Below are positions 1 to 64,000 of a stretch of 64,000 nucleotides of DNA, in pieces. The notes beneath the pieces were generated by a model. The model worked only from the letters and a program-made list of their open reading frames with translations, did not search any database and had not been told where the DNA came from. The position numbers were made by a program, and so were the translations under genes. Numbering within the stretch: the stretch's first letter is position 1; each line of letters starts with the position of its first letter. Source of the stretch: Bradyrhizobium ottawaense (lineage in GTDB: Bacteria; Pseudomonadota; Alphaproteobacteria; Rhizobiales; Xanthobacteraceae); assembly GCF_002278135.3 (NCBI RefSeq), contig NZ_CP029425.2:682001-746000 (forward strand), given 5' to 3'.

Positions 1-615
1 ACAGGAGGCGATACCATCCAAGCCCGTGAGCTGAACAAGGGCTTTTTCAGCTTCAAGCCGCAGTTCAAGTTGACGATGTCGGGCAACTACCGGCCGAAGG
101 TGGACGGTGGTGAGGCGTCTCAGGGGACGTGGCGCCGCCTGATCATGGTCCGGTGGGCGATTACGGTTCCGGAGCAAGACGTTGATCGGCAGCTATCGAC
201 GAAGCTCAAGGCCGAAGCCTCGGGCATCTTAAATCGATTACTTGATGGCCTTCGCGATTGGATCGACCGTGGCCTTCTCGTCCCCGATGAGATCAAGGAG
301 ACGACGGAGGAGTACCGCAGTGATAGCGACGTTCTTGGTCGCTTCCTCCAAGAATGCACTATGCGGGCGGAGGGCCAGCGTCTGTCCAACGCAGAGCTCC
401 ATAACCTGTTTGTAGTTTGGAGCAGAAAGAATGGTGAGCGGCCGTGGACAAAGAAGAGTTTAACCAGCGCGATGAAGGAGCGAGATTACGAGCAGTCCCG
501 AGGGGAGGAGCGCTATTGGAAGGACATCGTGGCCACCAAATCGGCGGGTGACTTTGCGGTTGGCGCCGCGGCTGAGGACGATTTAGACGGCGACGAAGCG
601 GAAAACGACAGTTGA
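1..615 (+). CDS. P4/D5-type phage or plasmid primase-helicase, C-terminal part
   Basis: The frame is open from the first base, so only about 204 C-terminal residues are seen. Around residues 15-50 the order FKPQFKL, SGNYRPKV and GTWRRLIMV matches the conserved block after the helicase core of P4-alpha/D5 primases, where Asn and the WRR arginines contact nucleotide and DNA. The rest is a hydrophilic, helical tail ending in an acidic stretch. Proteins of this family start replication of integrative elements and satellite phages, so the window probably begins inside such an element. Its stop codon is followed at once by the iteron-like repeats. N-terminal primase motifs cannot be checked. Confidence 0.75.
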   Translation, partial: TGGDTIQARELNKGFFSFKPQFKLTMSGNYRPKVDGGEASQGTWRRLIMVRWAITVPEQDVDRQLSTKLKAEASGILNRLLDGLRDWIDRGLLVPDEIKETTEEYRSDSDVLGRFLQECTMRAEGQRLSNAELHNLFVVWSRKNGERPWTKKSLTSAMKERDYEQSRGEERYWKDIVATKSAGDFAVGAAAEDDLDGDEAENDS

Positions 616-616
616 A

Positions 617-826
617 AGTGTCGGGGAATGCGAGAGTCCAGGAAGTGTCGAGGCTAAAGAAGCCCGAGAAAACTGAGGCTTCCCGACAGTTTCGACACTT
701 TAGACACTTCTTTGCACATAACTCCCTAAGCGCGCGCCCGCGCGCGCAGGAAGGACTAGCTCAGGACACCGAAGTGTCGGGCAGGTTCGGTGTCAACCGG
801 CGTCAACCTTGTCAACCGTGTCAACC
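617..826. repeat. Iteron-like repeat field after the primase gene
   Basis: AGTGTCG occurs directly at 617-623, 644-650 and 773-779. Its complement CGACACT lies at 693-699, with a close variant at 702-709. Four GTCAACC units follow at 792-798, 802-808, 811-817 and 820-826, spaced 9-10 bp. Between the sets is a run of alternating C and G (731-747). P4-type primases bind iterons near their origin, so an origin or autoregulatory site is possible. This is inference from position. Confidence 0.5.
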
Positions 827-1157
827 TAACTTTTGGAGTGCTCCGGCTGGCGATACTGAGGGGTGCGAATTACCCGCGGTCGGGCGGATAGCCAGAGGGA
901 CCCGTGAAACAAAGAAGTCGACCGCGATGAAGCGATCGATCGGCTGGAGCAGCAGAGCTTAAGGAACGCAATCAATAGGGGCGTGGCGGTGCCTAACACG
1001 CTTGGTAGCCCATCGTCGAGGCGCCGCACCGGGCCGGTTCTGTCTCAATAGCGGACCTGTCGTGACAGCGGGGCATGGGCAGCTTGTGACCCTTAGGCGA
1101 CATTCGCCTACTCGAAATTCGCGGTGCAGCAGTCTCGTGCCGTCGCGCAAACCCGCC
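827..1157. other. Gap without a convincing gene
   Basis: Between the repeat field and the DUF1080 gene I see no family signature. A TTG-initiated frame from 612 crosses the repeats and reads as low-complexity sequence. Confidence 0.4.
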
Positions 1158-1772
1158 TTACAAAGGCTTGATCTCTACTTTACGGAATTTGATCGTTCCC
1201 GCGCCGTGTTGCAGGGCGATCGAGCCTTCATCGAACATTCCGTTCCGCAGTTCGGCTGTTTTCTGACCGTTGAGCACGACCGTGATGTCGCGCCCCTTCG
1301 CCGTGATCTCGAATGTGTTCCATTTGCCGCCGGCTTTCGGCTTCGGATTGATCTCGATGTAACGTGTGATCGCGCCGGTGCCGTAACTTGGATCGGGCCG
1401 CTGGTCAAAGATATTTGCTTCGTAGCAGGTACGGTCGGTGATCTTCTTGGCATCGAGGCAGCGGAAGTAAATGCCGCTGTTTGCATCATCGCTCGGCCAG
1501 AATTCGATGCGCAGCACGAAGTCCTTGTACGGCTTCTTGCTAACGAGATAACCGGCCTCCTTGTCTTCCATCTTGTCGGCAATCACCGTGCCGTCCGCCA
1601 GATGCCAATTGGACTTCCCGATCTGATCCCATTGTTCGAGGTCTTTGCCATCGAACAGCGTGATCCAGCCGGCTTCCTCAGCTTTAGCCTGCGGCAGCGA
1701 CTGGCTCACGGTGAAACCCAAGGCGACGAGTGCAAGAGCGAATTGCAAAGAACGGAGTGACGTCTTTCGCAT
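1158..1772 (-). CDS. Secreted DUF1080 (3-keto-disaccharide hydrolase-like) protein
   Basis: A 204-residue protein with a signal peptide (basic start, hydrophobic core, A-K-A cleavage near residue 31). A single DUF1080 domain follows, with the family pattern WITLFDGKDLEQW near its start, SGIYFR in the middle and a closing IKFRKVEIKPL strand. The fold is a concanavalin-like beta sandwich. Relatives bind or cleave sugars, some as 3-keto-glycoside hydrolases, but the substrate here is unknown. AGGAGG stands 8 bases before the ATG, which supports this start. It is monocistronic and probably periplasmic. Confidence 0.85.
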   Translation of the reverse strand: MRKTSLRSLQFALALVALGFTVSQSLPQAKAEEAGWITLFDGKDLEQWDQIGKSNWHLADGTVIADKMEDKEAGYLVSKKPYKDFVLRIEFWPSDDANSGIYFRCLDAKKITDRTCYEANIFDQRPDPSYGTGAITRYIEINPKPKAGGKWNTFEITAKGRDITVVLNGQKTAELRNGMFDEGSIALQHGAGTIKFRKVEIKPL

Positions 1773-2107
1773 GATTGACTCCTCCTGGCCGGTCCGCCGA
1801 TTGTCCTTCCGGTCGGCAGTCTTGATGATAAGGCCTTGCGTAAATTCTGGCTAGGCTCGTCCCTCACGCATTCAACGAAGATACGGGAGGCATCGATGGA
1901 CTAAGGCTCCCTATGCTGAAGTTGGCGATGCGCAGGAGTCGCTCGTTACCTTCGATGAGGTGCCCCTTGGAGCGACGAGGCACTGAAGCTGTGCGACCGC
2001 AGCATGCTCGTCGTGGACGCACTGCGCTGCCCATCGCGACGTAACGCATAAAGCCGGTCTGTCACCACTTAGGCAGAACGGTGCGACGAGACGTGTTGGA
2101 AGTCGGT
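1773..2107. other. 335-bp gap
   Basis: Apart from the ribosome-binding site of the DUF1080 gene at its left end, I see no gene, hairpin or repeat that I can support. Confidence 0.4.
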
Positions 2108-3232
2108 TCAAAAATAGCTCTTCAATGTGCCGCGCCGTCGGACGTCGAGTGTGGCGCAGTGGAAGCCGCCACCAAATGCGGCATAATGTAAGAACTCACA
2201 GAGAATCGGTTCGAATCCCCAATTCTCCAACGCACGCGTCATCGCAATATGATGTGGATCTACGATGACGCGTTTCTCATCTACCATCAGTACGTTCATG
2301 TTGAGCCATTTCCCGCATAGCGAAGTGATCCTGAGCATAGGATCGGTTATCGGGTCGGGCTCGGGGGCCACGAGGATGTCCCATCCTTTCAAGATGGCCG
2401 GAAGGTGGTCGACGTCTATGTATTCGGGATTAATCAGAATCTTGCCGGGCCCAAGCGGCAATATGGTGGTGTCGATGTGCATTGGATTGGGACAGCAGCT
2501 CTTAATCTCATGGATGCGATAACCGTCGCCAAGGTGGCGACGCAGCCATTCGATACCAGATGCATTCGTGACGTTGCTGCGGGTCACGAATAGGTCGCGC
2601 CCGCAGCGAAAGAAGTCGGCGGCGTCAAAGACCGGCTCGAATTCGGTGAGGATGTATGAGATCGGCTCGCCTTTTTTAGGGACGCGGAATTCTGGATCGA
2701 ACAATTCGTCCGTCAGTTGCGGTCTGGGCGCGCTCGTCCACCGCGCGCCACGTTGGAAATAGTCTTTCAGAATCGGACGATAGGAATGCGTCTCGAAGTA
2801 CCGACAGGGCCAAACCATTGGGGTTTCAATGATCTCGTCGCCGATCACGAGCATGCTGTCACGCGGGCAGGAATTGCAGAAGCCGCGCGAGGACCATTCC
2901 GGCGTGCTGAAACGTTTCCTGTGATCGACGGCGTCCGGCCGCCTTACGATGATACCCAGCGACTGTAGCAGCGCCACAAAGCCATCAATCTCACGCTGAG
3001 CCGGTTCGATCATGATCTTTGGGTAACGGAAGCCTGCGAACAGCGCCTGGGCACGCGCCGCCATGCCCGGAATGTTGCAGGTCACAACCGGATGATCGGA
3101 CGGGATAACCGCGCCCTCAAGCCTTCCGACTATCACTTCCTCCAGCATGCCCCACTCGTCGTGTGAGCTCACCGGAGAAACTTGGCCCGATGGGACGGCA
3201 TCCGGACCGCGAACGCGTGTGACCATGTCCAT
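2108..3232 (-). CDS. Glycine amidinotransferase-family enzyme
   Basis: This 374-residue cytosolic protein carries the AGAT active-site blocks: an HE-rich entry (SSHDEWGMLEEVIVGR), PNPMHIDTTILPLGPGK with the catalytic His, and the C-terminal GGGFHCATLDVRRRGT with the nucleophilic Cys. The family moves the amidino group from arginine to an amine acceptor (glycine, inosamine phosphate, lysine). The GGGFHC-DVRRRGTL end is close to true glycine amidinotransferases, but the acceptor cannot be read from sequence. No partner genes for creatine, aminoglycoside or toxin synthesis lie beside it. A second in-frame ATG two codons downstream is also possible. Confidence 0.85.
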   Translation of the reverse strand: MDMVTRVRGPDAVPSGQVSPVSSHDEWGMLEEVIVGRLEGAVIPSDHPVVTCNIPGMAARAQALFAGFRYPKIMIEPAQREIDGFVALLQSLGIIVRRPDAVDHRKRFSTPEWSSRGFCNSCPRDSMLVIGDEIIETPMVWPCRYFETHSYRPILKDYFQRGARWTSAPRPQLTDELFDPEFRVPKKGEPISYILTEFEPVFDAADFFRCGRDLFVTRSNVTNASGIEWLRRHLGDGYRIHEIKSCCPNPMHIDTTILPLGPGKILINPEYIDVDHLPAILKGWDILVAPEPDPITDPMLRITSLCGKWLNMNVLMVDEKRVIVDPHHIAMTRALENWGFEPILCEFLHYAAFGGGFHCATLDVRRRGTLKSYF

Positions 3233-3459
3233 GCATGAGGCCCTCTGTGCGCTACAACAGCCGCAGGTCCCGGGAGTTCCAGAGATCCGACCGCGGTCGC
3301 GGGGTCGAGTCGCAAATCCTTGGTGTCGCCTGATGGCCGGTGGCTGACCTCAGCCCGGAGCGCGGCGATGTCCGCTTCCGAGAGATAGCCCCACCAAGGG
3401 CATGCTGGCTAACGAGGGCAGCCTTTGACCCGAAACAGACATGACCGTATCGCGGTCGC

Positions 3460-5250
3460 TTACCCCTCCGGCACCCCGGCCACGCGCATGCCCTCATAGA
3501 CGCGCGCGCGCCCGGCGAGGTATACCGGATGGTCACTTACGGCGAAGGCACGGAAGCGGCGGATGTTGAAGTTCGGATCAAGCGTAAGTCCTGCTTGTAC
3601 GGCAGCCCGCGCTTGGTCTAGCGCGCCGAGACGCGCCAAAGCAGCCGCAAGACAGAAATGCACGACGGCGTAGTTCCGGTTTGCGTCGAGGCACCGGCGC
3701 AGTCAGACGACAGCTTCGGCATCAAGGTTGAGCTGCATCTTGGCGAAGCCGACCCAAGCCATCCATCGGGATCCCAAGGTATCGCGAGGAGAAAGGCGGA
3801 ATGCCTCTTGAACGTGTATTTCGGTTTCCTCGCCACGGCCGAGAAAATACTTGGCAAAACCGATGAGCGGATGGGCGTTGGCAAAATTTCGATCCAGCGC
3901 CAACGTCTGCTCAAATTCACGGATGCCTTGATCCGCTCGTTTCGTAAACATTTGCACGCAGCCCAAGGTCAGATGGGCCAAAGCGTGGTTCGGCGCGAGG
4001 GAAAGTGCTTTGATCGAGGCCGACTCGGCTGCCGCAAACCGCGCGGTCCCGTCGTCGCTCATAGATAGTGCTCCAATCGTGGCATCGACACTCGCCACGC
4101 CGACCAATGCCTCGACGTTGCGGGGATCGAGCTCCAAGGCACGCTCAAAAAACCCACGTGCTTGCGTCAAGTGTTCGGGGGCGACCCCCTTGTAAAGGTA
4201 AGCCCTGCCCAGGAACACCAAGTCCATTGCATCAGGATGTAACGTGCGCTCGGCGCGTGTTGCCTCAGCCGCAACGAGCTGGGCTCTAAGCATGTTGGCA
4301 ATCCTCGATACGATTTCGTCCTGCATATCGAAGAGGTCGGCGACCGGCTTGTCGAACCGCTCCGCCCATAAGTGATTGCCGGTTCGAACATCGATCAGCT
4401 CCACGTTCACCCTCAATCGCTTGCCACCTCGCTGCACAGAGCCTTCGAGCACATAGCGGACGTTTAACTCCCGCCCAACCTGCTTCACATCGACGGCCTT
4501 GCCCTTAAAAGTGAACGCGGTGTTGCGGGCGATGACGAATGAGCCGCTGATGCGGGACAAGTCAGTGGTCAAGCTTTCGGTTACACCATCCACGAAGTAA
4601 TCTTGCTCGGGATCGCCGCCGAGGTTGGCGAACGGCAGCACAACGATGGAAAGATGAGGCGGTGAAAGCGGGCCTGGCACCGCGCGCGTGGTCTCTATCG
4701 CCGAGCTTGGCCCATCCCGGATGACTGCGTAGGCCCGGACCGGGCGAGCGATATTTTTGAGATTCTGCTCACCAAGATCAGCAAATTCAATTGCGACCTT
4801 GCCGCGGACATGATCATAGACGGCAGACGAGATGCAGATTCCGCCCGGTTCTGTAATGCTCTCAAGACGAGCGGCAATATTCACGCCGTCCCCAAAGATA
4901 TCGTGCGGTTCGACAATTACGTCGCCAATATTGATGCCCACGCGGAAAGCAATACGCGTGTCCTCCACGTCGGCGATTGTCAGTTCAAGAATGCGGGTCT
5001 GGAACTGCATAGCAGCCCGAACCGCTTCGACCGCGCTCGGAAACTCCGCCAAGAACCCGTCGCCGGTGTTCTTGACGATGCGGCCGCCGTGCTCCGCAAT
5101 CGCGGGTTCGACACTGCCCGCGAGGAGCGCTTTCAGTTTGGCGTGCGTAGCCTCTTCGTCGCTGTGCATCAGCCGCGAGTAACCAGCCACGTCAGCGGCC
5201 AATATTGCGGCTAACCTGCGCTCGAATCGGACCGGCCGCTCCTGCACCAT
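3460..5250 (-). pseudogene. Class III adenylate cyclase with TPR tail, interrupted by a TGA codon
   Basis: The cyclase domain (first ~200 residues) has LAADVAGYSRLMH and KNTGDGFLAEF with both metal-binding Asp, then GVNIAARLE. A TolB-like middle and TPR repeats follow. At 3703-3705 a TGA replaces an expected Trp codon (AEAVV-stop-LRRCLDANRNY). The same frame then continues to the usual family end EGMRVAGVPEG and stops at 3460. So this is one nonsense mutation, not a frameshift, and a product ending at 3703 would lose about 80 residues of TPR. Frame extension upstream to 5442 translates a decayed dispersed repeat, so I place the start at 5250 (MVQERPVRFERRLA). Confidence 0.8.
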
Positions 5251-5401
5251 GGCTCTCAACCCAACCGACGAGATATTGTACGACGGATCGGGTGACCGGG
5301 CCATACCGCTAATGTCGCCTAATGGCCCATCGCTGCCCAGCGGAATGCTTGTTGGGGCGTCGGCTGTCGGGTGTGGAGCGGAAACTGATTGCAGCGGTCC
5401 G

Positions 5402-5431
5402 GACCGCCGATTTTGACCCTGAGCAGACATT
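5402..5431 (-). repeat. Dispersed GGGTCA/GTCC repeat, decayed copy
   Basis: On the minus strand it reads ATGTCTGC, AGGGTCAAAA, CGG, GGTCC. It is the same element as at 24091 and 7411, and lies directly before the cyclase gene. Confidence 0.5.
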
Positions 5432-5498
5432 TTTCTAGCCACGCATTGACTCAGTATGCTTTGATCGGCCGAGAAATGTGGTCATCGGGATAAAGACC

Positions 5499-6494
5499 AT
5501 GCGAAGGCGAGACCTTCTCACAGGCGTACTGGCCACGGCAACGGCGAGCGCATTGCAGGCCGCCGAAAGAAATAAGGTGGTCTATCGTCTCGCCGTTTGC
5601 AGCCAGTTCGGATTGGAAAGCTTCACGACGACCCACTGGGCGATCCTATTTAATCGATTGCCTCAGATGGGGTTCACCGAGGGCAAGAATCTGATCGTGG
5701 ATCGATTTTCGACCGAGGGCCGACCTGAACGGTATGAAGAGATTGCTTGGAGCATGGTGCAAGCAAAGCCTGACGTGATAGCGCTTGGGTTCGATCATCA
5801 GCTCATCTTACAGGTCGCAAGATACACAACTACGATTCCCATCGTTGCAAGTTTTGGTGATCCGGTGGCTGCTGGAATTGTAAAGAACATGGCAAGGCCA
5901 GAGGGCAACATCACCGGCGTTTCGTTAGACGCTGGAATCGAGATGCAAGGAAAACATTTGGAAATTCTTCGGCGGGCTGTCCCTTCAGCATCGCAGGTTG
6001 CATATCTCTCGGACCGCGCAGGATGGGAAGGGAGTTGGGGCAAGGCGGTCAGAGAAGCAGGACAGCGGTCGGGAGCTACAATCATAGGTGCGCCGATGGA
6101 GCTTTCGGCAGGAGAGACGGAGTACCGCCAAACCTTCAGGACCATGGCGCAACAATCGGTTCAAGCGCTTATGGTTAGCGGACTTCCGCCGAATTCCGAG
6201 CACCGTGAGTTGATACTTGAACTGGCGACGCAACATCGGCTGCCGTCGATTACTTGGTGGACGGACATCGCCGAAAGCAAACAAGTGCTTTTGGCTTATG
6301 CGCCGGACTGGCCGTACTATTTCGGGATTTGGGCGGATGAAGTCGGCCAAGCTCTCAACGGCGTCGCACCGGCGGACATTCCAATTCATCAGCCCACGAA
6401 GCTTGTGCTTGCAATCAACCTGAGAACCGCGAAGACACTTGGCCTTGAGGTGCCTGCCACATTGATCTCTAGTGCGGATATGGTCATCGAATAG
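5499..6494 (+). CDS. ABC_sub_bind family substrate-binding protein
   Basis: About 331 residues. It starts MRRRDLLTG, a twin-arginine-like export signal followed by an Ala-rich core; an ATG seven codons upstream is less likely. The body is the two-lobed ABC_sub_bind fold (TrpX-like): YRLAVCSQFG at the entry, IPIVASFGDPVAAGIV and PEGNITGVS in lobe one, and the family end HQPTKLVLAINLRTAKTLGLEVP. No permease or ATPase gene is adjacent, which is usual for these orphan proteins in Bradyrhizobium. The ligand is unknown. Confidence 0.85.
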   Translation: MRRRDLLTGVLATATASALQAAERNKVVYRLAVCSQFGLESFTTTHWAILFNRLPQMGFTEGKNLIVDRFSTEGRPERYEEIAWSMVQAKPDVIALGFDHQLILQVARYTTTIPIVASFGDPVAAGIVKNMARPEGNITGVSLDAGIEMQGKHLEILRRAVPSASQVAYLSDRAGWEGSWGKAVREAGQRSGATIIGAPMELSAGETEYRQTFRTMAQQSVQALMVSGLPPNSEHRELILELATQHRLPSITWWTDIAESKQVLLAYAPDWPYYFGIWADEVGQALNGVAPADIPIHQPTKLVLAINLRTAKTLGLEVPATLISSADMVIE

Positions 6495-6878
6495 GGTATG
6501 CTGCACCGCATGAGTCCGTCAGCGGCCCATCTGCGAAGTTGCGCCGCGTCTGACGGAGGTCCGCTCATCGCGGCGAACCGGACCAGATTTGCTCAACCTG
6601 AGTTCTTCCTATTTTGACGCGGACGTGGCGCACACCGTCCTAGCTACGTCCGTTTTCGGCCGGTAGGCCACGCACCCGAGGCCGCGGCCAAGTTTTGCCT
6701 TCTCCCCCGTTGCGGACCAGTCTGGATAGACAAGCGTCTCCTACGGTGTGCCGCTGCGAACGTATAATAGACAGATGAGAGGTTGCTGCGTTCAATTTGC
6801 TTGCTGATCAGAGAACGCTGGCAATTCCAGCGCGAATGCGGGCGTCAACCCGCGCAGTTCCAAAGGGAGGACAACGAA
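6495..6878. other. 384-bp gap upstream of the cupin gene
   Basis: It holds a decayed dispersed repeat (GTCCG and GGTCCGCTC near 6506-6570) and a TATAAT at 6763-6768 that could serve as a -10 box. I see no clear -35 partner. Confidence 0.35.
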
Positions 6879-7292
6879 ATGCGTCAATCGCTGACGTTAC
6901 GCGCTGCCATTGCGTTAGCTTTCACGGCTTCCGCCCACATCGCATTCGCGGAAGATGCCCCGAAGGACAACCAAGGATACACCACCCCTAAGACCGTCGT
7001 CATCGACCTCGGCAAGGAAATTCCAAGTATGGCAGGGTGGCAACTGAGGCTGCGTGTTTTGAACATCGCGCCGGGCGGACACATCGGGTTGCACAACCAC
7101 AAGGACCGGCCCGCGGTTGTCTATTTCCATCAAGGGACGGATGCCGTCACAAACGAAGACGGCAGTTCAAAAACATTCCACCCAGGCGACACCACGGCTG
7201 AGGGTGTCAGTACAGTGCATTGGCATAAAAACACCGGCGATGATGCTGTGGTGATTTATACTGCCGACTTGATCAAAGTACCGGCGAAATAG
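6879..7292 (+). CDS. Secreted cupin-domain protein
   Basis: 137 residues from the ATG at 6879, which is preceded by GGGAGG. A frame extension to 6783 has no ribosome-binding site. A signal peptide covers about residues 1-23. The cupin motifs follow: PGGHIGLHNHKDRPAVVYFHQG (motif 1, two His and the acid/His set) and TVHWHKNTGDDAVVIY (motif 2). This indicates a small metal-binding beta barrel in the periplasm. Function unknown. It stands alone. Confidence 0.8.
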   Translation: MRQSLTLRAAIALAFTASAHIAFAEDAPKDNQGYTTPKTVVIDLGKEIPSMAGWQLRLRVLNIAPGGHIGLHNHKDRPAVVYFHQGTDAVTNEDGSSKTFHPGDTTAEGVSTVHWHKNTGDDAVVIYTADLIKVPAK

Positions 7293-7410
7293 CAGTAAAA
7301 GGGGACGCAGCCCACTTCCGCTTCTGGCCCGTAGCCGAAAGTGGCCTAAACGCGCGTCATGTCCGGCTTCAGGGGCAAACCGGACTACGGTCTGACTTGG
7401 CATCTGCCGC

Positions 7411-7435
7411 CGCTTTTGACCCGAAGCGGACTTTC
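7411..7435 (-). repeat. Dispersed GGGTCA/GTCC repeat copy
   Basis: On the minus strand it reads AAAGTCCGCTTCGGGTCAAAAG. This is close to the consensus seen at 24091, between the cupin and an ABC_sub_bind gene. Confidence 0.5.
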
Positions 7436-7446
7436 GGTGCCTCAAT

Positions 7447-8409
7447 CTACTCGATCACTCTGTCTGCCAACAGGAGCACTTGCTCCGGGACGGCCAAATG
7501 CAACGCTTTGGCCGTTTGGAGATTGATCACGAACTGAAACTTCGTCGGTTGCTCAACCGGCAAGTCCGCTGCATTCGCACCTTTTAGGATGCGGTCCACG
7601 TGATCGGCCGCTAAAACAAATAGAGCCTTGATGTCCGGCCCGTAAGCCATCAACCCACCCAGGTCCGGGTAATTGGTGACCTGATATACTGTCGGCAGGC
7701 GGTACTTAAGTGCGATTGATGGCAACGACGGCCGCGGCGGGTCCGCAAGTACGTAGACGATTTCGCACTCCGCGGCCTGCATGTCGGCGAACGCCTTTTC
7801 GACGTCCTCGGGGTTGGGCGCAACGAACCGTTGGGCTGAAATGCCGATGACGCCCGCCGACCTGGCCGCTACGTCGGCCAAAGCCGGATGCGTCGGGTTG
7901 TTTGAAGTGAGTACACCGATTTTCCGGACCTTGGGAAACAGAAGGCGAATAATGTCGAGCGTCTTCGCTGTGAGATCACCGAACATATTCGCAACGCCGG
8001 TGATATTACCACCGGGCTTGGCAAAACTTCTGACGAAGCCAGAGCCGATCGGATCGGTGGCTGGCGCCATGATGATCGGAGTCGTCGAGGTCGCTCGTTG
8101 TGCAGCTGCAATAGCAGGCGTCGCTTCGGCAATTATGATGTCCGGCTTTAGTGCAACGAGATCCTCGACTAATTTCGGTAACAGCGCGTAGTGTCCCTTC
8201 GCTTCGCGCAGTTCGAATATAAGGTCCTTTCCCTCCCGATATCCTTTGGCTTCCAAAGCTTCTCTGAACCAGCCGATGATCCGGTCGCCTTGTCCGGAGG
8301 TAACCAGCGCGACGCGCCATGGCTGCGATCGCTGGGCGTGCACCACGGCGCCAATGGCAACTAAAGAAGCTGTCGTAAGCAAGGCACGACGCGTTACTGA
8401 ACGAGCCAT
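7447..8409 (-). CDS. ABC_sub_bind family substrate-binding protein
   Basis: 320 residues from the ATG at 8409, which has AGGAG seven bases before it. A frame extension to 8532 lacks a signal peptide and is rejected. The export signal is MARSVTRRALLTTASLVA. Family landmarks are IGWFREALEAKGYREGKDL, TPIIMAPATDPIGSGFV, KPGGNITGVANM and the closing VEQPTKFQFVINLQTAKALHL. It is an orphan binding protein with unknown ligand, about as diverged from the 5499 gene as family members normally are. Confidence 0.87.
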   Translation of the reverse strand: MARSVTRRALLTTASLVAIGAVVHAQRSQPWRVALVTSGQGDRIIGWFREALEAKGYREGKDLIFELREAKGHYALLPKLVEDLVALKPDIIIAEATPAIAAAQRATSTTPIIMAPATDPIGSGFVRSFAKPGGNITGVANMFGDLTAKTLDIIRLLFPKVRKIGVLTSNNPTHPALADVAARSAGVIGISAQRFVAPNPEDVEKAFADMQAAECEIVYVLADPPRPSLPSIALKYRLPTVYQVTNYPDLGGLMAYGPDIKALFVLAADHVDRILKGANAADLPVEQPTKFQFVINLQTAKALHLAVPEQVLLLADRVIE

Positions 8410-8611
8410 GTGTCTCTCCTTGAGTTCGCACTGCGAGGTTAGCACGGGCGGATTCTTCAAAGAATATGGTCTCGCTTGCTGCGGCACGTGAGTCCGGAAC
8501 TGGCCCTCAGGCGACCTTCCGCAATGCCCCATGCTTTGTCCGCTAGTGAGTCATTGCAGACGTTAGCTTGTTTCGGCTACAGGACGCCGAGCAACCTGCA
8601 GGGCTGACCGC

Positions 8612-8818
8612 CTACACATGGTTTTCCGGCCGGATCTCCTGAGCGGCCGAGAGGCTATTCGACGCTCGGGAATTGCCCACTTTCTTGACGGCCTTCTTCA
8701 CCGCCGAGGCCGAGCGGCGGGTTTTCTTCGCTTCCTAACGGACTGCATCTTCCTGTCCCTTGGGTACGCGTGCCCGGTCCTGCTTGCGTCCGCGAGCTGT
8801 CTTCTTCGCTACCGCCAT
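8612..8818 (-). pseudogene. DUF3606-like small protein with internal TAG
   Basis: The frame opens MAVAKKTARGRKQDRARV, continues to ...EDAVR, hits TAG at 8735-8737, then resumes with EAKKTRRSASAVKKAVKKVGNSR. DUF3606 proteins have Tyr or similar where the stop sits (VRY-AKK) and end in the K-K-V-G-N-S helix. The Lys/Arg-rich N-terminus also fits. The end drifts after VGNSR. The family call is from memory of the motif and moderate. Confidence 0.55.
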
Positions 8819-9074
8819 CCTATGCGAACTGATGACGATACAACGCCGCAAGGATTCGCAGGTTCAGCATCAGCTCTCGCACGCGGCTCGATGCCCAAAA
8901 GGTGGCAGCATCCGTTGAATAACAGACCGTCCCGGCTATTACGCCCTCATCCCATCTCGACGCGTGTTGGCGGTACATCCACGCCCACTGGGGACTACAT
9001 TCGATGATTTGGTCGTTGAGACCATCGTGAACGTGGCACGGCATATCGGGATCGAACGTGTCCATCGACTTCAT
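8809..9074 (-). pseudogene. Small conserved-type protein, probably frameshifted
   Basis: From 9074 the frame reads MKSMDTFDPDMPCHVHDGLNDQ and reaches DEGVIAG. The neighbouring frame then gives RDGLLFNG, which fits the D-G-L-L-x-x-G end I associate with a small rhizobial protein family. One frameshift near residue 48 would explain this. The true end is uncertain and may lie before 8809. Function unknown. Confidence 0.35.
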
Positions 9075-9144
9075 GCCGGATGTCCAATTGACTTCCTTCG
9101 CCGACTGAGAAGCTCTTAGCCCTGGATGTCGTCCTGGGATCGTC

Positions 9145-9450
9145 TCATTCCATCCGAGCCTTGTCATTCAGATCGCGGATCCGGGCTTCGGCTTCTTCCC
9201 TCGAAGTCACGATCTCCGATTCATCCGGCATGCGCGCGATTGCACTGAGCCTCTTGAGCTCATCGACTTGTTCTTTTGTGGGCTTTTCCACTTTCCAATC
9301 CTTGAGGGCCTGCACAACGGCTTCGTCGTCGAGCACATCCAGCAGATTGTTTATGGTTTGCTCGCAATCTCTGGGGCCGGGCTCGACATGCCGGGCCAAA
9401 ATGCCTTGTGCGTCTTCCAAGGCCTTCGCCACTCGCTGTTCCGGATCCAT
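9145..9450 (-). CDS. Hypothetical acidic helical protein, 101 aa
   Basis: Charged and almost entirely helical by composition, with no Cys, signal peptide or membrane segment. Features include HVEPGPRDCEQTINNLLDVLDD and a C-terminal SREEAEARIRDLNDKA. It starts with ATG and lies 40 bp downstream of the ligase gene on the same strand, so the two may be cotranscribed. I do not recognise a family. Confidence 0.6.
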   Translation of the reverse strand: MDPEQRVAKALEDAQGILARHVEPGPRDCEQTINNLLDVLDDEAVVQALKDWKVEKPTKEQVDELKRLSAIARMPDESEIVTSREEAEARIRDLNDKARME

Positions 9451-9490
9451 GACCGGTACTCCACTTACTTATAGGAAAACGCGGTTATGA

Positions 9491-10432
9491 TCAGCGCGTT
9501 CCTTTGCTCAGCCCTTTGAACGAGCTGGCCCGCAGCAGACCTTCGGAGGTAATGTCACGGTACTCAATGTCGGCATAAAACTTGGGTTCGACCCACGTGG
9601 CCTTCGGCTTCCTGATGGTCTTGGTCAGCTTCTGTTTTGGGCTTACCACGGTGTCTAGCGCCTTGCGGATCTGCGCTGAGGTGGTTCGGCTCCATCCGGT
9701 CCCGACCTTTCCCATGTAGACTAGATCCTTGCCTTCCTTTTTGCCCAGATAGAGCGCGGCCACGCCGGATGGGTCCTTGATGAAGCCGACAACGGGAAAC
9801 TTTCCCTTCTGAACGACCTTGATCTTCTGCCAAGCCTCCACCCGATCCGATCGGTATGGGGCATCCACGCGCTTGGAGACGATGCCTTCGTAATTCAGCT
9901 TGCTGGCTGCGGAGAACAGAGCCTGGCCGTCCCCTTCGTGGTGCTCGCTATAAAGGACGGGCTCCTTGAGGTCGTGCTCCTCGATCAGATCCTTGAGCAG
10001 CCTCTTTCGCTCGATTTGCGGCTCTTTCCGCAGATCTCTGCCGTCCAGCCAGAGCAGATCGAAAGCGAAGTATACCAATCGATCCTGATCACCTCTGCCA
10101 AGGTCTGCCTGCAGCTCGGAGAAGTTCGTCCGACCATTATGGATGACGACAACCTCGCCGTCGACGATGGCCTGTCCTTCGATACCGAAGGCGCCCGCAA
10201 TCCTTGAGAACTTATTGACCCAATTGTAGCCGTTGCGGGTGTAGGCCCGGCGGTCGTCACCGTCGATCCGGAGCTGGATGCGGTAGCCATCGTATTTGAC
10301 TTCGTGAATCCATTGGGATCCCGAAGGCGCCTTCAACTTCAGGGTCGCCAACTGGGGTCCAATGAACCCTGGCATTGTAGGGACTTCGGCCTTTTCGGCT
10401 CGAGGCTTTGTACGCTTTGCCACGCTACTCAA
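9491..10432 (-). CDS. ATP-dependent DNA ligase (LigD-ligase/LigC type)
   Basis: About 313 residues with ligase motif I EVKYDGYR (Lys ~46 is the AMP acceptor), motif III VYFAFDLLWLDG, motif IV YEGIVSKR and motif V EAWQKIKV. An OB domain follows, ending YADIEYRDITSEGLLR. It seals nicks and double-strand breaks using ATP. Only the ligase module is present: there is no LigD polymerase or phosphoesterase domain, and no Ku gene in the window. The start is unclear: TTG at 10432, or GTG at 10423 giving VAKRTKPRAEK. Neither has a good ribosome-binding site, and a terminator-like hairpin ends within 10 bp upstream. Confidence 0.85.
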   Translation of the reverse strand: MSSVAKRTKPRAEKAEVPTMPGFIGPQLATLKLKAPSGSQWIHEVKYDGYRIQLRIDGDDRRAYTRNGYNWVNKFSRIAGAFGIEGQAIVDGEVVVIHNGRTNFSELQADLGRGDQDRLVYFAFDLLWLDGRDLRKEPQIERKRLLKDLIEEHDLKEPVLYSEHHEGDGQALFSAASKLNYEGIVSKRVDAPYRSDRVEAWQKIKVVQKGKFPVVGFIKDPSGVAALYLGKKEGKDLVYMGKVGTGWSRTTSAQIRKALDTVVSPKQKLTKTIRKPKATWVEPKFYADIEYRDITSEGLLRASSFKGLSKGTR

Positions 10433-10440
10433 CTCGCAAA

Positions 10441-10475
10441 AAACCCGCCGCCGGGTTGGAGCCGACGGCGGGCAG
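10441..10475 (-). terminator. Terminator-like hairpin just upstream of the ligase start
   Basis: On the minus strand CCCGCCG pairs with CGGCGGG around a 15-base loop, followed by TTTTTT. It lies directly before the ligase start, where no upstream minus-strand gene exists for it to terminate. Confidence 0.6.
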
Positions 10476-10648
10476 TCTACCTACCTCAATCAACGAGTCT
10501 CGCAACTTCGAAAGCGGCGAGGAGTTCCAGCGACCTCTCTGTTCGCAAGGTTTCGACTTTTGCGCCAGGCCCGACGGGCGCCGACCGGCGGTCCAGTCCT
10601 TCTCAGAACCCATCGAACTCTCGGCGAGAGCCGGCGTTTACTGACATC

Positions 10649-10924
10649 ATGTCAGACGCATTCGACTATTTCCGCGCCTACGCCGTCCGAGCTCTCTGCA
10701 AAGCGAGAGCCCTGCCGCGGGGCAAGATGAAGCATCTGCAACTGGTGGCCGGTCGGATCTACAATCTCCTCAAGAAGGAGGCTGCCTACGGCCCGAATGT
10801 CCAGCACCTTGAGGACTTTCGCGCAGCCCAGAAGCTCGAGGCCTCTCTCGATCGGCCAAGTGACCGCTCCGGCGGTCGCCTTACTCCGGCGGCGCCGCAA
10901 AGCTCGGACCGGGAGGCTGGCTGA
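10649..10924 (+). CDS. Small conserved-type rhizobial protein, 91 aa
   Basis: The start at 10649 gives MSDAFDYFRAYAVRAL. A frame extension upstream to 10304 overlaps the ligase gene and is rejected. It is basic and helical (KMKHLQLVAGRIYNLLKKEAAYG, then HLEDFRAAQKLE) and has no membrane segment. Its stop touches the ATG of the PolX-like gene, so the two are translated as a unit. This suggests a role with DNA repair, but no activity can be read from it. Confidence 0.7.
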   Translation: MSDAFDYFRAYAVRALCKARALPRGKMKHLQLVAGRIYNLLKKEAAYGPNVQHLEDFRAAQKLEASLDRPSDRSGGRLTPAAPQSSDREAG

Positions 10925-12613
10925 ATGCCTTCGCTTGACGCGCGCGGTGTGGCAAGTCTCCTGCGAGAGTACGCGCAGCGCACTGCCTTGCGAGGCGGCA
11001 ATCCCTATCGGGCGAAAGCCTACTCTAGGGCCGCCGACAGCCTGGTGGCCCTAGCCGTTCCTCTGGACGTGCTCGTCGCCGAACATCAACTTACTGATAT
11101 CCCGGGCGTCGGCGACGCTATTGCCGACATCATCACCAAGGTTCACAAGACGGGCAGTCATCCCAGCCTCGAGAAGCTGCGGAAGGAGATTCCCGCGGGC
11201 GTGCTCGAGATGCTCGGTGTACCTGGCCTTCGTCCGGAGAAGGTGCTGCGCCTGTACAAGGATCTCGGCATCGGCTCGCTCTCGGAGTTGGAGGCCGCCG
11301 CCAAGGATGACCGCATCAAGAAGGCGAAAGGGTTTGGCGCCGCGCTTCAGACCAAGATCCTACAGAACCTTGCGATCGCCAAAAGCGGAGAAGGCCACCT
11401 CCACCTCCACCTCCACCGAGCCGCCGCGCTGCTCGCACATGCGAAGGACTCGATCCGCAAGTCCCGCCCCGAACTTAAGCGTGTGACAATCGCCGGCGAT
11501 TTCCGCCGCGGCAACGAACTCGTCGGCGATCTCGCGATCGTTGCGGAGGCTGCCAAGCCGGACAAGTCATCGACGCCATCGGCCGACGGGCTGCAAATCC
11601 GAGTATCCGACCGCAACCACTTCGGCGCTGCTCTCCTCTTCGCGACAGGCTCCGCCACTCATATCGAACAACTCCGGGCTTTGGCGGCGGAGAAGGGAAT
11701 GCGATTGGAGCCCGACGGCTTGCACAAGGGACGCACCCTGATCGCCGGCGAGGAGGAGGCGGAAATCTACCGCGCCCTCGGTCTGCCCTTCATCGACCCT
11801 GAGCTCCGGGAGGGCCGCGGCGAGATCGAGGTGGCTCTGAAAGGCAAGCTCCCGAAGCTCGTCACCGACCAGGACCTGCGCGGCATCCTTCACTGCCACA
11901 CCGATGCCTCCGACGGCACCGAGACGCTGGAGACCATGGCCAAGGCCACGCGCCAGCGGGGCTTCGAGTATTTCGGCGTGGCCGACCATTCCAAGTCCGC
12001 CCACTATGCCGGCGGCCTCTCCGTCGAGCAGATAGCGCAGCAGCACCGGGAAGCCGACCGTCTGAACAAGCGCTTCGGCAAGGACTTCCGGATCCTCAAG
12101 GGTATCGAGTCCGACATCCTGGCGGACGGGTCGCTTGACTATGACGACGACGTTCTCGAGCGCTTCGATTTCGTGGTCGCCAGCATCCATGGGCGCTTCA
12201 AGCTGGATCGCAAGGCGCAGACGCAGCGCCTGCTTCGGGCTATTTCCGACCCTCACACCACGATCATCGGCCACATGACGGGGCGACAGCTCCAGCGGCG
12301 GCCGAGCTACGAAATCGACGTCGAAAAGGTACTGCGGGCCTGCGCCAAGCATGACGTTGTCGTCGAGATCAACGCCCATCCTTGGCGTCTAGATCTGGAC
12401 TGGCGTTGGCACCAGGCGGCGCTGGAATTCGGCTGCATGCTGAGCATCAATCCGGACGCGCACTCGATTCCAGAGCTCGACCACATGCACTGGGGCGTCG
12501 AGATGGCCCGCAAGGGCGGGGTCTCTGCCGACCGGGTCCTGAACGCGATGACGCTTGCCGAGATCACGCGCTACTTCCGCCAGAAGCGGCGCTCGCTCGC
12601 CCGGGCGGCCTGA
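10925..12613 (+). CDS. PolX-like protein: HhH domain, degenerate polymerase, intact PHP phosphoesterase
   Basis: 562 residues. N-terminal 8-kDa and helix-hairpin-helix parts (IPGVGDAIADII ~59-70; LGVPGLRPEKV ~97-107) are followed by a family-X palm and a PHP domain. In the palm the usual GSxRRG..GDxD becomes GDFRRGNELVGDLA: Asp202 stays, the second Asp is Ala204, and the third catalytic Asp (V-D-L-R in the family) is Gln224 (LQIR). So nucleotidyl transfer is probably lost. The PHP metal ligands look complete: HCHTD (323-327), GVADHS, KGIES, SIHGR, GHMTGR, NAHPW, NPDAHS. A 3'-5' exonuclease or phosphoesterase repair enzyme is the likely role. It is coupled to 10649 upstream and the MOSC gene downstream. 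Confidence 0.85.
   Translation: MPSLDARGVASLLREYAQRTALRGGNPYRAKAYSRAADSLVALAVPLDVLVAEHQLTDIPGVGDAIADIITKVHKTGSHPSLEKLRKEIPAGVLEMLGVPGLRPEKVLRLYKDLGIGSLSELEAAAKDDRIKKAKGFGAALQTKILQNLAIAKSGEGHLHLHLHRAAALLAHAKDSIRKSRPELKRVTIAGDFRRGNELVGDLAIVAEAAKPDKSSTPSADGLQIRVSDRNHFGAALLFATGSATHIEQLRALAAEKGMRLEPDGLHKGRTLIAGEEEAEIYRALGLPFIDPELREGRGEIEVALKGKLPKLVTDQDLRGILHCHTDASDGTETLETMAKATRQRGFEYFGVADHSKSAHYAGGLSVEQIAQQHREADRLNKRFGKDFRILKGIESDILADGSLDYDDDVLERFDFVVASIHGRFKLDRKAQTQRLLRAISDPHTTIIGHMTGRQLQRRPSYEIDVEKVLRACAKHDVVVEINAHPWRLDLDWRWHQAALEFGCMLSINPDAHSIPELDHMHWGVEMARKGGVSADRVLNAMTLAEITRYFRQKRRSLARAA
11395..11417. repeat. CCACCT hexanucleotide run inside the PolX-like gene
   Basis: Three full CCACCT units and a partial fourth encode alternating His-Leu (residues ~158-164). 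It is in frame and could vary by slippage. Confidence 0.7.
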
Positions 12614-13176
12614 TGTCAGAGGGGCACGATCTGGCGCTCGAGGGGAGGGTCGTGGCGGTCGCCGCCGATCGCGGGCACCACTTCAGCAAACCAACTCAGG
12701 ACCGCATAATCCTGGTGGAAGGCCAGGGCGTCGAAGGCGACGCCCACGCCGGCCCGTTCGTCCGGCACCGCTATTTGGCACGCCGCGGGCCCCGCCAGCC
12801 CAATCTACGGCAGGTCCACCTGATCCCGTCCGAACTCTTCCCGTCTCTCCTCGAAGTTGGCTTCGAGGTTGGCGCCGGCGACCTCGGCGAGAACGTCACC
12901 ACCGCGGGATTGGCCCTCGAACGGATGCCGCTCGGGACCCTGATCGAGCTCGGGCCGTCCGCGGTCGTCGAGCTGACGGGCCTCCGGACGCCCTGCGTGC
13001 TCATCGACCGCTTCCGAGCCGGCCTCAAGCGGCAGGTGTTCTCGTCGGCGGAAACGGGCCCTCCGTTCAAATCCGGGGTGCTGGGCGTGGTACGGGCCGG
13101 CGGGACGGTCGCGGCTGATGATATCGCGCGGGCTCGCGTCCCGTCTTCCCCGTTTCGGCCTCTGCCGGCCCTGTAG
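12613..13176 (+). CDS. MOSC domain protein
   Basis: 187 residues. Its ATG overlaps the PolX-like stop (ATGA), indicating translational coupling. The MOSC pattern is present: VEGDAHAGPFVRHRY, VHLIPSEL, GDLGENVTT, RTPCVLIDRF with the conserved Cys, and LGVVRAGGTVAADD at the end. MOSC domains carry sulfur for molybdenum-cofactor enzymes or act as stand-alone proteins of unknown use. This one lacks a partner reductase domain. A decayed relative lies at 26889. Confidence 0.85.
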   Translation: MSEGHDLALEGRVVAVAADRGHHFSKPTQDRIILVEGQGVEGDAHAGPFVRHRYLARRGPRQPNLRQVHLIPSELFPSLLEVGFEVGAGDLGENVTTAGLALERMPLGTLIELGPSAVVELTGLRTPCVLIDRFRAGLKRQVFSSAETGPPFKSGVLGVVRAGGTVAADDIARARVPSSPFRPLPAL

Positions 13177-13188
13177 CGAGCCCCTGCC

Positions 13189-13470
13189 ATGGCACGAAAA
13201 TCGACCCTGCCCTACCGCCTGCAGCCCATGCTGGCCACGCTGACCGATTCACCGTTCGACGACCCCGATTGGGTCTTCGAGGACAAATTCGATGGTTTTC
13301 GTATGGTCGCGGAAATCCGGGGTGGTCGGGTCGCGCTCTACAGCCGCAACGGTGGACACGGTCATGGCGGCGGCCACGGGTGGGGGCACCGCGGCGGCCG
13401 TGGCCATCATTACGGGTGGGGAAGGGGCCGTGGCCATCACTATGGCTGGAGCCACCACCATCGTTGGTGA
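13189..13470 (+). pseudogene. DNA ligase N-terminus fused to a Gly/His-rich tail
   Basis: Residues 1-55 are the start of a LigD/LigC-type ATP-dependent ligase (LQPMLATLTDSPFDDPDW, then EDKFDGFRMVAE with the adenylation Lys, ending VALYSRNG). At about 13352 the frame passes without a break into a 38-residue Gly/His/Trp-rich tail (GHGHGGGHGW, GRGHHYGW). All later ligase motifs are missing, so it cannot seal DNA. It looks like a deletion joining two unrelated genes in frame. ATG and a terminator are present, so a 93-residue chimeric peptide could still be made. Confidence 0.75.
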
Positions 13471-13479
13471 ATCACAACC

Positions 13480-13505
13480 AGGGCCGCTCATAGCGGCCCT
13501 TTTTA
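13480..13505 (+). terminator. Rho-independent terminator
   Basis: AGGGCCGCT, a 3-base loop, AGCGGCCCT, then TTTTTA. It ends the polX-MOSC-chimera transcript. Confidence 0.85.
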
Positions 13506-13702
13506 TTCGTAGGCCAGACGGCGAAAAGCCATCTCTGGCCCTACGCTAAATTGCTTGCTGACGTTCCTCGCGACCGCGTCTTTTCAGGCCGCGTCTTCTC
13601 CGCGGACATCTGGCAGGCAGCTTTATCGCTGTCGCCCGGCACTCCCCTCGCGTTTGAGCAAAAACCGTTTTTGTCGCCTCGGCAGGCTGCCAAGCGACAC
13701 GA

Positions 13703-13727
13703 GGAACGATTCAAGAAAGCGTGAGTT
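13703..13727 (+). promoter_or_regulatory. Candidate EcfG general-stress promoter
   Basis: GGAAC (13703-13707), 16 bases, AGTT (13724-13727); the start codon is 38 bp further on. The -10 differs from CGTT at its first base. Confidence 0.5.
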
Positions 13728-13765
13728 CGATCTCAAATCTAAAGAAACACGAAAAGGGTAACGCG

Positions 13766-14722
13766 ATGACACGATCCGTGGAGGAGTTGAGACGCGAGTC
13801 CGAGCGTAGCCGTGCGGAGCTGGCGGCGACGGTAGGTCGGTTGAAGGAGCAGATATCGGACACTGCTGACGACATTCGCCACAAAGTTTCGCCGCAGCAC
13901 ATCAAATCTGAAGTTACCGACTATGTCAGCCAAAAGACCCAGAGCTGGGTCGAAGGGCTTAAGCAACAGATCATGGACAATCCCATGCGCGCAGTGGCCG
14001 CGGGCGCCGCACTGGGTGTCCCGTTGCTCCGCTTGGTACGAGGCACGCCGCTGCCGCTTCTCATGATCGGGGCCGGGCTGGCCCTGACCTCGAAGACGGT
14101 GCGGAATCGCGCTGCGGACGCCTCCGGTCTAGTCATGGACAAGGCGGGGCGCCTGCTTGAGGAGGTGACGGAGGGCGCGCGATCCATGCCAGGCGACGTC
14201 AAGGAGACGCTATCCTTCGCCCAAAGCCGAGCGGCCGGCATGGCAGATGACGCTCAGAAGGCCGCTGGTCTCGCCGCTGATCTGCGGGCAAACGCGGCGC
14301 AGGCTGCCAGCTTCGCAAGTGAAAAGCTCAAGAGCGGCATGGACGCTGCCAAGGATGCCGCTGCGAGCGCGCCCGATCAGGCTCGGCAGACCATCGGCGA
14401 CAATGCCGCGTTGATCGGGGGCTTAGGCATCGCGATCGGCGCCATCATTGCTGCGGCTCTTCCAGAGACCAAGGCTGAAGGCAAAGTGATGGGCGGAGCA
14501 AGCGATGGAGTGAGGCAGGCTGCGGCCGCCGCGATGCAATCCGGAGTCCAGGCAGCGAGAGACGCGACCACGACCGCGGCCGATGCTGCGACGCAAAAGG
14601 TCGCCGAGGCAGATCTCGGCAGCCATGCCAGCCGCGTGACGCAGAACATGGCTGACAAATTGAAGGAGGCTGCCGAGGACGTCGTCAAAGCTGCCTTTAG
14701 CCCCTCTCAACCCAACACTTGA
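13766..14722 (+). CDS. DUF3618 domain membrane-associated protein
   Basis: 318 residues from the ATG at 13766 (MTRSVEELRRE); an upstream ATG at 13721 is not needed. DUF3618 covers ~1-45 (RRESERSRAELAATVGRLKEQI). A membrane hairpin follows (~85-115, PLPLLMIGAGLALTS), then long Ala-rich amphipathic helices, a Gly-zipper membrane segment near 215-232 (LIGGLGIAIGAIIAAAL) and more amphipathic helix. It is the first of four genes overlapping or nearly touching, with an EcfG-like site upstream. The layout suggests a peripheral/inner-membrane stress protein. No enzyme motif is seen. Confidence 0.85.
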   Translation: MTRSVEELRRESERSRAELAATVGRLKEQISDTADDIRHKVSPQHIKSEVTDYVSQKTQSWVEGLKQQIMDNPMRAVAAGAALGVPLLRLVRGTPLPLLMIGAGLALTSKTVRNRAADASGLVMDKAGRLLEEVTEGARSMPGDVKETLSFAQSRAAGMADDAQKAAGLAADLRANAAQAASFASEKLKSGMDAAKDAAASAPDQARQTIGDNAALIGGLGIAIGAIIAAALPETKAEGKVMGGASDGVRQAAAAAMQSGVQAARDATTTAADAATQKVAEADLGSHASRVTQNMADKLKEAAEDVVKAAFSPSQPNT

Positions 14723-14733
14723 AGGAAACCATC

Positions 14734-15411
14734 ATGAGCGAGTTCGATCCGGACAACGTGACACAGTTCTCAAAGAACCAAGACAATGGCACCGCCAAAG
14801 ACATGAAGGAGCAGATGAGTGATGCCGCAGCGGAGGTGAAGCAGCGCGCTGGCGACGCTTTCCGGGCTTCGGCCGATGTCGCGCGCGACAAATTCGGTGA
14901 GGCCGCGGATGCAGCAAAGGGGGGTGCGGAAGGAACCTTGGACCAGATCCAGAGCCAGGCCCGCGAGCAGCAACGTTCGGGAGCAGACTTCGTAGAGCGC
15001 CTCGCTGACAACATCCGCGAAGCCGGCAGGGCTTTCGAGAGCGATGTTCCGTTTGCAGCACGTGGCATCGGCTCCGCCGCCGACTATGTCAAAGACGCTG
15101 CGCAGAAGATCCGGGATGGGAGCTTCCCAGATCTCGTCGAAGGCGCAACCGACTTCGCAAGACGTCAGCCTGCGGCCTTTCTTGGAATATCGGTGCTGGC
15201 AGGCTTTGCGGCCGTGCGCTTCCTGAAGGCATCGGGCGGACCGTCGTCATCCCAAGGGCAGCGTAACACCACTGGCAGCACTTCGGGGAGCGGACAGGCG
15301 TCGCGTGGGACCTCGTTTTCGTCGGGAGAGCAAAACTGGAGTCAGGAGACCAGGAACGGTCGCCCTCATACGCAACAAGATTCATATTCAAAGGGCAGCA
15401 CCGTACCATGA
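14734..15411 (+). CDS. Ala-rich single-pass stress protein, ElaB/YqjD-like in layout
   Basis: 225 residues from the ATG at 14734, with AAGGA before it. Residues 1-140 are amphipathic Ala/Lys/Gln helices (AAEVKQRAGDAFRASADVARDKFGEAADAAK). One Gly-rich membrane segment lies near 150-170 (FLGISVLAGFAAVRFLKA). The tail is Ser/Gly/Gln-rich and disordered. This is the arrangement of DUF883/YqjD proteins with an added tail. Its stop overlaps the next start by 4 bases. Function inferred only from layout. Confidence 0.8.
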   Translation: MSEFDPDNVTQFSKNQDNGTAKDMKEQMSDAAAEVKQRAGDAFRASADVARDKFGEAADAAKGGAEGTLDQIQSQAREQQRSGADFVERLADNIREAGRAFESDVPFAARGIGSAADYVKDAAQKIRDGSFPDLVEGATDFARRQPAAFLGISVLAGFAAVRFLKASGGPSSSQGQRNTTGSTSGSGQASRGTSFSSGEQNWSQETRNGRPHTQQDSYSKGSTVP

Positions 15412-15824
15412 GCATCGAGCGCGATATCAAAACCAGCCAAAGCGAGTTCAGGGAAATCTCGACGCTGCTTGGTGACGCCATGTCGCAGTTCGCCAAGCTG
15501 TTTCAGAATGAAATCGACCTGGCAAAAGCGGAGGTTGGCGACAAGCTCCAGAAGATCGGCGGCGCCCTCGGCTTGATCATAGGCGGCGCCGTTCTAGTGA
15601 TCCCAGCCATCGTCATGGCCTTGTTTGCACTGTCCGCGGCACTCATCTCCGCCGGATGGTCGCAGCCGCTGTCGTATCTGACTTCGGCAGTCATCGCCGC
15701 CGTCGCCGCCGCCGCGCTGGTCGCAATGGGCATGAGCCGCCTTGATATGCGTCAGCTGGCCCCCCGCGAAACGATCGGCCAGCTGGAAAAGGACAAGGAC
15801 ACCGTGAAGGGAATGGTGCGATGA
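15408..15824 (+). CDS. Phage-holin-superfamily / YqjE-like membrane protein
   Basis: 138 residues. An amphipathic N-terminal helix (LLGDAMSQFAKLFQNEIDLAKAEV) precedes two long membrane segments (~50-75, GLIIGGAVLVIPAIVMALFA; ~84-105, LTSAVIAAVAAAALVAMG) and a charged tail. This is the DUF1469/Phage_holin_3_6 (YqjE) pattern, so chromosomal stress use is more likely than lysis. Both ends overlap neighbouring genes by 4 bases, which makes coexpression almost certain. Confidence 0.85.
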   Translation: MSIERDIKTSQSEFREISTLLGDAMSQFAKLFQNEIDLAKAEVGDKLQKIGGALGLIIGGAVLVIPAIVMALFALSAALISAGWSQPLSYLTSAVIAAVAAAALVAMGMSRLDMRQLAPRETIGQLEKDKDTVKGMVR

Positions 15825-16558
15825 GTAGCACAAAGACCGGCTTTATCGACAATCTGGTGGCGGCTGCCAAGGACAACCCGCTTGCCGCGGCGCTCATTGG
15901 AGGCGGAGCGCTCTGGCTGTTGGCCGGCGACCAGAGGCTGAAAACTGTTGCGCGTTCCGCTGCCGAAGCCGTCGAACCCGTCGCCGACATAGGGACGAGT
16001 GCTTTCAGGTCGGCAGCATCCGCGATCAAGCAGACCGAGGCGCCGCCGACCGCACCCGAAATGGACAACGAAAGCGCGCGAGGGGGCGGCGAGAGTCTCC
16101 CTGGTGCGACAGCAGCCCTTTCCGATACCGTCTCGCAGGCCGCCGGCAGCGTCCGGGATCGTTTCGATGAAGGCGTCGCCTTCGCGCAGGAGCAGTTCAG
16201 CAAGCTCGGCAATCCGCTTCCGAACAAGGACACCGTGAACAGCGCGAAGTCGTCACTCACAGACATGCTGGAACGGCAACCCCTCGTCCTGGGAATCGTG
16301 GGCGTCGCGGTCGGTGCAGCGGTTGCAGGCGCGTTTCGCGCGTCCGACATGGAGAACAAGTATATCGGCGAAGTCAGCGATAACCTGAAGGCCGATCTGG
16401 ATCGACGCGCTGGTGCCGTGTCGCAGGCGCTGCGGGAAGCTTCTGATACCGTCGTCGCAGAAATCGGCGATACCGGGGCCGAAGTCGTGGACCGGGTTAG
16501 GCAAGCGGGTATGGACGCTGCGGCAGCTGCGCGCGCCGAGGTGAAGTTGCCTTCGTGA
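15821..16558 (+). CDS. Ala-rich two-segment membrane stress protein
   Basis: 245 residues, ATG overlapping the previous stop. One membrane segment is near 22-37 (PLAAALIGGGALWLLAG) and a second near 150-170 (LVLGIVGVAVGAAVAGAF). Amphipathic helices lie between and after. The second segment plus its FRAS ending resembles the membrane segment of the 14734 protein, so the two may share ancestry. Last gene of the four-gene unit; no enzyme motif. Confidence 0.8.
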   Translation: MSSTKTGFIDNLVAAAKDNPLAAALIGGGALWLLAGDQRLKTVARSAAEAVEPVADIGTSAFRSAASAIKQTEAPPTAPEMDNESARGGGESLPGATAALSDTVSQAAGSVRDRFDEGVAFAQEQFSKLGNPLPNKDTVNSAKSSLTDMLERQPLVLGIVGVAVGAAVAGAFRASDMENKYIGEVSDNLKADLDRRAGAVSQALREASDTVVAEIGDTGAEVVDRVRQAGMDAAAAARAEVKLPS

Positions 16559-16649
16559 ACGGAATAGGAGGAGCGCGCGGAGGATGGCGCGCTCCTCCAA
16601 GCTCGTCAGGCAACATGGTCACGCAGATCGCTGCGCGCGGCCTTAACTT

Positions 16650-16913
16650 TCATATGGCGCGCCGTTGTCGTCCGGCGAAGAGACCATACACAAAGAGGAC
16701 GATGATGGCGCCGAGGACCGCTCCGACCAGCCCGGCACCCTCTCCAGGACGGTACCAGCCTAAGGCTTGACCCAGGTAAGTGGCAACGAAGGCACCGACG
16801 ATGCCCAGGATCGCCGTGAGGATGAACCCGGAGGGTTCGTTGTCACCAGGCATGATGAATTTTGCAATCACGCCCGCAACAAAGCCGATGATAATCGTCC
16901 AAAGAATGCTCAT
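16650..16913 (-). CDS. GlsB/YeaQ/YmgE family stress membrane protein
   Basis: 87 residues, three membrane segments: IIGFVAGVIAKFIMPG, then FILTAILGIVGAFVATYLG, then GAVLGAIIVLFVYGLFAGR. The G-A-G-V-I-A-K-x-I-M-P-G signature is typical of transglycosylase-associated (Transgly_assoc) stress proteins. It lies 37 bp downstream of the YidB-like gene on the same strand, probably in one transcript with the EcfG-like site at 17463. Confidence 0.9.
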   Translation of the reverse strand: MSILWTIIIGFVAGVIAKFIMPGDNEPSGFILTAILGIVGAFVATYLGQALGWYRPGEGAGLVGAVLGAIIVLFVYGLFAGRQRRAI

Positions 16914-16950
16914 TCTCTCCTCCTCTCGAATACCGGCGAAAGTTCAGCTG

Positions 16951-17406
16951 TTATGTCGTCGGTAGGCGCCCCTCGGGCGTGTACTTGTCGATTGCCTGAG
17001 GCAGCTCGCGCGACAATCTTGCGAGTATTTCCTCTTGAGAGAGTCCGGTCTCCGTCTCGAGCTTGTCCAACACCTCGGGCCCGATTGCTTCCCGCAACTG
17101 CGGCGGCGAGAGCTCCCTGTTTGGCCCAGAACTGATCCAAGACCTAGCCGCGTCTCCGTGGCCATTTTGATTGAACTTCTCCAGGAGTTCGCCAATTCCT
17201 CCTTGGAGCAGTCCCCCTACCCCTCCGCCACTCAACATACCTGTGAGATTTCCGAGTAGGCCACCAAGCGGTTGCTGGGCGTTGGCTGGCTGAAGCGATC
17301 CAGCACCCGGCCCTCTGAGCAACTCTGCCAACTTGTCCCGATTCTGATACCCGGCGATTGCCAGCATCCCGAGAAGTGCAGTCATGGCTGGCATTCCGCG
17401 GCTCAT
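16951..17406 (-). CDS. YidB family (DUF937) protein
   Basis: 151 residues. A hydrophobic start (MTALLGMLAIAGYQ) is followed by a Gly-rich linker (GGLLGNLTGMLSGGGVGGLLQGG) and the YidB domain (GHGDAARSWISSGPN, LREAIGPEVLDKLE, LSQEEILARLSRELPQ, YTPEGRLP). The helical domain resembles LysM-free YidB; its role is unknown. Paired with GlsB downstream. Confidence 0.85.
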   Translation of the reverse strand: MSRGMPAMTALLGMLAIAGYQNRDKLAELLRGPGAGSLQPANAQQPLGGLLGNLTGMLSGGGVGGLLQGGIGELLEKFNQNGHGDAARSWISSGPNRELSPPQLREAIGPEVLDKLETETGLSQEEILARLSRELPQAIDKYTPEGRLPTT

Positions 17407-17438
17407 CTTTATGGCTCCTCAACGGCTTTGACAGCTCG

Positions 17439-17463
17439 AACTCGGAGGAGCCAGCTCTGTTCC
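17439..17463 (-). promoter_or_regulatory. Candidate EcfG general-stress promoter
   Basis: On the minus strand GGAAC (17463-17459), 16 bases, AGTT (17442-17439); the YidB start at 17406 is 32 bp further on. Confidence 0.5.
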
Positions 17464-17583
17464 TATGCGCCGGCACTGGAAGCGCCGCGCTATCCGTACT
17501 TCCGGAAGACGCGATAGACGTGAGAGGCGCGTCCTAGATCGGCACGAAGGACGAAGCTGCTCGCCCCGGTCGCGAGCCTCACG

Positions 17584-17608
17584 GGAACGTTTGACAGAAC
17601 GACGGGTT
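17584..17608 (+). promoter_or_regulatory. Weak candidate EcfG promoter
   Basis: GGAAC, 16 bases, GGTT, 49 bp before the AI-2E fragment. Weakest of the six because of the GGTT. Confidence 0.35.
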
Positions 17609-17657
17609 CGGCTAAGCGCCGCGCCGCTTGCCGACGCGCCTGCTTCATAGGGCTGCC

Positions 17658-17852
17658 ATGTCGAATGTTGATCGCACCCCGTCCTGGGAAGAGGAAAACG
17701 TCCGAGCGGCCTCGAGCCCGGCCTCGAACTTCTTGTCGTTGCAGATCGGCGTGGTCATCGTAGCTGCGCTATACGTCGCTCGTGAGGTGCTCGTTCCGAT
17801 TACGGTCGCGGTGCTTCTGTCCTTCGTCCTGTTACCTTTGGTGAACGTGTAA
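17658..17852 (+). pseudogene. AI-2E family transporter, N-terminal fragment
   Basis: 65 codons: a polar start, then LQIGVVIVAALYVAREVLVPITVAVLLSFVLLPLVNV and TAA. A-R-E-x-L-x-P-x-x-x-A-x-L-L-S-F-x-L-x-P-L-V is the first membrane block of AI-2E/PerM permeases, which are normally about 350 residues or more. The rest is absent downstream, so this is a truncation and not a frameshift. A two-segment peptide might still be made. Confidence 0.7.
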
Positions 17853-18255
17853 GTTAGCGTCTGGCGCTTCTGACAGGAACGACTCGGCGCTCCGTTGATT
17901 TGAGATATCGGTCTGTGGCGCGATACCTGGACCCCTCTAGGTTTTTCGTCATCCACCCGGAACGGCCCATCGTCCGACGCGCGTTAGGCGATGGGCCGGT
18001 TCTCGTAATGCCACCTCATCGGCATCGTCACAACGCATTCGTGCAGCACCGTGTGATGCACCGCTGGCTTTCTTCTTGAAGTTTCTCAACTGCTAGAGTA
18101 TTGTCTCATTTATCGATACTGGCCGAACAACTGTTCCGCTTTCGCCTCAGATCCTGACGGCGCGCACGTTTCAGACATTCTCCAACATCGACTAACCGGA
18201 CGACTGGCCGCAACTCTGTGCGCCAGGTCCTGCGCGCATACGAAAGGAAGACCTG
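17853..18255. other. Gap containing the cspA leader
   Basis: No gene is seen. The right part must hold the promoter and the long 5' leader usual for cold-shock genes. I could not define a promoter. Confidence 0.4.
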
Positions 18256-18465
18256 ATGAACACAGGTACAGTGAAGTGGTTTAACACCCAAAAGGGCTTC
18301 GGCTTTATCCAGCCATCAAACGGCAGCAACGATGTCTTTGTTCACATCAGCGCGGTCGAACGTGCCGGTATGGGTACTCTGAGCGAAGGTCAGACGCTGT
18401 CTTATGACGTCGTCGCAGACCGTCGCACGGGCAAGTCCGCTGCCGAAAATCTTCGTGCTGCTTAA
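18256..18465 (+). CDS. cspA: Cold-shock protein
   Basis: 69 residues, one cold-shock domain, with RNP1 KGFGFIQP and RNP2 VFVHISAVE. It binds single-stranded RNA and DNA and melts RNA structure. Starts MNTGTVKWFNTQ, with AAAGGAAG upstream. Single gene, closed by a strong terminator at 18522. Confidence 0.95.
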   Translation: MNTGTVKWFNTQKGFGFIQPSNGSNDVFVHISAVERAGMGTLSEGQTLSYDVVADRRTGKSAAENLRAA

Positions 18466-18521
18466 GAGCACGACAGACCTGTCGCTCTAGCCACGGATGT
18501 ACTGGTAGAGCTTGTGGTCAC

Positions 18522-18555
18522 GCCCCGCTCCCGAGTTATCGGGGCGGGGCTTTTC
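18522..18555 (+). terminator. Rho-independent terminator of cspA
   Basis: CCCCGCTCCCGA pairs with TCGGGGCGGGG with one bulged T, then CTTTT. Confidence 0.8.
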
Positions 18556-18691
18556 ATTCAAGCAGGTAAAAGATCGAACAGCGGGCGCCACTGCGGCTCC
18601 CTTGACTGTTGCGCCTGTGCCCGATGACTGCGTCAGCGTGTTCACCAGCCGCATCGGGAACGTGATTCCTCAGTGCCAAGCAGGAGACTCA

Positions 18692-18931
18692 ATGAGCATA
18701 GTTAAACGTCATCTAGCCGAGCAAGAAGAACGCCTGGTCCTGATCGAGGAAATTTGTATCGATACAGGAGCGCTTGTCTTGGATACTGCCACAGACGAAG
18801 TCTACTTCTCCGCGGACGAAGCGGCTTACAAGAACGCATACGTCACAGTGTTCCAAGCTTGGGCAAAGGGCACGATAAAGGGCACCGCGGAACAGATATT
18901 CGAGGCTACAAAATCCATTCTTGAAGACTAG
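18692..18931 (+). CDS. Small hypothetical protein, 79 aa
   Basis: ATG at 18692 with CAGGAG before it. Sequence MSIVKRHLAEQEERLVLIEE, then VLDTATDEVYFSADEAA, is soluble, acidic and mixed alpha/beta, and has no known motif. A longer frame from 18512 crosses the cspA terminator and is rejected. A second small gene follows 38 bp later. Function unknown. Confidence 0.6.
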   Translation: MSIVKRHLAEQEERLVLIEEICIDTGALVLDTATDEVYFSADEAAYKNAYVTVFQAWAKGTIKGTAEQIFEATKSILED

Positions 18932-18968
18932 CAAGACCGCCGATAGAGCCGTAAACGTCGAGGAAAAT

Positions 18969-19175
18969 ATGTCATACGCCTATAAGCTAAATGAAGAGGT
19001 TCGGCACCACGCTCAGGGTCCCCAAGGACGCGCCGCAACTGAACTGCCGAGGATCTACACGATCGTACAGTGCATGCCGATCGAGTCCGATGGACGAGTA
19101 AGATATCGCATCAAGTGCAGGTCCGAGAACATTGAGCGCGTCGTTACGGAAGATCAGCTTTCGTATCTTCACTGA
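18969..19175 (+). CDS. Small hypothetical protein, 68 aa
   Basis: ATG at 18969 preceded by GAGGAAAAT. It reads MSYAYKLNEEVRHH, then PRIYTIVQCMPIESDGRVRYRIKC and ERVVTEDQL: a short beta-rich domain with one Cys pair, soluble. The layout suggests an SH3-like small barrel, but this is a guess. Possibly cotranscribed with 18692. Confidence 0.6.
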   Translation: MSYAYKLNEEVRHHAQGPQGRAATELPRIYTIVQCMPIESDGRVRYRIKCRSENIERVVTEDQLSYLH

Positions 19176-19282
19176 TCTCCGCGAGAATGGCGCTTTGGTT
19201 GAGGGAGCTGGAATAGTACAAGTGAGTCCAGACCTTCAGCCACGCCAAAAGCACCGGATGCACACCTGAAGGTGTCATCGAG

Positions 19283-19468
19283 TCACTTCGCGTAACCCTG
19301 TGATCGGAGCCAAGCGATCCGACGCTCTCCATTCGTCCAATCGTCAATATCGGCTTTGCTCGTGAAGCCCGTAATCTCTCGCGCTTCTGCGCCCGGGTAC
19401 TCGGCGATGATAGCCCAGTCGCCCTCGGATTTACGAACTGGTTTGAAGTTCACTTTTATTTTTGCCAT
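19283..19468 (-). CDS. Small hypothetical protein, 61 aa
   Basis: MAKIKVNFKPVRKSEGDWAI, then EYPGAEAREITGFTSKADIDDW and RIAWLRSQGY: beta strands followed by a helix, of DUF2188-like size. The IDDWL/RIAWLR ending is seen in small rhizobial proteins. It stands alone; function unknown. Confidence 0.6.
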   Translation of the reverse strand: MAKIKVNFKPVRKSEGDWAIIAEYPGAEAREITGFTSKADIDDWTNGERRIAWLRSQGYAK

Positions 19469-19560
19469 GCCGAATTATGTAGGAAGGCGGCCGAAAAGGG
19501 AACCCGGTTGTGCCATGTTCGGCCTAGAGTAAATAGCAGACGTTGGCCCCCGAGGATGCC

Positions 19561-19806
19561 TTACTCTGGAGCGATCCTGTAAACATCGCCGGGTTTGAGG
19601 TTGAGTTCCTCGAACATCCTCTGCTGGTTTTCAGTGAGGACCGCTGGCACAACTGCCGCAGTCCAGCCTTCGGGAACGGCAGCAAGGACTAGCGTCAATG
19701 CCTGATTAGGCTTGGCTAAGGCGAGCCACATCTGCTTCGTTGGCTGCGGAGCGTCGTCCGAGGTCACCTCAACGATAGTGAATGAAGTGCCGAACGACTC
19801 TGCCAT
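19561..19806 (-). CDS. Small hypothetical protein, 81 aa
   Basis: MAESFGTSFTIVEVTSDDAP, then QMWLALAKPNQALTLVLAAVPEGW and ENQQRMFEELNLKPGDVYRI. Soluble, no Cys. Family unknown to me. It shares strand with the zinc-finger-like gene at 19845. Confidence 0.6.
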   Translation of the reverse strand: MAESFGTSFTIVEVTSDDAPQPTKQMWLALAKPNQALTLVLAAVPEGWTAAVVPAVLTENQQRMFEELNLKPGDVYRIAPE

Positions 19807-19844
19807 CCCTGGCCAATCCGCGGAATTGCTAAGAGTTGCAATAA

Positions 19845-20036
19845 CTAGCTGGGTCGCTGAAGGCGGACGGGGTCAGCAATCAATCTATAGGTGGGCACCC
19901 AAGCGGTGTTCCACGATTCCATGGTCGCGCCGCAAACCGAGCACTCGAAGCTGGCGATCTGCCGACCCGGGGCCATCGCCTCGGTTCGGGTATAGATTGC
20001 TCCACAGTGGCAGGTTCGGTAGTGGGAATCGGGCAT
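19845..20036 (-). CDS. Small Cys-rich protein, probable zinc ribbon, 63 aa
   Basis: Contains CHC near residues 9-11 and C-S-V-C at 32-35, enough for one Zn site. The rest is YRTCHCGAIYTRTEAMAPG and CSVCGATMESWNTAWVPTYRL. It could bind metal or nucleic acid. Family not recognised. Confidence 0.55.
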   Translation of the reverse strand: MPDSHYRTCHCGAIYTRTEAMAPGRQIASFECSVCGATMESWNTAWVPTYRLIADPVRLQRPS

Positions 20037-20209
20037 TCCCGTTTATGCGCTCAAAAGGCGAAACAGGCCACTGCGAAGATTGAACTAGGCCGTTGAGGAG
20101 GGAAGCAGGATAGCCGGTGAAGCCGGCAGAACCTGGCCCACAACTAGAACGTGCGATAGCTAAGCCTGGCTCCACTGTGCGGGCGCCGCCTTGCCCCCAG
20201 CTCTGGATA

Positions 20210-20237
20210 TAGTTACTCTCCACTAGTTACTCTCCAC
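20210..20237. repeat. 14-bp tandem duplication
   Basis: TAGTTACTCTCCAC occurs twice without a gap, upstream of the 20272 gene. Confidence 0.8.
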
Positions 20238-20271
20238 GCGAAGCTCAATTCGATAATGGCAGAAACTTCAC

Positions 20272-20514
20272 ATGCCAACGACGACACGCGAGTACATTGA
20301 TTTTTGGGTCGAGAACAGCGTTCACGCCGCGGAGCAATATGGGACGCCGGGCGCTTCACAAAGCGTGGACGTATTGGTTGACCGCCTCGTTGAGGGGGCC
20401 AAAAATCAAAACATCCCGCGAGAGGCCCTTGAAAAAGAGGTCGGTGATCTAAAGCAGCACATCGAGGGAAAACTCGCGACTGCCAACCGGATTGAGCAAA
20501 ATCGCCGCAAGTGA
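20272..20514 (+). CDS. Small DUF768-like protein, 80 aa
   Basis: MPTTTREYIDFWVENSVHAAEQYG, then VDVLVDRLVEGAKNQNIPREALEKEVGDL. The F-W-x-x-N opening, the helix and the G-I-P-x-E-x-L-E-x-E-V-G-D block resemble DUF768 proteins of rhizobia. It is helical and soluble. The family call is tentative and the function unknown. Confidence 0.6.
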   Translation: MPTTTREYIDFWVENSVHAAEQYGTPGASQSVDVLVDRLVEGAKNQNIPREALEKEVGDLKQHIEGKLATANRIEQNRRK

Positions 20515-20587
20515 CTTCGACTTGCGCAGATCCAACGAAGTCGCGTCTAACTTAGCTCCGATCAGGAAAGGCACTGCGAGAACGGCC

Positions 20588-20755
20588 ATGGCAATGCGAG
20601 AGGAAATAAAGCGAGTGATACATGCTGCGACACCCGGTATGTCGCAGCAGCTCTACTCAGCACTGCTGGTGTTAGGCGAGCTCCTTAGCAACGCACTCGA
20701 CCGAATCGATGAACTCGAGAAGAAGGCCAACGGCCAAACGGCAGACAAGCGCTGA
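20588..20755 (+). CDS. Small helical protein, 55 aa
   Basis: The start at 20588 gives MAMREEIKRVIHAATPGMSQ, then LYSALLVLGELLSNALDRIDELEKKANG. A longer form from TTG at 20492 would overlap the previous gene. One amphipathic helix could form a coiled coil. Family unknown; low support. Confidence 0.4.
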   Translation: MAMREEIKRVIHAATPGMSQQLYSALLVLGELLSNALDRIDELEKKANGQTADKR

Positions 20756-20996
20756 TCGCCCGCCCCATCTCATTGCTCAAGCTTTTTCCGGCTACCTAGA
20801 ACGACGTCAGGTTAGCCACAGGCGAGGCCCGCAATGGGTCAGAAGCGCCGATTTGACCAGCGGTCGGGCGCTTCCGGTTTACCACCGACTCCGGACAACT
20901 CGCCGCTACGCCCTAACGGAAGCGATGGGCCAAGAGCAGAAATCGCCGACGCAAGCCGCTCTGAGAACATCTTCTCATCGAGCATGTCGGGCTAGG

Positions 20997-21740
20997 CTAT
21001 AGATCGTCATCCCGCTCTATTTCGGGCTTTTCGTGCAAAACGGCATCCAGCAGCGAATTGTGAACTTCTATCTTCCCATTATAGCTGATGAGTCCAAGTT
21101 TGCGGAATTTGTTCATGAAGAAGCTCACCCGGGATCGCGTCGTGCCGATCATCTCTGCCAACGTTTCCTGGCTGATATCGATCAGAATAGGCTGAGTTGT
21201 GCCTTCCGTTCCGAAATGCGCGAGCAGAAGAAGAAGGCGTGCAAGTCGCTTCTCGCTTGAATTGAAAAGCTGGTCGATCAAATCCTCTTCGATGCGGCTG
21301 TTTCGCGTCAGGAGATAGGCCATGAACAGCTCGGAAAATTTCGGCTCGGACTGAACGGTGTGGATCATCGCTTCTTTGCTTATTGAAGTGATCATGCATT
21401 CCTCCACCGCAGTTGCGGTCGCGATCCGCAGTGGATGACCATTGAGGCACCCTTCGCCGAAGAACTGGCCCGGTTCCAAAATCCCGACGACCGCTTCCTT
21501 TCCTTGCTCGGACACGACGGTGAGCTTGACGCGGCCTTTTTGAATGTAAAAAACTGCATCTGCCACGTCTCCTTGCGTGAAGACGTGCTGACTTCTCTCA
21601 AATTTCAGGATTGCCTTGCCTGCCCCTACCTTTGCGAGAAAGGCTTGGGGATCGAACGCCTTCTTGGTCGATTTCCCCACAGGAGTCTCCTTTACTCCGA
21701 TGAGCGCGTTCTCATCGTTATAGCGGTTGAGCGCCGGCAT
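20997..21740 (-). CDS. Crp/Fnr family transcription regulator
   Basis: 247 residues from the ATG at 21740 (MPALNRYNDEN); a frame to 21881 has no support. The cyclic-nucleotide-binding fold (~45-150) includes QHVFTQGDVADAVFYIQKGRV and GILEPGQFFGEGCLNGHPLR. A winged helix follows with ISQETLAEMIGTTRSRVSFFMNKFRKLGLI as the recognition unit. The FNR Fe-S cysteines are absent, so it is not a direct oxygen sensor. Targets unknown; flanked by small genes. Confidence 0.88.
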   Translation of the reverse strand: MPALNRYNDENALIGVKETPVGKSTKKAFDPQAFLAKVGAGKAILKFERSQHVFTQGDVADAVFYIQKGRVKLTVVSEQGKEAVVGILEPGQFFGEGCLNGHPLRIATATAVEECMITSISKEAMIHTVQSEPKFSELFMAYLLTRNSRIEEDLIDQLFNSSEKRLARLLLLLAHFGTEGTTQPILIDISQETLAEMIGTTRSRVSFFMNKFRKLGLISYNGKIEVHNSLLDAVLHEKPEIERDDDL

Positions 21741-21840
21741 GTCACTTACGTCTTCGCTGCCTAGGGGGTGCCGAAAATCACGCCCCGATCTGCGGGCTCG
21801 ATCACAACGCCGCGTTTGCTCGTCGAAATGGCACGAAGTC

Positions 21841-22068
21841 TTACGTCGGCGCTCGCAATTCACCCCGGAGCCATCCTGCAAGTTCGCCGGACTTCATCGG
21901 ATCGAAAAGCTCGACCACGCGCTGATGAACGTGATCGCAAGCGGGGCACTTGAATGTTCGGATGTCAAAGCCGGAGGCACCGGAGGTAATCCGTGCCAGT
22001 ATTGTAATTGCTCTCTTGCACTTTGGACATCGTGGCTCGTGAACCGTGATCATGTGCTTTGCCTTCAT
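21841..22068 (-). CDS. Small zinc-ribbon protein, 75 aa
   Basis: CPKC at ~14-17 and CPAC at ~41-44 make a full four-Cys zinc ribbon (RCPKCKRAITILARI, RTFKCPACDHVHQ). A start at residue 6 (MITVHEP) is equally good. It probably binds nucleic acid or protein. Family unknown. Confidence 0.6.
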   Translation of the reverse strand: MKAKHMITVHEPRCPKCKRAITILARITSGASGFDIRTFKCPACDHVHQRVVELFDPMKSGELAGWLRGELRAPT

Positions 22069-22347
22069 CAGGCGGGAGCGCTACAGAACTCTCAGTCACC
22101 GGTAGTTGCCGATAAGTGAATGGTGATAAGATCACCATGCAACTGTCGCGAGTTCCGCGCTGTTCTGTTTTGCTCAGACGTGTGACAAGGGGTCCAACGA
22201 CGGACAGAAGCCATCGTTCAAGCACCGGGAACGTCCGGTGAGGGTCAAAATGCAAACAACTCAATCTGAGTTACTGAGCGGACCTCAACGAAACGCTCCA
22301 CTTCGCTGATGGGCCAAGACGGCATGCGGTTCGTCTTTAAGTGAAAG

Positions 22348-22364
22348 AGGCCGCCAGGCGGCCT
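22348..22364 (-). terminator. Possible terminator
   Basis: AGGCCG and CGGCCT around CCAGG, directly after the stop of the 22364 gene on the minus strand, followed by a weak CTTTC. Confidence 0.4.
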
Positions 22365-22498
22365 TAATTCATTTTGCGATGCAGCTTCCAGATGATCTCG
22401 CGGAGGTCGCTCATGTACTCGGAAATCACCCGCTGCGCTTCCTCCACGCGGGAGGGCGTAAGTTGCTTTACGTCGCTCTGCTGTTCGGACTTAGTCAT
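22364..22498 (-). CDS. Very small helical protein, 44 aa
   Basis: MTKSEQQSDVKQLTPSRVEE, then RVISEYMSDLREIIWKLHRKMN: one amphipathic helix. It ends at a hairpin. Real but tiny; family unknown. Confidence 0.45.
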   Translation of the reverse strand: MTKSEQQSDVKQLTPSRVEEAQRVISEYMSDLREIIWKLHRKMN

Positions 22499-22561
22499 GT
22501 TTCTAACGCTCCCAGAGTGGCTGCCGGGAGACGCAACGCAGGAGGCTGGCTTTTTCAACGT

Positions 22562-22759
22562 TCACCTCGGCGGCTGCAATCCGGGCGAATTTAGCCATTC
22601 GCTGATGTGAGCGCCGGTCTCGGCTTGCCGGGCTTTGCGGATCGCGCGTTCCCGCTCGATACCAGGTGGAAGCGATTTGGCTTCCTGACGGAGGCGTTGG
22701 GCTTGTTCGGCAAGGCGCTCTTCAAGAGACGTGGTTTGCTTGAAACGGCGTCGCTGCAT
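22562..22759 (-). CDS. Small helical protein, 65 aa
   Basis: From the ATG at 22759: MQRRRFKQTTSLEERLAEQA, then QRLRQEAKSLPPGIERERAIRKARQAETGAHISEWL. Strongly charged helical hairpin with a GIERERAIRKARQ loop typical of small Bradyrhizobium proteins. No membrane part. Probably cotranscribed with 22364. Confidence 0.6.
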   Translation of the reverse strand: MQRRRFKQTTSLEERLAEQAQRLRQEAKSLPPGIERERAIRKARQAETGAHISEWLNSPGLQPPR

Positions 22760-22935
22760 GGCGCTGCTCCTTTCTAGAGGAGGCGGGAGCGCTAGTGGCG
22801 TTCTCATCACCGATGAAAGCCAAGGGCCGTGCGGTGATCATGGAAGTCTGGCATGTCCGGTAACCGACATCTGGTCAATATTGACCACCAACTGGAATAC
22901 AGATTCGGGAACGTGGCCCACGGCAGGTCCGGTAA

Positions 22936-22987
22936 GGGTCACAAGCGGCCCTCAACGGCCATCACCGTGAAGGTCCGCTCGGGGCCA
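22936..22987 (+). repeat. Dispersed repeat, copy A
   Basis: Shares GGGTCAC, AGCGGCC and ATCACCGTGAAGGTCCGCT with copy B at 26587, with a few differences over 52 bp. Confidence 0.75.
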
Positions 22988-23020
22988 ACAAGAGACTCGT
23001 GCATCGCAACAATAGGATCT

Positions 23021-23986
23021 CTATTCGATCACCTCATCAGCGCGAAGCAGTAATGAGGTCGGCACGCTGAGGCCGAGTGCTCTGGCAGTCTTCATGTTGA
23101 TCACGAACTCGAATTTTGTCGGCTGCTCTACCGGCAGATCGGACGGCTTGGCGCCTTTAAGTATCTTATCCACGTAGCCGCCTGCACGGCGGAAGAGATC
23201 GGCGAAATCGGGGCCGTAGACGATCAATCCCCCATTTGCGAATTGTCGGGAGAAATGAACGGCAGGCAGATGATGTTTCGCCGCGAGCGCGACGACTCGG
23301 GGGGCCTCGACAACAGTCAGAGTATCGCCAAAAACAATGATTGCATCAGCGCGCTGGGCGGCAGCCGAGGCAAAGGCCACATCAAGCTCCTCGGCCGTGG
23401 TCGCCTGAACTATCGGCAGAGCCACACCTAGGTTACGGGCCGTACTGGGTACCTCGTCGGCTAACAACAGCCTATGCATCGGGTTGCCTGGATTGGCCAG
23501 GATTGCAAACTGCGAGGCACCAGGCACCAGTTCCCGGAGGATTTCTATTCGTTTTGCGACAAAATCTCCCGGCACGTAAGTCGCAAGTCCCGTTATGTTG
23601 CCGCCGGGCCGCGCTAGGCTTTGCACGAGGCCAAGTCCCACAGGATCAGCCACGGCTACGAATACGATGGGAATGGTAGCAGTTGCCGATTTCAGAGCCT
23701 TGGTTGCCTGCGGTGCCGCGACGATGAGCACATCGGGACTGAGGGCAACCAGATCGGCAACCGAAGCGGGCAGTCGATCCGGAGGTTGGGAAAAACGATA
23801 ATCGATAATCAGATTTCTTCCGTCTATCCAACCGTGGTTTCGCAGCCCATCAAACAACGCCAGTTCGGTTTGATTGAGCGTCCGCCCGCTTCCGTCACCT
23901 ACAGCGAGAAAGCCAAGTCGATAGCGTCGGCTCTGCGCCCGCAAACCCCGTGACGAAACGAGTAACGCCGCAGTCCCGCCGCTTCA
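23021..23986 (-). pseudogene. ABC_sub_bind protein, frameshifted in the signal peptide
   Basis: The mature part is whole: GFLAVGDGSG, PIVFVAVADPVGLGLV, RPGGNITGLA and the family end EQPTKFEFVINMKTARALGLSVP. The frame has no ATG at its start. Upstream, an ATG at 23986 gives M-K-R-R-D, the usual twin-arginine start, in a different frame, while the body frame reads AALLVSSRGLRAQ just before the mature part. One frameshift between 23984 and 23967 therefore separates signal and body. A cytosolic product from TTG at 23944 is possible. Confidence 0.7.
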
Positions 23987-24090
23987 TTCGACCCTCATCA
24001 CAACTTGAGGACGACCGGTGCAGTATATCAGTTCTCGACAGAGGTGGCACTTGGTGAGTGCAATATTGCGTCGCAAAGCGGCGCGACGAT

Positions 24091-24120
24091 ATGTCCGCCT
24101 TGGGTCAAAAGCTGCTCACC
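24091..24120 (+). repeat. Dispersed repeat, near-consensus copy
   Basis: ATGTCCGCC, TTGGGTCAAAAGC. This is the clearest short copy in the window. Confidence 0.6.
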
Positions 24121-24250
24121 ACGTCTCATCGCGCAAGGTCAGATCTCCCTCAAACAGCGGACGTGGCGACGGCGCGTTCGTTGTTCGGCTCAGGGCCATG
24201 AGCGGACTTGGTCTAGCCCGCAAGCGTGGCAGGGCCTGCCGAAAACGAAT

Positions 24251-25297
24251 TTATTGGCTTGCCGCCGCAGCGGCAGTCGCCACATATTTCGTGTAAAATT
24301 CGGCGACCCGGCCGCGCCACATACCGACGAACGCCTCTGAAGTCACGTTGTCCACCGATTTCCAAGTACGCTTGAACGCTGGAAGTGCATTGCCCCAGAT
24401 AGCGCGTTTGCACCACCTTCCGCCCTTCTCCTTGCCTTCGCTGGTGGCGCACATGGATTTCCAAGCGATGCGAGCGGGCTGGCTGATGTGCTCAGCGGCG
24501 CCTTCCCAGCCCTGCTGATGGATCAGGTAAAGATCGCTCAAGTCCGGCTTCCGATGCGTGATCCACTCGAAAAGGATGCCTTCGGTAATGACCTTATAGG
24601 CGGCCGCAACGGCGTTATCCCGCGGACTGCGAATCTGCCCGAAACCGAACTTCCCGAACTCATATTGGCTCAGCTGAAACAAGCCGATATACGACCCGGT
24701 GCGTTGATTGGGATTGAAACCGGATTCGATCTTGGCAACCGCCATCATGAAATTAAAATCGAGACCAAATGCGTCGGAAGCGCGCTTGATCTCTTCGGCC
24801 GGCGTTCCGACCGGGATGTCCTTGAACGAACGCAAGACGATCTCCGCCGGTTTCTCGGCGGGCGGCAGTTCAGACCAGACGTAGTAGACCAGATAACGGA
24901 AATCCTGCGTCGACGCCACTTTCGGAGCATCGTTGGAAGCATCGCGTCCTGCCGGCAGCGGTTGGACGATATCCTGTCCCAACGACGCCAATTTGGTCGC
25001 GACGGGTTCATCGACGATCTCCGCTCCGGTGCTCAACGGCCCGGAACCTGCTGTCGTCACCGAGCCCAGCTCGGCTCTTTCTGCCCGAAGCGCTATCGCA
25101 AGTCTGGCCGATGCCTCGGCGTACAAGGCGGGCGTCGCCATGTTCGCAGGAGCCGTCATGTTCGCGGGAGCCGCTATGTTCGCTGCAGCGCCCGTCATGA
25201 CATCCGGCCCCGTCCCGGCCGGCCTGTTACCGGCGGCTAGATAAAGTCCCACGGATGCGACCGCAGCCGCGATGCAGCTTGTCTGCCAAACCTTCAT
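24251..25297 (-). CDS. SLT-domain lytic transglycosylase-like protein
   Basis: 348 residues from the ATG at 25297. The N-terminal membrane anchor or signal (CIAAAVASVGLYLAAG) precedes a linker with an 18-bp tandem repeat. The SLT domain (~175-290) has FNFMMAVAKIESGFNPN with the catalytic Glu, SYIGLFQLSQYEF, and later LIHQQGWEGAAEHI. It cleaves peptidoglycan with anhydro-muropeptide release. A longer start at 25426 is rejected for lack of a signal. Monocistronic. Confidence 0.85.
   Translation of the reverse strand: MKVWQTSCIAAAVASVGLYLAAGNRPAGTGPDVMTGAAANIAAPANMTAPANMATPALYAEASARLAIALRAERAELGSVTTAGSGPLSTGAEIVDEPVATKLASLGQDIVQPLPAGRDASNDAPKVASTQDFRYLVYYVWSELPPAEKPAEIVLRSFKDIPVGTPAEEIKRASDAFGLDFNFMMAVAKIESGFNPNQRTGSYIGLFQLSQYEFGKFGFGQIRSPRDNAVAAAYKVITEGILFEWITHRKPDLSDLYLIHQQGWEGAAEHISQPARIAWKSMCATSEGKEKGGRWCKRAIWGNALPAFKRTWKSVDNVTSEAFVGMWRGRVAEFYTKYVATAAAAASQ
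25140..25193. repeat. Three 18-bp tandem units in the transglycosylase linker
   Basis: ATGTTCGCNGGAGCCGTC-type units at 25140, 25158 and 25176 encode repeating A-P-A-N-M. Confidence 0.8.
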
Positions 25298-25487
25298 TGC
25301 CCGAAGTCCACGGATGGCTTCTGTACAAAGGCTGTTCGCATGTTCCTGCGGCCGGTGGTGCGTCCTCCTTCGTAAAATCTTAAGGTTTAAATGTGGTGAA
25401 TGAGAGCAGACCTTCTGCCTCGTCACTCATCGTGTCCCGCTTTGGGTCACGAGCGCCCCTTGGCGGGAGACGCTGTGGGTCGGCTAT

Positions 25488-25530
25488 GGGCCAGAAGCGT
25501 CGCTCAGCGGGCATCACCGTGAAAGTCAGG
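25488..25530 (+). repeat. Dispersed repeat, copy C
   Basis: GGGCCAGAAGCG, CATCACCGTGAAAGTC; related to copies A and B, with another GGGTCACGAGCG at 25444. Confidence 0.6.
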
Positions 25531-25546
25531 CTACGCGCCAGCTGAG

Positions 25547-25863
25547 TTTGAAAGAGCGTTGGCGCTGGATTGCAATTTGGCTGAGGCACACGCGCAAATT
25601 GGCGGCGCAAAGCTGTATATGGGTCGCGGGGCTGAGACTGAAGCCCATATCAAAGAAGCATTTCGCCTCTCTCCCGCGATATCTTCGCTCATCGCTGGTT
25701 CATGATAGTAGGCTTTGCCACTGCAAGGGCGTTGTGTGAGCTTGTTACAACTTTCACAATTCGCCGCCTTCGGGACGGCGCGTACAGTGATCACCCAGTT
25801 TACCTCGTCAAACGCGAGCGCATCTATGACGGTTTGCGGCTGGCGGGGGTGTCGGAAGAATGA
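25547..25863 (+). pseudogene. Remnant of an adenylate-cyclase TPR C-terminus
   Basis: Frame one reads FERALALDCNLAEAHAQIGG, then GRGAETEAHIKEAFRLSP and shifts. The next frame reads DIFAHRWFMIVGFATARALC and jumps to TFTIRRLRDGAYSDHPVYLV, ending YDGLRLAGVSEE-stop. This is the same C-terminal TPR block as in 3460-5250, with one frameshift and about 50 residues deleted. No cyclase domain remains. Confidence 0.75.
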
Positions 25864-26206
25864 AGTTATAGGTAGCGATTCCCACCGAGTGTCGCGCAGG
25901 TCCGCTTCGGGGCAAAGGCTGCCCTCGTCTGTCCGCAGGACGCTATTCTGCTCACCTGGCTGTTTCTCCATCTAGGCCCCGCCGCTTCATCAACGTGCGC
26001 ATCCCCGAACATTTCCGCCAAACTGGTGAAAACTTGCGACTGGAGCGCTGACACATTGCACACAGAAACGAGCAGGACAGAAACGCAATCCGTTCCTTCG
26101 TCCGCTATAGCCAAGTCTTGGTGTGCAAGAGCGGTGCGCGCCTCGCAGGAACGACCGCGCAACGGTTTCGTTGTGCTCGTCTTCCGGACAAGAAAGGATA
26201 ATGATC
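25864..26206. other. Gap upstream of CsbD
   Basis: Holds a decayed dispersed repeat near 25898 and the EcfG-type promoter at 26148. No gene. Confidence 0.5.
26148..26172 (+). promoter_or_regulatory. EcfG general-stress promoter
   Basis: Perfect GGAAC (26148-26152), 16 bases, CGTT (26169-26172), 34 bp before the CsbD start. Confidence 0.7.
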
Positions 26207-26398
26207 ATGGACCGTGAACATGTGAAGGGCGCCGCCGACAAGGCAAAAGGTGCGATCAAACAGGGTGCCGGCAAACTTACCGGCGACAAGGACCTGGAAA
26301 CCGAAGGCAAAATGGATAAGGCCAAGGGATCCGCCCACAACGCTGCGGGAGACGTGAAGGACGCCGCGCGGGATACCGCTGACGCCCTCAAGAAATAA
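26207..26398 (+). CDS. CsbD family stress protein
   Basis: 63 residues, MDREHVKGAADKAKGAIKQG, then GKLTGDKDLETEGKMDKAKG: the whole CsbD fold. ATG at 26207 is 7 bases after AGGA; another ATG two codons earlier is too close to it. CsbD proteins rise in general stress; their action is unknown. It has its own EcfG-type promoter and a terminator, so it is a monocistronic stress gene. Confidence 0.93.
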   Translation: MDREHVKGAADKAKGAIKQGAGKLTGDKDLETEGKMDKAKGSAHNAAGDVKDAARDTADALKK

Positions 26399-26422
26399 GT
26401 AGAAAAAGGAAGGTCTGAAACT

Positions 26423-26448
26423 AGCCGCCGCAGGGCGGCTTTTTCTTT
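26423..26448 (+). terminator. Rho-independent terminator of CsbD
   Basis: AGCCGCC, GCAG, GGCGGCT, then TTTTCTTTT. Confidence 0.85.
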
Positions 26449-26586
26449 TCCATCACGTCCCGGACAAGTTTTTCGGGGCCCTTTAAGCTCGGGGTCTTTG
26501 CCCTCATGGCCGTGTGGCCATGGCCTCACGCTGCGCATCTTCGCTGAGTGTCCGCGGCGCACCTCTGCCGGAGCGGAGGTCGGCTC

Positions 26587-26638
26587 GGGTCACGAGCGGC
26601 CTTCAGCGGGCATCACCGTGAAGGTCCGCTGCGGGCCA
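26587..26638 (+). repeat. Dispersed repeat, copy B
   Basis: GGGTCACGAGCGGCC, GGGCATCACCGTGAAGG, TCCGCTGCGGGCC; pairs with copy A at 22936. The surrounding 26449-26888 gap holds nothing else that I recognise. Confidence 0.75.
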
Positions 26639-26888
26639 ATAGGCGGACTAACCAGACTTGCCCTGCTGCGGCAGCCCGCCGATCGGGCCAAGCGGCGCCG
26701 TGAACGTCGTTGAGAGGCGCGCGAACGGGCGAGGTCAAGCCCCTCCTGAGTCCAAGAAAGAAGCCGCCAGCTTAACGCCGCGGCTTAGATAGTCCCGGAC
26801 TGTCGATTGCCTCCTTGGCCCCAAGCGTACCACCGTTACCTTGTTTGCGGCCATGCCCGTCCGACCTACAGAACAAGCTTCATTTCTG

Positions 26889-27350
26889 CTATCGGGCAGC
26901 CGAGTTGTGCACCGGGCTCTTAGCCGCTAAGGCGCGAAGGGAGGCGGACGGCAGCCGAACCCGCGCCGTATCGCCAGCCTCGACCGTCCCGCCGACCCGC
27001 ACCACGCCCAGCACCTCGGATTGGAACGGAGGGCCCTTCTCCGCCGACGAGAGCATCTGTCGTTTAAGCCCGTCAATGAGGATGCAGGGCGTCCGTAGGC
27101 CGGTTAGCTCCACGATCGGCCCGGGTCCGACTTCGGCAGCCGCTCGAGGTCCAGGCCGGCGGTGGTGATGTTCTCTCCCAGGTCTGCCGCCGACCTCGAG
27201 CCGGTTTCGAGAAGGACCGCAAAGAGCTCGGATGGGATCAGGAGGACTTGTCGGAGATTGGCCAGGCGGGGCTGGCGACGCGCAGATAGCGATGCCCAAC
27301 GAACGAGCCAGCGTGGCCGTCGCCTTGGATGCCGAACAGCGAGCGCCGCT
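26889..27350 (-). pseudogene. MOSC protein with frameshifts
   Basis: Three frames carry consecutive pieces of the 12613 MOSC protein: FGIQGDGHAGSFVGHRYLR, then LANLRQVLLIPSELFAVLLE with DLGENITTAGLDLER, then PIVELTGLRTPCILIDG to LGVVRVGGTVEAGDTARV. At least two frameshifts separate them, so no whole protein is made. It is a diverged second copy, not a recent duplicate. Confidence 0.75.
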
Positions 27351-27650
27351 ATCGGCGCCAGAACCGATATCGCATAATTCATGTGAGGCGCGCTATCGCC
27401 GACACGCTAGGGTCGGGCCTTCTATCCGCGCCCTGATCGGAGGTGCCGCTCTGCAGCGCCGGCTCGCCTATCGGCGACGGCATGATTGAACAGGTCGAGC
27501 ACTAGATCGAATGCAGCCATGTCCTCCTGTTCGATTGCTCCATCATCGGAGCGCTTGGGTGTCTCGGCGATGGTCGCGTCAACTGCGCGTTGCGATGTCA
27601 GCAGGGCAAAAAGCGTTTGAACCACGGCCCGGCCATTCGATCAGTGAATG

Positions 27651-29681
27651 CTAAACAATCAGATCGTGAGCCGCATGGAGATTGGCGTGCCATGAGTGAT
27701 CGTGGTGCGCATCTGCAACATCAATTCCGTCAGCATCCTGGACCGGCTCCGGCCCCTCGCGCGCAACGGAATGCTGACCATCTCCATAGGCTTTTCCATC
27801 TCCGTGGCTCAGTTGCTGAAGGTCATACACGTCTGAAGACGTATTGTCGGCGAAACTCTGAAAACGAAAGGAATCGCCCAGTTCAGTGCCAACCGCTGAT
27901 TTGGCCTGATCTGCATTGTCGGAAGAAGGCCCGCCCTTTCCTTCAGTGGCCGAATGTGCGTCATTGGCAGAATTTACGGACGCCGTTGGTATATTCTGCT
28001 GCGGTTTGCCAGTATCTAAATCAGCTGCCTGTGCATGCTGTGCGTGTTGCTCGCCGGCCGCGGAGCCATGTTCAAAAGTCTGCAAATCGCCGTGAGCCTG
28101 TCCGCGATTCGAATCTTCTCCCGGGGCCTCATGCTTGGCGTGCCCCTTGGCGGCTCCGGAGCCGTTGTCGGATTCATGCAGAGCCTTCTGCGATTGACCG
28201 CGATTTAAACCGTCGCCCGCAGCGTCATGCTTGGCATGCCCCTTGGCGGCTCCCGAGCTGTGGTCGGACTCATGTAAGGTCTTCTGCGATTGACCGTGAT
28301 TTAAATCGTCTCCCGGGGTCTCACGCTTAGCGGCTTCGTCGGAAGGGCGCAAATCGAATTGGGATCGACCGTGATTTGACCCGCTGTCCCGGCCTGCCTC
28401 CGCGGGGCCCCGCTGCGAGGCTTCGTTCGCGGCCGCCGCAACAACATCAACGGCCCCCGAACCTCGGGGAATAGGGACTTCCCGGTCACTACCGCCATCC
28501 TCTGCATGGGCATTGCCGACATAAAGCTCGCGGCCGTCTGTGGCGATTGCATCGCCTAGGGCCAACTCGAATGCGAACGCCCGATCGTACTCGGCCGTGC
28601 CGCCGAAATTTGCGAAGCCGGGAAGTGCGGATGCCAGTCCGTTGGCGTCGCTTGCGGTAGATGAAGTGACGATGTCATCGCCGAAATCGGACGCCTGCAC
28701 GGCGTGGTTGGCACCATCGAGCTCGTAGATCAAGGCGGCGAAAGCTGCAACCATGAAGATGCTGTAGCCGCTCGAACCCGGTCTCGGCGCGTTGAGTGCT
28801 GCCAGCGCAAATAGGCTCGCGGCAATCTCAGCGTCGACGAGTTTGCCGGTCGGCGATGGCGTCCCAGTTGCGACGCCGGCGCGGTCCTTGCTCGCGCCTC
28901 TGGCCGGGGTGCCACCTGATACTGCTTCCTTGCGGCTGATTTTAATGGTGACGACCTCCGCGCCGCCATTTGCGGCCTCGACCGTGAAACTTTCGGTTGC
29001 GGCGTGACCGGGCGAATCATCCAACGCTGCCAGGATCGCAGCAGCCAGGATACTCATCGCGCCATAACGGCGCGACAGTGCCAGCGCGGCGAGCTCCGTT
29101 CGGCTGTTGATTCCCAGCTTCTGTCGCGCGTGGTCGATGTGAATCCTGACGATCTCCAGGGAGACACCAAGCACCCGCGCAATTTCAGTGTCCGACAAGC
29201 CTTCCGCGACGAGATCCATGATCGTCCGCTCATTGACGGTCAGAAGCGCCAGAACGTTATTGCCGAATGAGGCGATTCCATTGGCTTCGTTACCGACCCT
29301 CGCCTGGTCAGACCCCCGTTTTTCCAGCCTCAGCGACTGCACCAGCGCTTCTGGCTTGGCGTTCATCGAAATCGCGCCGCAAGCGCCGGTCGCCAGTGCT
29401 CTGGCAAGATCGCCGCAGGTGACAGTAGCAGTGAAGAACACAAGCCGGGAGGAAAGACCTTCGTCGTCCACGGCGGCGAGGATGTCGGAGGCGGTTACAT
29501 CAGTGAACCCGTCCTCCAGTAACACCACATCGGGCGTCAAGCGGCGAAGGGCCGCAAGGCAACTAGCGCCATCGAGACAGCACCCAACCACTTCGAAATC
29601 TGGCTGCGCTTCGAGCAGCGATACAAAGCCCTGCAGAACAATGGGACGTCTATCTGCTATCACAAGTCGAACGCGACGCAT
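27651..29681 (-). CDS. LuxR-type regulator with altered receiver and long repeat tail
   Basis: 676 residues from the ATG at 29681. The receiver-like domain (~1-115) is altered: VIADRRPIV has Arg for the second acid, VVLLEDGF has Glu in place of the phospho-Asp, and GAISMNAKPE lacks the usual Lys. A LuxR helix-turn-helix follows (~147-203: TVNERTIMDLVAEGLSDTEI, EIVRIHIDHARQKLG). Then come two hydrophobic stretches (SILAAAILAAL; GYSIFMVAAFAALIYEL) and a hydrophilic tail with three 32-residue repeats and a His/Asp-rich end. Phosphorylation control is probably lost, and the regulator may be membrane-bound. An EcfG-like site lies upstream. A second LuxR regulator is adjacent. Confidence 0.8.
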   Translation of the reverse strand: MRRVRLVIADRRPIVLQGFVSLLEAQPDFEVVGCCLDGASCLAALRRLTPDVVLLEDGFTDVTASDILAAVDDEGLSSRLVFFTATVTCGDLARALATGACGAISMNAKPEALVQSLRLEKRGSDQARVGNEANGIASFGNNVLALLTVNERTIMDLVAEGLSDTEIARVLGVSLEIVRIHIDHARQKLGINSRTELAALALSRRYGAMSILAAAILAALDDSPGHAATESFTVEAANGGAEVVTIKISRKEAVSGGTPARGASKDRAGVATGTPSPTGKLVDAEIAASLFALAALNAPRPGSSGYSIFMVAAFAALIYELDGANHAVQASDFGDDIVTSSTASDANGLASALPGFANFGGTAEYDRAFAFELALGDAIATDGRELYVGNAHAEDGGSDREVPIPRGSGAVDVVAAAANEASQRGPAEAGRDSGSNHGRSQFDLRPSDEAAKRETPGDDLNHGQSQKTLHESDHSSGAAKGHAKHDAAGDGLNRGQSQKALHESDNGSGAAKGHAKHEAPGEDSNRGQAHGDLQTFEHGSAAGEQHAQHAQAADLDTGKPQQNIPTASVNSANDAHSATEGKGGPSSDNADQAKSAVGTELGDSFRFQSFADNTSSDVYDLQQLSHGDGKAYGDGQHSVAREGPEPVQDADGIDVADAHHDHSWHANLHAAHDLIV
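28026..28313. repeat. Three 96-bp tandem units in the LuxR tail
   Basis: 32-residue units beginning GDDLNHGQSQKTLHESD, GDGLNRGQSQKALHESD and GEDSNRGQAHGDLQTFE. The third is the most diverged. They are in frame, so units can be gained or lost without a shift. Confidence 0.85.
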
Positions 29682-29729
29682 GGGCTTCCTTCGCTCGGCC
29701 TTGCAACACAACATGAGAGGCCGCGACTT

Positions 29730-29754
29730 AACTCCGCTCGGCCGGTTGCGTTCC
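29730..29754 (-). promoter_or_regulatory. Candidate EcfG promoter of the LuxR-repeat gene
   Basis: On the minus strand GGAAC (29754-29750), 16 bases, AGTT (29733-29730); start codon 48 bp further on. Confidence 0.5.
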
Positions 29755-29945
29755 AAATTGTCATAATGGGGTTCGTGCGGACGCTTCTGACGATGAGTTC
29801 AATCAGTTCGTCGGGATAGCTCCATATAGCTCGCCCCTTTTGCCGTCGCGCGCGTCAGAGGTCGTGCCGCTCAAGTGCGCACAGTGAGCAGGGCACTCTC
29901 CGATGTCGCTGCTGTGCAAAAACTTCCAAAATAGCAGGATTCCGG

Positions 29946-30569
29946 TCACTGGTGCAAATCGATCTCGACTGCGATCCGGACCAAGTCGGAGTGATTTCGA
30001 GCGCCGAGCTTGGACTTCAGCACGGAGGTCGTGTTGGCAACGGTTTTATAGGAGATGCCGAGTTCGGACGCGACTTCTGAAATGCGGTCGCCACGACCCA
30101 AAAGCCTCAGGATCTCGAGTTCGCGTGGGCTCATCTGCGTCAAAGGACTGGCCTTGATCGCCGCGCCCGCGAAAGTCGTCGCTTCCGCCAGACGCGGTGA
30201 GACGAAGCGCTCGCCGGCTGCAACCTTCCGAATGGCCTTGGCCAGGAGCCGGGGATCATCGCTCTTTGAGACATATCCCTGAATGCCCATCTCCACAGCG
30301 CGCACCACGAACGCCGGATCCTCACTCGCGCTGAGCATGACAATTTTGCCGGCCGGATCATCCCTGCGGATTCGCCGGGTCAACTCGAAGCCGGTAAGGT
30401 CGGGAAGCCAAATGTCAATCACGGTGACGTCGGGATGCTTCTGCAAGTACGCACGGTGGCCCTCCTTTGCATCGGAAGCCTCCAGGATCTCGACGGAAGG
30501 GTCCGATGTGAACAAGGCCCGGCAGCCGGTCACGACAACGGGATGGTCGTCGACGATTAGTACCCGCAT
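29946..30569 (-). CDS. NarL/FixJ-type response regulator
   Basis: 207 residues. Canonical receiver: VDDHPVV, VTVIDIWLPD with phospho-Asp at ~52, LSASE and SKSD with the Lys. The LuxR helix-turn-helix is at ~145-200 (MSPRELEILRLLGRGDRISE, SYKTVANTTSVLKSKLGARN). No kinase is adjacent. It differs from its neighbour at 27651 in having an intact phosphorylation site. Confidence 0.92.
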   Translation of the reverse strand: MRVLIVDDHPVVVTGCRALFTSDPSVEILEASDAKEGHRAYLQKHPDVTVIDIWLPDLTGFELTRRIRRDDPAGKIVMLSASEDPAFVVRAVEMGIQGYVSKSDDPRLLAKAIRKVAAGERFVSPRLAEATTFAGAAIKASPLTQMSPRELEILRLLGRGDRISEVASELGISYKTVANTTSVLKSKLGARNHSDLVRIAVEIDLHQ

Positions 30570-30955
30570 TTCGATCTGGTCCTCATTTGCACGTGCTCGC
30601 TTCCTCCAGTTGTGGAGAACGTCGCGAGCACTTTAATGGTTCAAATATCTGAGCGGGACGTGGAGCGACCTGGCAAAAGGAGTACGAATTTCAGAAGATT
30701 TGGAATGTTTATTCCTTTCGGCAGAGGCTGCTGCTTCCTATCGCTTTGATGATCCTGAGCGCGCAGTTGTCCGGCGCGAGGGCGCTTCTCGTCTTCTCCT
30801 AATCAGTTCGAGTACCCTTGCGCTAGCCATGGCGCCAGCGGATTGATGTAGATTGCTGCTCGTCGTAGCAAGCCACGCGGCTTTGATTGGACACCGCGCA
30901 CGCCGTGGTCGTTGATGTAATCCGAAGTTATTCGCCTTGCTAGGAATATCGCAGC
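30570..30955. other. 386-bp gap
   Basis: A weak TGAAC-N17-CGTT lies in the minus direction at 30618-30643, before the response regulator. Otherwise nothing that I recognise. Confidence 0.3.
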
Positions 30956-31204
30956 ATGTGGAACTGGATGATGCTGGGGCTAGAAAGCAATCGCGTGATC
31001 GGACTGCGCCTAGCGAAGTTGATGCGCGGGGGCAAAGCGGCCCAACGTGAAGCCCAGCGCATGGTGAGTGAAAAAGTGCTGGCGGCGGCGAAGGCCGGTA
31101 CAAGCCTGATGGCTGGCGCATCGGGAGACAAGATTGTTGAGCAATACCGAAGGAAGGTCGCGGCAAACGCCAAACGGCTCAGTCGCAAGCGAACGCGCAA
31201 ATGA
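30956..31204 (+). CDS. Small basic hypothetical protein, 82 aa
   Basis: MWNWMMLGLESNRVIGLRLAK, then KAAQREAQRMVSEKVLAAAKAG and a Lys/Arg-rich end (AANAKRLSRKRTRK). Helical with a basic tail. The size, the opening and the place beside a phasin are typical of a conserved rhizobial hypothetical. Its end overlaps the phasin end by 26 bases, tail to tail. Confidence 0.6.
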   Translation: MWNWMMLGLESNRVIGLRLAKLMRGGKAAQREAQRMVSEKVLAAAKAGTSLMAGASGDKIVEQYRRKVAANAKRLSRKRTRK

Positions 31205-31880
31205 AAATCGCGCTGAATTCGCCGGGGCGGCAAGAGCGGCTTGCCCTGCCGCTCTCTCCGTTGAACAAGTCCGCCCTGCTTAGCGTGGGATCTGATCCAT
31301 AGTTTTTTTTAATCTGCTTCCCAGTATCGTCGGCCATTTTGAGCGACAAGTCGGCGATACGACGGCTGCTTTCCAGAGCGGTCTCCACTGTCTCCCGCAC
31401 CATGTCACTCTGCACCGCCGCAAAGTCCTGTGGAGTTCGGCACGTCCACAACCTGTTCAAGTGGTCCATGTGCTTCTCAAATTGTTGACGAACCATCTGG
31501 AGGTACTCTTGGGACATTCCCCCCATCACTTTGGCGGCGGCTGTACCACTGTAGAGGAGCGTCTGCGCGTTGCGAGCTGACCGTTCGGTTGCCGCCGTTA
31601 CCTTTTGCGCATCTTCTTCAGATATGCCAAGCGTGCGGCTAAACTGCTCGCTTGACCGTCCCATTACCGAGGTCGCCGCCTCGAGGCTGGAGCGCCAAGT
31701 CTGCTGTAACGTCTCAACATTTTGCTTGAGCATATCAGCGCTGGCCCGTGCCACTTCTTCGCCGGCTTCAGCCGCAGCTTGCCCGATGCGCGTGGTCTGC
31801 TCCGCAGCCCTCTCGCCTGTACGGCGGGCTGCGTCTTCCATGTTTTGTGTCGATCTCTCTTCCGGACGCGGGTTTGCCAT
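31179..31880 (-). CDS. Phasin family protein
   Basis: 233 residues. The phasin domain (~60-175) has amphipathic heptads: DMLKQNVETLQQTWRSSLEA, SRTLGISEEDAQKV, ARNAQTLLYSGTAAAKVMGG, HMDHLNRLWTCRTPQDFAAV. It coats polyhydroxybutyrate granules or acts in stress. The last ~40 residues (from NYGSDPT) do not look like phasin and may be read-through after a lost stop. An EcfG-type promoter lies 51 bp upstream. Confidence 0.85.
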   Translation of the reverse strand: MANPRPEERSTQNMEDAARRTGERAAEQTTRIGQAAAEAGEEVARASADMLKQNVETLQQTWRSSLEAATSVMGRSSEQFSRTLGISEEDAQKVTAATERSARNAQTLLYSGTAAAKVMGGMSQEYLQMVRQQFEKHMDHLNRLWTCRTPQDFAAVQSDMVRETVETALESSRRIADLSLKMADDTGKQIKKNYGSDPTLSRADLFNGESGRASRSCRPGEFSAIFICAFACD

Positions 31881-31931
31881 CTTTAGTTCTCCAATGATTG
31901 TGTCGATGACTCCCTCAGCCTGTTGTGCAGA

Positions 31932-31956
31932 AACGCGATCCTGATGAGACCGTTCC
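31932..31956 (-). promoter_or_regulatory. EcfG general-stress promoter of the phasin gene
   Basis: On the minus strand a perfect GGAAC (31956-31952), 16 bases, CGTT (31935-31932). Confidence 0.7.
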
Positions 31957-32289
31957 TGAGACTTCCTACTCTTTCAGAATGGGCCGATGTCGCTAGGAAT
32001 TATAAGCGAGGGTTTACTGCAGCTCATTCCCGCCGCAACGTATGTTGCTCAAGAAGGGTAGCAGAGGGCGCTCGCCGGCTGTTCTGTCGTGAGCTGACGA
32101 AACCGACGGTGCGGCCGTGAGACAGGTCAGCATTGATCAACGACGGCCGATTGCGCCGAGAAGTAATATCAACGCCGAAGCGATGATGGCGAGGAAAATG
32201 CGATTCATGGGCATTCACCGGCTGCGCAGCCCCGAGCACAAGCTGCTCTGACAGGCCGTCCGCGCTACGCTTGATGTTCGTAGCGCCTA
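31957..32289. other. 333-bp gap
   Basis: No gene or clear signal between the phasin promoter and the SRAP remnant. Confidence 0.35.
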
Positions 32290-32686
32290 CGCTCAATGCC
32301 CCTGCTAGTAGTTGTTCCCGACCTATACTTTGGGAGCCGAACCCGAAACCAAGAAGAAGGACCGTTGTTTGGTCCGGGCCCAGCGAGGATCGTCCGCTGT
32401 TCGCCTTCGCTGGTATCTGGACGACGTTCAACGGTGATCGCGGACCGAAGTCGAAGCCGATACAGGGGCCGCATCAGGTCTACGGCTTTCTGACGACGGC
32501 GCCGAATTCGATGGTCGAGCCGATCCATCCGAAAGCGATGACGATGGTCCTGACGACAGATGAAGAACGAGAGGTATGGATGCGCGCTGTCGGACGAAGA
32601 AGGCATTGCAGCGGCCATTGACGGAAGACCCGCTCAGGATTGTCATGCGCGGGGTCAACCAAGAGGATCGCGCGGCGGCAGCGTAA
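32290..32686 (+). pseudogene. SOS response-associated peptidase (SRAP/YedK) remnant
   Basis: Fragments occur in two or more frames: GAEPETKKKD, then EDRPLFAFAGIWTTFNG with the FAGIW core, VYGFLTTAPNSMVEPIHPKA with the catalytic-site His, then after a frameshift RPLTEDPLRIVMRGVNQED and stop. The N-terminus with the catalytic Cys2 is missing. Intact SRAP proteins cap abasic sites in single-stranded DNA; this copy cannot. Confidence 0.8.
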
Positions 32687-32854
32687 AATTATGGACGCGC
32701 ATTCGATGCCGTCCAGAGGATGCGCAGCTGCTCCAGCACGGGGGCGATATAGTTATGGATGAACTTGACCATGATCACGGTTGAGGTGATCCTCGCAGAG
32801 CGCAATGTGATGGCGGGGCAGACATTGCACGGAAGTCCTTGATCCGTGGCGGCC

Positions 32855-33220
32855 TTAGGAGTGCGACAGAAGCGTTCGCAACATATCGTTCAGTTGGTCT
32901 ACGGAGAAGGGCTTACCAATTGCGGGGGCGTCTCTGAACTCCTCCTCTACGGGCGGGGCGCCATAGCCCGTGCTGAACAGGAAGGGAATCCTTCGCTCGC
33001 GTAAAACGCGAGCAACGGGGAAAACAAACTCTCCAGCCAAGTTGACGTCCAGAAGCGCCAGATCAAAGGAGCCGGTGGTCGCCAATTCGCATGCCTTTTT
33101 AAGATGAGCCGCAGAGGCAACAACCTTGAGCCCCAGTTCCTCCAGCATGTCTTCAATCATAAGGGCGACCAATCCTTCATCCTCAACGAGGAGGACCCTG
33201 GCGCCGGATACCTCAGACAT
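32855..33220 (-). CDS. Single-domain response regulator
   Basis: 121 residues from the ATG at 33220 (MSEVSGARVLLVEDE). Receiver: VEDEGLV, LALLDVNLAGE with the phospho-Asp, STGYG and IGKPFS with the Lys. No output domain, so it works by protein contact. It overlaps the kinase stop by 8 bases and is almost certainly its partner. Confidence 0.93.
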   Translation of the reverse strand: MSEVSGARVLLVEDEGLVALMIEDMLEELGLKVVASAAHLKKACELATTGSFDLALLDVNLAGEFVFPVARVLRERRIPFLFSTGYGAPPVEEEFRDAPAIGKPFSVDQLNDMLRTLLSHS

Positions 33221-35396
33221 TGGTGGACGCGCCCCTAATTGGAAATACCATGCGACAGCGAGTACCCTCCGTCTCAAAGACCAAGTCGAAGTCACCGGCG
33301 AGATCATGTTCGACGCAACGCTCCATTAGCCGCGTGCCGAACCCTCGCCGCTTAGGTGGGGTAACCGGTGGACCTCCGCGTTCGCTCCATTCGCATTCTA
33401 GTGTGATTTGAGGCCGTCCGCTGTCGACGATCTTCCAGGTAAGCGACACGGCTCCATCAGGTGCGGATAGTGAGCCGTATTTTGCCGCGTTGGTCAAAAG
33501 CTCATTGAGAACCATGGTGACACTCAGTGCGGTACGCGCGTCTAAATTGACGTTCGGACCGCCTGTGACAACCCGTCCGCCAGACACAGGCGCGACGATA
33601 TCGTGAACTAGTTGCTCGAAAGGGGCATCTTGCCAATTGCGGGTCGTAAGAAGGTCATGGGCACGAGCAAGGGCCAACAACCTTCCTGTGAACGTCGGCA
33701 AAAACTCTTGCAGATCCGCCGCATGTCGAGCGGTTTGGCTCGCGAGTGACTGCACCGTGGCAAGCGTATTCTTTACACGGTGATTCAGTTCGTCGATGAG
33801 CACCTTCTGAGCATTCTCTGCCTCCTTGCGCTCACTGATGTCGACGAGCATGTTGATGGCGCCGACCAAGTGTCCCTTCGCATCACGGAGCGGAGTCGGA
33901 TAAGGAATAAAAGGCACGCGTTTGCCGTCTGGACGCTCGGCAATTGCCTCGGCACCGCGAACTGGGCGGTTTTCACGCAGCGCCACTGCCATCGGACATT
34001 CATCGTGCGGCAGAGGCGAACCGTCGGGCCAATAGAGTTTCCAGGTTACGCACCATTCATCGCCAGGCTGGGGAGTTCTGCCGGCCATCTCGACCGCTGC
34101 TCGATTGAAGAAATTAATGCGGCCCTCGGCATTGGTGGTGTAGATCGCTGCGGGCAAAGCCTCAAGGAGATCGCGCATGCGCTGCTCGCCTTCGCGGAGA
34201 CGATCCTCCAGCTGTTTGGTGGCTGTGACGTCCTGGGCGACACGCACGCCGTAAAGAAACCGGCCATTTGGATCGCGCACGGACGAACTGGAGATGTCTA
34301 GATGGCGCACAGAGCCGTCGGGCCGCAATGCACGCTTGCGAATCGTATAATTCTCGACCTCGCCGCGCACCTGAGCCGCATAGAGTTCGGCGTCCTTCGC
34401 CTGGTCATCTGGATCAGTGTAGTCATAGAACGTCATTGCCAGCAGTTCGCCGCGCGAGCGCCCAGTGATCCGACAAAGTGAATCATTCACCCGCAAGAAG
34501 CGGCCGCTCTCGTCCGCTTCCGATATCCCGACGATGGCAGCCTCGTATGTTGCCGCAAGTCGGGCATCACTGGCCTGGCGTGCTTCGTTGGCGGCTTGCA
34601 AGTCTGTGGTGTCGACAGTGAAGCAACGTGTGTTGACGAATTTGCCATCCACAAATCGGCCGTTTGACGTAATCAACACGTGCTTCACTGAGCCGTCGCG
34701 CGCGCGCAACCGCGCCGGATAACGGTCGAGCGGCTGGCCGCAGGAGAGGCGCTGGAGGATATCGCCAATCACCGGGGCGTCGGCATGAAACTCCGCGATG
34801 TGGCGGCCAATGTACTCCTCCGGGCTGTACCCGAGCAGAGTCAACTCGGCTTTGTTGGCGCGAAGGATAATGCCTTCACCGCTGACGATATGAAGGCCGA
34901 CCGCGCTATTCTCGAAAAAGTCCTCCAGGTCCTGCGTTCTTCGCCGGACTTCTTCTTCGATCTGCTTCCGTTCGGTGATGTCCTGAAAGCAGTTGATGGC
35001 GCCCTGGATATTCCCGGAGTGGTCGCGCAGAGCGCGGATATTGATCAGGGCCGTAAAGCGAGAGCCGTCCGGCCGCGCCATAATAACTTCGGCGTTGCGT
35101 ATGGGCGTTCCAGCCCTAACCGCGGTGGCCATGGGACAGTCACTGCGGGCCAGCGGACTTCCGTCGGGAAGGTACAGTTGGTGCGAACCGCAGAAGCGTT
35201 CCTTTTTGGCAGGGTTGGGGGTCCTTCCCCACAATTGCACCGCCTCGGTATTGAAGGCGATCAGCAATCCCTCGGCATCGCAAAGGCAAACCGCGCCAGG
35301 AATGGCATCCAGTGCAGTTTGGCCGGCCGCAACCAGCGCCTCGAACTCAGTCGGTTGGCGACGTGGGGAGTACGGAAATTCCTCGACATTGGACAT
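33213..35396 (-). CDS. PAS-containing HWE-family histidine kinase
   Basis: 727 residues from the ATG at 35396. Four PAS/PAC units come first (GAVCLCDAEGLLIAFN; NSAVGLHIVSGEGI; AAIVGISEADESGRFLRVND; ALPAAIYTTNAEGRINFFN). The HWE H-box is near 537 (LIDELNHRVKNTLATV), then LNELLTNAAKYG (N-box) and RGFGTRLMERCVEHDL. No membrane segment, so it senses cytosolic signals. PAS one and four share a DGSPLxxxxCPM motif, indicating internal duplication. It forms an operon with the receiver at 32855. Confidence 0.92.
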   Translation of the reverse strand: MSNVEEFPYSPRRQPTEFEALVAAGQTALDAIPGAVCLCDAEGLLIAFNTEAVQLWGRTPNPAKKERFCGSHQLYLPDGSPLARSDCPMATAVRAGTPIRNAEVIMARPDGSRFTALINIRALRDHSGNIQGAINCFQDITERKQIEEEVRRRTQDLEDFFENSAVGLHIVSGEGIILRANKAELTLLGYSPEEYIGRHIAEFHADAPVIGDILQRLSCGQPLDRYPARLRARDGSVKHVLITSNGRFVDGKFVNTRCFTVDTTDLQAANEARQASDARLAATYEAAIVGISEADESGRFLRVNDSLCRITGRSRGELLAMTFYDYTDPDDQAKDAELYAAQVRGEVENYTIRKRALRPDGSVRHLDISSSSVRDPNGRFLYGVRVAQDVTATKQLEDRLREGEQRMRDLLEALPAAIYTTNAEGRINFFNRAAVEMAGRTPQPGDEWCVTWKLYWPDGSPLPHDECPMAVALRENRPVRGAEAIAERPDGKRVPFIPYPTPLRDAKGHLVGAINMLVDISERKEAENAQKVLIDELNHRVKNTLATVQSLASQTARHAADLQEFLPTFTGRLLALARAHDLLTTRNWQDAPFEQLVHDIVAPVSGGRVVTGGPNVNLDARTALSVTMVLNELLTNAAKYGSLSAPDGAVSLTWKIVDSGRPQITLECEWSERGGPPVTPPKRRGFGTRLMERCVEHDLAGDFDLVFETEGTRCRMVFPIRGASTNV

Positions 35397-35849
35397 CGAA
35401 GCGTCTCTCGGGGCGAGGGGACCCCAGGCGGGCCGTTCTGTTCGGGATGAACTGGCGGACGCCCCCGTTGGGCCGCCGAACAAGCCATAACAAATAGGAA
35501 AGCTGATGGTTCCACGTACCTCGCATCAGATCGTCGCCGATGGTTTCCTGGGTGGGGTAGCGCAAGCGGGCCGTTTCCTACGGCAGAACCTAAGTTGAAC
35601 GTAAGGCGTTGGAATGATCGGCGCCGGCGCAAGCCGGTTCGGGGAGATCTGGTATGCGTCGCCGCATTAAGCAGTCCTTCTCATTCAATCAGCGGGCTCG
35701 CAGGAAGCTGCGAGGTTCCGGAAAGCCGTTGAAAAGCCGCTGAAGAGTTGCCGCCCGGCACCGCCTGAGTGTTGTTGGTGAAGCGGGTGAGGCAGGCTGA
35801 AGCCGCACTGCAAATTAATGTCGGGCTGGCCACGCCCAGCGCAGCGCCA

Positions 35850-36285
35850 TCTTCTCCGCTTGGGCAGCTGACAGCAAAATCGACGCCGACCGGCGGGCGA
35901 TAACGGCGCTCAACCTCCAAGATTCGGCCTGATGACGTTCGGTGATGTCACGAGTAAGCTTTGCGAAGCCGACTAACTCTCCCGATTCATCACGATGGTG
36001 TCGACAACAAGCGCCGAGGACCGCTGCCGTCCTTGTGTACTCGCCATGCCTCCGAATGGAAAAGGCCAGTTTCGCGTACAGCCGCAAATGCCGCCCTGCG
36101 CTTCTTTGTCTCGTTCTCTTCAGGCGTATAGAACGTCGGGAAGGACTTTCTGATATCTCATCAGCCGAATAACCCTTGAGCCTTTCTGCGCCGGGCACTC
36201 CCACGTTTGAACGCGGCCCTCTGTGCAACATGAAGATGGCGTAATCGACAATAGCATATAGAAGCAGCTCGAACCGGGCGCGCAT
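35850..36285 (-). pseudogene. PAS-domain histidine kinase remnant
   Basis: LYAIVDYAIFMLHR, then PGAERLKGYSADEI match the start of a PAS kinase. The middle is out of frame (the other frame shows KVLPDVLY), and RDESGELVGFAKLTRDITER is the PAC end. No H-box remains. It was a different kinase from 33213 and is upstream of it. Confidence 0.7.
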
Positions 36286-36486
36286 CCCCGATGCGTTCGA
36301 ATGGTGTCGGCCTCATTTTTCCTGGAAGGGCAGAACAAGGGTCATAGCGAACTTGATACCTAAGGGATTGTTGAATCGGAAAAGGTAGCAGGCGGCCTGA
36401 TCGGCCCTCGTTGTGCTGATACGAGCATCTGGATCTCCGGCGAAGGCGCTTGCGTTGATGGACCGACTCAATGTCGGCGTATTGGC

Positions 36487-36667
36487 AAACCGGGCCAGCT
36501 TGGTTGCACCTTCCCAAAGCTCTACGGCATGCCCGTCCACGAGGTGCCTAGCCCTATCCCTTGCCGCTGCTTCGTCTTAGACATCAAGATCGACCCGAAG
36601 CTGTAAGATCGACCCGAAGCTGTATGTGCCCATCGGCATCGATGATGTAAGCGCGAAAGTCCGGCAT
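36487..36667 (-). pseudogene. Small rhizobial protein broken by a 19-bp duplication and a stop
   Basis: MPDFRAYIIDADGHIQLRVD begins in the normal way, then the tandem 19-bp duplication (36586-36623) shifts the frame. Beyond it one frame reads DEAAARDRARHLVDGHAVEL, then WEGATKLARF, the usual end, but with TAA just before DEAAA. I recognise the type (short Bradyrhizobium protein ending VELWEG) but no function. Confidence 0.65.
36586..36623. repeat. Exact 19-bp tandem duplication
   Basis: AAGATCGACCCGAAGCTGT twice without a gap. As 19 is not a multiple of 3, it shifts the frame of the gene around it. Confidence 0.9.
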
Positions 36668-36727
36668 GATCCTGGCCAAAACCCGCTATGTTCCAGAACC
36701 GGGACGAGTTTAGAGGCGATCTCCGAG

Positions 36728-36913
36728 TCAATTCGCCGGGCGGTCTCGCCGGGCCAAAAAACCGTGACCTTTTGCGATACGGTCGGCAAGCTTTTCCCAG
36801 TCCTCGGCGAGCCGAAGCCAGGGCTCTCGGTCAATGGGACTGACGGCTTGCGCCGCCAGAACTCTGCACTCTTCTGCTTCTTCGCGGAACCTATGGGCGT
36901 CCCTTTCGGTCAC
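36728..36913 (-). CDS. Small conserved-type rhizobial protein, 61 aa
   Basis: MTERDAHRFREEAEECRVLA, then AVSPIDREPWLRLAEDWEKLAD: one helical hairpin with a REEAEECR motif and a W-L-x-L-A-E-D-W repeat, common in Bradyrhizobium small proteins. The frame is intact. Function unknown. Confidence 0.65.
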   Translation of the reverse strand: MTERDAHRFREEAEECRVLAAQAVSPIDREPWLRLAEDWEKLADRIAKGHGFLARRDRPAN

Positions 36914-37754
36914 GTGAATGCTCGCAACATAATCTCCTAATATGCGGCCGCGAGCTGATCGTTCCGCCGCTTTTGCGCCTGTTCTTTTTAGCGATGTTCG
37001 CTGAGTATCGTTGCGGATGCGGTGATGTCCGGCAAGACCACACTAGGAGATCTCCGGGTCGTACCGGGCCGCGCCCTAATGGCGTTCACGGGCCGCGAAG
37101 CGAGCTAGGGATACCCGCAAGCGGCAGGGACCATCCGACGTCCGAGATGGGTCAAAAGCAGATGGTTGTGGGCGCGTGAAGGAGCGCTAGGCGCCAACCG
37201 AGGACACTTGTCGCTGCGGTGCCGGCACCTAGTTTGTCTCTTACGGAGAGCAGATCGTAATCGATGCGATCTAAGACAGAATCTTCGCAGCCCTCATTGG
37301 AGGGGTGTGAGACATGATTTTTTCGGTACTCCTTGGCTGCATGCCGAAATGTTCGGGATTAAGGGCTGAAAATCGCCGGAGGTATGGCTGGCTCGATGAC
37401 TTGAGCGACCTGATTCGTCCGTAGACCGGATCAATTAAGCGATCTTACCTTTTGCCCCGGGGCCAAACCTAAGGGATTGGAATTGAACGCGTTTTGGGGC
37501 CAGATGGGGTCCTTCACATGGAGAATGTTGGAACTCGGTTGCTCTCCCTCCGCCAGCCTTCGCAAACAAAGTTTGCGCAAGGCTGTCGCGCCGAAGCCCG
37601 CGGGGCGGAGGCGGACTCGTTGCCGTTTGCTTTGGTTCAGCAAGCCGGGACGAACTTTTTTTCGAGGTCTCCGCTCCGACGCCGCCAGCATTCCCTGGAC
37701 GGAATGCCGATGCCATCCTCTTCTGATGATCCACCGCGGACGCCGCACGAGCGT
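36914..37754. other. 841-bp non-coding boundary between accessory and core regions
   Basis: Holds a dispersed-repeat copy (GATGGGTCAAAAGCAGATGG, 37146-37165), a hairpin at 37555-37584 (AGCCTT..GCAAAC-AAA-GTTTGC..AAGGCT), and before it CTCTCCCTCCGCCA, which resembles the 3' end of a tRNA-Ser. No gene is seen. Confidence 0.45.
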
Positions 37755-38870
37755 TCAGCACCGACCTGACGGGAAGCCGACACGCGTCGGATTACACTCC
37801 GGCAGCTTGTCCAACGAGCTGCCAAACCATCTACTCGCCAACGAGCCATCATTGTCGATCCAGGGGATCGGTGGCAATTGCGGCAGGTAGGATGCATACG
37901 GCATGACTTTCGCAAGCGTCACTCTGCCCGGAAATTGTGTGAGGAATGCCTTGTTCATTCCGCCGTCCAGTCCGCTGTATATCGGGGCAGCCGGAACGTT
38001 GTCTTCAAGCAATCGCGCGTATTCGAGCTCGTCGGAGCGCCTCTTCTCCAGCGCCCGCCGCGCGATTTCCGGATTGACGACGAAGGGGGGACATTTTTCG
38101 GTAGGGTTGAACACTGGAGGCGACGGCGAATTCAGGGGAGGTCGCGCATCGAACACATAGCGGCGGTCGCACACATCCACCCTTGGTTCGAGTCGCGTCG
38201 TCTCGAAATGATCGTTGCCGATCTTGAGCATTTTCCAGAAGACCAGGTTGGGGCTATTTCGATGCCGCGCCAGGTTTGCCGGCGTCAGGCGGAACGGATA
38301 GGCCTGGACCTGGAACGACGGCCGGCCGCCGAGGAATGAGTCGCGTGCCAGCGAATAGATTTCGCTGATCTGTTCGTCGGTCATGGCATAGCAACCGCTC
38401 GACCAGCAGTCGCCGTGGATCATGAGGAAGCTGCCGTTGCGCTTGTTCGCCTTGTCGAACGTGTTGGGAAAGCCGAGGTTGATCGAAAGATGGAAGTTGG
38501 AGTTGGGATTCATCAGCTCGGGTGTAATCGTATAGAACCCTTCCGGAGCCTGTCGGTCGCCCTCGTACAATTTCGGCCCGAGATCGCCCGACCACCGACA
38601 GATCGGATAGGTCTTGAGGATCTGGAAACGGTCGGTCGCGTCCTGCTTCCAGACCTCGAGCTCGGCCTCCTCCTTGAACAGGCGCACGACGATAGGTGAA
38701 TATTTCGGCATCTTCTTCTGTTCGAGCAGCGAGAGCAGCTCAGCGGGTAGCTCCCTCGTTGCCTTGGCTGGCAACGGCTTGCTGCTTTCGCCAAGACAAA
38801 TGACCGGCGTCAAGGCAGTGGCAAAAGCCGCCGCCAGCACAAGTACACGTCGGACCATGGCGCGGATCAC
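37755..38870 (-). CDS. L,D-transpeptidase (YafK/YkuD type)
   Basis: 371 residues with a signal peptide (VLVLAAAFATALTPVIC). The YkuD domain (~55-200) includes FKEEAELEVWK, then APEGFYTITP, and the catalytic block MIHGDCWSSGCYAMTD with His and Cys. It makes 3-3 peptidoglycan cross-links or anchors. The 150-residue C-terminus is Pro-rich and ends in low-complexity sequence. A start at residue 5 (MVRRV) is possible. First core-type gene after the accessory region. Confidence 0.88.
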   Translation of the reverse strand: MIRAMVRRVLVLAAAFATALTPVICLGESSKPLPAKATRELPAELLSLLEQKKMPKYSPIVVRLFKEEAELEVWKQDATDRFQILKTYPICRWSGDLGPKLYEGDRQAPEGFYTITPELMNPNSNFHLSINLGFPNTFDKANKRNGSFLMIHGDCWSSGCYAMTDEQISEIYSLARDSFLGGRPSFQVQAYPFRLTPANLARHRNSPNLVFWKMLKIGNDHFETTRLEPRVDVCDRRYVFDARPPLNSPSPPVFNPTEKCPPFVVNPEIARRALEKRRSDELEYARLLEDNVPAAPIYSGLDGGMNKAFLTQFPGRVTLAKVMPYASYLPQLPPIPWIDNDGSLASRWFGSSLDKLPECNPTRVGFPSGRC

Positions 38871-38903
38871 TGCTGTGCCTCCAGCCCTTCCGACCGCAGG
38901 CCG

Positions 38904-39581
38904 CTACTTCTCGAAACCGACGAACACCGTCGCTTCCTCGACGGACTTCCGCTCCGACACCACGGCATTCGCCGGAAAGGTTTCATCCGGCCAGCCCAGC
39001 GCGATGCTTTTCATGATGACTTGATCGTCGGCTATGCCCGCGTGCTCGCGCACCACGGGGGACTGCATGATGCCCTGGCTGTTGATCACGGCGCCGAGCC
39101 CGCGCGACCACGCGGCATTGACCAGGGCGGTCGCCACGGCGCCGCAGTCGAAGGGCGTATCGTCGCTACCGTCAAGCACGCGATCATAGGTGATGATCAC
39201 GCAGACGGGCGCGTCGAACTGGCGGAAGCCGCGCAGCACCCAGTCCTGGCGCTTTTCCGTGTTGTCGCGCTCGATTCCCATCGCGGAGAATAATTGTTTG
39301 GCGACGCCGACCTGCCTGTCACGGTGCTTGCCTGCAAAGGCCTGGCCCGTGCGGAACTCGCGCGACTGCGGGATGCCCGCCACCATCCGTTCGGTGTTGC
39401 CGGCGCGGATCCGATCCAGCGGTTCGCCGGTGATGACATAGAAATTCCAGGGCTGGGTGTTCATCGACGAGGGAGCGCGCATCGCCAAACCAATGATTTC
39501 CGCAATCAGCTCCTTGGGTACCGGATCGGGTTTGTAGCCGCGGATACTCCGGCGACCGAGGATGACGTCATCGAACTGCAT
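38904..39581 (-). CDS. Nitroreductase family protein
   Basis: 225 residues. FMN-binding pattern RRSIRGYKPDPVPKELI, MRAPSSMNTQPWNFYVITG, later ALVNAAWSRGLGAVINS and IALGWPDETFPAN. It reduces nitro or quinone substrates with NAD(P)H. Monocistronic, next to a LysR regulator in the same direction. Confidence 0.92.
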   Translation of the reverse strand: MQFDDVILGRRSIRGYKPDPVPKELIAEIIGLAMRAPSSMNTQPWNFYVITGEPLDRIRAGNTERMVAGIPQSREFRTGQAFAGKHRDRQVGVAKQLFSAMGIERDNTEKRQDWVLRGFRQFDAPVCVIITYDRVLDGSDDTPFDCGAVATALVNAAWSRGLGAVINSQGIMQSPVVREHAGIADDQVIMKSIALGWPDETFPANAVVSERKSVEEATVFVGFEK

Positions 39582-39736
39582 TTGTGTGGAATTCCCCTGA
39601 CAAGCTCTGAAACAGTTAGGACTTTCGCGGTTTCGGCACCCTCGCGCAAGCGTCGGCGGTGCGTCCTCAACGGTCCAGCCACGCGGAACACGATCGCATC
39701 AGTCTGGATTGACTGACGCTCTCTCCGCCATCAGCC

Positions 39737-40690
39737 TCATCCCGCCAGTTTCCACCTCCCATCCCCCGCCCGCTTCAGCGCGGGATCGCTCACTAGCACA
39801 TGCTCGGCAAGGAAATCGATGAACGCGCGGACGCGTGCGGGCAGGGGGGCGGTGTGGCCGACATAGACGGCGTGGATGTCTTCGCGGTCGCCGGGATTGT
39901 AGTTCTGCAGCACCGGCACGAGGCGGCCGGATTCGATGTCGGGGCCGATATGGAAGAGCGCGAGGCGGGCGAGGCCGACGCCGCCCAGCGCCAGCCGGCG
40001 GGCGACTTCGCCGTCGCTGGCGCGTGCGACCGGCGGCGGCACGGCTTCCTCGGTGCGATCGCCGCGCCGGAATGGCCATCCGCCGCGGATGCGCGGAAAG
40101 GTCCAGCCGATGCCGCGGTGCTCAGTGAGATCCGCCGGCGTCCTGGGCGTGCCAAAGCGCGCCAGATAGTTTGGGGTGCCGACGACCACCATGCGGCTGC
40201 TGCCGAGCTTGCGCGCGATCAGGCGGGACGCTTTCAGAGGTCCCACACGGATCGCAACGTCGGCATGCTCCTGCATCAAGTCGACCAGCGTGTCGGTCAG
40301 CACGAGATCGAGCGTGACCTCGGGATGCTGTTCCAGGAAGCGGGGGATCAGCGGCATCATATGCAGCATGCCGAACGGGATATTGCAGTTGACCGTGAGG
40401 CGGCCGCGCGGCGCCGCGCCTGACGCCGCCTCGCGCTCGGCTTCCTCCATCTCCGCGAGGATCCGCACGGCCCGCTGATAGAACGCCTGGCCTTCCTCGG
40501 TCAGGGTCAGCTTGCGCGTGGTGCGGTTGACGAGGCGCGAGCCGAGGCGGGCCTCCAGTCGCGACATCAGCTTGCTCACGCCCGACGGCGTCAGCCGCAG
40601 CTTTCGCGCGGCCTGGGTGAACCCGCCGAGATCGACGACGCGGACGAAGACCTCCATCTCGGCGGAGCGGTTGGTGTCGAAGCGGGCCAT
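39737..40690 (-). CDS. LysR family regulator
   Basis: 317 residues: winged helix (~5-65; GGFTQAARKLRLTPSGVSKLMSRLE with NRTTRKLTLTEEG) and the substrate-binding fold to the end. Divergent from the MFS gene with 97 bp between starts, so it probably controls that exporter. Confidence 0.93.
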   Translation of the reverse strand: MARFDTNRSAEMEVFVRVVDLGGFTQAARKLRLTPSGVSKLMSRLEARLGSRLVNRTTRKLTLTEEGQAFYQRAVRILAEMEEAEREAASGAAPRGRLTVNCNIPFGMLHMMPLIPRFLEQHPEVTLDLVLTDTLVDLMQEHADVAIRVGPLKASRLIARKLGSSRMVVVGTPNYLARFGTPRTPADLTEHRGIGWTFPRIRGGWPFRRGDRTEEAVPPPVARASDGEVARRLALGGVGLARLALFHIGPDIESGRLVPVLQNYNPGDREDIHAVYVGHTAPLPARVRAFIDFLAEHVLVSDPALKRAGDGRWKLAG

Positions 40691-40787
40691 GTTGAATTCA
40701 CGTCACAAATGATTGGATTGAGGACATTCTAATGGTTTTGCACGGGCACGGCTATCTGTGGCTCGTCTCATCCATCGGAGCCCACGC

Positions 40788-41969
40788 ATGCCTCCCGCCG
40801 TCCTCGCGCTCACCGCCGGTGCCTTCGGCATCGGCACCACTGAATTCATCATCATGGGCCTCTTGCTCCAGGTCGCCGCCGACATGCATGTCTCGGTACC
40901 GGTCGCGGGCCTGCTCATCTCCGGTTATGCGCTCGGCGTGTTCGTCGGTGCGCCCGTCCTGACGCTGGCGACGCGGCGGATGCCGCGCAAAACCGTGCTG
41001 CTCGCGCTGATGGCGATCTTCACGCTCGGCAATGCGGCCTGTGCGCTGGCGCCGAACTACGAATTGCTGATGGCCGCGCGGGTGCTGACCTCGCTTGCCC
41101 ACGGTACTTTCTTCGGTGTCGGGTCGGTGGTGGCGACGAGCCTCGTCGCCGAGGACAAGCGGGCCTCCGCGATTTCCACCATGTTCATCGGTCTCACCGT
41201 CGCGACGTTGCTGGGCGTGCCCTTCGGCGCCTGGTTCGGTCTGATGCTCGGCTGGCGCGCGGCGTTCTGGGCCGTGACGGTCATCGGCGTGATCGCCTTT
41301 GCCGTGGTTGCGGCCCTCGTGCCCGGCCATGTCGGCAACGGCGACAAGCCGGTCTCGCTTGCCGAGGAAGTATCGGTGCTCGGCCGCCCGCAAGTGTTGC
41401 TCGGCCTTGCCATGACCGTGTTCGGCTTTGCCGGCCTGTTCGTCGTCTTCACCTACATCCAGCCGATCCTGACGCGCTTCACCGGCTTTTCGGAAGGCGC
41501 GGTGTCGCCGATCCTGCTGGTGTTCGGCGTCGGCCTCGCGATCGGCAACGTTGCCGGCGGCAAGCTCGCCGACCGGGGCCTCGCCGGCGCGCTGATCGGA
41601 ACGCTTGCCGCGCTCGCCATCGTGCTGCTTGGGCTTGCCGCCGTGCTGTCGGTCAAGATCGCGGCGATCGTGCTGATCCTGCTGCTGGGTATCGCGGCCT
41701 TTGCGACCGTCGCCCCGCTCCAGCTTCGCGTGCTGGAAGCGGCCGGCCCCAGCGGCCGGACGCTCGCCTCAAGCCTCAACATCGCCGCGTTCAATCTCGG
41801 TAACGCTCTCGGCGCCTGGGCCGGTGGCGTCACCATCGACCGCGGGCTCGGCCTCTCGGCGCTGCCTCTGGTCGCAGCCGGCATCACCGCTGTCGGTCTG
41901 GTGCTGGCGCTGTGGAGCCTGCGGCTCGACCGCGCGCCGGCGGCCGTCGCGGCCTGCCCCGCGGAATAG
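40788..41969 (+). CDS. MFS transporter, DHA1/AraJ-like efflux type
   Basis: 393 residues from the ATG at 40788 (MPPAVLALTAGAFGIGTTEF); the ATG at 40758 is less likely. Twelve hydrophobic segments. Motif A between 2 and 3 is degenerate (LATRRMPRKT); the motif C region is GTFFGVGSVVA. AraJ/YdhP members export sugars or drugs. Pairs with the LysR regulator. Confidence 0.9.
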   Translation: MPPAVLALTAGAFGIGTTEFIIMGLLLQVAADMHVSVPVAGLLISGYALGVFVGAPVLTLATRRMPRKTVLLALMAIFTLGNAACALAPNYELLMAARVLTSLAHGTFFGVGSVVATSLVAEDKRASAISTMFIGLTVATLLGVPFGAWFGLMLGWRAAFWAVTVIGVIAFAVVAALVPGHVGNGDKPVSLAEEVSVLGRPQVLLGLAMTVFGFAGLFVVFTYIQPILTRFTGFSEGAVSPILLVFGVGLAIGNVAGGKLADRGLAGALIGTLAALAIVLLGLAAVLSVKIAAIVLILLLGIAAFATVAPLQLRVLEAAGPSGRTLASSLNIAAFNLGNALGAWAGGVTIDRGLGLSALPLVAAGITAVGLVLALWSLRLDRAPAAVAACPAE

Positions 41970-42089
41970 CGCAAGCGGCGCGATCGCGGACAATTCGCCG
42001 CGTCGCGCCGTTGGCCCATGCAGAAAACGCACCTGTACACATCCTTTCGCCATCCGTAACTTCCTCGGCGCAATTTCAGGAGGTGCGAC

Positions 42090-43661
42090 GTGGCGAAGAA
42101 GACGGCCAAGAAGACTGCCGAGAAGAAGACTGCTTCGAAGAAACCGGCGAAGACCTCCAGCAAGACCAGCGCAAGCCGCAAGGCCGTCGTTGCAAAGAAG
42201 GCGAAGAAGGCCGCGCAGCTCAAGCCGGCTTCATCGCGCCGTCCCCAGGGACCGGCCTGGCAGTGGTCGGCGGTGGAGACCGCGGCTGCAATCCGCTCCG
42301 GCGCAATCTCCGCAGTCGAAACCGTCGAAGCCCATCTCGAACGGATGCGCGCCGTCAATCCGAAGCTGAACGCGGTCGTCGTCGATCTCTCGGAAGAGGC
42401 GTTGAAGGCGGCGCATGCCGCGGACAAGCAGCGCGCCAAGGGCGGCGAGCTCGGCCTCCTGCACGGCGTGCCCATCACCATCAAGGAAAACGTCGATTAC
42501 GAGGGGCGGCCGAATTTCAACGGCGTGCCCGCCAACAAGGACCTGGTCGCGCCGTCGGATGCGCCTGTTGTTCGCAACCTGAAGAAATCAGGTGCGATCG
42601 TCATCGGGCTCACCAACACGCCGGAATTCTCCTTTCGCGGCTTTACCGACAACCCCCTGCACGGGCTGACGCTCAATCCCTGGGATCCCAATATCACCTG
42701 CGGCGGCTCCTCGGGCGGTGCGGGTTCGGCGGTCGCCGCCGGCATCGGCACCATCGCCCATGGGAATGACATCGGCGGCTCGCTGCGCTGGCCCGCGCAT
42801 TGCAACGGTGTCGCCACCATCAAGCCGACGCAGGGGCGCATCCCCGCGTTCAACGCGAGCGCAACGGCCGAGCGGCCGATGCTGGCGCATCTGATGTCGG
42901 CGCAGGGGCCGCTCGCGCGCCATGTCGCGGACGTTCGCCTTGCACTCGAGGTGATGAGCCGGCGCGATCCGCGCGATCCCTGGTGGGTGCCGGCGCCGCT
43001 GGTCGGCGAGAGGCCGAAGGGGCCGATCAAGGTGGCGCTGGCCAAGATCCCCGAGGACATGGAGGTCGACCCTTCCGTACGCGCCGCACTGCGCCAGGCC
43101 GCCGATCATCTCGAACGTTCCGGCTATCGCGTCAGCGAGGTCGAGGTGCCCGACATCAACGGCGTCTGGCAGACCTGGTGCGACATCATCACCAACGAGA
43201 CCGTGGTGATGCAGGAGGCCGGCATGCTGAAGGTCACCTCCGAGGACTTCCACAAGGCCTGGGGCGGCATGAAGGCCAAGGCCAATGTGCTCGATCTCAA
43301 GGCCTGGATGCAGGCGACCGCCGCGCGCAACGGCCACATCCGCGCCTGGCAATTGTTCTTCGAGGAGTACCCGGTCGTGCTGGCGCCGACCACGGTGAAG
43401 CCGACGCCGGGCCCGCGCGAGGATACCGTCAGCCCCGAGCGCGTGCGCGAGATCTTCTGGGGCGAGATCCGCTTCATCTCGGCGATCAACGTGCTGGGCC
43501 TGCCCGGCGCCGTGGTGCCGGTGGCCGTGCACGACGGCAAGCCGATCGGCGTGCAGCTCATTGCCGGGCGTTATCGCGAGGACCTCGCGCTCGACGCGGC
43601 GGCCGCGGTCGAGAAGCGCGCCGGCGTGCTCGCGCATCGGCTGTGGGAGAGCATGGTTTAG
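42090..43661 (+). CDS. Amidase with Lys-rich N-terminal tail
   Basis: 523 residues, GTG start preceded by CAGGAGG. Residues 1-48 are a Lys/Ala/Ser tail (KKTAKKTAEKK). The amidase-signature domain has catalytic Lys in ITIKENVD, cis-Ser and Ser in GGSSGGAGSAVAAG and DIGGSLRWPAHCNG. It cleaves amides such as indole-acetamide or acylamide. The basic tail is unusual for this family and resembles histone-H1-like sequence. Not coupled to neighbours. Confidence 0.9.
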   Translation: MAKKTAKKTAEKKTASKKPAKTSSKTSASRKAVVAKKAKKAAQLKPASSRRPQGPAWQWSAVETAAAIRSGAISAVETVEAHLERMRAVNPKLNAVVVDLSEEALKAAHAADKQRAKGGELGLLHGVPITIKENVDYEGRPNFNGVPANKDLVAPSDAPVVRNLKKSGAIVIGLTNTPEFSFRGFTDNPLHGLTLNPWDPNITCGGSSGGAGSAVAAGIGTIAHGNDIGGSLRWPAHCNGVATIKPTQGRIPAFNASATAERPMLAHLMSAQGPLARHVADVRLALEVMSRRDPRDPWWVPAPLVGERPKGPIKVALAKIPEDMEVDPSVRAALRQAADHLERSGYRVSEVEVPDINGVWQTWCDIITNETVVMQEAGMLKVTSEDFHKAWGGMKAKANVLDLKAWMQATAARNGHIRAWQLFFEEYPVVLAPTTVKPTPGPREDTVSPERVREIFWGEIRFISAINVLGLPGAVVPVAVHDGKPIGVQLIAGRYREDLALDAAAAVEKRAGVLAHRLWESMV

Positions 43662-43824
43662 TCCATGATTGTCGCCGCATTGGCGGCGCCATCTTTCTCC
43701 GCAAGGAGAAGGCATGGCGCCGCCACGGCCGTGCAGGTCGCACTTCGTTAATCCGCTTTAACCCGGATTCCGGCCAATTCGCCGACAAGCATTAGGGTTA
43801 CTTCCTCGATCTCTAAGCGAATTA

Positions 43825-43868
43825 TTGTCCGCTTTACCACCCGCCTCTAACACGGGGGCGGCGGACAA
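43825..43868 (+). promoter_or_regulatory. Hairpin in the metY leader
   Basis: TTGTCCGC (43825-43832) and GCGGACAA (43861-43868) pair perfectly around an inner GC-rich part. There is no T-run, so it is not a plain terminator. It ends 57 bp before the metY start. No SAM-II riboswitch core is recognised. Confidence 0.45.
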
Positions 43869-43924
43869 CGCACATGCCTCATACAGGCCAATAAGTGCGG
43901 CCCGCCCCACGCGGAGGTGGCACG

Positions 43925-45226
43925 ATGCGCAACGAGACGATCGCTATTCACGCCGGCTACGAGCCCGAAGCGACCACGCACGCGGTCGCCGTGCCGATCT
44001 ACCAGACCGCGGCCTACGCTTTCGATAGCGCCGATCACGGCGCGGCGCTCTTCAATCTCGAGGCCGAAGGCTTTCGCTACAGCCGCATCGCCAATCCGAC
44101 CAGCGCCGTGCTGGAGAAGCGCATCGCCCAGCTCGAAGGCGGCGTCGGTGCGCTTGCGGTTGCGACCGGACAGGCGGCGCTGCATTTCGCCTTCGTCAAC
44201 GTCGCCGATCACGGCGGCAACATCGTTTCCGTGCCGCAGCTTTACGGCACCACGCACACGCTGCTCTCACACATCCTGCCGCGGCAGGGCATCACCGCCC
44301 GCTTCGCCGAGAGCGACAAGCCGGAGGCGGTCGAGAAGCTGATCGACGAGAACACCCGCGCTGTGTTCGCCGAGACCATCGGCAATCCCGCCGGCAATGT
44401 CTGCGATATCGAGGCGCTGGCCAAAATCGCGCATGCACATGGCGTGCCCCTGATCGTCGACAACACCGTCGCAACCCCGATTCTGCTCAAGCCGTTCGAC
44501 TACGGCGCCGACATCGCCGTGCACTCACTGACAAAGTTTCTGGGAGGCCACGGCACCACGCTCGGCGGTGCCATCGTCGATTCCGGGAACTTCCCGTGGG
44601 CGAAATACGCCGATCGCTTCCCGGCCTACAACAAGCCCGACGCCTCCTATCACGGCCTCGTCTATGCCGAGCGCTTCGGCAAGACCGCCTATATCGAGCG
44701 CGCGCGCAGCGTCTATCAGCGCACCATGGGCTCGGTGCTGTCGCCGTTCAACGCTTTCCTGCTGCTGCAGGGCATCGAGACCGTGGCGCTGCGCATGGAG
44801 CGCCATGTCGAGAACGCGCGCAAGGTCGCCGAATTTGTCCGCAAGGATCCGCGCGTTGCCTGGGTCAATTACACCGGCTTTCCCGACAGCCCCTATTATC
44901 CGCTGGTGCAGAAATATCTCGATGGCAACGCCTCGTCACTGTTCACCTTCGGCATCAAGGGCGGAATGGAGGCCGGCAAGTCCTTCTATGACGCGCTGAA
45001 GCTGATCACGCGCCTCGTCAATATCGGCGATGCCAAGTCGCTGGCCTGCCATCCGGCCTCGACCACCCATCGGCAGATGTCGGCAGAGCAGCAGCGCGTC
45101 GCCGGCGTGCTGCCGGAAACGATCCGGCTCTCGATCGGCATCGAGCATGTCTCTGACATCATCGAGGACATCGACCAGGCGCTGGACAAGGCCTGCCTCT
45201 CGGCGCGCCTCGAGGCCGCGGAGTAG
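43925..45226 (+). CDS. metY: O-acetylhomoserine sulfhydrylase
   Basis: 433 residues (ATG at 43925 with GGAGG). Cys/Met metabolism PLP fold: PIYQTAAYAFDS, RYSRIANPTSAVLEKRIAQLEGG, then AVHSLTKFLGGHG with the PLP Lys. It makes homocysteine from acylhomoserine and sulfide. The opening and length fit MetY better than the shorter MetZ. metA follows 12 bp downstream. Confidence 0.9.
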   Translation: MRNETIAIHAGYEPEATTHAVAVPIYQTAAYAFDSADHGAALFNLEAEGFRYSRIANPTSAVLEKRIAQLEGGVGALAVATGQAALHFAFVNVADHGGNIVSVPQLYGTTHTLLSHILPRQGITARFAESDKPEAVEKLIDENTRAVFAETIGNPAGNVCDIEALAKIAHAHGVPLIVDNTVATPILLKPFDYGADIAVHSLTKFLGGHGTTLGGAIVDSGNFPWAKYADRFPAYNKPDASYHGLVYAERFGKTAYIERARSVYQRTMGSVLSPFNAFLLLQGIETVALRMERHVENARKVAEFVRKDPRVAWVNYTGFPDSPYYPLVQKYLDGNASSLFTFGIKGGMEAGKSFYDALKLITRLVNIGDAKSLACHPASTTHRQMSAEQQRVAGVLPETIRLSIGIEHVSDIIEDIDQALDKACLSARLEAAE

Positions 45227-45238
45227 GCGGCGGCGTCA

Positions 45239-46237
45239 ATGACGATCTTGATCGACAGGGATCAAGTCATATCGAGCCCGGCGCTGGTGCCGGCCGAGCG
45301 CGATCTCGCGCGCGATCACGGCGCTGAGCTCACGATCGGGCTCGTCAACAACATGCCGGATCCGGCGCTGAAGGCGACCGAGCGTCAGTTCTTGAAGCTG
45401 CTTCAGGCGGCGGCCGGTCCGCGCCGCATCCGCTTCCATTGCTTCTCGCTGCCCAGCGTGAAGCGCTCGCCGGAGGCGAAGTGGCATGTCGAGAGCGAAT
45501 ATTCCGACCTCTCCGATCTGAAGCGCCAGAAATTCGACGGGCTGATCGTGACAGGCGCCGAGCCGGTTGCGCCCGAGCTCGACCGGGAGCCTTATTGGCG
45601 TGACCTCGCCGACCTCATTGACTGGGCCAAGGCCAACACGCGCTCGACGATCTGGTCGTGCCTTGCCGCGCATGCGGCGGTGCTGCATCTCGACGGCATC
45701 GAACGGCGGCGGCTGCCGGCCAAATGTCACGGCATCTTCGATTGCGACGCCGTGACGAGCGATGCCCTGACGCGTGCCGCGCCGGCGCCGCTGAAGGTGT
45801 CGCATTCGCGCCTCAACGAGCTCGCGGAGAGCGACCTGGTGCAGGCCGGTTATCAGGTGCTGACACGCTCGGCGGAGGCCGGCGTCGACGTTTTCGTTCG
45901 CCAATATGACAGCCGGTTCGTGTTCTTCCAGGGGCATCCGGAATATGACGCGCTGTCGCTCCAGCGCGAATATCTGCGCGACATCGGCCGCTACCTTGCG
46001 CGGGAGCGTGAGAACTATCCGCGCCTGCCCGTGAGCTATTTTGACGCAGCGACGGAAGAGAAATTGGTCCGCTTCGAGAAGAAGGCGGCGCACCAACGCC
46101 ATCCGGCGCTCACCAACGAACTGCCCGGGCTGAATTTGCGCGCCGATATCGGCGCCGGCAGTGCGGCCGCGGTGCTTTTCCGCAATTGGTTGCAATATCT
46201 CAGTGTGGAAACCGAAGCGCCGGCCCTTGCGCGTTAG
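45239..46237 (+). CDS. metA: Homoserine O-acyltransferase, MetA type
   Basis: 332 residues. MetA glutamine-amidotransferase-like fold: LTIGLVNNMPDPALKATERQF, DGLIVTGAEP, SCLAAHAAV with the nucleophilic Cys, FQGHPEYD with the His. It activates homoserine for sulfur addition. Whether succinyl or acetyl is transferred cannot be told. Forms the metY-metA operon for direct sulfhydrylation. Confidence 0.9.
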   Translation: MTILIDRDQVISSPALVPAERDLARDHGAELTIGLVNNMPDPALKATERQFLKLLQAAAGPRRIRFHCFSLPSVKRSPEAKWHVESEYSDLSDLKRQKFDGLIVTGAEPVAPELDREPYWRDLADLIDWAKANTRSTIWSCLAAHAAVLHLDGIERRRLPAKCHGIFDCDAVTSDALTRAAPAPLKVSHSRLNELAESDLVQAGYQVLTRSAEAGVDVFVRQYDSRFVFFQGHPEYDALSLQREYLRDIGRYLARERENYPRLPVSYFDAATEEKLVRFEKKAAHQRHPALTNELPGLNLRADIGAGSAAAVLFRNWLQYLSVETEAPALAR

Positions 46238-46341
46238 CGAAGGATATTGGTTCCGCGTTAGGATTACCCAGGCGTTAGGCTTGCCTCGACCAGCGCGCGA
46301 ATGTTTCAGTACAGACATACGGAATCACGGGAAACGCAGTC

Positions 46342-47085
46342 GTGTGGTCGGCACTCCAGGGACGCGTGAGCAATCGGCTGGCCCGGCATTTCCGCGCCGC
46401 GTCGCACCGGCTGCCTGCGCATGCGCCGATCGTGAGCTTTACCTTCGACGATGCCCCGGATAGCGCCGCAGGCGAGGGCGCCGCGCTACTGGAAGAGCAT
46501 GGCGGCCGCGGTACGTTCTATCTCGCCGGCAGCCTGATCGGGCAGCCGTCGGACCATTGGAATGGCCTGTCGGACGATGCGATCGTGCGGCTTCACCGCG
46601 CCGGTCACGAGATTGCCTGCCACACCTTCTCGCACCAGAGCTCGGCCAATCTCGACGAGGCCGCGATGGCTCGCGAGATCGAGCGGAACCGCACCTATTT
46701 TCGCAGCATCGATTCCTCGATCAATCTGGAGAACTTCGCCTATCCCTATGGGATTGCCTCGGTCTGGCGCAAGCCGCAGCTCGCCAAGGCCTTCCGTTCT
46801 GCGCGCGGCATCCTTCCCGGCGTCAACAGCGACGTCATCGATCTCCAGTTCCTGCGTGCGTCGCCCTTGGTCAATTGTGAGATCGACAAGGCAGGCGTCG
46901 ATCGCTATTTCGACGAGGCGGTGGCGAGCGGTGGATGGCTGATCTTCTACGGCCATGACGTCGCGGACGCGCCGAGCCCCTATGGCTGCACGCCGGACCT
47001 GATGCGTCATGCGCTGGAAGCCGCCGGACAGCGCAACATGCCGATCGTGACGGTCGCAGAAGCGCTGCGCAGGATCGGGGCGTAG
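46342..47085 (+). CDS. Polysaccharide deacetylase (NodB-like)
   Basis: 247 residues from GTG at 46342. Catalytic block VSFTFDDAPD with the metal Asp, HTFSHQSS with metal His, then NFAYPYG and a C-terminal FYGHDV. The domain starts near residue 30 with no signal peptide, so it is cytosolic or poorly predicted. It removes N- or O-acetyl groups from glycans. No nod-gene context. Confidence 0.88.
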   Translation: MWSALQGRVSNRLARHFRAASHRLPAHAPIVSFTFDDAPDSAAGEGAALLEEHGGRGTFYLAGSLIGQPSDHWNGLSDDAIVRLHRAGHEIACHTFSHQSSANLDEAAMAREIERNRTYFRSIDSSINLENFAYPYGIASVWRKPQLAKAFRSARGILPGVNSDVIDLQFLRASPLVNCEIDKAGVDRYFDEAVASGGWLIFYGHDVADAPSPYGCTPDLMRHALEAAGQRNMPIVTVAEALRRIGA

Positions 47086-47095
47086 GGCTTATTCA

Positions 47096-47121
47096 CCTCT
47101 CCCCGTAGGAATGGGGAGAGG
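47096..47121. repeat. Intergenic palindrome
   Basis: CCTCTCCCC, 8-base loop, GGGGAGAGG; a short palindrome of the kind repeated between rhizobial genes. Confidence 0.65.
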
Positions 47122-47223
47122 GAGGAAGCAGCCGCGCCTCGACCCTCAAACGCTCTTGCCACGCCGACGCCAGCATGCGACTGGCCTTGTGACGAATCTC
47201 TTGGCCTTGTTCCCCGAACGCCC

Positions 47224-49089
47224 ATGAATGCCCCTTCCACCGCCCCGCGACCTGCGCCGGCCAACGGCCGCGATGCGCTGTCGGTGCTGCATTCGGTGTT
47301 CGGCCTGCCGGGCTTTCGCGGTTCGCAGGGCGAGATCATCCGGCACGTCACTGACGGCGGCAATTGCCTGGTGCTGATGCCGACCGGCGGCGGCAAGTCG
47401 TTGTGCTATCAGCTGCCGTCCCTGCTGCGCGAAGGCTGCGGCATCGTGGTGTCGCCGTTGATCGCCCTGATGCGCGACCAGGTTGCCGGCCTGCTCGAGG
47501 CCGGCGTCAACGCCGCCGCGCTGAATTCGTCGCTGACGCTGCAGGAGGCCTCCGACATCGAGCGGCGCCTGCTCGCGGGCGATCTCGATCTGCTCTATGT
47601 CGCGCCGGAACGCCTGGTGACGCCGCGGTGCCTGTCGCTGCTGGCGCAGGCGAAGGTGGCGCTGTTCGCGATCGACGAGGCGCATTGCGTCTCGCAATGG
47701 GGCCACGACTTCCGCCCCGAATATGTCGGCCTCTCCATCATCGCCGAACGCTTCCCCGACGTGCCGCGCATCGCGCTGACCGCGACCGCCGACGAGTTGA
47801 CGCGCAAGGAGATCGTCGCGCGGCTTCAGCTCACGGACTCGCCGCAGTTCGTCTCCAGCTTCGACCGGCCCAACATCCGCTACGAGATCGTCGACAAGCG
47901 CAGTGCGGTGTCGCAGCTGAAGGAGTTCATCCGGGAGCGCCATGCCGGGGACGCCGGCGTGGTCTATTGCCTGTCCCGCAACCGTGTCGAGGAGGTCGCC
48001 GCCGCGCTCGACGAGGCCGGCATAGCCGCGCTGCCATATCACGCCGGGCTCGACAGCCAGGTGCGTTCGCGCAACCAGGACCGCTTCCTCAACGAGGACG
48101 GCATCGTCATCGTCGCGACCGTCGCGTTCGGCATGGGCATCGACAAGCCCGACGTGCGCTTCGTCGCCCATCTCGACCTGCCCAAGAGCATCGAGGCCTA
48201 TTACCAGGAGACCGGGCGCGCCGGCCGCGACGGCAAGCCGTCGGCGGCCTGGATGGCCTACGGCCTTTCCGACATCGTGCAGCAGCGTCGCATGATCGAC
48301 GAATCCAGCGCCTCCGACGAATTCAAGCGGGTCTCGATCGGCAAGCTCGATGCGCTCGTCGGCCTTGCCGAGACGCCGCACTGCCGGCGTCGGCGGCTGC
48401 TCGCCTATTTCGGCGAGATCGTGATGGGCGAGAGCTGCGGCAATTGCGACAACTGCCTGACGCCGCCGAAAATGCGCGACGGCAAGGTGCTGGCGCAGAA
48501 GCTGTTGTCGTGCGTCTATCGCACCGGGCAACGTTTCGGCGCGATGCATCTGATCGACGTGCTGGTCGGGCGCCTGACCGAGAAGGTGACGCAGTTCGGC
48601 CACGACAAATTGTCCGTGTTCGGCATCGGACGCGAGCTCAACGAAAAGCAGTGGCGCACCGTGCTGCGGCAATTGGTGGCGATGGGGCATTTGCAGAGCG
48701 ACAGCGAAGCCTATGGCGCGCTGAAGCTGACCGAGACCGCGCGCGGCGTGTTGCGCGGTGAGACCGAGGTGTGGCTGCGCGAGGAAGCGCCCGGCACGCG
48801 CCTTCGCGCAAGCCGCGGCAAATCCCGCCGCGGCGACCTTGCGCCCGCCGCCAACGCCCCGCAAGGCGATGTCGATCCCGAACTGCGCGCGCGGCTGCGC
48901 TCGTGGCGTTCGGACATTGCGCGCGAGCGCGGTGTGCCGGCCTATGTGGTGCTGCACGATGCCACCATCGACGGCATCGTCCGGGCCTGGCCGACGACAC
49001 TCGACGAGCTGCGCAACGTGCCCGGCATCGGCGACAAGAAGCTCGAGCATTACGGCGACGAGCTGCTGCAGATCGTCAGGACGCGGTAG
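47224..49089 (+). CDS. recQ: ATP-dependent DNA helicase RecQ
   Basis: 621 residues. Walker [25 protein letters not shown] (motif II and aromatic loop), motif [12 protein letters not shown], the RQC zinc Cys set ([24 protein letters not shown]) and the HRDC domain at ~540-615 ([16 protein letters not shown]). It unwinds branched DNA in recombination repair. Full length. Confidence 0.96.
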
Positions 49090-49097
49090 GGCTTCTC

Positions 49098-49234
49098 GTC
49101 ATCCCGGACAAGCGGAGCGCAGATCCGGGATCCATACCGCGTGATTTATCTTGGGGCACGGGGAGACGTTCTTCGCCAAACGTCTCCCTGGGGTTATGGG
49201 TCCCGGGTCTGCGCTTCCGCTTGCCCGGGACGAC
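49098..49234. repeat. Long nested palindrome
   Basis: The arm 49098-49136 (GTCATCCCGGACAAGCGG...) is repeated inverted at 49195-49234. A perfect inner hairpin GGGAGACGTT/AACGTCTCCC lies at 49161-49188. It sits between the converging recQ and acdS genes. Confidence 0.75.
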
Positions 49235-49265
49235 AGCGAGTGGAGGCGCGAGGTACGGCGCAGCC

Positions 49266-50282
49266 TCACCCATTCCTAAACGCGTAGGCATACCCGTTCA
49301 GGGCGGGCGCGCCGCCGAGATGCGCGTACAGGATCTTCGCGCCCTTCTCGAAATAGCCCTTCTGCGCGAGGTCGATCAGGCCCTGCATCGATTTGCCCTC
49401 GTAGACGGGGTCGGTGATCATGCCTTCGAGACGCGCGGTGAGGCGGATCGCTTCCTTGGTCTCTTCCGACGGCACGCCGTAGGCGGGATAGGCGTAGTCC
49501 TCGATCAGCACGACGTCCTCAGTGACGAGGTCCTTGCCGAGCTCGACGAGCTTTGCGGTGTTCTGCGCGATCTCGAGCACCTGTGATTTCGTCTGCGCCG
49601 GCGTGAAGGACGCATCGATGCCGATCACCTTGCGGGCGCGGCCGTCGGCGGCGAAGCCGACCAGCATGCCGGCATGGGTCGAGCCGGTGACGGTGCAGAC
49701 GACGATGTAGTCGAACTTGAAGCCGAGCTCGGCTTCCTGCTTGCGCACCTCTTCGGCGAAGCCGACATAGCCGAGGCCGCCGAACTTGTGCACGGAGGCG
49801 CCGGCGGGAATCGCGTAGGGCTTGCCGCCCGCCGCCTTCACCTCGTCGATCGCCTGCTCCCAGCTCTTGCGGATGCCGATGTCGAAGCCGTCGTCGACGA
49901 GGCGCACGTCGGCGCCCATGATGCGCGAGAGCATGATGTTGCCGACACGGTCATAGACCGCGTCCTCGTGCGGCACCCAGGCTTCCTGCACCAGGCGGCA
50001 CTTCATTCCGATCTTGGCGGCGACGGCGGCGATCATGCGGGTGTGGTTCGATTGCACGCCGCCGATCGAGACCAGCGTGTCGGCGTTGGACGCGATCGCA
50101 TCCGGGATGATGTATTCGAGCTTGCGCAGCTTGTTGCCGCCATAGGCGAGGCCGGAATTGCAGTCCTCGCGCTTGGCGTAGACCTCGACATTGCCGCCAA
50201 GATGCTTCGACAGCCGCTCCAGCTTCTCGATGGGCGTGGGGCCGAAGGTCAGCGGGTAGCGCGGAAATTTGTCCAGCTTCAT
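49266..50282 (-). CDS. acdS: 1-aminocyclopropane-1-carboxylate deaminase
   Basis: 338 residues. All five diagnostic residues are present: Lys51 (YGGNKLRK), Ser78 (GGVQSNH), Tyr294 and Glu295 (DPVYEGKS), Leu322 (YAHLGG). This separates it from D-cysteine desulfhydrase. It opens the ethylene precursor ACC to ammonia and 2-oxobutanoate with PLP, which lowers plant ethylene. Divergent acdR lies 143 bp away. Confidence 0.96.
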
Positions 50283-50351
50283 GGGTCATCCCGATTGGCG
50301 TTGGTGTTGGCAGCTGCCTAGCATCGCGTCGGAAAAATGTGCTCTCGAATA

Positions 50352-50380
50352 TTGCGCCAATGTTGCGCCATTTCTTGCGG
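50352..50380. promoter_or_regulatory. Phased TTGCGCCA repeats between acdS and acdR
   Basis: TTGCGCCA at 50352-50359 and 50363-50370 (11 bp apart), then TTGCGG at 50375-50380. The helical phasing suits an octameric Lrp-type regulator. Confidence 0.5.
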
Positions 50381-50425
50381 AAATAGTGGCAAGGGCTAAT
50401 AATCCTTCCGAAAGATCACCTATTT

Positions 50426-50905
50426 ATGAAAGCTTCTTTCATGTCTGCCCGGCTCGATCGCACCGACCTTAAGATATTGAGATTGCTGCAAAACAACGGT
50501 CGGCTGAGCAATGCCGAGCTGGCCGAAACCGTCGCAATCAGCCCCGCCACCTGCCATCGCCGCACCCAGCGCCTGTTCGAGGGCGGGTTCATCGCCACTG
50601 TGCGCGCCATGGTCGCGCCGAAGAAGGTGGCGAAGGGCACGCTGGTGATGGTCGGCGTCGTGCTCGACCGCTCGACGCCGGAGAGCTTTGCGATCTTCGA
50701 GCAGGCGATCGCCAAGCTGAAATTCGTGCTCGACTGCCACCTCGTCGCCGGCGACTTCGACTATTTCCTCAAGATCCGCGTCGGCGACATGGAGGATTTC
50801 AACCGCATCCATGGCGAGCAGCTCATCGCACTGCCCGGCGTGCGCCAGACCCGCACCTTCTTCGTGATGAAGGAAGTCGTCGACAACGCGCCGCTGGAAT
50901 TTTGA
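50426..50905 (+). CDS. acdR: Lrp/AsnC family regulator of acdS
   Basis: 159 residues. N-terminal winged helix (DLKILRLLQNNGRLSNAELA, AISPATCHRRTQRLFEGGFI) and a RAM ligand domain (VDCHLVAGDFDYFLKI-type). Position divergent to acdS is that of AcdR, which responds to ACC or leucine. A start at 50441 (MSARLDR) is equally likely. Confidence 0.9.
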   Translation: MKASFMSARLDRTDLKILRLLQNNGRLSNAELAETVAISPATCHRRTQRLFEGGFIATVRAMVAPKKVAKGTLVMVGVVLDRSTPESFAIFEQAIAKLKFVLDCHLVAGDFDYFLKIRVGDMEDFNRIHGEQLIALPGVRQTRTFFVMKEVVDNAPLEF

Positions 50906-50948
50906 GCGCGCCCTTGATGCGCAATGCGTGTCGTGAGAGATTCGCTCG

Positions 50949-52112
50949 ATGCAGACATTTCCCTTCCGCCCGCACAATCCGGCCGGACCGGCCTATCGGC
51001 GCGGCTGGGTCGACGAGGCCGTTGCCGCGATCGAGGCCGACCAGTGCCGCACAGCGGACACGCATCTGATCCGGCTGATCGTGCCGGCGCTATCAGGCAT
51101 CGACATCTATCTGAAGGATGAGTCGACCCATCCGACCGGCAGCCTGAAGCATCGCCTCGCGCGCTCGCTGTTCCTCTACGCGCTCTGCAACGGCCACATC
51201 CGTGAAGGCACGCCCGTCGTCGAGGCCTCGTCCGGGTCGACCGCGGTGTCGGAGGCCTATTTCGCGCAGATGATCGGCGTGCCCTTCTACGCCGTGATGC
51301 CGCGCACGACCTCGGCGGAGAAGATCGCCGCGATCGAGCATTATGGCGGCAATTGCCATCTGATCGACGACGGCCGCGCGCTGTATGCGGAGGCCGCCGC
51401 GCTCGCCGCGCGCCTGAACGGCCATTACATGGACCAGTTCACTTTCGCCGAGCGCGCGACGGATTGGCGCGGCAACAACAACATCGCTGAATCGATCTTC
51501 ACGCAATTGCAGGGCGAGCCGCGGCCGTTGCCGGACTGGATCGTGATGGGCGCGGGCACCGGCGGCACCTCGGCCACCATCGGACGCTATTTGCGCTATC
51601 GCCAGTATCCGACGCGGCTCTGCGTCGCCGATGTCGAGCATTCCGCCTTCTTCGATTGCTTCCGCTCGCAGGACCGCTCCCGTGTGTGCGACCGCCCGTC
51701 GCTGATCGAGGGCGTCGGCCGTCCGCGCTGCGAGCCCTCCTTCGTGCCTGGCGTGGTCGACCGCATGATGAAGATCCCGGATGCGGCCACGATCGCGGCG
51801 ATGAACGTGTTGTCGCGCCGGCTGCGCCGCCCGGTGGGCGGCTCCACCGGCACCAATTTCCTGGCGCTGTGCCGGCTTGCCTCGGAGATGCGCCAGTCGA
51901 ACGCGACGGGATCGCTGGTGACGCTGATCTGCGATTCCGGCGAGCGCTATCGGCAGACCTATTACGAGCCCGCTTGGCTGAAGGCGCGCGGGCTCGATCC
52001 GACGCCGTTCGAGGCCAATTTGTCGTCGTTTCTCGCGACAGGTGAGCCGCTGACGCTCGCCGTCGACGATTTCGCAAATCCCCAGAGCGCACGAGGCCCC
52101 GAGGCGACATAA
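50949..52112 (+). CDS. PLP-dependent cysteine-synthase-fold enzyme
   Basis: 387 residues. [17 protein letters not shown] with the PLP Lys, [30 protein letters not shown]. Similar proteins desulfhydrate cysteine. It lies 43 bp after acdR, same strand, so may be in the acdR transcript. Substrate unsure. Confidence 0.85.
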
Positions 52113-52218
52113 TCGAATTTGTCGGAACGCCCGCCTGGCGTGCGATGTCACGGCAACTTCACTTGCGTTGCGCGCACCTGCGGGCAAGCCTCGTATTCTC
52201 AACGAGGAGATCTCCACC

Positions 52219-52779
52219 GTGCGCCTTCCCATTCTCGATCCGAAGGATCTGACCGACGAACAGAAGCCGCTCTATGACGACATGCGAGCCGGCATCAAGG
52301 ACCACTTCAAGGGCTTCGTGAACATGCGCGACGACGGGGCGCTGCTCGGGCCCTGGAATCCCTGGGTCCGCGAGCCGCGCTTCGGCAAGCCGGTGTGGGA
52401 GCTGGTCAAGGCGATCGCGTCGAACCCGCTGCTGCCGGCCCCGGTGCGCGAGGTCGCCATCCTCGTCACCGGCTCGCACTTCCGCTCCGGTTACGAGCTT
52501 TATGCCCATGTGCTGGTCGCCGAGCAGCGCGGCCTGTCTGACGAAAAGCTCGCGACCATCGTCGCCGGTCAGCGGCCGGTGGATCTCACCAGGCAGGAGG
52601 CCATCGCGTATGACGTGGCGTCCGCGCTGGTCAGTGGCGGCGTGCTGCCGGAATTGACCTGGCGCGCCGCCGTGAAGGAGTTCGGCGAGCACGGCGCGGC
52701 CGAGCTGTCCTATCTCGTCGGCGTCTATTGCATGGTCTCGGTCACGCTCAACACGTTCGACGTGCCGGTGCCGGACTAA
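52219..52779 (+). CDS. Carboxymuconolactone decarboxylase family protein
   Basis: 186 residues from GTG at 52219 (V as Met; GAGGAGA before it). AhpD-like helical fold: PVREVAILVTGSHFRSGYELYAHV. The usual CxxC is absent, so it is not a thiol peroxidase. Function unknown. Confidence 0.85.
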   Translation: MRLPILDPKDLTDEQKPLYDDMRAGIKDHFKGFVNMRDDGALLGPWNPWVREPRFGKPVWELVKAIASNPLLPAPVREVAILVTGSHFRSGYELYAHVLVAEQRGLSDEKLATIVAGQRPVDLTRQEAIAYDVASALVSGGVLPELTWRAAVKEFGEHGAAELSYLVGVYCMVSVTLNTFDVPVPD

Positions 52780-52795
52780 AAGCCGCGTCCTTCGA

Positions 52796-53055
52796 TCACT
52801 CCGCCGCCTTGCTTGCAGGCGGCGGGGGCGCGAAGGCGATGCAGCGGTTGCGGCCCTCGGCCTTGGCCTGGTAGAGCGCATGATCGGCCGCGCCCATCAG
52901 CGCGTCGATGCCGGACATGCTGACGGCGGCCTCGGCGATCCCGACGCTCACGGTGAGGCCGAACTGAATTTCGCCGGCGACGATTTGCGCGCTCATCACA
53001 CGTTTGCGGATGCGATCGGCCACGGTCCTTGCACGAGACAGGCTGGTCTCGGGAG
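52796..53055 (-). pseudogene. GGDEF-domain C-terminal fragment
   Basis: DRIRKRVMSAQIVAGE, then GLTVSVGIAEA and GAADHALYQAKAEGRNRC match the back half of GGDEF diguanylate cyclases. The GGDEF signature and any sensor part are missing upstream. The fragment ends normally. Confidence 0.8.
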
Positions 53056-53088
53056 ATCCGGTTTACCACCTATCCACCATGATCCCAG

Positions 53089-53994
53089 TCAGTTGCGGAC
53101 CGCATAGAGCGGCGTTCGCAAGGTCACCTGGTAGGACGGCTTCGGCATCCAGGCGATCTGCGCGGTGATGCCGAACAGGCGGTTGTCGTTGTCGTCCATG
53201 CGATCGAGGTCGAGCCGCAGGATCGGCTGCGTGAAGGACTCCGCCAGCGTCCGGCCCGCGAGCTGCGCCCCGCCGAACGACTGCATGCCGAGGCGCCCGG
53301 TGAACTTCCAGTTGCTCGGCCATTGGTAATAGCCGCCGGCATAGAGGATCGTGTTGGGCCGGATGCTGGCGAACGGACTGGCGATGGTGGTGGTGGTGTA
53401 CTGCACGCCGGCCAGCCCGCCGCGCGTCTCGTCCTCGTCGAGGGCGTAGTCGAATTCCAGGATGTTGTTGAACGAATTGGTCATGCCCTGATCGTTCGGC
53501 ACCGATTGCGTCAGGGTCGATTGCAAAGTGATGGTCGGGATCGAGCCGCCATTCTGCCGATAGAGGTCGGCCTGCACGCCAATGTTCCAGCTTGTGACGT
53601 CGAACGTCGACCAGCCGCCGCCGATGTCGGTCGTCGAGCCCGACACGCCGCCATAGAGCGAGACGCGGTCGTTGACGTCGACGGTCAGCGGCAGGTCGAC
53701 GGCAATCGATTTCGCGGCCGGCAAGCCGTTCGACGGCGCTGCGCCTCTGCGCACCGCCAAAGCCCCGAGCGCGGCCGACACTGACGTGTTGCCGAAGCCG
53801 AGCCCGAGCGTGCCCGCCGGAATCGTCGCATAGGTCGTGCGCAGATCGAGATAGATGTTCGGGACCGCCGGCTTTGCCGGTGCGTCCTCCTCGGCTTCGG
53901 CGGAGAAGGCGGCGCTGGCCGAAATCGCCAGACAGGCCAGTCCCATTGCGACAGTGCGCAGAGCCGGACGATGCGATGGGCTGTGATGGGGCAC
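53089..53994 (-). CDS. Secreted or outer-membrane beta-barrel-like protein
   Basis: 301 residues. Signal peptide with cleavage at FSA-EA (~residue 32). The rest alternates short strands rich in Gly/Thr/Asn/Tyr (DRVSLYGGVSGS, ILYAGGYYQWPS, QVTLRTPLYAVRN) and ends in a terminal N; this is consistent with a barrel. Family unknown. Confidence 0.75.
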   Translation of the reverse strand: MPHHSPSHRPALRTVAMGLACLAISASAAFSAEAEEDAPAKPAVPNIYLDLRTTYATIPAGTLGLGFGNTSVSAALGALAVRRGAAPSNGLPAAKSIAVDLPLTVDVNDRVSLYGGVSGSTTDIGGGWSTFDVTSWNIGVQADLYRQNGGSIPTITLQSTLTQSVPNDQGMTNSFNNILEFDYALDEDETRGGLAGVQYTTTTIASPFASIRPNTILYAGGYYQWPSNWKFTGRLGMQSFGGAQLAGRTLAESFTQPILRLDLDRMDDNDNRLFGITAQIAWMPKPSYQVTLRTPLYAVRN

Positions 53995-54177
53995 GTGACA
54001 ATCCGACGCGCGGGGACTGTGTGGCGAAATCGTGTGCTAGATGGAACGTGATCGCTCCCGTGGTCAAGCGCTATCCGCAAACGATGGACGGCATCGACGG
54101 GCGCGGCTACCCTGTCGTGATTGCACCGATACGCTTCGCCGGCCAGAGTGCAGGCCGGGCAATGGAGGACGACAGCC

Positions 54178-54423
54178 ATGACCACGTCACGCCGCATCCT
54201 GCTCGCCGGAATGGCGGGGCTCGCCGTCGCTCCGACCGCTGTCGCGGCCGCACCCGCGCCAGTGCGCGATGACGCGACGGTTGCCGAAGAACGTTTTGCG
54301 CGCATGATCGCCGCGGCGCATGCGCCCGATGTCACCTGCGCCCGGCAGGCCGAACGTTATGCGGACGCGCATTGGCCTGACTATGTTGTGGCAGCCAGGG
54401 CCGTTATCGATGCGCGCGCCTGA
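54178..54423 (+). CDS. Small exported protein, 81 aa
   Basis: ATG at 54178, GGAGG before it. MTTSRRILLAGMAGLAVAPT is a twin-arginine-like signal; the mature part ends HWPDYVVAARAVIDARA. Function unknown. Confidence 0.6.
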   Translation: MTTSRRILLAGMAGLAVAPTAVAAAPAPVRDDATVAEERFARMIAAAHAPDVTCARQAERYADAHWPDYVVAARAVIDARA

Positions 54424-54432
54424 TTCGCGCTC

Positions 54433-55368
54433 TTACCTCGCAACCGCTCGTCGGACCTGCTCGCCGATCTGCGACAGCACCAGCTGCGCCTGCGGCAGGA
54501 TCGCGCCCATGGCGTGGAAATTGTGAACCATGCCGTCGTGGCAGACATGCTCGACGGCGACGCCCGCGGCGAGCAGCTTGCGGGCATAGGCATTGCCTTC
54601 ATCGCGCATCGGATCGTACTCGGCCGTGTGGATGATCGCGGTCGGCAGACCCGTGAGCCGTGTTGCCCGCAAGGGAGAAACGCGGGGATCGGCGGTGTCG
54701 ATACCGTCAGGCAGATAGTCGGAGAGATCGGCCTCGATCGTGACGCGGTCGATCAGATGGCCCTCGGCAAAGGCCTCTCGTGAGGGCGAGGTTTCCTCGA
54801 AATCCAGCACCGGGCAAATCAGGCATTGCGCGGCGATGGCGAGGCCGGCGGTCTGCGCTGCCTCCTGGCACACGATCGCAGCGAGCGTTGCACCCGCGGA
54901 ATCGCCGCCGACCACCAGACGGTCCGCATCGATGCCGAGCGATTCGGCCTCGCGCGCGACCCATTCGGTGGCGGCAATCGCGTCATCGACGGCGGCAGGG
55001 AATTTGTGCTCCGGTGCGAGCCGGTAGTCGACCGAGACGAGGCGGCAGCCGGTGGCATGCGCCAGCGCCGCCGCGATGCGATCATGCGTGGCAATGCCGC
55101 CCGCGACCATGCCGCCGCCATGGAAAAACACGAAGCCAGGCGCACGCTGATCGGCATTTGCAGGCGTGTAGAGCCGATAGGGCAGTTCGCTGGCGCGGCC
55201 GGGCATCATACCGTCGCGCACCGTCACCTCCGGCGCATCGGTGCGCGCGAACTGCATCAGCTTCGCCAGCGATTGCCGCCGCGCCTCCACGCTCGGCCGG
55301 CCCCTCGCCCGCGGCCCAGCCGCAGCCATCATGGTCAACAGGCGCTTTGCGAGCGGATCGAGCGACAT
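54433..55368 (-). CDS. Alpha/beta hydrolase, HSL family esterase
   Basis: 311 residues from the ATG at 55368. Oxyanion HGGG, nucleophile elbow GGDSAGA, acid in AEYDPMRDEG, His in HDGMVHNFH. Acts on short esters; no signal peptide. Confidence 0.9.
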   Translation of the reverse strand: MSLDPLAKRLLTMMAAAGPRARGRPSVEARRQSLAKLMQFARTDAPEVTVRDGMMPGRASELPYRLYTPANADQRAPGFVFFHGGGMVAGGIATHDRIAAALAHATGCRLVSVDYRLAPEHKFPAAVDDAIAATEWVAREAESLGIDADRLVVGGDSAGATLAAIVCQEAAQTAGLAIAAQCLICPVLDFEETSPSREAFAEGHLIDRVTIEADLSDYLPDGIDTADPRVSPLRATRLTGLPTAIIHTAEYDPMRDEGNAYARKLLAAGVAVEHVCHDGMVHNFHAMGAILPQAQLVLSQIGEQVRRAVAR

Positions 55369-55487
55369 GCTGCTTCCTTTTTCCCCTGGCAGGAGAGGGT
55401 AAACCACCAATTCCGCGCAGGGAATCATTTAGATGTTGCGTCCAATAGTGGCGCTATATTGCGGCAGCATGCCAAGGGAGGCCTGAT

Positions 55488-56375
55488 ATGGCCGAGATCA
55501 GGAAGCCGATCGAATATTCGCCGAGCTGGACCTTCTTCGAGGGTAAATGGCACGACGGCAATGTGCCGATCATGGGCCCGCGCACGCATGCGGCCTGGCT
55601 CGGCTCGATCGTGTTCGACGGTGCACGCGCGTTCGAGGGTGTTGCGCCCGATCTCGATCGTCACGTCGCCCGCGCCAATCAATCCGCGATCAATTTTGGC
55701 CTGAAGCCGGTAGTCGATACCGGCACCTGGCTCACGCTCGCAACCGAAGGCATTGCCCGCTTTGCGGCCAATGCAGAGCTCTACGTCCGTCCGATGTATT
55801 GGGCGCAGAACGGCTCGGGCGGCGGCGTGCTGTTCGACCCCGAGACCACCAATTGGTGCCTGTGCATCTACGAGGCGCCGATGCCCAAACCCGTCGGCAA
55901 CGCCATCACCCTGTCGCCATTCCGCAGGCCGACCGCCGAATGCGCCCCGGTCGAGGCCAAGGCGGCCTGCCTCTACCCGAACAATTCGCGTGCGCTCGCG
56001 GAAGCCGCCTCGCGCGGCTTCCAGAACGCGTTGATGCTCGACATGCTCGGCAACGTCGCCGAGTTCGGCAATTCCAACGTGTTCATGGCCAAGGACGGCG
56101 TGGTCTATACGCCGGTGCCGAACGGCACCTTCCTCAACGGCATCACGCGCCAGCGCGTCATCACCCTGCTTCGCGGCGACGGCGTCACCGTGGTCGAGAA
56201 GACGCTGCGCTATGCCGACTTCCTGGCTGCCGACGAGATCTTCTCCACCGGCAATTTCGCCAAGGTCGCCCCGGTGATCCGCATCGACGAGCGTGAGCTG
56301 AAGCCGGGCCCGTTCTACACCCGTGCGCGCAAGCTCTATTGGGACTTCGCGCATGCGGTGAAGCTGGCGGCGTAG
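55488..56375 (+). CDS. ilvE: Branched-chain amino acid aminotransferase
   Basis: 295 residues, class IV PLP fold: VFDGARAFEG, ELYVRPMYWA, EAKAACLYPNNSRAL, GNVAEFGNSNVFM, NGTFLNGITRQRVI. Interconverts Leu, Ile, Val and keto acids. A D-amino-acid relative cannot be wholly excluded, but the motifs favour IlvE. Confidence 0.9.
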   Translation: MAEIRKPIEYSPSWTFFEGKWHDGNVPIMGPRTHAAWLGSIVFDGARAFEGVAPDLDRHVARANQSAINFGLKPVVDTGTWLTLATEGIARFAANAELYVRPMYWAQNGSGGGVLFDPETTNWCLCIYEAPMPKPVGNAITLSPFRRPTAECAPVEAKAACLYPNNSRALAEAASRGFQNALMLDMLGNVAEFGNSNVFMAKDGVVYTPVPNGTFLNGITRQRVITLLRGDGVTVVEKTLRYADFLAADEIFSTGNFAKVAPVIRIDERELKPGPFYTRARKLYWDFAHAVKLAA

Positions 56376-56389
56376 CTGCCATTTACTCC

Positions 56390-56476
56390 GCTGTCATCCA
56401 GTATTCCAGAGACGGCAGTGATTGAACCGATGGGCCTCGGCGTACTGGATGCCTCGCCTTCGCGGGGCATGACAGC
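56390..56476. repeat. GTCATCC-type intergenic palindrome
   Basis: GCTGTCAT/ATGACAGC outer arms and CCAGTA/TACTGG inner arms between convergent ilvE and methyltransferase genes. Confidence 0.65.
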
Positions 56477-56481
56477 TGATC

Positions 56482-57099
56482 TTAGTTGCGCTTTCGAAAC
56501 CGGCTGAACTGAAACGCCTGCGTCGAGCCCCAAGGCGTATGATGCGTCTCGCGGCGCGTCTCGACCAGCTCGAAATCCGGCCCGAGCTCCGCAGCAAGGC
56601 TGGCGCTGTCATGGCGTTGCACCGGCAAGCCGCTGCATTTCTCCGGACCGTCGGGCGCAAAGGTCGCGATGATGATCTGGCCGCCAGGCGCAATCGCGGA
56701 TCGCAGGCGCTGGACATAGGCGTCCCTGTCGTGCGGGTCGGTCAGGAAGTGAAACGCCGCGCGGTCGTGCCACACATCGTAAGTCCTGGCCGGCCGCCAA
56801 GCCGTGGCGTCGGCGACGATCCAGTCGACCGCGGAAGAGGCCCGACCGATTCGCGTCTTCGCCGCGTCGAGCGCGTTGGCGGAGAGGTCCAGCACGGTGA
56901 GATCGCGATATCCGTCTTGAAGAAGAGCATCGACCAGCCGCGAAGCGCCCCCGCCGATATCGATGATCGCCGCGTCGCGATCCGGATTGGCAGCGCGGAT
57001 CATGTCGCGCGAGATCGTCGGGCTATCCTGAAACCAGCTGACCTCGGCCTCGCCCTTGGTGGCGTAGACGTTGTCCCAATGCATGGTGCGGTCGGGCAT
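56482..57099 (-). CDS. Class I SAM-dependent methyltransferase
   Basis: 205 residues from the ATG at 57099. Motif I IIDIGGGASRLVDALL, acid in VLDLSANALD, VADATAW, DVWHDRAAFHFL. Thiopurine-methyltransferase-like layout (HWDNVYATKGEAEVSW). Substrate unknown. Confidence 0.88.
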   Translation of the reverse strand: MPDRTMHWDNVYATKGEAEVSWFQDSPTISRDMIRAANPDRDAAIIDIGGGASRLVDALLQDGYRDLTVLDLSANALDAAKTRIGRASSAVDWIVADATAWRPARTYDVWHDRAAFHFLTDPHDRDAYVQRLRSAIAPGGQIIIATFAPDGPEKCSGLPVQRHDSASLAAELGPDFELVETRRETHHTPWGSTQAFQFSRFRKRN

Positions 57100-57117
57100 C
57101 GCGCGCTCCGTGCGTGT

Positions 57118-57193
57118 CAACCCGTCATCCTGAGGCGCCGGAGCGGAGGCCTCCAGCGACAACGGCTTCGCCGTTGCGCGAGGATGACTGGGT
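57118..57193. repeat. Intergenic palindrome
   Basis: CCCGTCATCCTGAGGCGCC and GCGCGAGGATGACTGGG face each other. Same class as the 56390 element. Confidence 0.65.
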
Positions 57194-57283
57194 TAAAGCC
57201 GGTGAGGAAGAAATGGTAGGCGCGCGCGAAATTGCCAATCGCGCGCCCGCCGCGGGCGGACGCGCTGGTCGACGCGAAAGGTC

Positions 57284-57880
57284 CTACTCGTCCTTCTTCG
57301 ACATGCGCTCGAGGCGCTCCTGCATGTCCTTCATCTGCTGGCGCAAATCGTCGATGTTGCTGTCCTTCGGCGTCTCGGCGTTCGCGTCGGACTCCGGCTC
57401 GGCGGCGGCCGCCGGACGGCCCGCATTGGGAGCAAACGGCTTGAACATCGAGAAGGTCTGCTGGAACAGCTCCATGTTCCGGCGGACTTGTTCTTCCAGA
57501 GGAGCAAAAGGAGTGCCGGACAGGGTGTTGGCGATCTGCTTGCGGAACTTCTCTTGCTCCTGGGTCAGGGTCGCAATCGACTGCTCCAGATATTTCGGCA
57601 CCACCATCTGCATGCTGTCGCCGTAGAAGCGGATGAGCTGGCGCAGGAAGGTGGTCGGGAGCAGGTTCTGGCCGGCCTTGTTCTCCTGCTCGAAGATGAT
57701 CTGGGCGAGCACGGAGCGGGTGATGTCGTCGCCGGTCTTGGCGTCATAGACCAGGAAATCTTCGCCATCCTTGACCATCGCGGCGAGGTCTTCCAGCGTC
57801 ACATAGGTACTCGTTCCGGTGTTATAGAGCCGGCGGTTCGCGTATTTCTTGATGGTCGTGGGTTGGTCTGATTTCGCCAT
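57284..57880 (-). CDS. phaR: Polyhydroxyalkanoate synthesis repressor PhaR
   Basis: 198 residues. PHB_acc_N domain: TIKKYANRRLYNTGTSTYVT, DFLVYDAKTGDDITRSVLAQ; then PHB_acc repeat QLIRFYGDSMQMVVPKYLE, and a coiled-coil end. It binds PHB and DNA and represses phasin genes. Divergent from phaA. Confidence 0.95.
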   Translation of the reverse strand: MAKSDQPTTIKKYANRRLYNTGTSTYVTLEDLAAMVKDGEDFLVYDAKTGDDITRSVLAQIIFEQENKAGQNLLPTTFLRQLIRFYGDSMQMVVPKYLEQSIATLTQEQEKFRKQIANTLSGTPFAPLEEQVRRNMELFQQTFSMFKPFAPNAGRPAAAAEPESDANAETPKDSNIDDLRQQMKDMQERLERMSKKDE

Positions 57881-58196
57881 GGGCTCTCACTTGCAAGCGC
57901 GGAGAACGGGAACCGAGCGGGCTATGCCGCAGGGCGGGAAGAGTACGCAACGCAACAAAATAAGCATTTTCAAAGGGCTCACGCTACCGTTTTGTGCGGC
58001 ACGGTTAATCGCAGAGCAAAATCTTGCTTGCGAAAGCGCCAAGAACACTATTTTGAATGCGCTGCGGTATGAATTCGGTCGCCGGCCGATTGACATGCCT
58101 CAACGACGTTAACAGGATGGCTGACGAGACTGGCGAGCCGTTTTCTCAAAGCCCCGCCTGCCCCTTTCAAGAAACCTCAAGCCTCAGGAGATGCCC

Positions 58197-59375
<1,179 letters not shown>

Positions 59376-59410
59376 AGATGGCTGACACGTAGCTTACGCG
59401 CAGTTTGCGC

Positions 59411-59444
59411 GTGCGCTGCACACGTCAGTGAGTGCGTTGCACGC
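59411..59444 (+). promoter_or_regulatory. Twin GTGCGYTGCACRC motif, possible PhaR operator
   Basis: GTGCGCTGCACAC at 59411 and GTGCGTTGCACGC at 59432, 21 bp apart. TGC-rich repeats are PhaR-like; the assignment is inferred. Confidence 0.4.
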
Positions 59445-59508
59445 GACTAAAAAGGCAGCGGTTGCAAATCAAATATTCTTCGCAATCTTGCAGGCCTCGA
59501 CTAAATAC

Positions 59509-59537
59509 AAACGCCCGGCTCAACGCCGGGCGTTTTG
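59509..59537 (+). terminator. Terminator of phaA
   Basis: ACGCCCGGC, TCAAC, GCCGGGCGT, then TTTG. phaB therefore has its own promoter. Confidence 0.8.
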
Positions 59538-59628
59538 TTCTTGATGTCCGTCAAACCAACCGCATAATCCAACGTTAAAAAACAATCGCTTCAGAAACGT
59601 CCGAAGAGTCCAAGGGAAGGAATACGAC

Positions 59629-60354
59629 ATGGCACGTGTTGCATTGGTCACGGGTGGTACGCGGGGCATCGGTGCTGCGATCAGCAAGGCACTGAAGGCG
59701 GCGGGATACAAGGTTGCGGCGAGCTATGCCGGCAACGATACGGCGGCGGAGAAGTTCAAAGCCGAGACCGGCATTGCCGTCTACAAATGGGACGTCAGCA
59801 GTTTCGATGCCTGCGCCGAGGGCGTGAAGAAGGTCGAGGCCGAACTCGGACCGATCGAGGTGCTCGTCAACAATGCCGGCATCACCCGCGACACCGCCTT
59901 CCACAAGATGACGCTGGAGCAGTGGAACGCGGTCATCAACACCAATCTCGGCTCGCTCTTCAACATGACGCGCCAGGTCATCGAGGGCATGCGTTCGCGC
60001 AAGTTCGGCCGCATCATCTCGATCTCGTCGATCAACGGCCAGAAGGGGCAGTTCGGTCAGGTCAATTATTCCGCGGCGAAGGCCGGCGACATCGGCTTCA
60101 CCAAGGCGCTCGCGCTGGAGAATGCCAAGGGCGGCATCACCGTCAATGCGATCTGCCCCGGCTACATCAACACCGAAATGGTGCAGGCGGTGCCGAAGGA
60201 CGTCCTGGAGAAGAACGTGATCCCGCAGATCCCGGTCAGCCGGCTCGGCGAGCCCGAGGAGATCGCGCGGGCGGTCGTGTTCCTGGCGGCCGACGAAGCC
60301 GGTTTCATCACGGGCTCGACGATGACCATCAATGGCGGCCAGTATCAGGCCTGA
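59629..60354 (+). CDS. phaB: Acetoacetyl-CoA reductase
   Basis: 241 residues. SDR: TGGTRGIGAAI, NNAGITRD, SSINGQKGQFGQVNYSAAK with catalytic Tyr and Lys, NAICPGYI. NADPH reduction to R-3-hydroxybutyryl-CoA for PHB. A hairpin (ATGCCCGGC/GCCGGGCAT at 60423-60445) follows. Confidence 0.95.
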   Translation: MARVALVTGGTRGIGAAISKALKAAGYKVAASYAGNDTAAEKFKAETGIAVYKWDVSSFDACAEGVKKVEAELGPIEVLVNNAGITRDTAFHKMTLEQWNAVINTNLGSLFNMTRQVIEGMRSRKFGRIISISSINGQKGQFGQVNYSAAKAGDIGFTKALALENAKGGITVNAICPGYINTEMVQAVPKDVLEKNVIPQIPVSRLGEPEEIARAVVFLAADEAGFITGSTMTINGGQYQA

Positions 60355-60468
60355 TATGGCGCCAAGCCTTCAGGTCAAAAGCCTGTAGCTTCAGGCGCGA
60401 CAAGGCGTTAGTGAAGACGACAATGCCCGGCCTCGTGCCGGGCATCGTTGTCCTCAGAGCCTTCGTCA

Positions 60469-61338
60469 ATGACCCCGCGCACAGCCACGCTGATCGGATT
60501 GACCGCGATCCTGATGTGGTCGCTGCTGTCGGTGATGACGGTGGCGACCGGAACGATCCCGGCGTTCCAGCTCGCCGCGATGACCTTCGCGATCGGCGGC
60601 CTGGTCGGCCTGCTCACCTGGATCGGCCGCGGCGAGGCGGCGAAGAGCCTGCGTCAGCCGCTGGTCGTCTGGGCTGTCGGCGTCGGCGGCCTGTTCGGCT
60701 ATCACGCGCTGTATTTTCTCGCGCTGCGCTTTGCGCCGCCGGCCGAAGCCGGCCTGCTGAATTATCTGTGGCCGCTGCTGATCGTGCTGTTCTCGTCCTT
60801 CCTGCCGGGCGAGCGGCTCGCCCTCCATCACATCGTCGGCGCGATGCTCGGCCTTGTCGGCACCGTGCTGCTGTTCGCCGGCAACACCTCCGGCTTCGTG
60901 GCGGGGCAGGTGCCGGGATTGGCTGCGGCCTTCATCGCCGCGTTCGTCTGGGCGGCCTATTCGGTGCTGTCGCGCCGGCTCAAGGCCGTTCCGACGGATG
61001 CGGTCGCCGGATTCTGTCTGGCCACCGCCGTGCTTGCCGCGCTGATGCATGGCCTGCTCGAGACCACCGTCTGGCCGGAGACCACGCTGCAATGGCTCTC
61101 GGTGATCGCGCTCGGCATCGGTCCCGTCGGTGCCGCGTTCTACGCCTGGGACATCGGCATGAAGCGCGGTGACATCCGCGTGCTCGGCGCTGCCTCCTAC
61201 GCGACGCCGCTGCTCTCGACCGGCTTCCTCATCGCCGCCGGTTTCGCCAAGGCCAGCGCCAACATCGCGATTGCTGCGATCCTGATTGCCGGCGGCGGTT
61301 TGATTGCCGCGAAGGATATGGTGCTACGGAAGCGGTGA
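60469..61338 (+). CDS. EamA/DMT family exporter
   Basis: 289 residues from the ATG at 60469. Ten membrane segments in two EamA halves; FRMFR-like loop GGLFGYHALYFLALRFAPPAEAGLLNYLWPL is the aromatic-exporter (YddG) type. Substrate inferred. Follows phaB by 114 bp. Confidence 0.85.
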   Translation: MTPRTATLIGLTAILMWSLLSVMTVATGTIPAFQLAAMTFAIGGLVGLLTWIGRGEAAKSLRQPLVVWAVGVGGLFGYHALYFLALRFAPPAEAGLLNYLWPLLIVLFSSFLPGERLALHHIVGAMLGLVGTVLLFAGNTSGFVAGQVPGLAAAFIAAFVWAAYSVLSRRLKAVPTDAVAGFCLATAVLAALMHGLLETTVWPETTLQWLSVIALGIGPVGAAFYAWDIGMKRGDIRVLGAASYATPLLSTGFLIAAGFAKASANIAIAAILIAGGGLIAAKDMVLRKR

Positions 61339-61339
61339 T

Positions 61340-61367
61340 CGTCATTCCGGGCGAATCCGGAATGACG
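61340..61367. repeat. Intergenic palindrome
   Basis: CGTCATTCCGG, GCGAAT, CCGGAATGACG; perfect 11-bp arms. Confidence 0.75.
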
Positions 61368-61375
61368 GTGCGGGA

Positions 61376-61798
61376 CTACGGCTCCCAGCCCTGTGGTGCG
61401 AGCTCGAAGCCTGCGAATTCGAATGCCGGGGCCACGGTGCAGCCGACCAGCGTCCACTCGCCCGTCGTCTCCGCCGATTGCCAGGCCTGTGCCGGCACGA
61501 TCGCCTGCGGCCGGTCTCCATTCGCAAGGTCAGTGCCGAGCCGCACCTGGTGCTGCGAGCAGCCGTCGTGGGCGATGCGCAGCATCAAGGGACTACCGGC
61601 GTAATAGTGCCATGTCTCGACCGCATCGACGCGATGCCAGTGCGAACGCTCGCCGCGTGCCAGCAGGAAGTAGATCAGGGTCGAGCGCGAACGCCCGTTG
61701 GCGTCCGTGGTCTGGTCGCGAAACGTCTCGCGATAGTGGCCGCCCTCGGGATGCGGACGGAGTTCGAGGCGCGCGATGATCTCGGCTGCAGTCGGCAT
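61376..61798 (-). CDS. DUF985 cupin protein
   Basis: 140 residues from the ATG at 61798. LELRPHPEGGHYRETFRD, STLIYFLLARGERSHWHRVDA, ETWHYYAG and a WTLVGCTVAPAFEFAGFEL end: the DUF985 barrel with metal His. Function unknown. Located 37 bp after gloB, same strand. Confidence 0.85.
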   Translation of the reverse strand: MPTAAEIIARLELRPHPEGGHYRETFRDQTTDANGRSRSTLIYFLLARGERSHWHRVDAVETWHYYAGSPLMLRIAHDGCSQHQVRLGTDLANGDRPQAIVPAQAWQSAETTGEWTLVGCTVAPAFEFAGFELAPQGWEP

Positions 61799-61835
61799 CG
61801 ATCCAGTCAGGACTTTCTTCTGCAGGACTTGTACT

Positions 61836-62603
61836 TCAGGACTTGTTTTTGCGCTCGCGCAGCTCGCCGAAGACTGCGGCGGCATCCGCGCCCTTCATGT
61901 GCAGCCTTGCCGCGACCTGTGGCTCATCGGCGCGCAGGAACACGTTGGCCCGCTTCTCGTCGCCAAGCAGCGTTGGAATGGTCGGCTTGTTCTCGGCCCG
62001 GAGCCTCGTCACCTCCGCCGCGCGCGCCTGGAGCGCCGCATTGTCGGGATCGACGGTGAGCGCGAACTTGACGTTGGAGGCCGTGTATTCGTGGCCGCAA
62101 TAGAGCTTGAAGTCGTCGGGCAGGGCACGCAGCTTCAGAAGCGAATCCCACATCATCGGATAGGTGCCCTCGAACACCCGGCCGCAGCCGATCGAGAACA
62201 GCGTGTCGGCGGCGAACACCGTCTTCTCGGTGTCGAACACGTAGGAGATGTGGTCGAGCGTGTGGCCGGGCGTCTCCAGGACGCGTGCCAGCAAATTGCC
62301 GATCTTGATCACGTCGGCATTGGCAACACGCAGATCGACGTCCGCAATTTTCGTGGTCTTGTCGTGCGGCGCGACGACGCGGCAGTTGTATTTCTGCTTG
62401 AGTTCGGCGACCCCGCCGACATGATCGCCGTGATGATGGGTGATCAGGATGTCTGTGAGCTGCCAGCCCTCGCGCTCCAGCGCTGCCAGGATGGGGCCGG
62501 CCTCGGGCGCGTCGATCGACGCCGTCGCCTTGGTTTCCACATCGTGGATCAGATAGCCGAAATTGTCGTTTAAACAGCTGAAAGTACGAATTTCGGCGGC
62601 CAT
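61836..62603 (-). CDS. gloB: Hydroxyacylglutathione hydrolase (glyoxalase II)
   Basis: 255 residues. Metallo-beta-lactamase THHHGDHVGG, LETPGHTLDHI, FAADTLFSIGCGRVFEG, YCGHEYTASN; C-terminal HAGH domain. Releases lactate from lactoylglutathione. The long frame upstream to 63158 is a shadow. Confidence 0.94.
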   Translation of the reverse strand: MAAEIRTFSCLNDNFGYLIHDVETKATASIDAPEAGPILAALEREGWQLTDILITHHHGDHVGGVAELKQKYNCRVVAPHDKTTKIADVDLRVANADVIKIGNLLARVLETPGHTLDHISYVFDTEKTVFAADTLFSIGCGRVFEGTYPMMWDSLLKLRALPDDFKLYCGHEYTASNVKFALTVDPDNAALQARAAEVTRLRAENKPTIPTLLGDEKRANVFLRADEPQVAARLHMKGADAAAVFGELRERKNKS

Positions 62604-62711
62604 GTCATCTCCATCGGGCTCAGCCCCGCCAGACAAATATGGCGTTAACGTTGCGCAGGCAATGCAATATTCCGCGCGCGGCGGCGGTCTCGCGCATGTT
62701 ACATTGCCGTC

Positions 62712-63458
62712 ATGACCATCGACGTCGTCGACCTCCGCGAGTTCTATTCCCGCCGCCTCGGGATCGTGGCGCGGCAAATGATCAATCGCGGCATCAGGGA
62801 ACGCTGGCCGAGGGCGGAGGGCCACCGCGTGCTCGGCCTCGGCTATCCCACCCCCTATCTGGGGTTGTTCCGCGAAGACGCCGAGCGCTGCCTCGCCTTC
62901 ATGCCGGCGGCCCAGGGCGTCCTGAAATGGCCGACGGGACGGCCGGCGCTGGCCTCTCTGGTCGACGAATTCTCGCTGCCGCTTCCCGACGCCGCGGTCG
63001 ACCGCATCCTGCTGGTCCACGCGCTGGAGATGTCGGACGATCCGGCCGCGCTGCTGCGCGAGGTCTGGCGCGTACTGTCGCCGTCCGGGCGCGTGATCGC
63101 GGTGATCCCGAACCGGCGCGGGGTGTGGACCCGCACCGACAGCACGCCGTTCGGTCACGGCCGGCCCTATTCACGCTCGCAGATCACCGACCTGCTGCGC
63201 CAGACCTGGTTCACGCCGACCGCCTGGGGCGAGGCGCTGTTCATGCCGCCCTATGCCGGCGGCTGGGTGCTGAAATCGGCGCAGATGTGGGAGCGCGCCG
63301 GTGCGGCACTGTCGCTGCCCTTTGCCGGCGTCCATATCGTGGAGGCGACCAAGCAGGTCTACCGCGCGATCCCCGCCAAGCGCGAGCGGGCGCGGCTCAT
63401 TCCCTCACTCGCGAAGCCCGTGCTGGTGCCATCCTCGACGACGGTGACGCGCAGCTAG
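62712..63458 (+). CDS. Class I SAM-dependent methyltransferase
   Basis: 248 residues. HRVLGLGYPTPYLG (motif I), later ILLVHALEMSDDPAALLREVWRVLSPSGR. UbiE-like in layout. Divergent from gloB. Substrate unknown. Confidence 0.85.
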   Translation: MTIDVVDLREFYSRRLGIVARQMINRGIRERWPRAEGHRVLGLGYPTPYLGLFREDAERCLAFMPAAQGVLKWPTGRPALASLVDEFSLPLPDAAVDRILLVHALEMSDDPAALLREVWRVLSPSGRVIAVIPNRRGVWTRTDSTPFGHGRPYSRSQITDLLRQTWFTPTAWGEALFMPPYAGGWVLKSAQMWERAGAALSLPFAGVHIVEATKQVYRAIPAKRERARLIPSLAKPVLVPSSTTVTRS

Positions 63459-63497
63459 GTCACAAGCGTTGCCGCGACCGGTGGTCGTCAAAAACAA

Positions 63498-63524
63498 AAT
63501 CGTCCCGGCGAGGCCGGGACGATT
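63498..63524 (-). terminator. Bidirectional-looking terminator
   Basis: AATCGTCCCGGC, GAG, GCCGGGACGATT, with TTTTGTTTT after it on the minus strand. It ends the DUF4167 gene. Confidence 0.85.
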
Positions 63525-63552
63525 CCAGATCAGTCGATCAGAAGAAGCTCAC

Positions 63553-64000
63553 TTACTCGCTGGGCGCGAGATCATCGCCCGACGCGGCCGGAGCTGCTTC
63601 GCGCTCGGGGCGCGGGCCATGCGGCCGGCGCCGCCGGCGCGGGAAGCGTTCGCCACCGCCGGCACCGCCCTCGAAACCGGCCTGGCCGCCATTCGCGCCG
63701 CCGTTCACCTGCGGCTGCGCGCCGGTGATGAAGGAGGGCAGGCGATCGACGCTGCCGGTGTCGGTGACGACGGGCTGCGGCTGATTCTGCGGTTGCGGCT
63801 GGGGCTGATATTGCGGCTGCGGGCGATGGTCGCGCTCGCGGTGCTCGCGCGGTTGCTGCTGATCGCGCTGATAGGGCTGGTTTTCGCGCTGCTGATGGTC
63901 ACGCTGGTGATGATCGCGCTGGCCGTCGCGGTCGCGCGCGAAGGGCTGCTGCTGTTGCGGCTGCGGGACGAAGCCCGGCTCCTGGCCGAAATTCGAGAAA
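63553..64000 (-). CDS. DUF4167 protein, C-terminal part
   Basis: The gene enters from the right edge; about 149 residues are seen. The tail is Gln/Arg/Pro-rich (QPQQQQPFARD, HHQRDHQQRE, QPQYQPQPQPQ), then LPSFITGAQPQ, FPRRRRRPHGPRPERE and stops SGDDLAPSE. This is the typical disordered, basic end of DUF4167 proteins. The conserved N-terminal domain is outside. Confidence 0.85.
   Translation of the reverse strand, partial: FSNFGQEPGFVPQPQQQQPFARDRDGQRDHHQRDHQQRENQPYQRDQQQPREHRERDHRPQPQYQPQPQPQNQPQPVVTDTGSVDRLPSFITGAQPQVNGGANGGQAGFEGGAGGGERFPRRRRRPHGPRPEREAAPAASGDDLAPSE

Follow-up and report, generated by a model that had tools for sequence, protein, structure and literature searches.

Clustered GGAAC-N16-NGTT sites in a Bradyrhizobium genome are probable promoters of the general-stress sigma factor EcfG

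The window analysed here comprises 64,000 nt of DNA from a Bradyrhizobium genome of 8.59 Mb, and a motif search found ten GGAAC-N16-NGTT sites within it (Table 1). An initial annotation of this DNA had reported six of these, all of which are real: their coordinates are exact, the spacer between GGAAC and NGTT is exactly 16 bases in each, and the start codons, said to lie 33-52 bp away, follow the last T by 38 (13703), 32 (17463), 49 (17584), 34 (26148), 48 (29754) and 51 (31956) bases. It was also right that two of the six (26148 and 31956) are perfect CGTT sites, but it missed four further N16 sites, all on the minus strand, at 9502 (perfect), 10528, 35513 and 3280, and the sites it called dispersed are in fact clustered, nine of them falling within 26 kb. 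It had named equal density inside coding DNA as a result that would speak against its reading; all ten sites are mainly intergenic, at least half of each lying outside called genes. The -35 element GGAAC is common to all ten, as imposed by the search pattern, and the first base of the -10 element varies (CGTT in 3/10, AGTT in 4/10 and KGTT in 3/10), the consensus C occurring in only three; among relatives the GTT is conserved, the first base varying more in certain sets.

Table 1. Motif sites and associated genes, in window coordinates.
Feature	Position	Strand	Remarks
GGAAC-N16-TGTT site	3256..3280	-	107 bp before called ORF 2108-3148
Small protein, 101 aa	9145..9450	-	No Pfam or NCBIfam match
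Perfect GGAAC-N16-CGTT site	9478..9502	-	27 bp before 9145..9450 gene
NHEJ-type ATP-dependent DNA ligase	9491..10375	-	TIGR02779, 274.3 bits (cut-off 227.75); Pfam DNA ligase domains
GGAAC-N16-AGTT site	10504..10528	-	128 bp before called ligase ATG; 71 bp before TTG at 10432
GGAAC-N16-AGTT site	13703..13727	+	Upstream of DUF3618 operon
DUF3618 protein, uncharacterised, Holin-X (PF07332) membrane protein, uncharacterised	13766..16558	+	Pfam
YidB-like protein, then transglycosylase-associated (GlsB-type) protein	16650..17406	-	PF20159 and PF04226
GGAAC-N16-AGTT site	17439..17463	-	Upstream of YidB
GGAAC-N16-GGTT site	17584..17608	+	Upstream of AI-2E fragment
Product of 64 aa, similar to a portion of AI-2E family transporters	17658..17852	+	Similarity to longer relatives
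Perfect GGAAC-N16-CGTT site	26148..26172	+	Upstream of CsbD
CsbD-like stress protein	26207..26398	+	PF05532, 60.6 bits
Response-regulator/LuxR-HTH protein, long repeat-bearing C-terminus	27651..29681	-	PF00072 and PF00196 (scanned as 27651-29756); NarL-like
GGAAC-N16-AGTT site	29730..29754	-	Upstream of LuxR-repeat regulator
Phasin	31179..31880	-	PF09361, 70.3 bits
Perfect GGAAC-N16-CGTT site	31932..31956	-	Upstream of phasin
Single-domain receiver	32855..33221	-	Overlaps kinase stop; motif PFLFSTGY
PAS-HWE sensor histidine kinase	33213..35396	-	PF07536, 91.2 bits (cut-off 22.8); HWE_HK domain present
GGAAC-N16-TGTT site	35489..35513	-	92 bp before HWE kinase

Pfam bears out the identities previously proposed for the DUF3618, YidB/GlsB, CsbD, LuxR-repeat and phasin genes downstream of the six sites. 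The supposed AI-2E remnant has no Pfam match of its own, but the three longer relatives examined belong to PF01594. The four genes headed by DUF3618 probably form one operon, and they stay together in 12/12 related loci.

Conservation is most complete at the DUF3618, CsbD and phasin sites, where upstream alignments (of the close set, in the case of CsbD), whose members were not chosen by motif, have fully conserved boxes over less conserved spacers, GGAAC being 100% conserved. The DUF3618 site recurs in all 12 related loci, with both boxes 100% conserved in 11/11 distinct upstreams; the CsbD site is found in 25 of 27 distinct upstreams (23 with N16, two with N17 only) and the phasin site in 14/14, with boxes 100% and spacer 68% conserved. 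Permuted-motif controls reached 7/13 for CsbD and 6/14 for phasin, values that probably reflect shifted copies of the same motif. The 12 related loci yielded five YidB genes, each with a 16-spaced site in front; in one relative (L039, 67% identity) this is not the same site and lies at a greater distance from the start. The LuxR-repeat regulator and its six nearest relatives carry the site in 6/7 cases, the nearest of all (L234, 78% identity) being the exception, and it occurs before none of 23 relatives that match mainly the receiver-LuxR part. Sixteen-spaced sites precede 11 of 29 located AI-2E loci, this one included, and are lacking from 18 (permuted motifs: mean 0.07, best 1); the relatives that bear a site are remote, with short matching stretches at 41-68%, and their sites differ in letters.

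The additional sites are more varied in this respect. The last 12 bases of the ligase gene fall within the 9502 site; among the small-protein gene, its relatives and its paralogues, a site is present in 7 of 19 distinct upstreams and absent from 12, and a paralogue at genome 607 kb has its own perfect site (607032). The 25-mer of the 10528 site occurs again at genome 608060, beside that paralogous perfect site, and this within-genome duplicate is its only conservation support. The 3280 site, which lacks conservation support and precedes an ORF with no Pfam match, is the weakest member. The 35513 site has no conservation support: no close orthologue of the HWE kinase was present among the 39 other genomes of the genus searched. 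Larger kinase matches elsewhere are about 44-54% identical over parts and 63-64% over pieces of 120-130 residues, and a kinase relative in genome G027 has a readable frame with no site immediately in front of it.

Elsewhere in the genome, at 1.36 Mb, phyR, nepR and an EcfG-type sigma gene are adjacent. NepR (PF18557) occurs once in the genome, and the genes flanking it score 367.7 bits as PhyR (cut-off 240) and 393.1 bits as ECF sigma NF009192 (cut-off 307). No exact EcfG site precedes phyR or nepR; phyR has a one-mismatch site 63 bp ahead of it and nepR one at 82 bp, and such N16 sites are no commoner than chance in the window. One-mismatch sites were rejected as extra members of the set, there being one such N16 site before a start against a control mean of 1.89.

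We consider it very likely that the general-stress sigma factor EcfG (ECF15) uses the window sites as promoters. The motif, its spacing, its placement, its conservation among Bradyrhizobium genomes and the presence of a complete PhyR-NepR-EcfG locus are consistent with this, and they support the general-stress regulon proposed in the initial annotation. The consensus quoted there, GGAAC-N16/17-CGTT, agrees with the GGAAC-N16-CGTT motif given for Rhizobium etli (PMC3892343) and S. granuli (PMC7083833), and with the N17 spacing of the two CsbD relatives. The main competitor is that these are real ECF promoters read mainly by a second sigma factor, either an EcfG paralogue or another ECF factor with a GGAAC -35 element, and not by the PhyR-NepR-linked EcfG. 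Half of completed alphaproteobacterial genomes are described as having two or more EcfG-like genes (PMC3892343), 17 putative ECF factors are reported for B. japonicum (PMC3420878), and 7/10 window sites depart from consensus at the first -10 base; however, the motif is that reported for EcfG itself (PMC3892343, PMC7083833), -10 flexibility is described for S. granuli (PMC7083833), and the genome has an EcfG locus linked to NepR, which leaves this alternative improbable.

Chance matches in GC-rich intergenic DNA are less probable still. Raw numbers lend this some colour: across the genome, N16 counts show no overall excess over the reversed pattern (CGTT 99 vs 114, AGTT 35 vs 60, KGTT 124 vs 114), and the window's pooled N15-18 matches exceed expectation only slightly (13, where 100 shuffles average 5.79 and two of them reach 13). 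As the whole genome lacks an overall excess, raw counts were dropped as evidence. What departs from chance is spacing and placement. Spacers of 16 occur ten times in the window, of 15 and 17 not at all and of 18 three times; the nine other spacers from 12 to 21 jointly yield 11 matches, four of them intergenic and one within 120 bp of a start. A start on the same strand is no more than 120 bp from the N16 site in 6/10 cases with raw gene calls and in 9/10 with hand-set models, the latter count resting on four adjusted models (three starts moved, YidB added), against a mean of 0.10 and a best of 2 for 89 permuted motifs under either version. Genome-wide, 57/99 CGTT N16 sites have a called start no more than 150 bp downstream, compared with 2/30 reversed-pattern sites (the first 30 of 114; Fisher p 2.5e-7). 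This specificity bears out the earlier claim that the sites are not fortuitous and, together with the genus-wide conservation of the two boxes, refutes chance for the set; individual sites may nevertheless be chance matches, the first candidate being 3280. A further alternative is that the pattern binds a repressor or activator: a pair of invariant half-elements at constant separation might equally form a bipartite operator, and the YidB sites of two relatives (L033 and L034) are readable as the motif on both strands. This is scarcely credible, since none of the ten window sites reads as the motif on both strands, the best supported lie 27-51 bases before a start on the coding strand, and the sites match a sigma-factor consensus.

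With EcfG as the reader of these sites, we infer recognition, start sites and stress induction as follows. Under stress, phosphorylated PhyR would remove NepR from EcfG, and EcfG-RNA polymerase would then read GGAAC (-35) and NGTT (-10), 16 bases apart, with transcription beginning shortly ahead of each start codon. Nine promoters in 26 kb would drive envelope/surface proteins (the DUF3618-PF07332 operon and YidB-GlsB), CsbD, phasin, the end-joining type ligase, the LuxR regulator and the AI-2E fragment; the HWE kinase, with its PhyR-like receiver, is probably also driven and could feed back on the pathway.

The system resembles the EcfG regulons of R. etli (EcfG1), S. granuli (EcfG1/2), S. 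melonis (EcfG) and B. diazoefficiens (EcfG) in its GGAAC-N16-CGTT architecture (for S. melonis the motif is given as GGAAC-N17-20-GTT), PhyR-NepR-EcfG locus, csbD and ligase-type targets and short distance to genes, the S. granuli regulon including csbD, ku-ligD and an HWE kinase (PMC7083833). It differs from them in its -10 deviations, in having nine sites in 26 kb and in a gene set that includes the DUF3618-PF07332 operon, YidB-GlsB, phasin and the LuxR-repeat regulator. The switch is textbook, whereas the gene list and the tight clustering are putatively new. Literature searches returned only work on Actinoplanes for DUF3618 with general stress, only PMC7083833 for CsbD with EcfG, and only PMC8092242 for bll6649; PMC8092242 describes a B. 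diazoefficiens regulon of more than 100 genes and a role for Bradyrhizobium EcfG in soybean infection. For Bradyrhizobium, the window offers candidate general-stress genes that conservation supports and experiments could test, and it would place several poorly understood small or envelope protein families, among them the DUF3618-PF07332 operon, YidB-GlsB and the LuxR-repeat protein, in the general stress response.

More tentatively, 9-36 kb may be a general-stress island, a mosaic of accessory stress genes behind EcfG promoters with its own HWE kinase and PhyR-like receiver, which might supply the core PhyR-NepR-EcfG switch with a strain-specific input while itself being amplified by that switch; clustering and the kinase-receiver pair suggest that individual strains may acquire stress inputs of their own. 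The second-best NCBIfam match of the receiver is the PhyR family, below the family cut-off. An HWE kinase adjoining such a receiver behind an EcfG-type site recalls the FATGUY systems (SdrG, MrrA) and LovK-LovR, the latter SigT-controlled according to PMC5964349, which also gives the FATGUY motif as PFXFATG(G/Y). In place of that motif the window receiver reads PFLFSTGY, one substitution away, and was not assigned as a FATGUY single-domain response regulator; LovK is a HisKA2 kinase, whereas that of the window is HWE.

The six candidate EcfG promoters of the initial annotation lie exactly at the positions it assigned to them, GGAAC and NGTT being 16 bases apart in each, and the window holds four more of the same spacing; spacers of 15 and 17 bases are absent from it, and one of 18 bases occurs three times. 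The annotation had also held that chance would not yield such a set, to be checked against shuffled sequence. An excess was found, with 13 matches at spacers of 15 to 18 bases against a shuffled mean of 5.79, but as a plain count this is a weak test. Because that excess is modest, and because raw GGAAC-N16 counts in the genome stand against those of the reversed pattern at 99 to 114 for CGTT, 35 to 60 for AGTT and 124 to 114 for KGTT, a plain motif count discriminates poorly; it is site position and spacer that decide whether the sites exceed chance.

Candidate EcfG promoters (GGAAC-N16-NGTT) in the window and the genes behind them
Site	Strand	Gene	Gene position	Remark
3280	-
9502	-	small protein	9145	perfect CGTT
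10528	-	ligase	9491..10375
13703	+	DUF3618 operon	13766
17463	-	YidB/GlsB
17584	+	AI-2E fragment	17658
26148	+	CsbD
29754	-	LuxR-repeat regulator	27651-29681
31956	-	phasin
35513	-	HWE kinase	33213..35396

Gene models came from our own caller, whose raw set of 62 calls was adjusted to 61 genes by moving three starts (13766, 29681 and 31880), adding YidB, which the caller had overlooked, and removing two doubtful open reading frames; the changes were made with the sites already known and are supported by relatives matching from the first residue and, for YidB, by Pfam. With the adjusted set all ten N16 sites lie at least half outside genes (that at 9502 shares 12 bases with the ligase end) and nine have a start on their own strand no more than 120 bp away, against six of ten with the raw calls. 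The nine other spacers from 12 to 21 bases give 11 matches in total, four intergenic and one within 120 bp of a start, while permuted motifs (n = 89) placed on average 0.10 sites, and at best two, within that distance under both gene sets. The exact motif occurs eight times in the 130-bp upstream regions of the adjusted set, where the mean is 0.09. For the whole genome, a similar gene caller was applied to the stretches around each of the 99 CGTT sites: 78 of the sites are intergenic, compared with 10 of 30 control sites (Fisher p = 6.9e-6), and 57 precede a called start by no more than 150 bp, compared with 2 of 30 (p = 2.5e-7), the control being the first 30 of the 114 reversed-pattern sites, three of which are copies of one repeat.

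Clustering was assessed from listed positions (99 CGTT, 35 AGTT and 100 of the 124 KGTT sites). The 27 kb from 691478 contain seven A/C sites, the genome maximum, a number reached in 0.2% of runs under uniform placement; when all NGTT sites in the first 6.56 Mb are considered, the window stretch, with nine, is second to one with 11 at 6.32-6.34 Mb. The 60 kb around the latter (G000:C1:6306001-6366000) have 12 N16 and no N17 sites and are perhaps another stress-gene cluster. B. japonicum SZCCT0153 has this DUF3618 operon in an 18-kb stretch with seven N16 sites, where YidB, GlsB, CsbD and a response-regulator homologue also occur, in a different gene order. A 54.5-kb stretch with CsbD and phasin in another genome (G027) has six sites at N16 and five at N17, and such clustering is therefore not universal. 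Some 84 kb from 9145-10528, at lower coordinates (G000:C1 606858-608084), the source genome carries a 9145 homologue that has a perfect site, and the 25-mer AGTT site recurs there unchanged at nearly equal spacing; the small-gene/ligase-site pair seems to have been duplicated.

The DUF3618 relatives come from named contigs, 11 of them Bradyrhizobium and the other with Mucilaginibacter MAG in its title, and the site is kept in 12 of 12 loci, or 11 of 11 distinct upstreams, with the -35 and GTT columns 100% conserved, the spacer 89% and upstream DNA 61%. The MAG contig (3.4 kb; DUF3618 81% identical, same site) is probably mis-binned Bradyrhizobium. YidB was found in five of the 12 loci, each time behind a 16-spaced site, and GlsB follows it without a site of its own. 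Two of the YidB sites (L033:13669-13695 and L034:13702-13728) give GGAAC-N16-NGTT in either direction with an offset of two bases, and may be divergent promoters that overlap; the source genome has comparable pairs at 4681728/4681730 and 7931610/7931612.

The remaining sets came from genus searches, cover at most 30 loci each and include the window's own gene. CsbD (30 loci, 27 distinct usable upstreams) has an N16 site in 23 and N17 only in two; in the 13 closest upstreams the boxes are 100% and the spacer 71% conserved. The phasin site occurs in all 14 distinct usable upstreams from 23 loci (boxes 100%, spacer 68%), the unused loci being cut or second pieces of the same gene; three matches behind usable upstreams contain internal stops. 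The LuxR-repeat gene has the site in six of seven upstreams, farther from the start in five, and relatives matching mainly the receiver-LuxR part have it in none of 23. For the 9145 gene it was found in 7 of 19 usable upstreams (30 loci), a count leaving out six loci (L266, L267, L269, L270, L271, L275) whose match begins inside the gene with a site just upstream. Of 30 AI-2E loci 29 were located and 11 have a site with the 16-base spacer, where permuted motifs average 0.07 and reach 1 at best. Five of these, from other genomes (L309, L311, L312, L314, L315), carry similar versions of one GGAAC-N16-CGTT site a short way upstream of an ATG, which suggests that AI-2E genes may be a recurrent general-stress target. 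The 64-residue product at 17658 had no match in a Pfam search; three longer relatives, when tested, proved to be AI-2E transporters, so that "remnant", as it was first called, is a fair reading.

Pfam matches in the window's genes comprise DUF3618, PF07332, Transgly_assoc, YidB, CsbD, GerE with Response_reg, Phasin_2 and HWE_HK with PAS domains, and the ligase scores above the NHEJ ligase-domain cut-off. Around the cluster, at 3703-5250, 7447-8346 and 23021-23731, are an adenylate-cyclase/TPR protein (PF00211) and two open frames that, judged by eye, may encode ABC substrate-binding proteins. The mechanism is already known from published motifs and regulons: GGAAC-N16-CGTT is the motif of R. 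etli EcfG1 (PMC3892343) and of S. granuli EcfG, whose regulon includes csbD and ku-ligD (PMC7083833), Ku has an entry in the table of putative EcfG motifs for S. melonis (PMC6599016), and more than 100 genes are under EcfG control in B. diazoefficiens (PMC8092242). What is added here is the member genes and their clustering.

NepR is present in single copy in the genome, beside PhyR (NF006623, 367.7 bits) and an ECF sigma factor (NF009192, 393.1 bits), and the upstreams of phyR and nepR have EcfG-like sites with one mismatch only. Downstream of the HWE kinase, a receiver begins at 33221, overlapping the kinase stop; the PhyR family is its second-best NCBIfam match (1.7e-15), far under the family cut-off, and it carries PFLFSTGY where PFXFATG(G/Y) is given for SdrG and MrrA (PMC5964349). 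The LuxR-repeat protein combines a LuxR-type response regulator with a long C-terminus in which His-containing repeats and two hydrophobic stretches can be seen by eye, an unusual fusion for a DNA-binding regulator.
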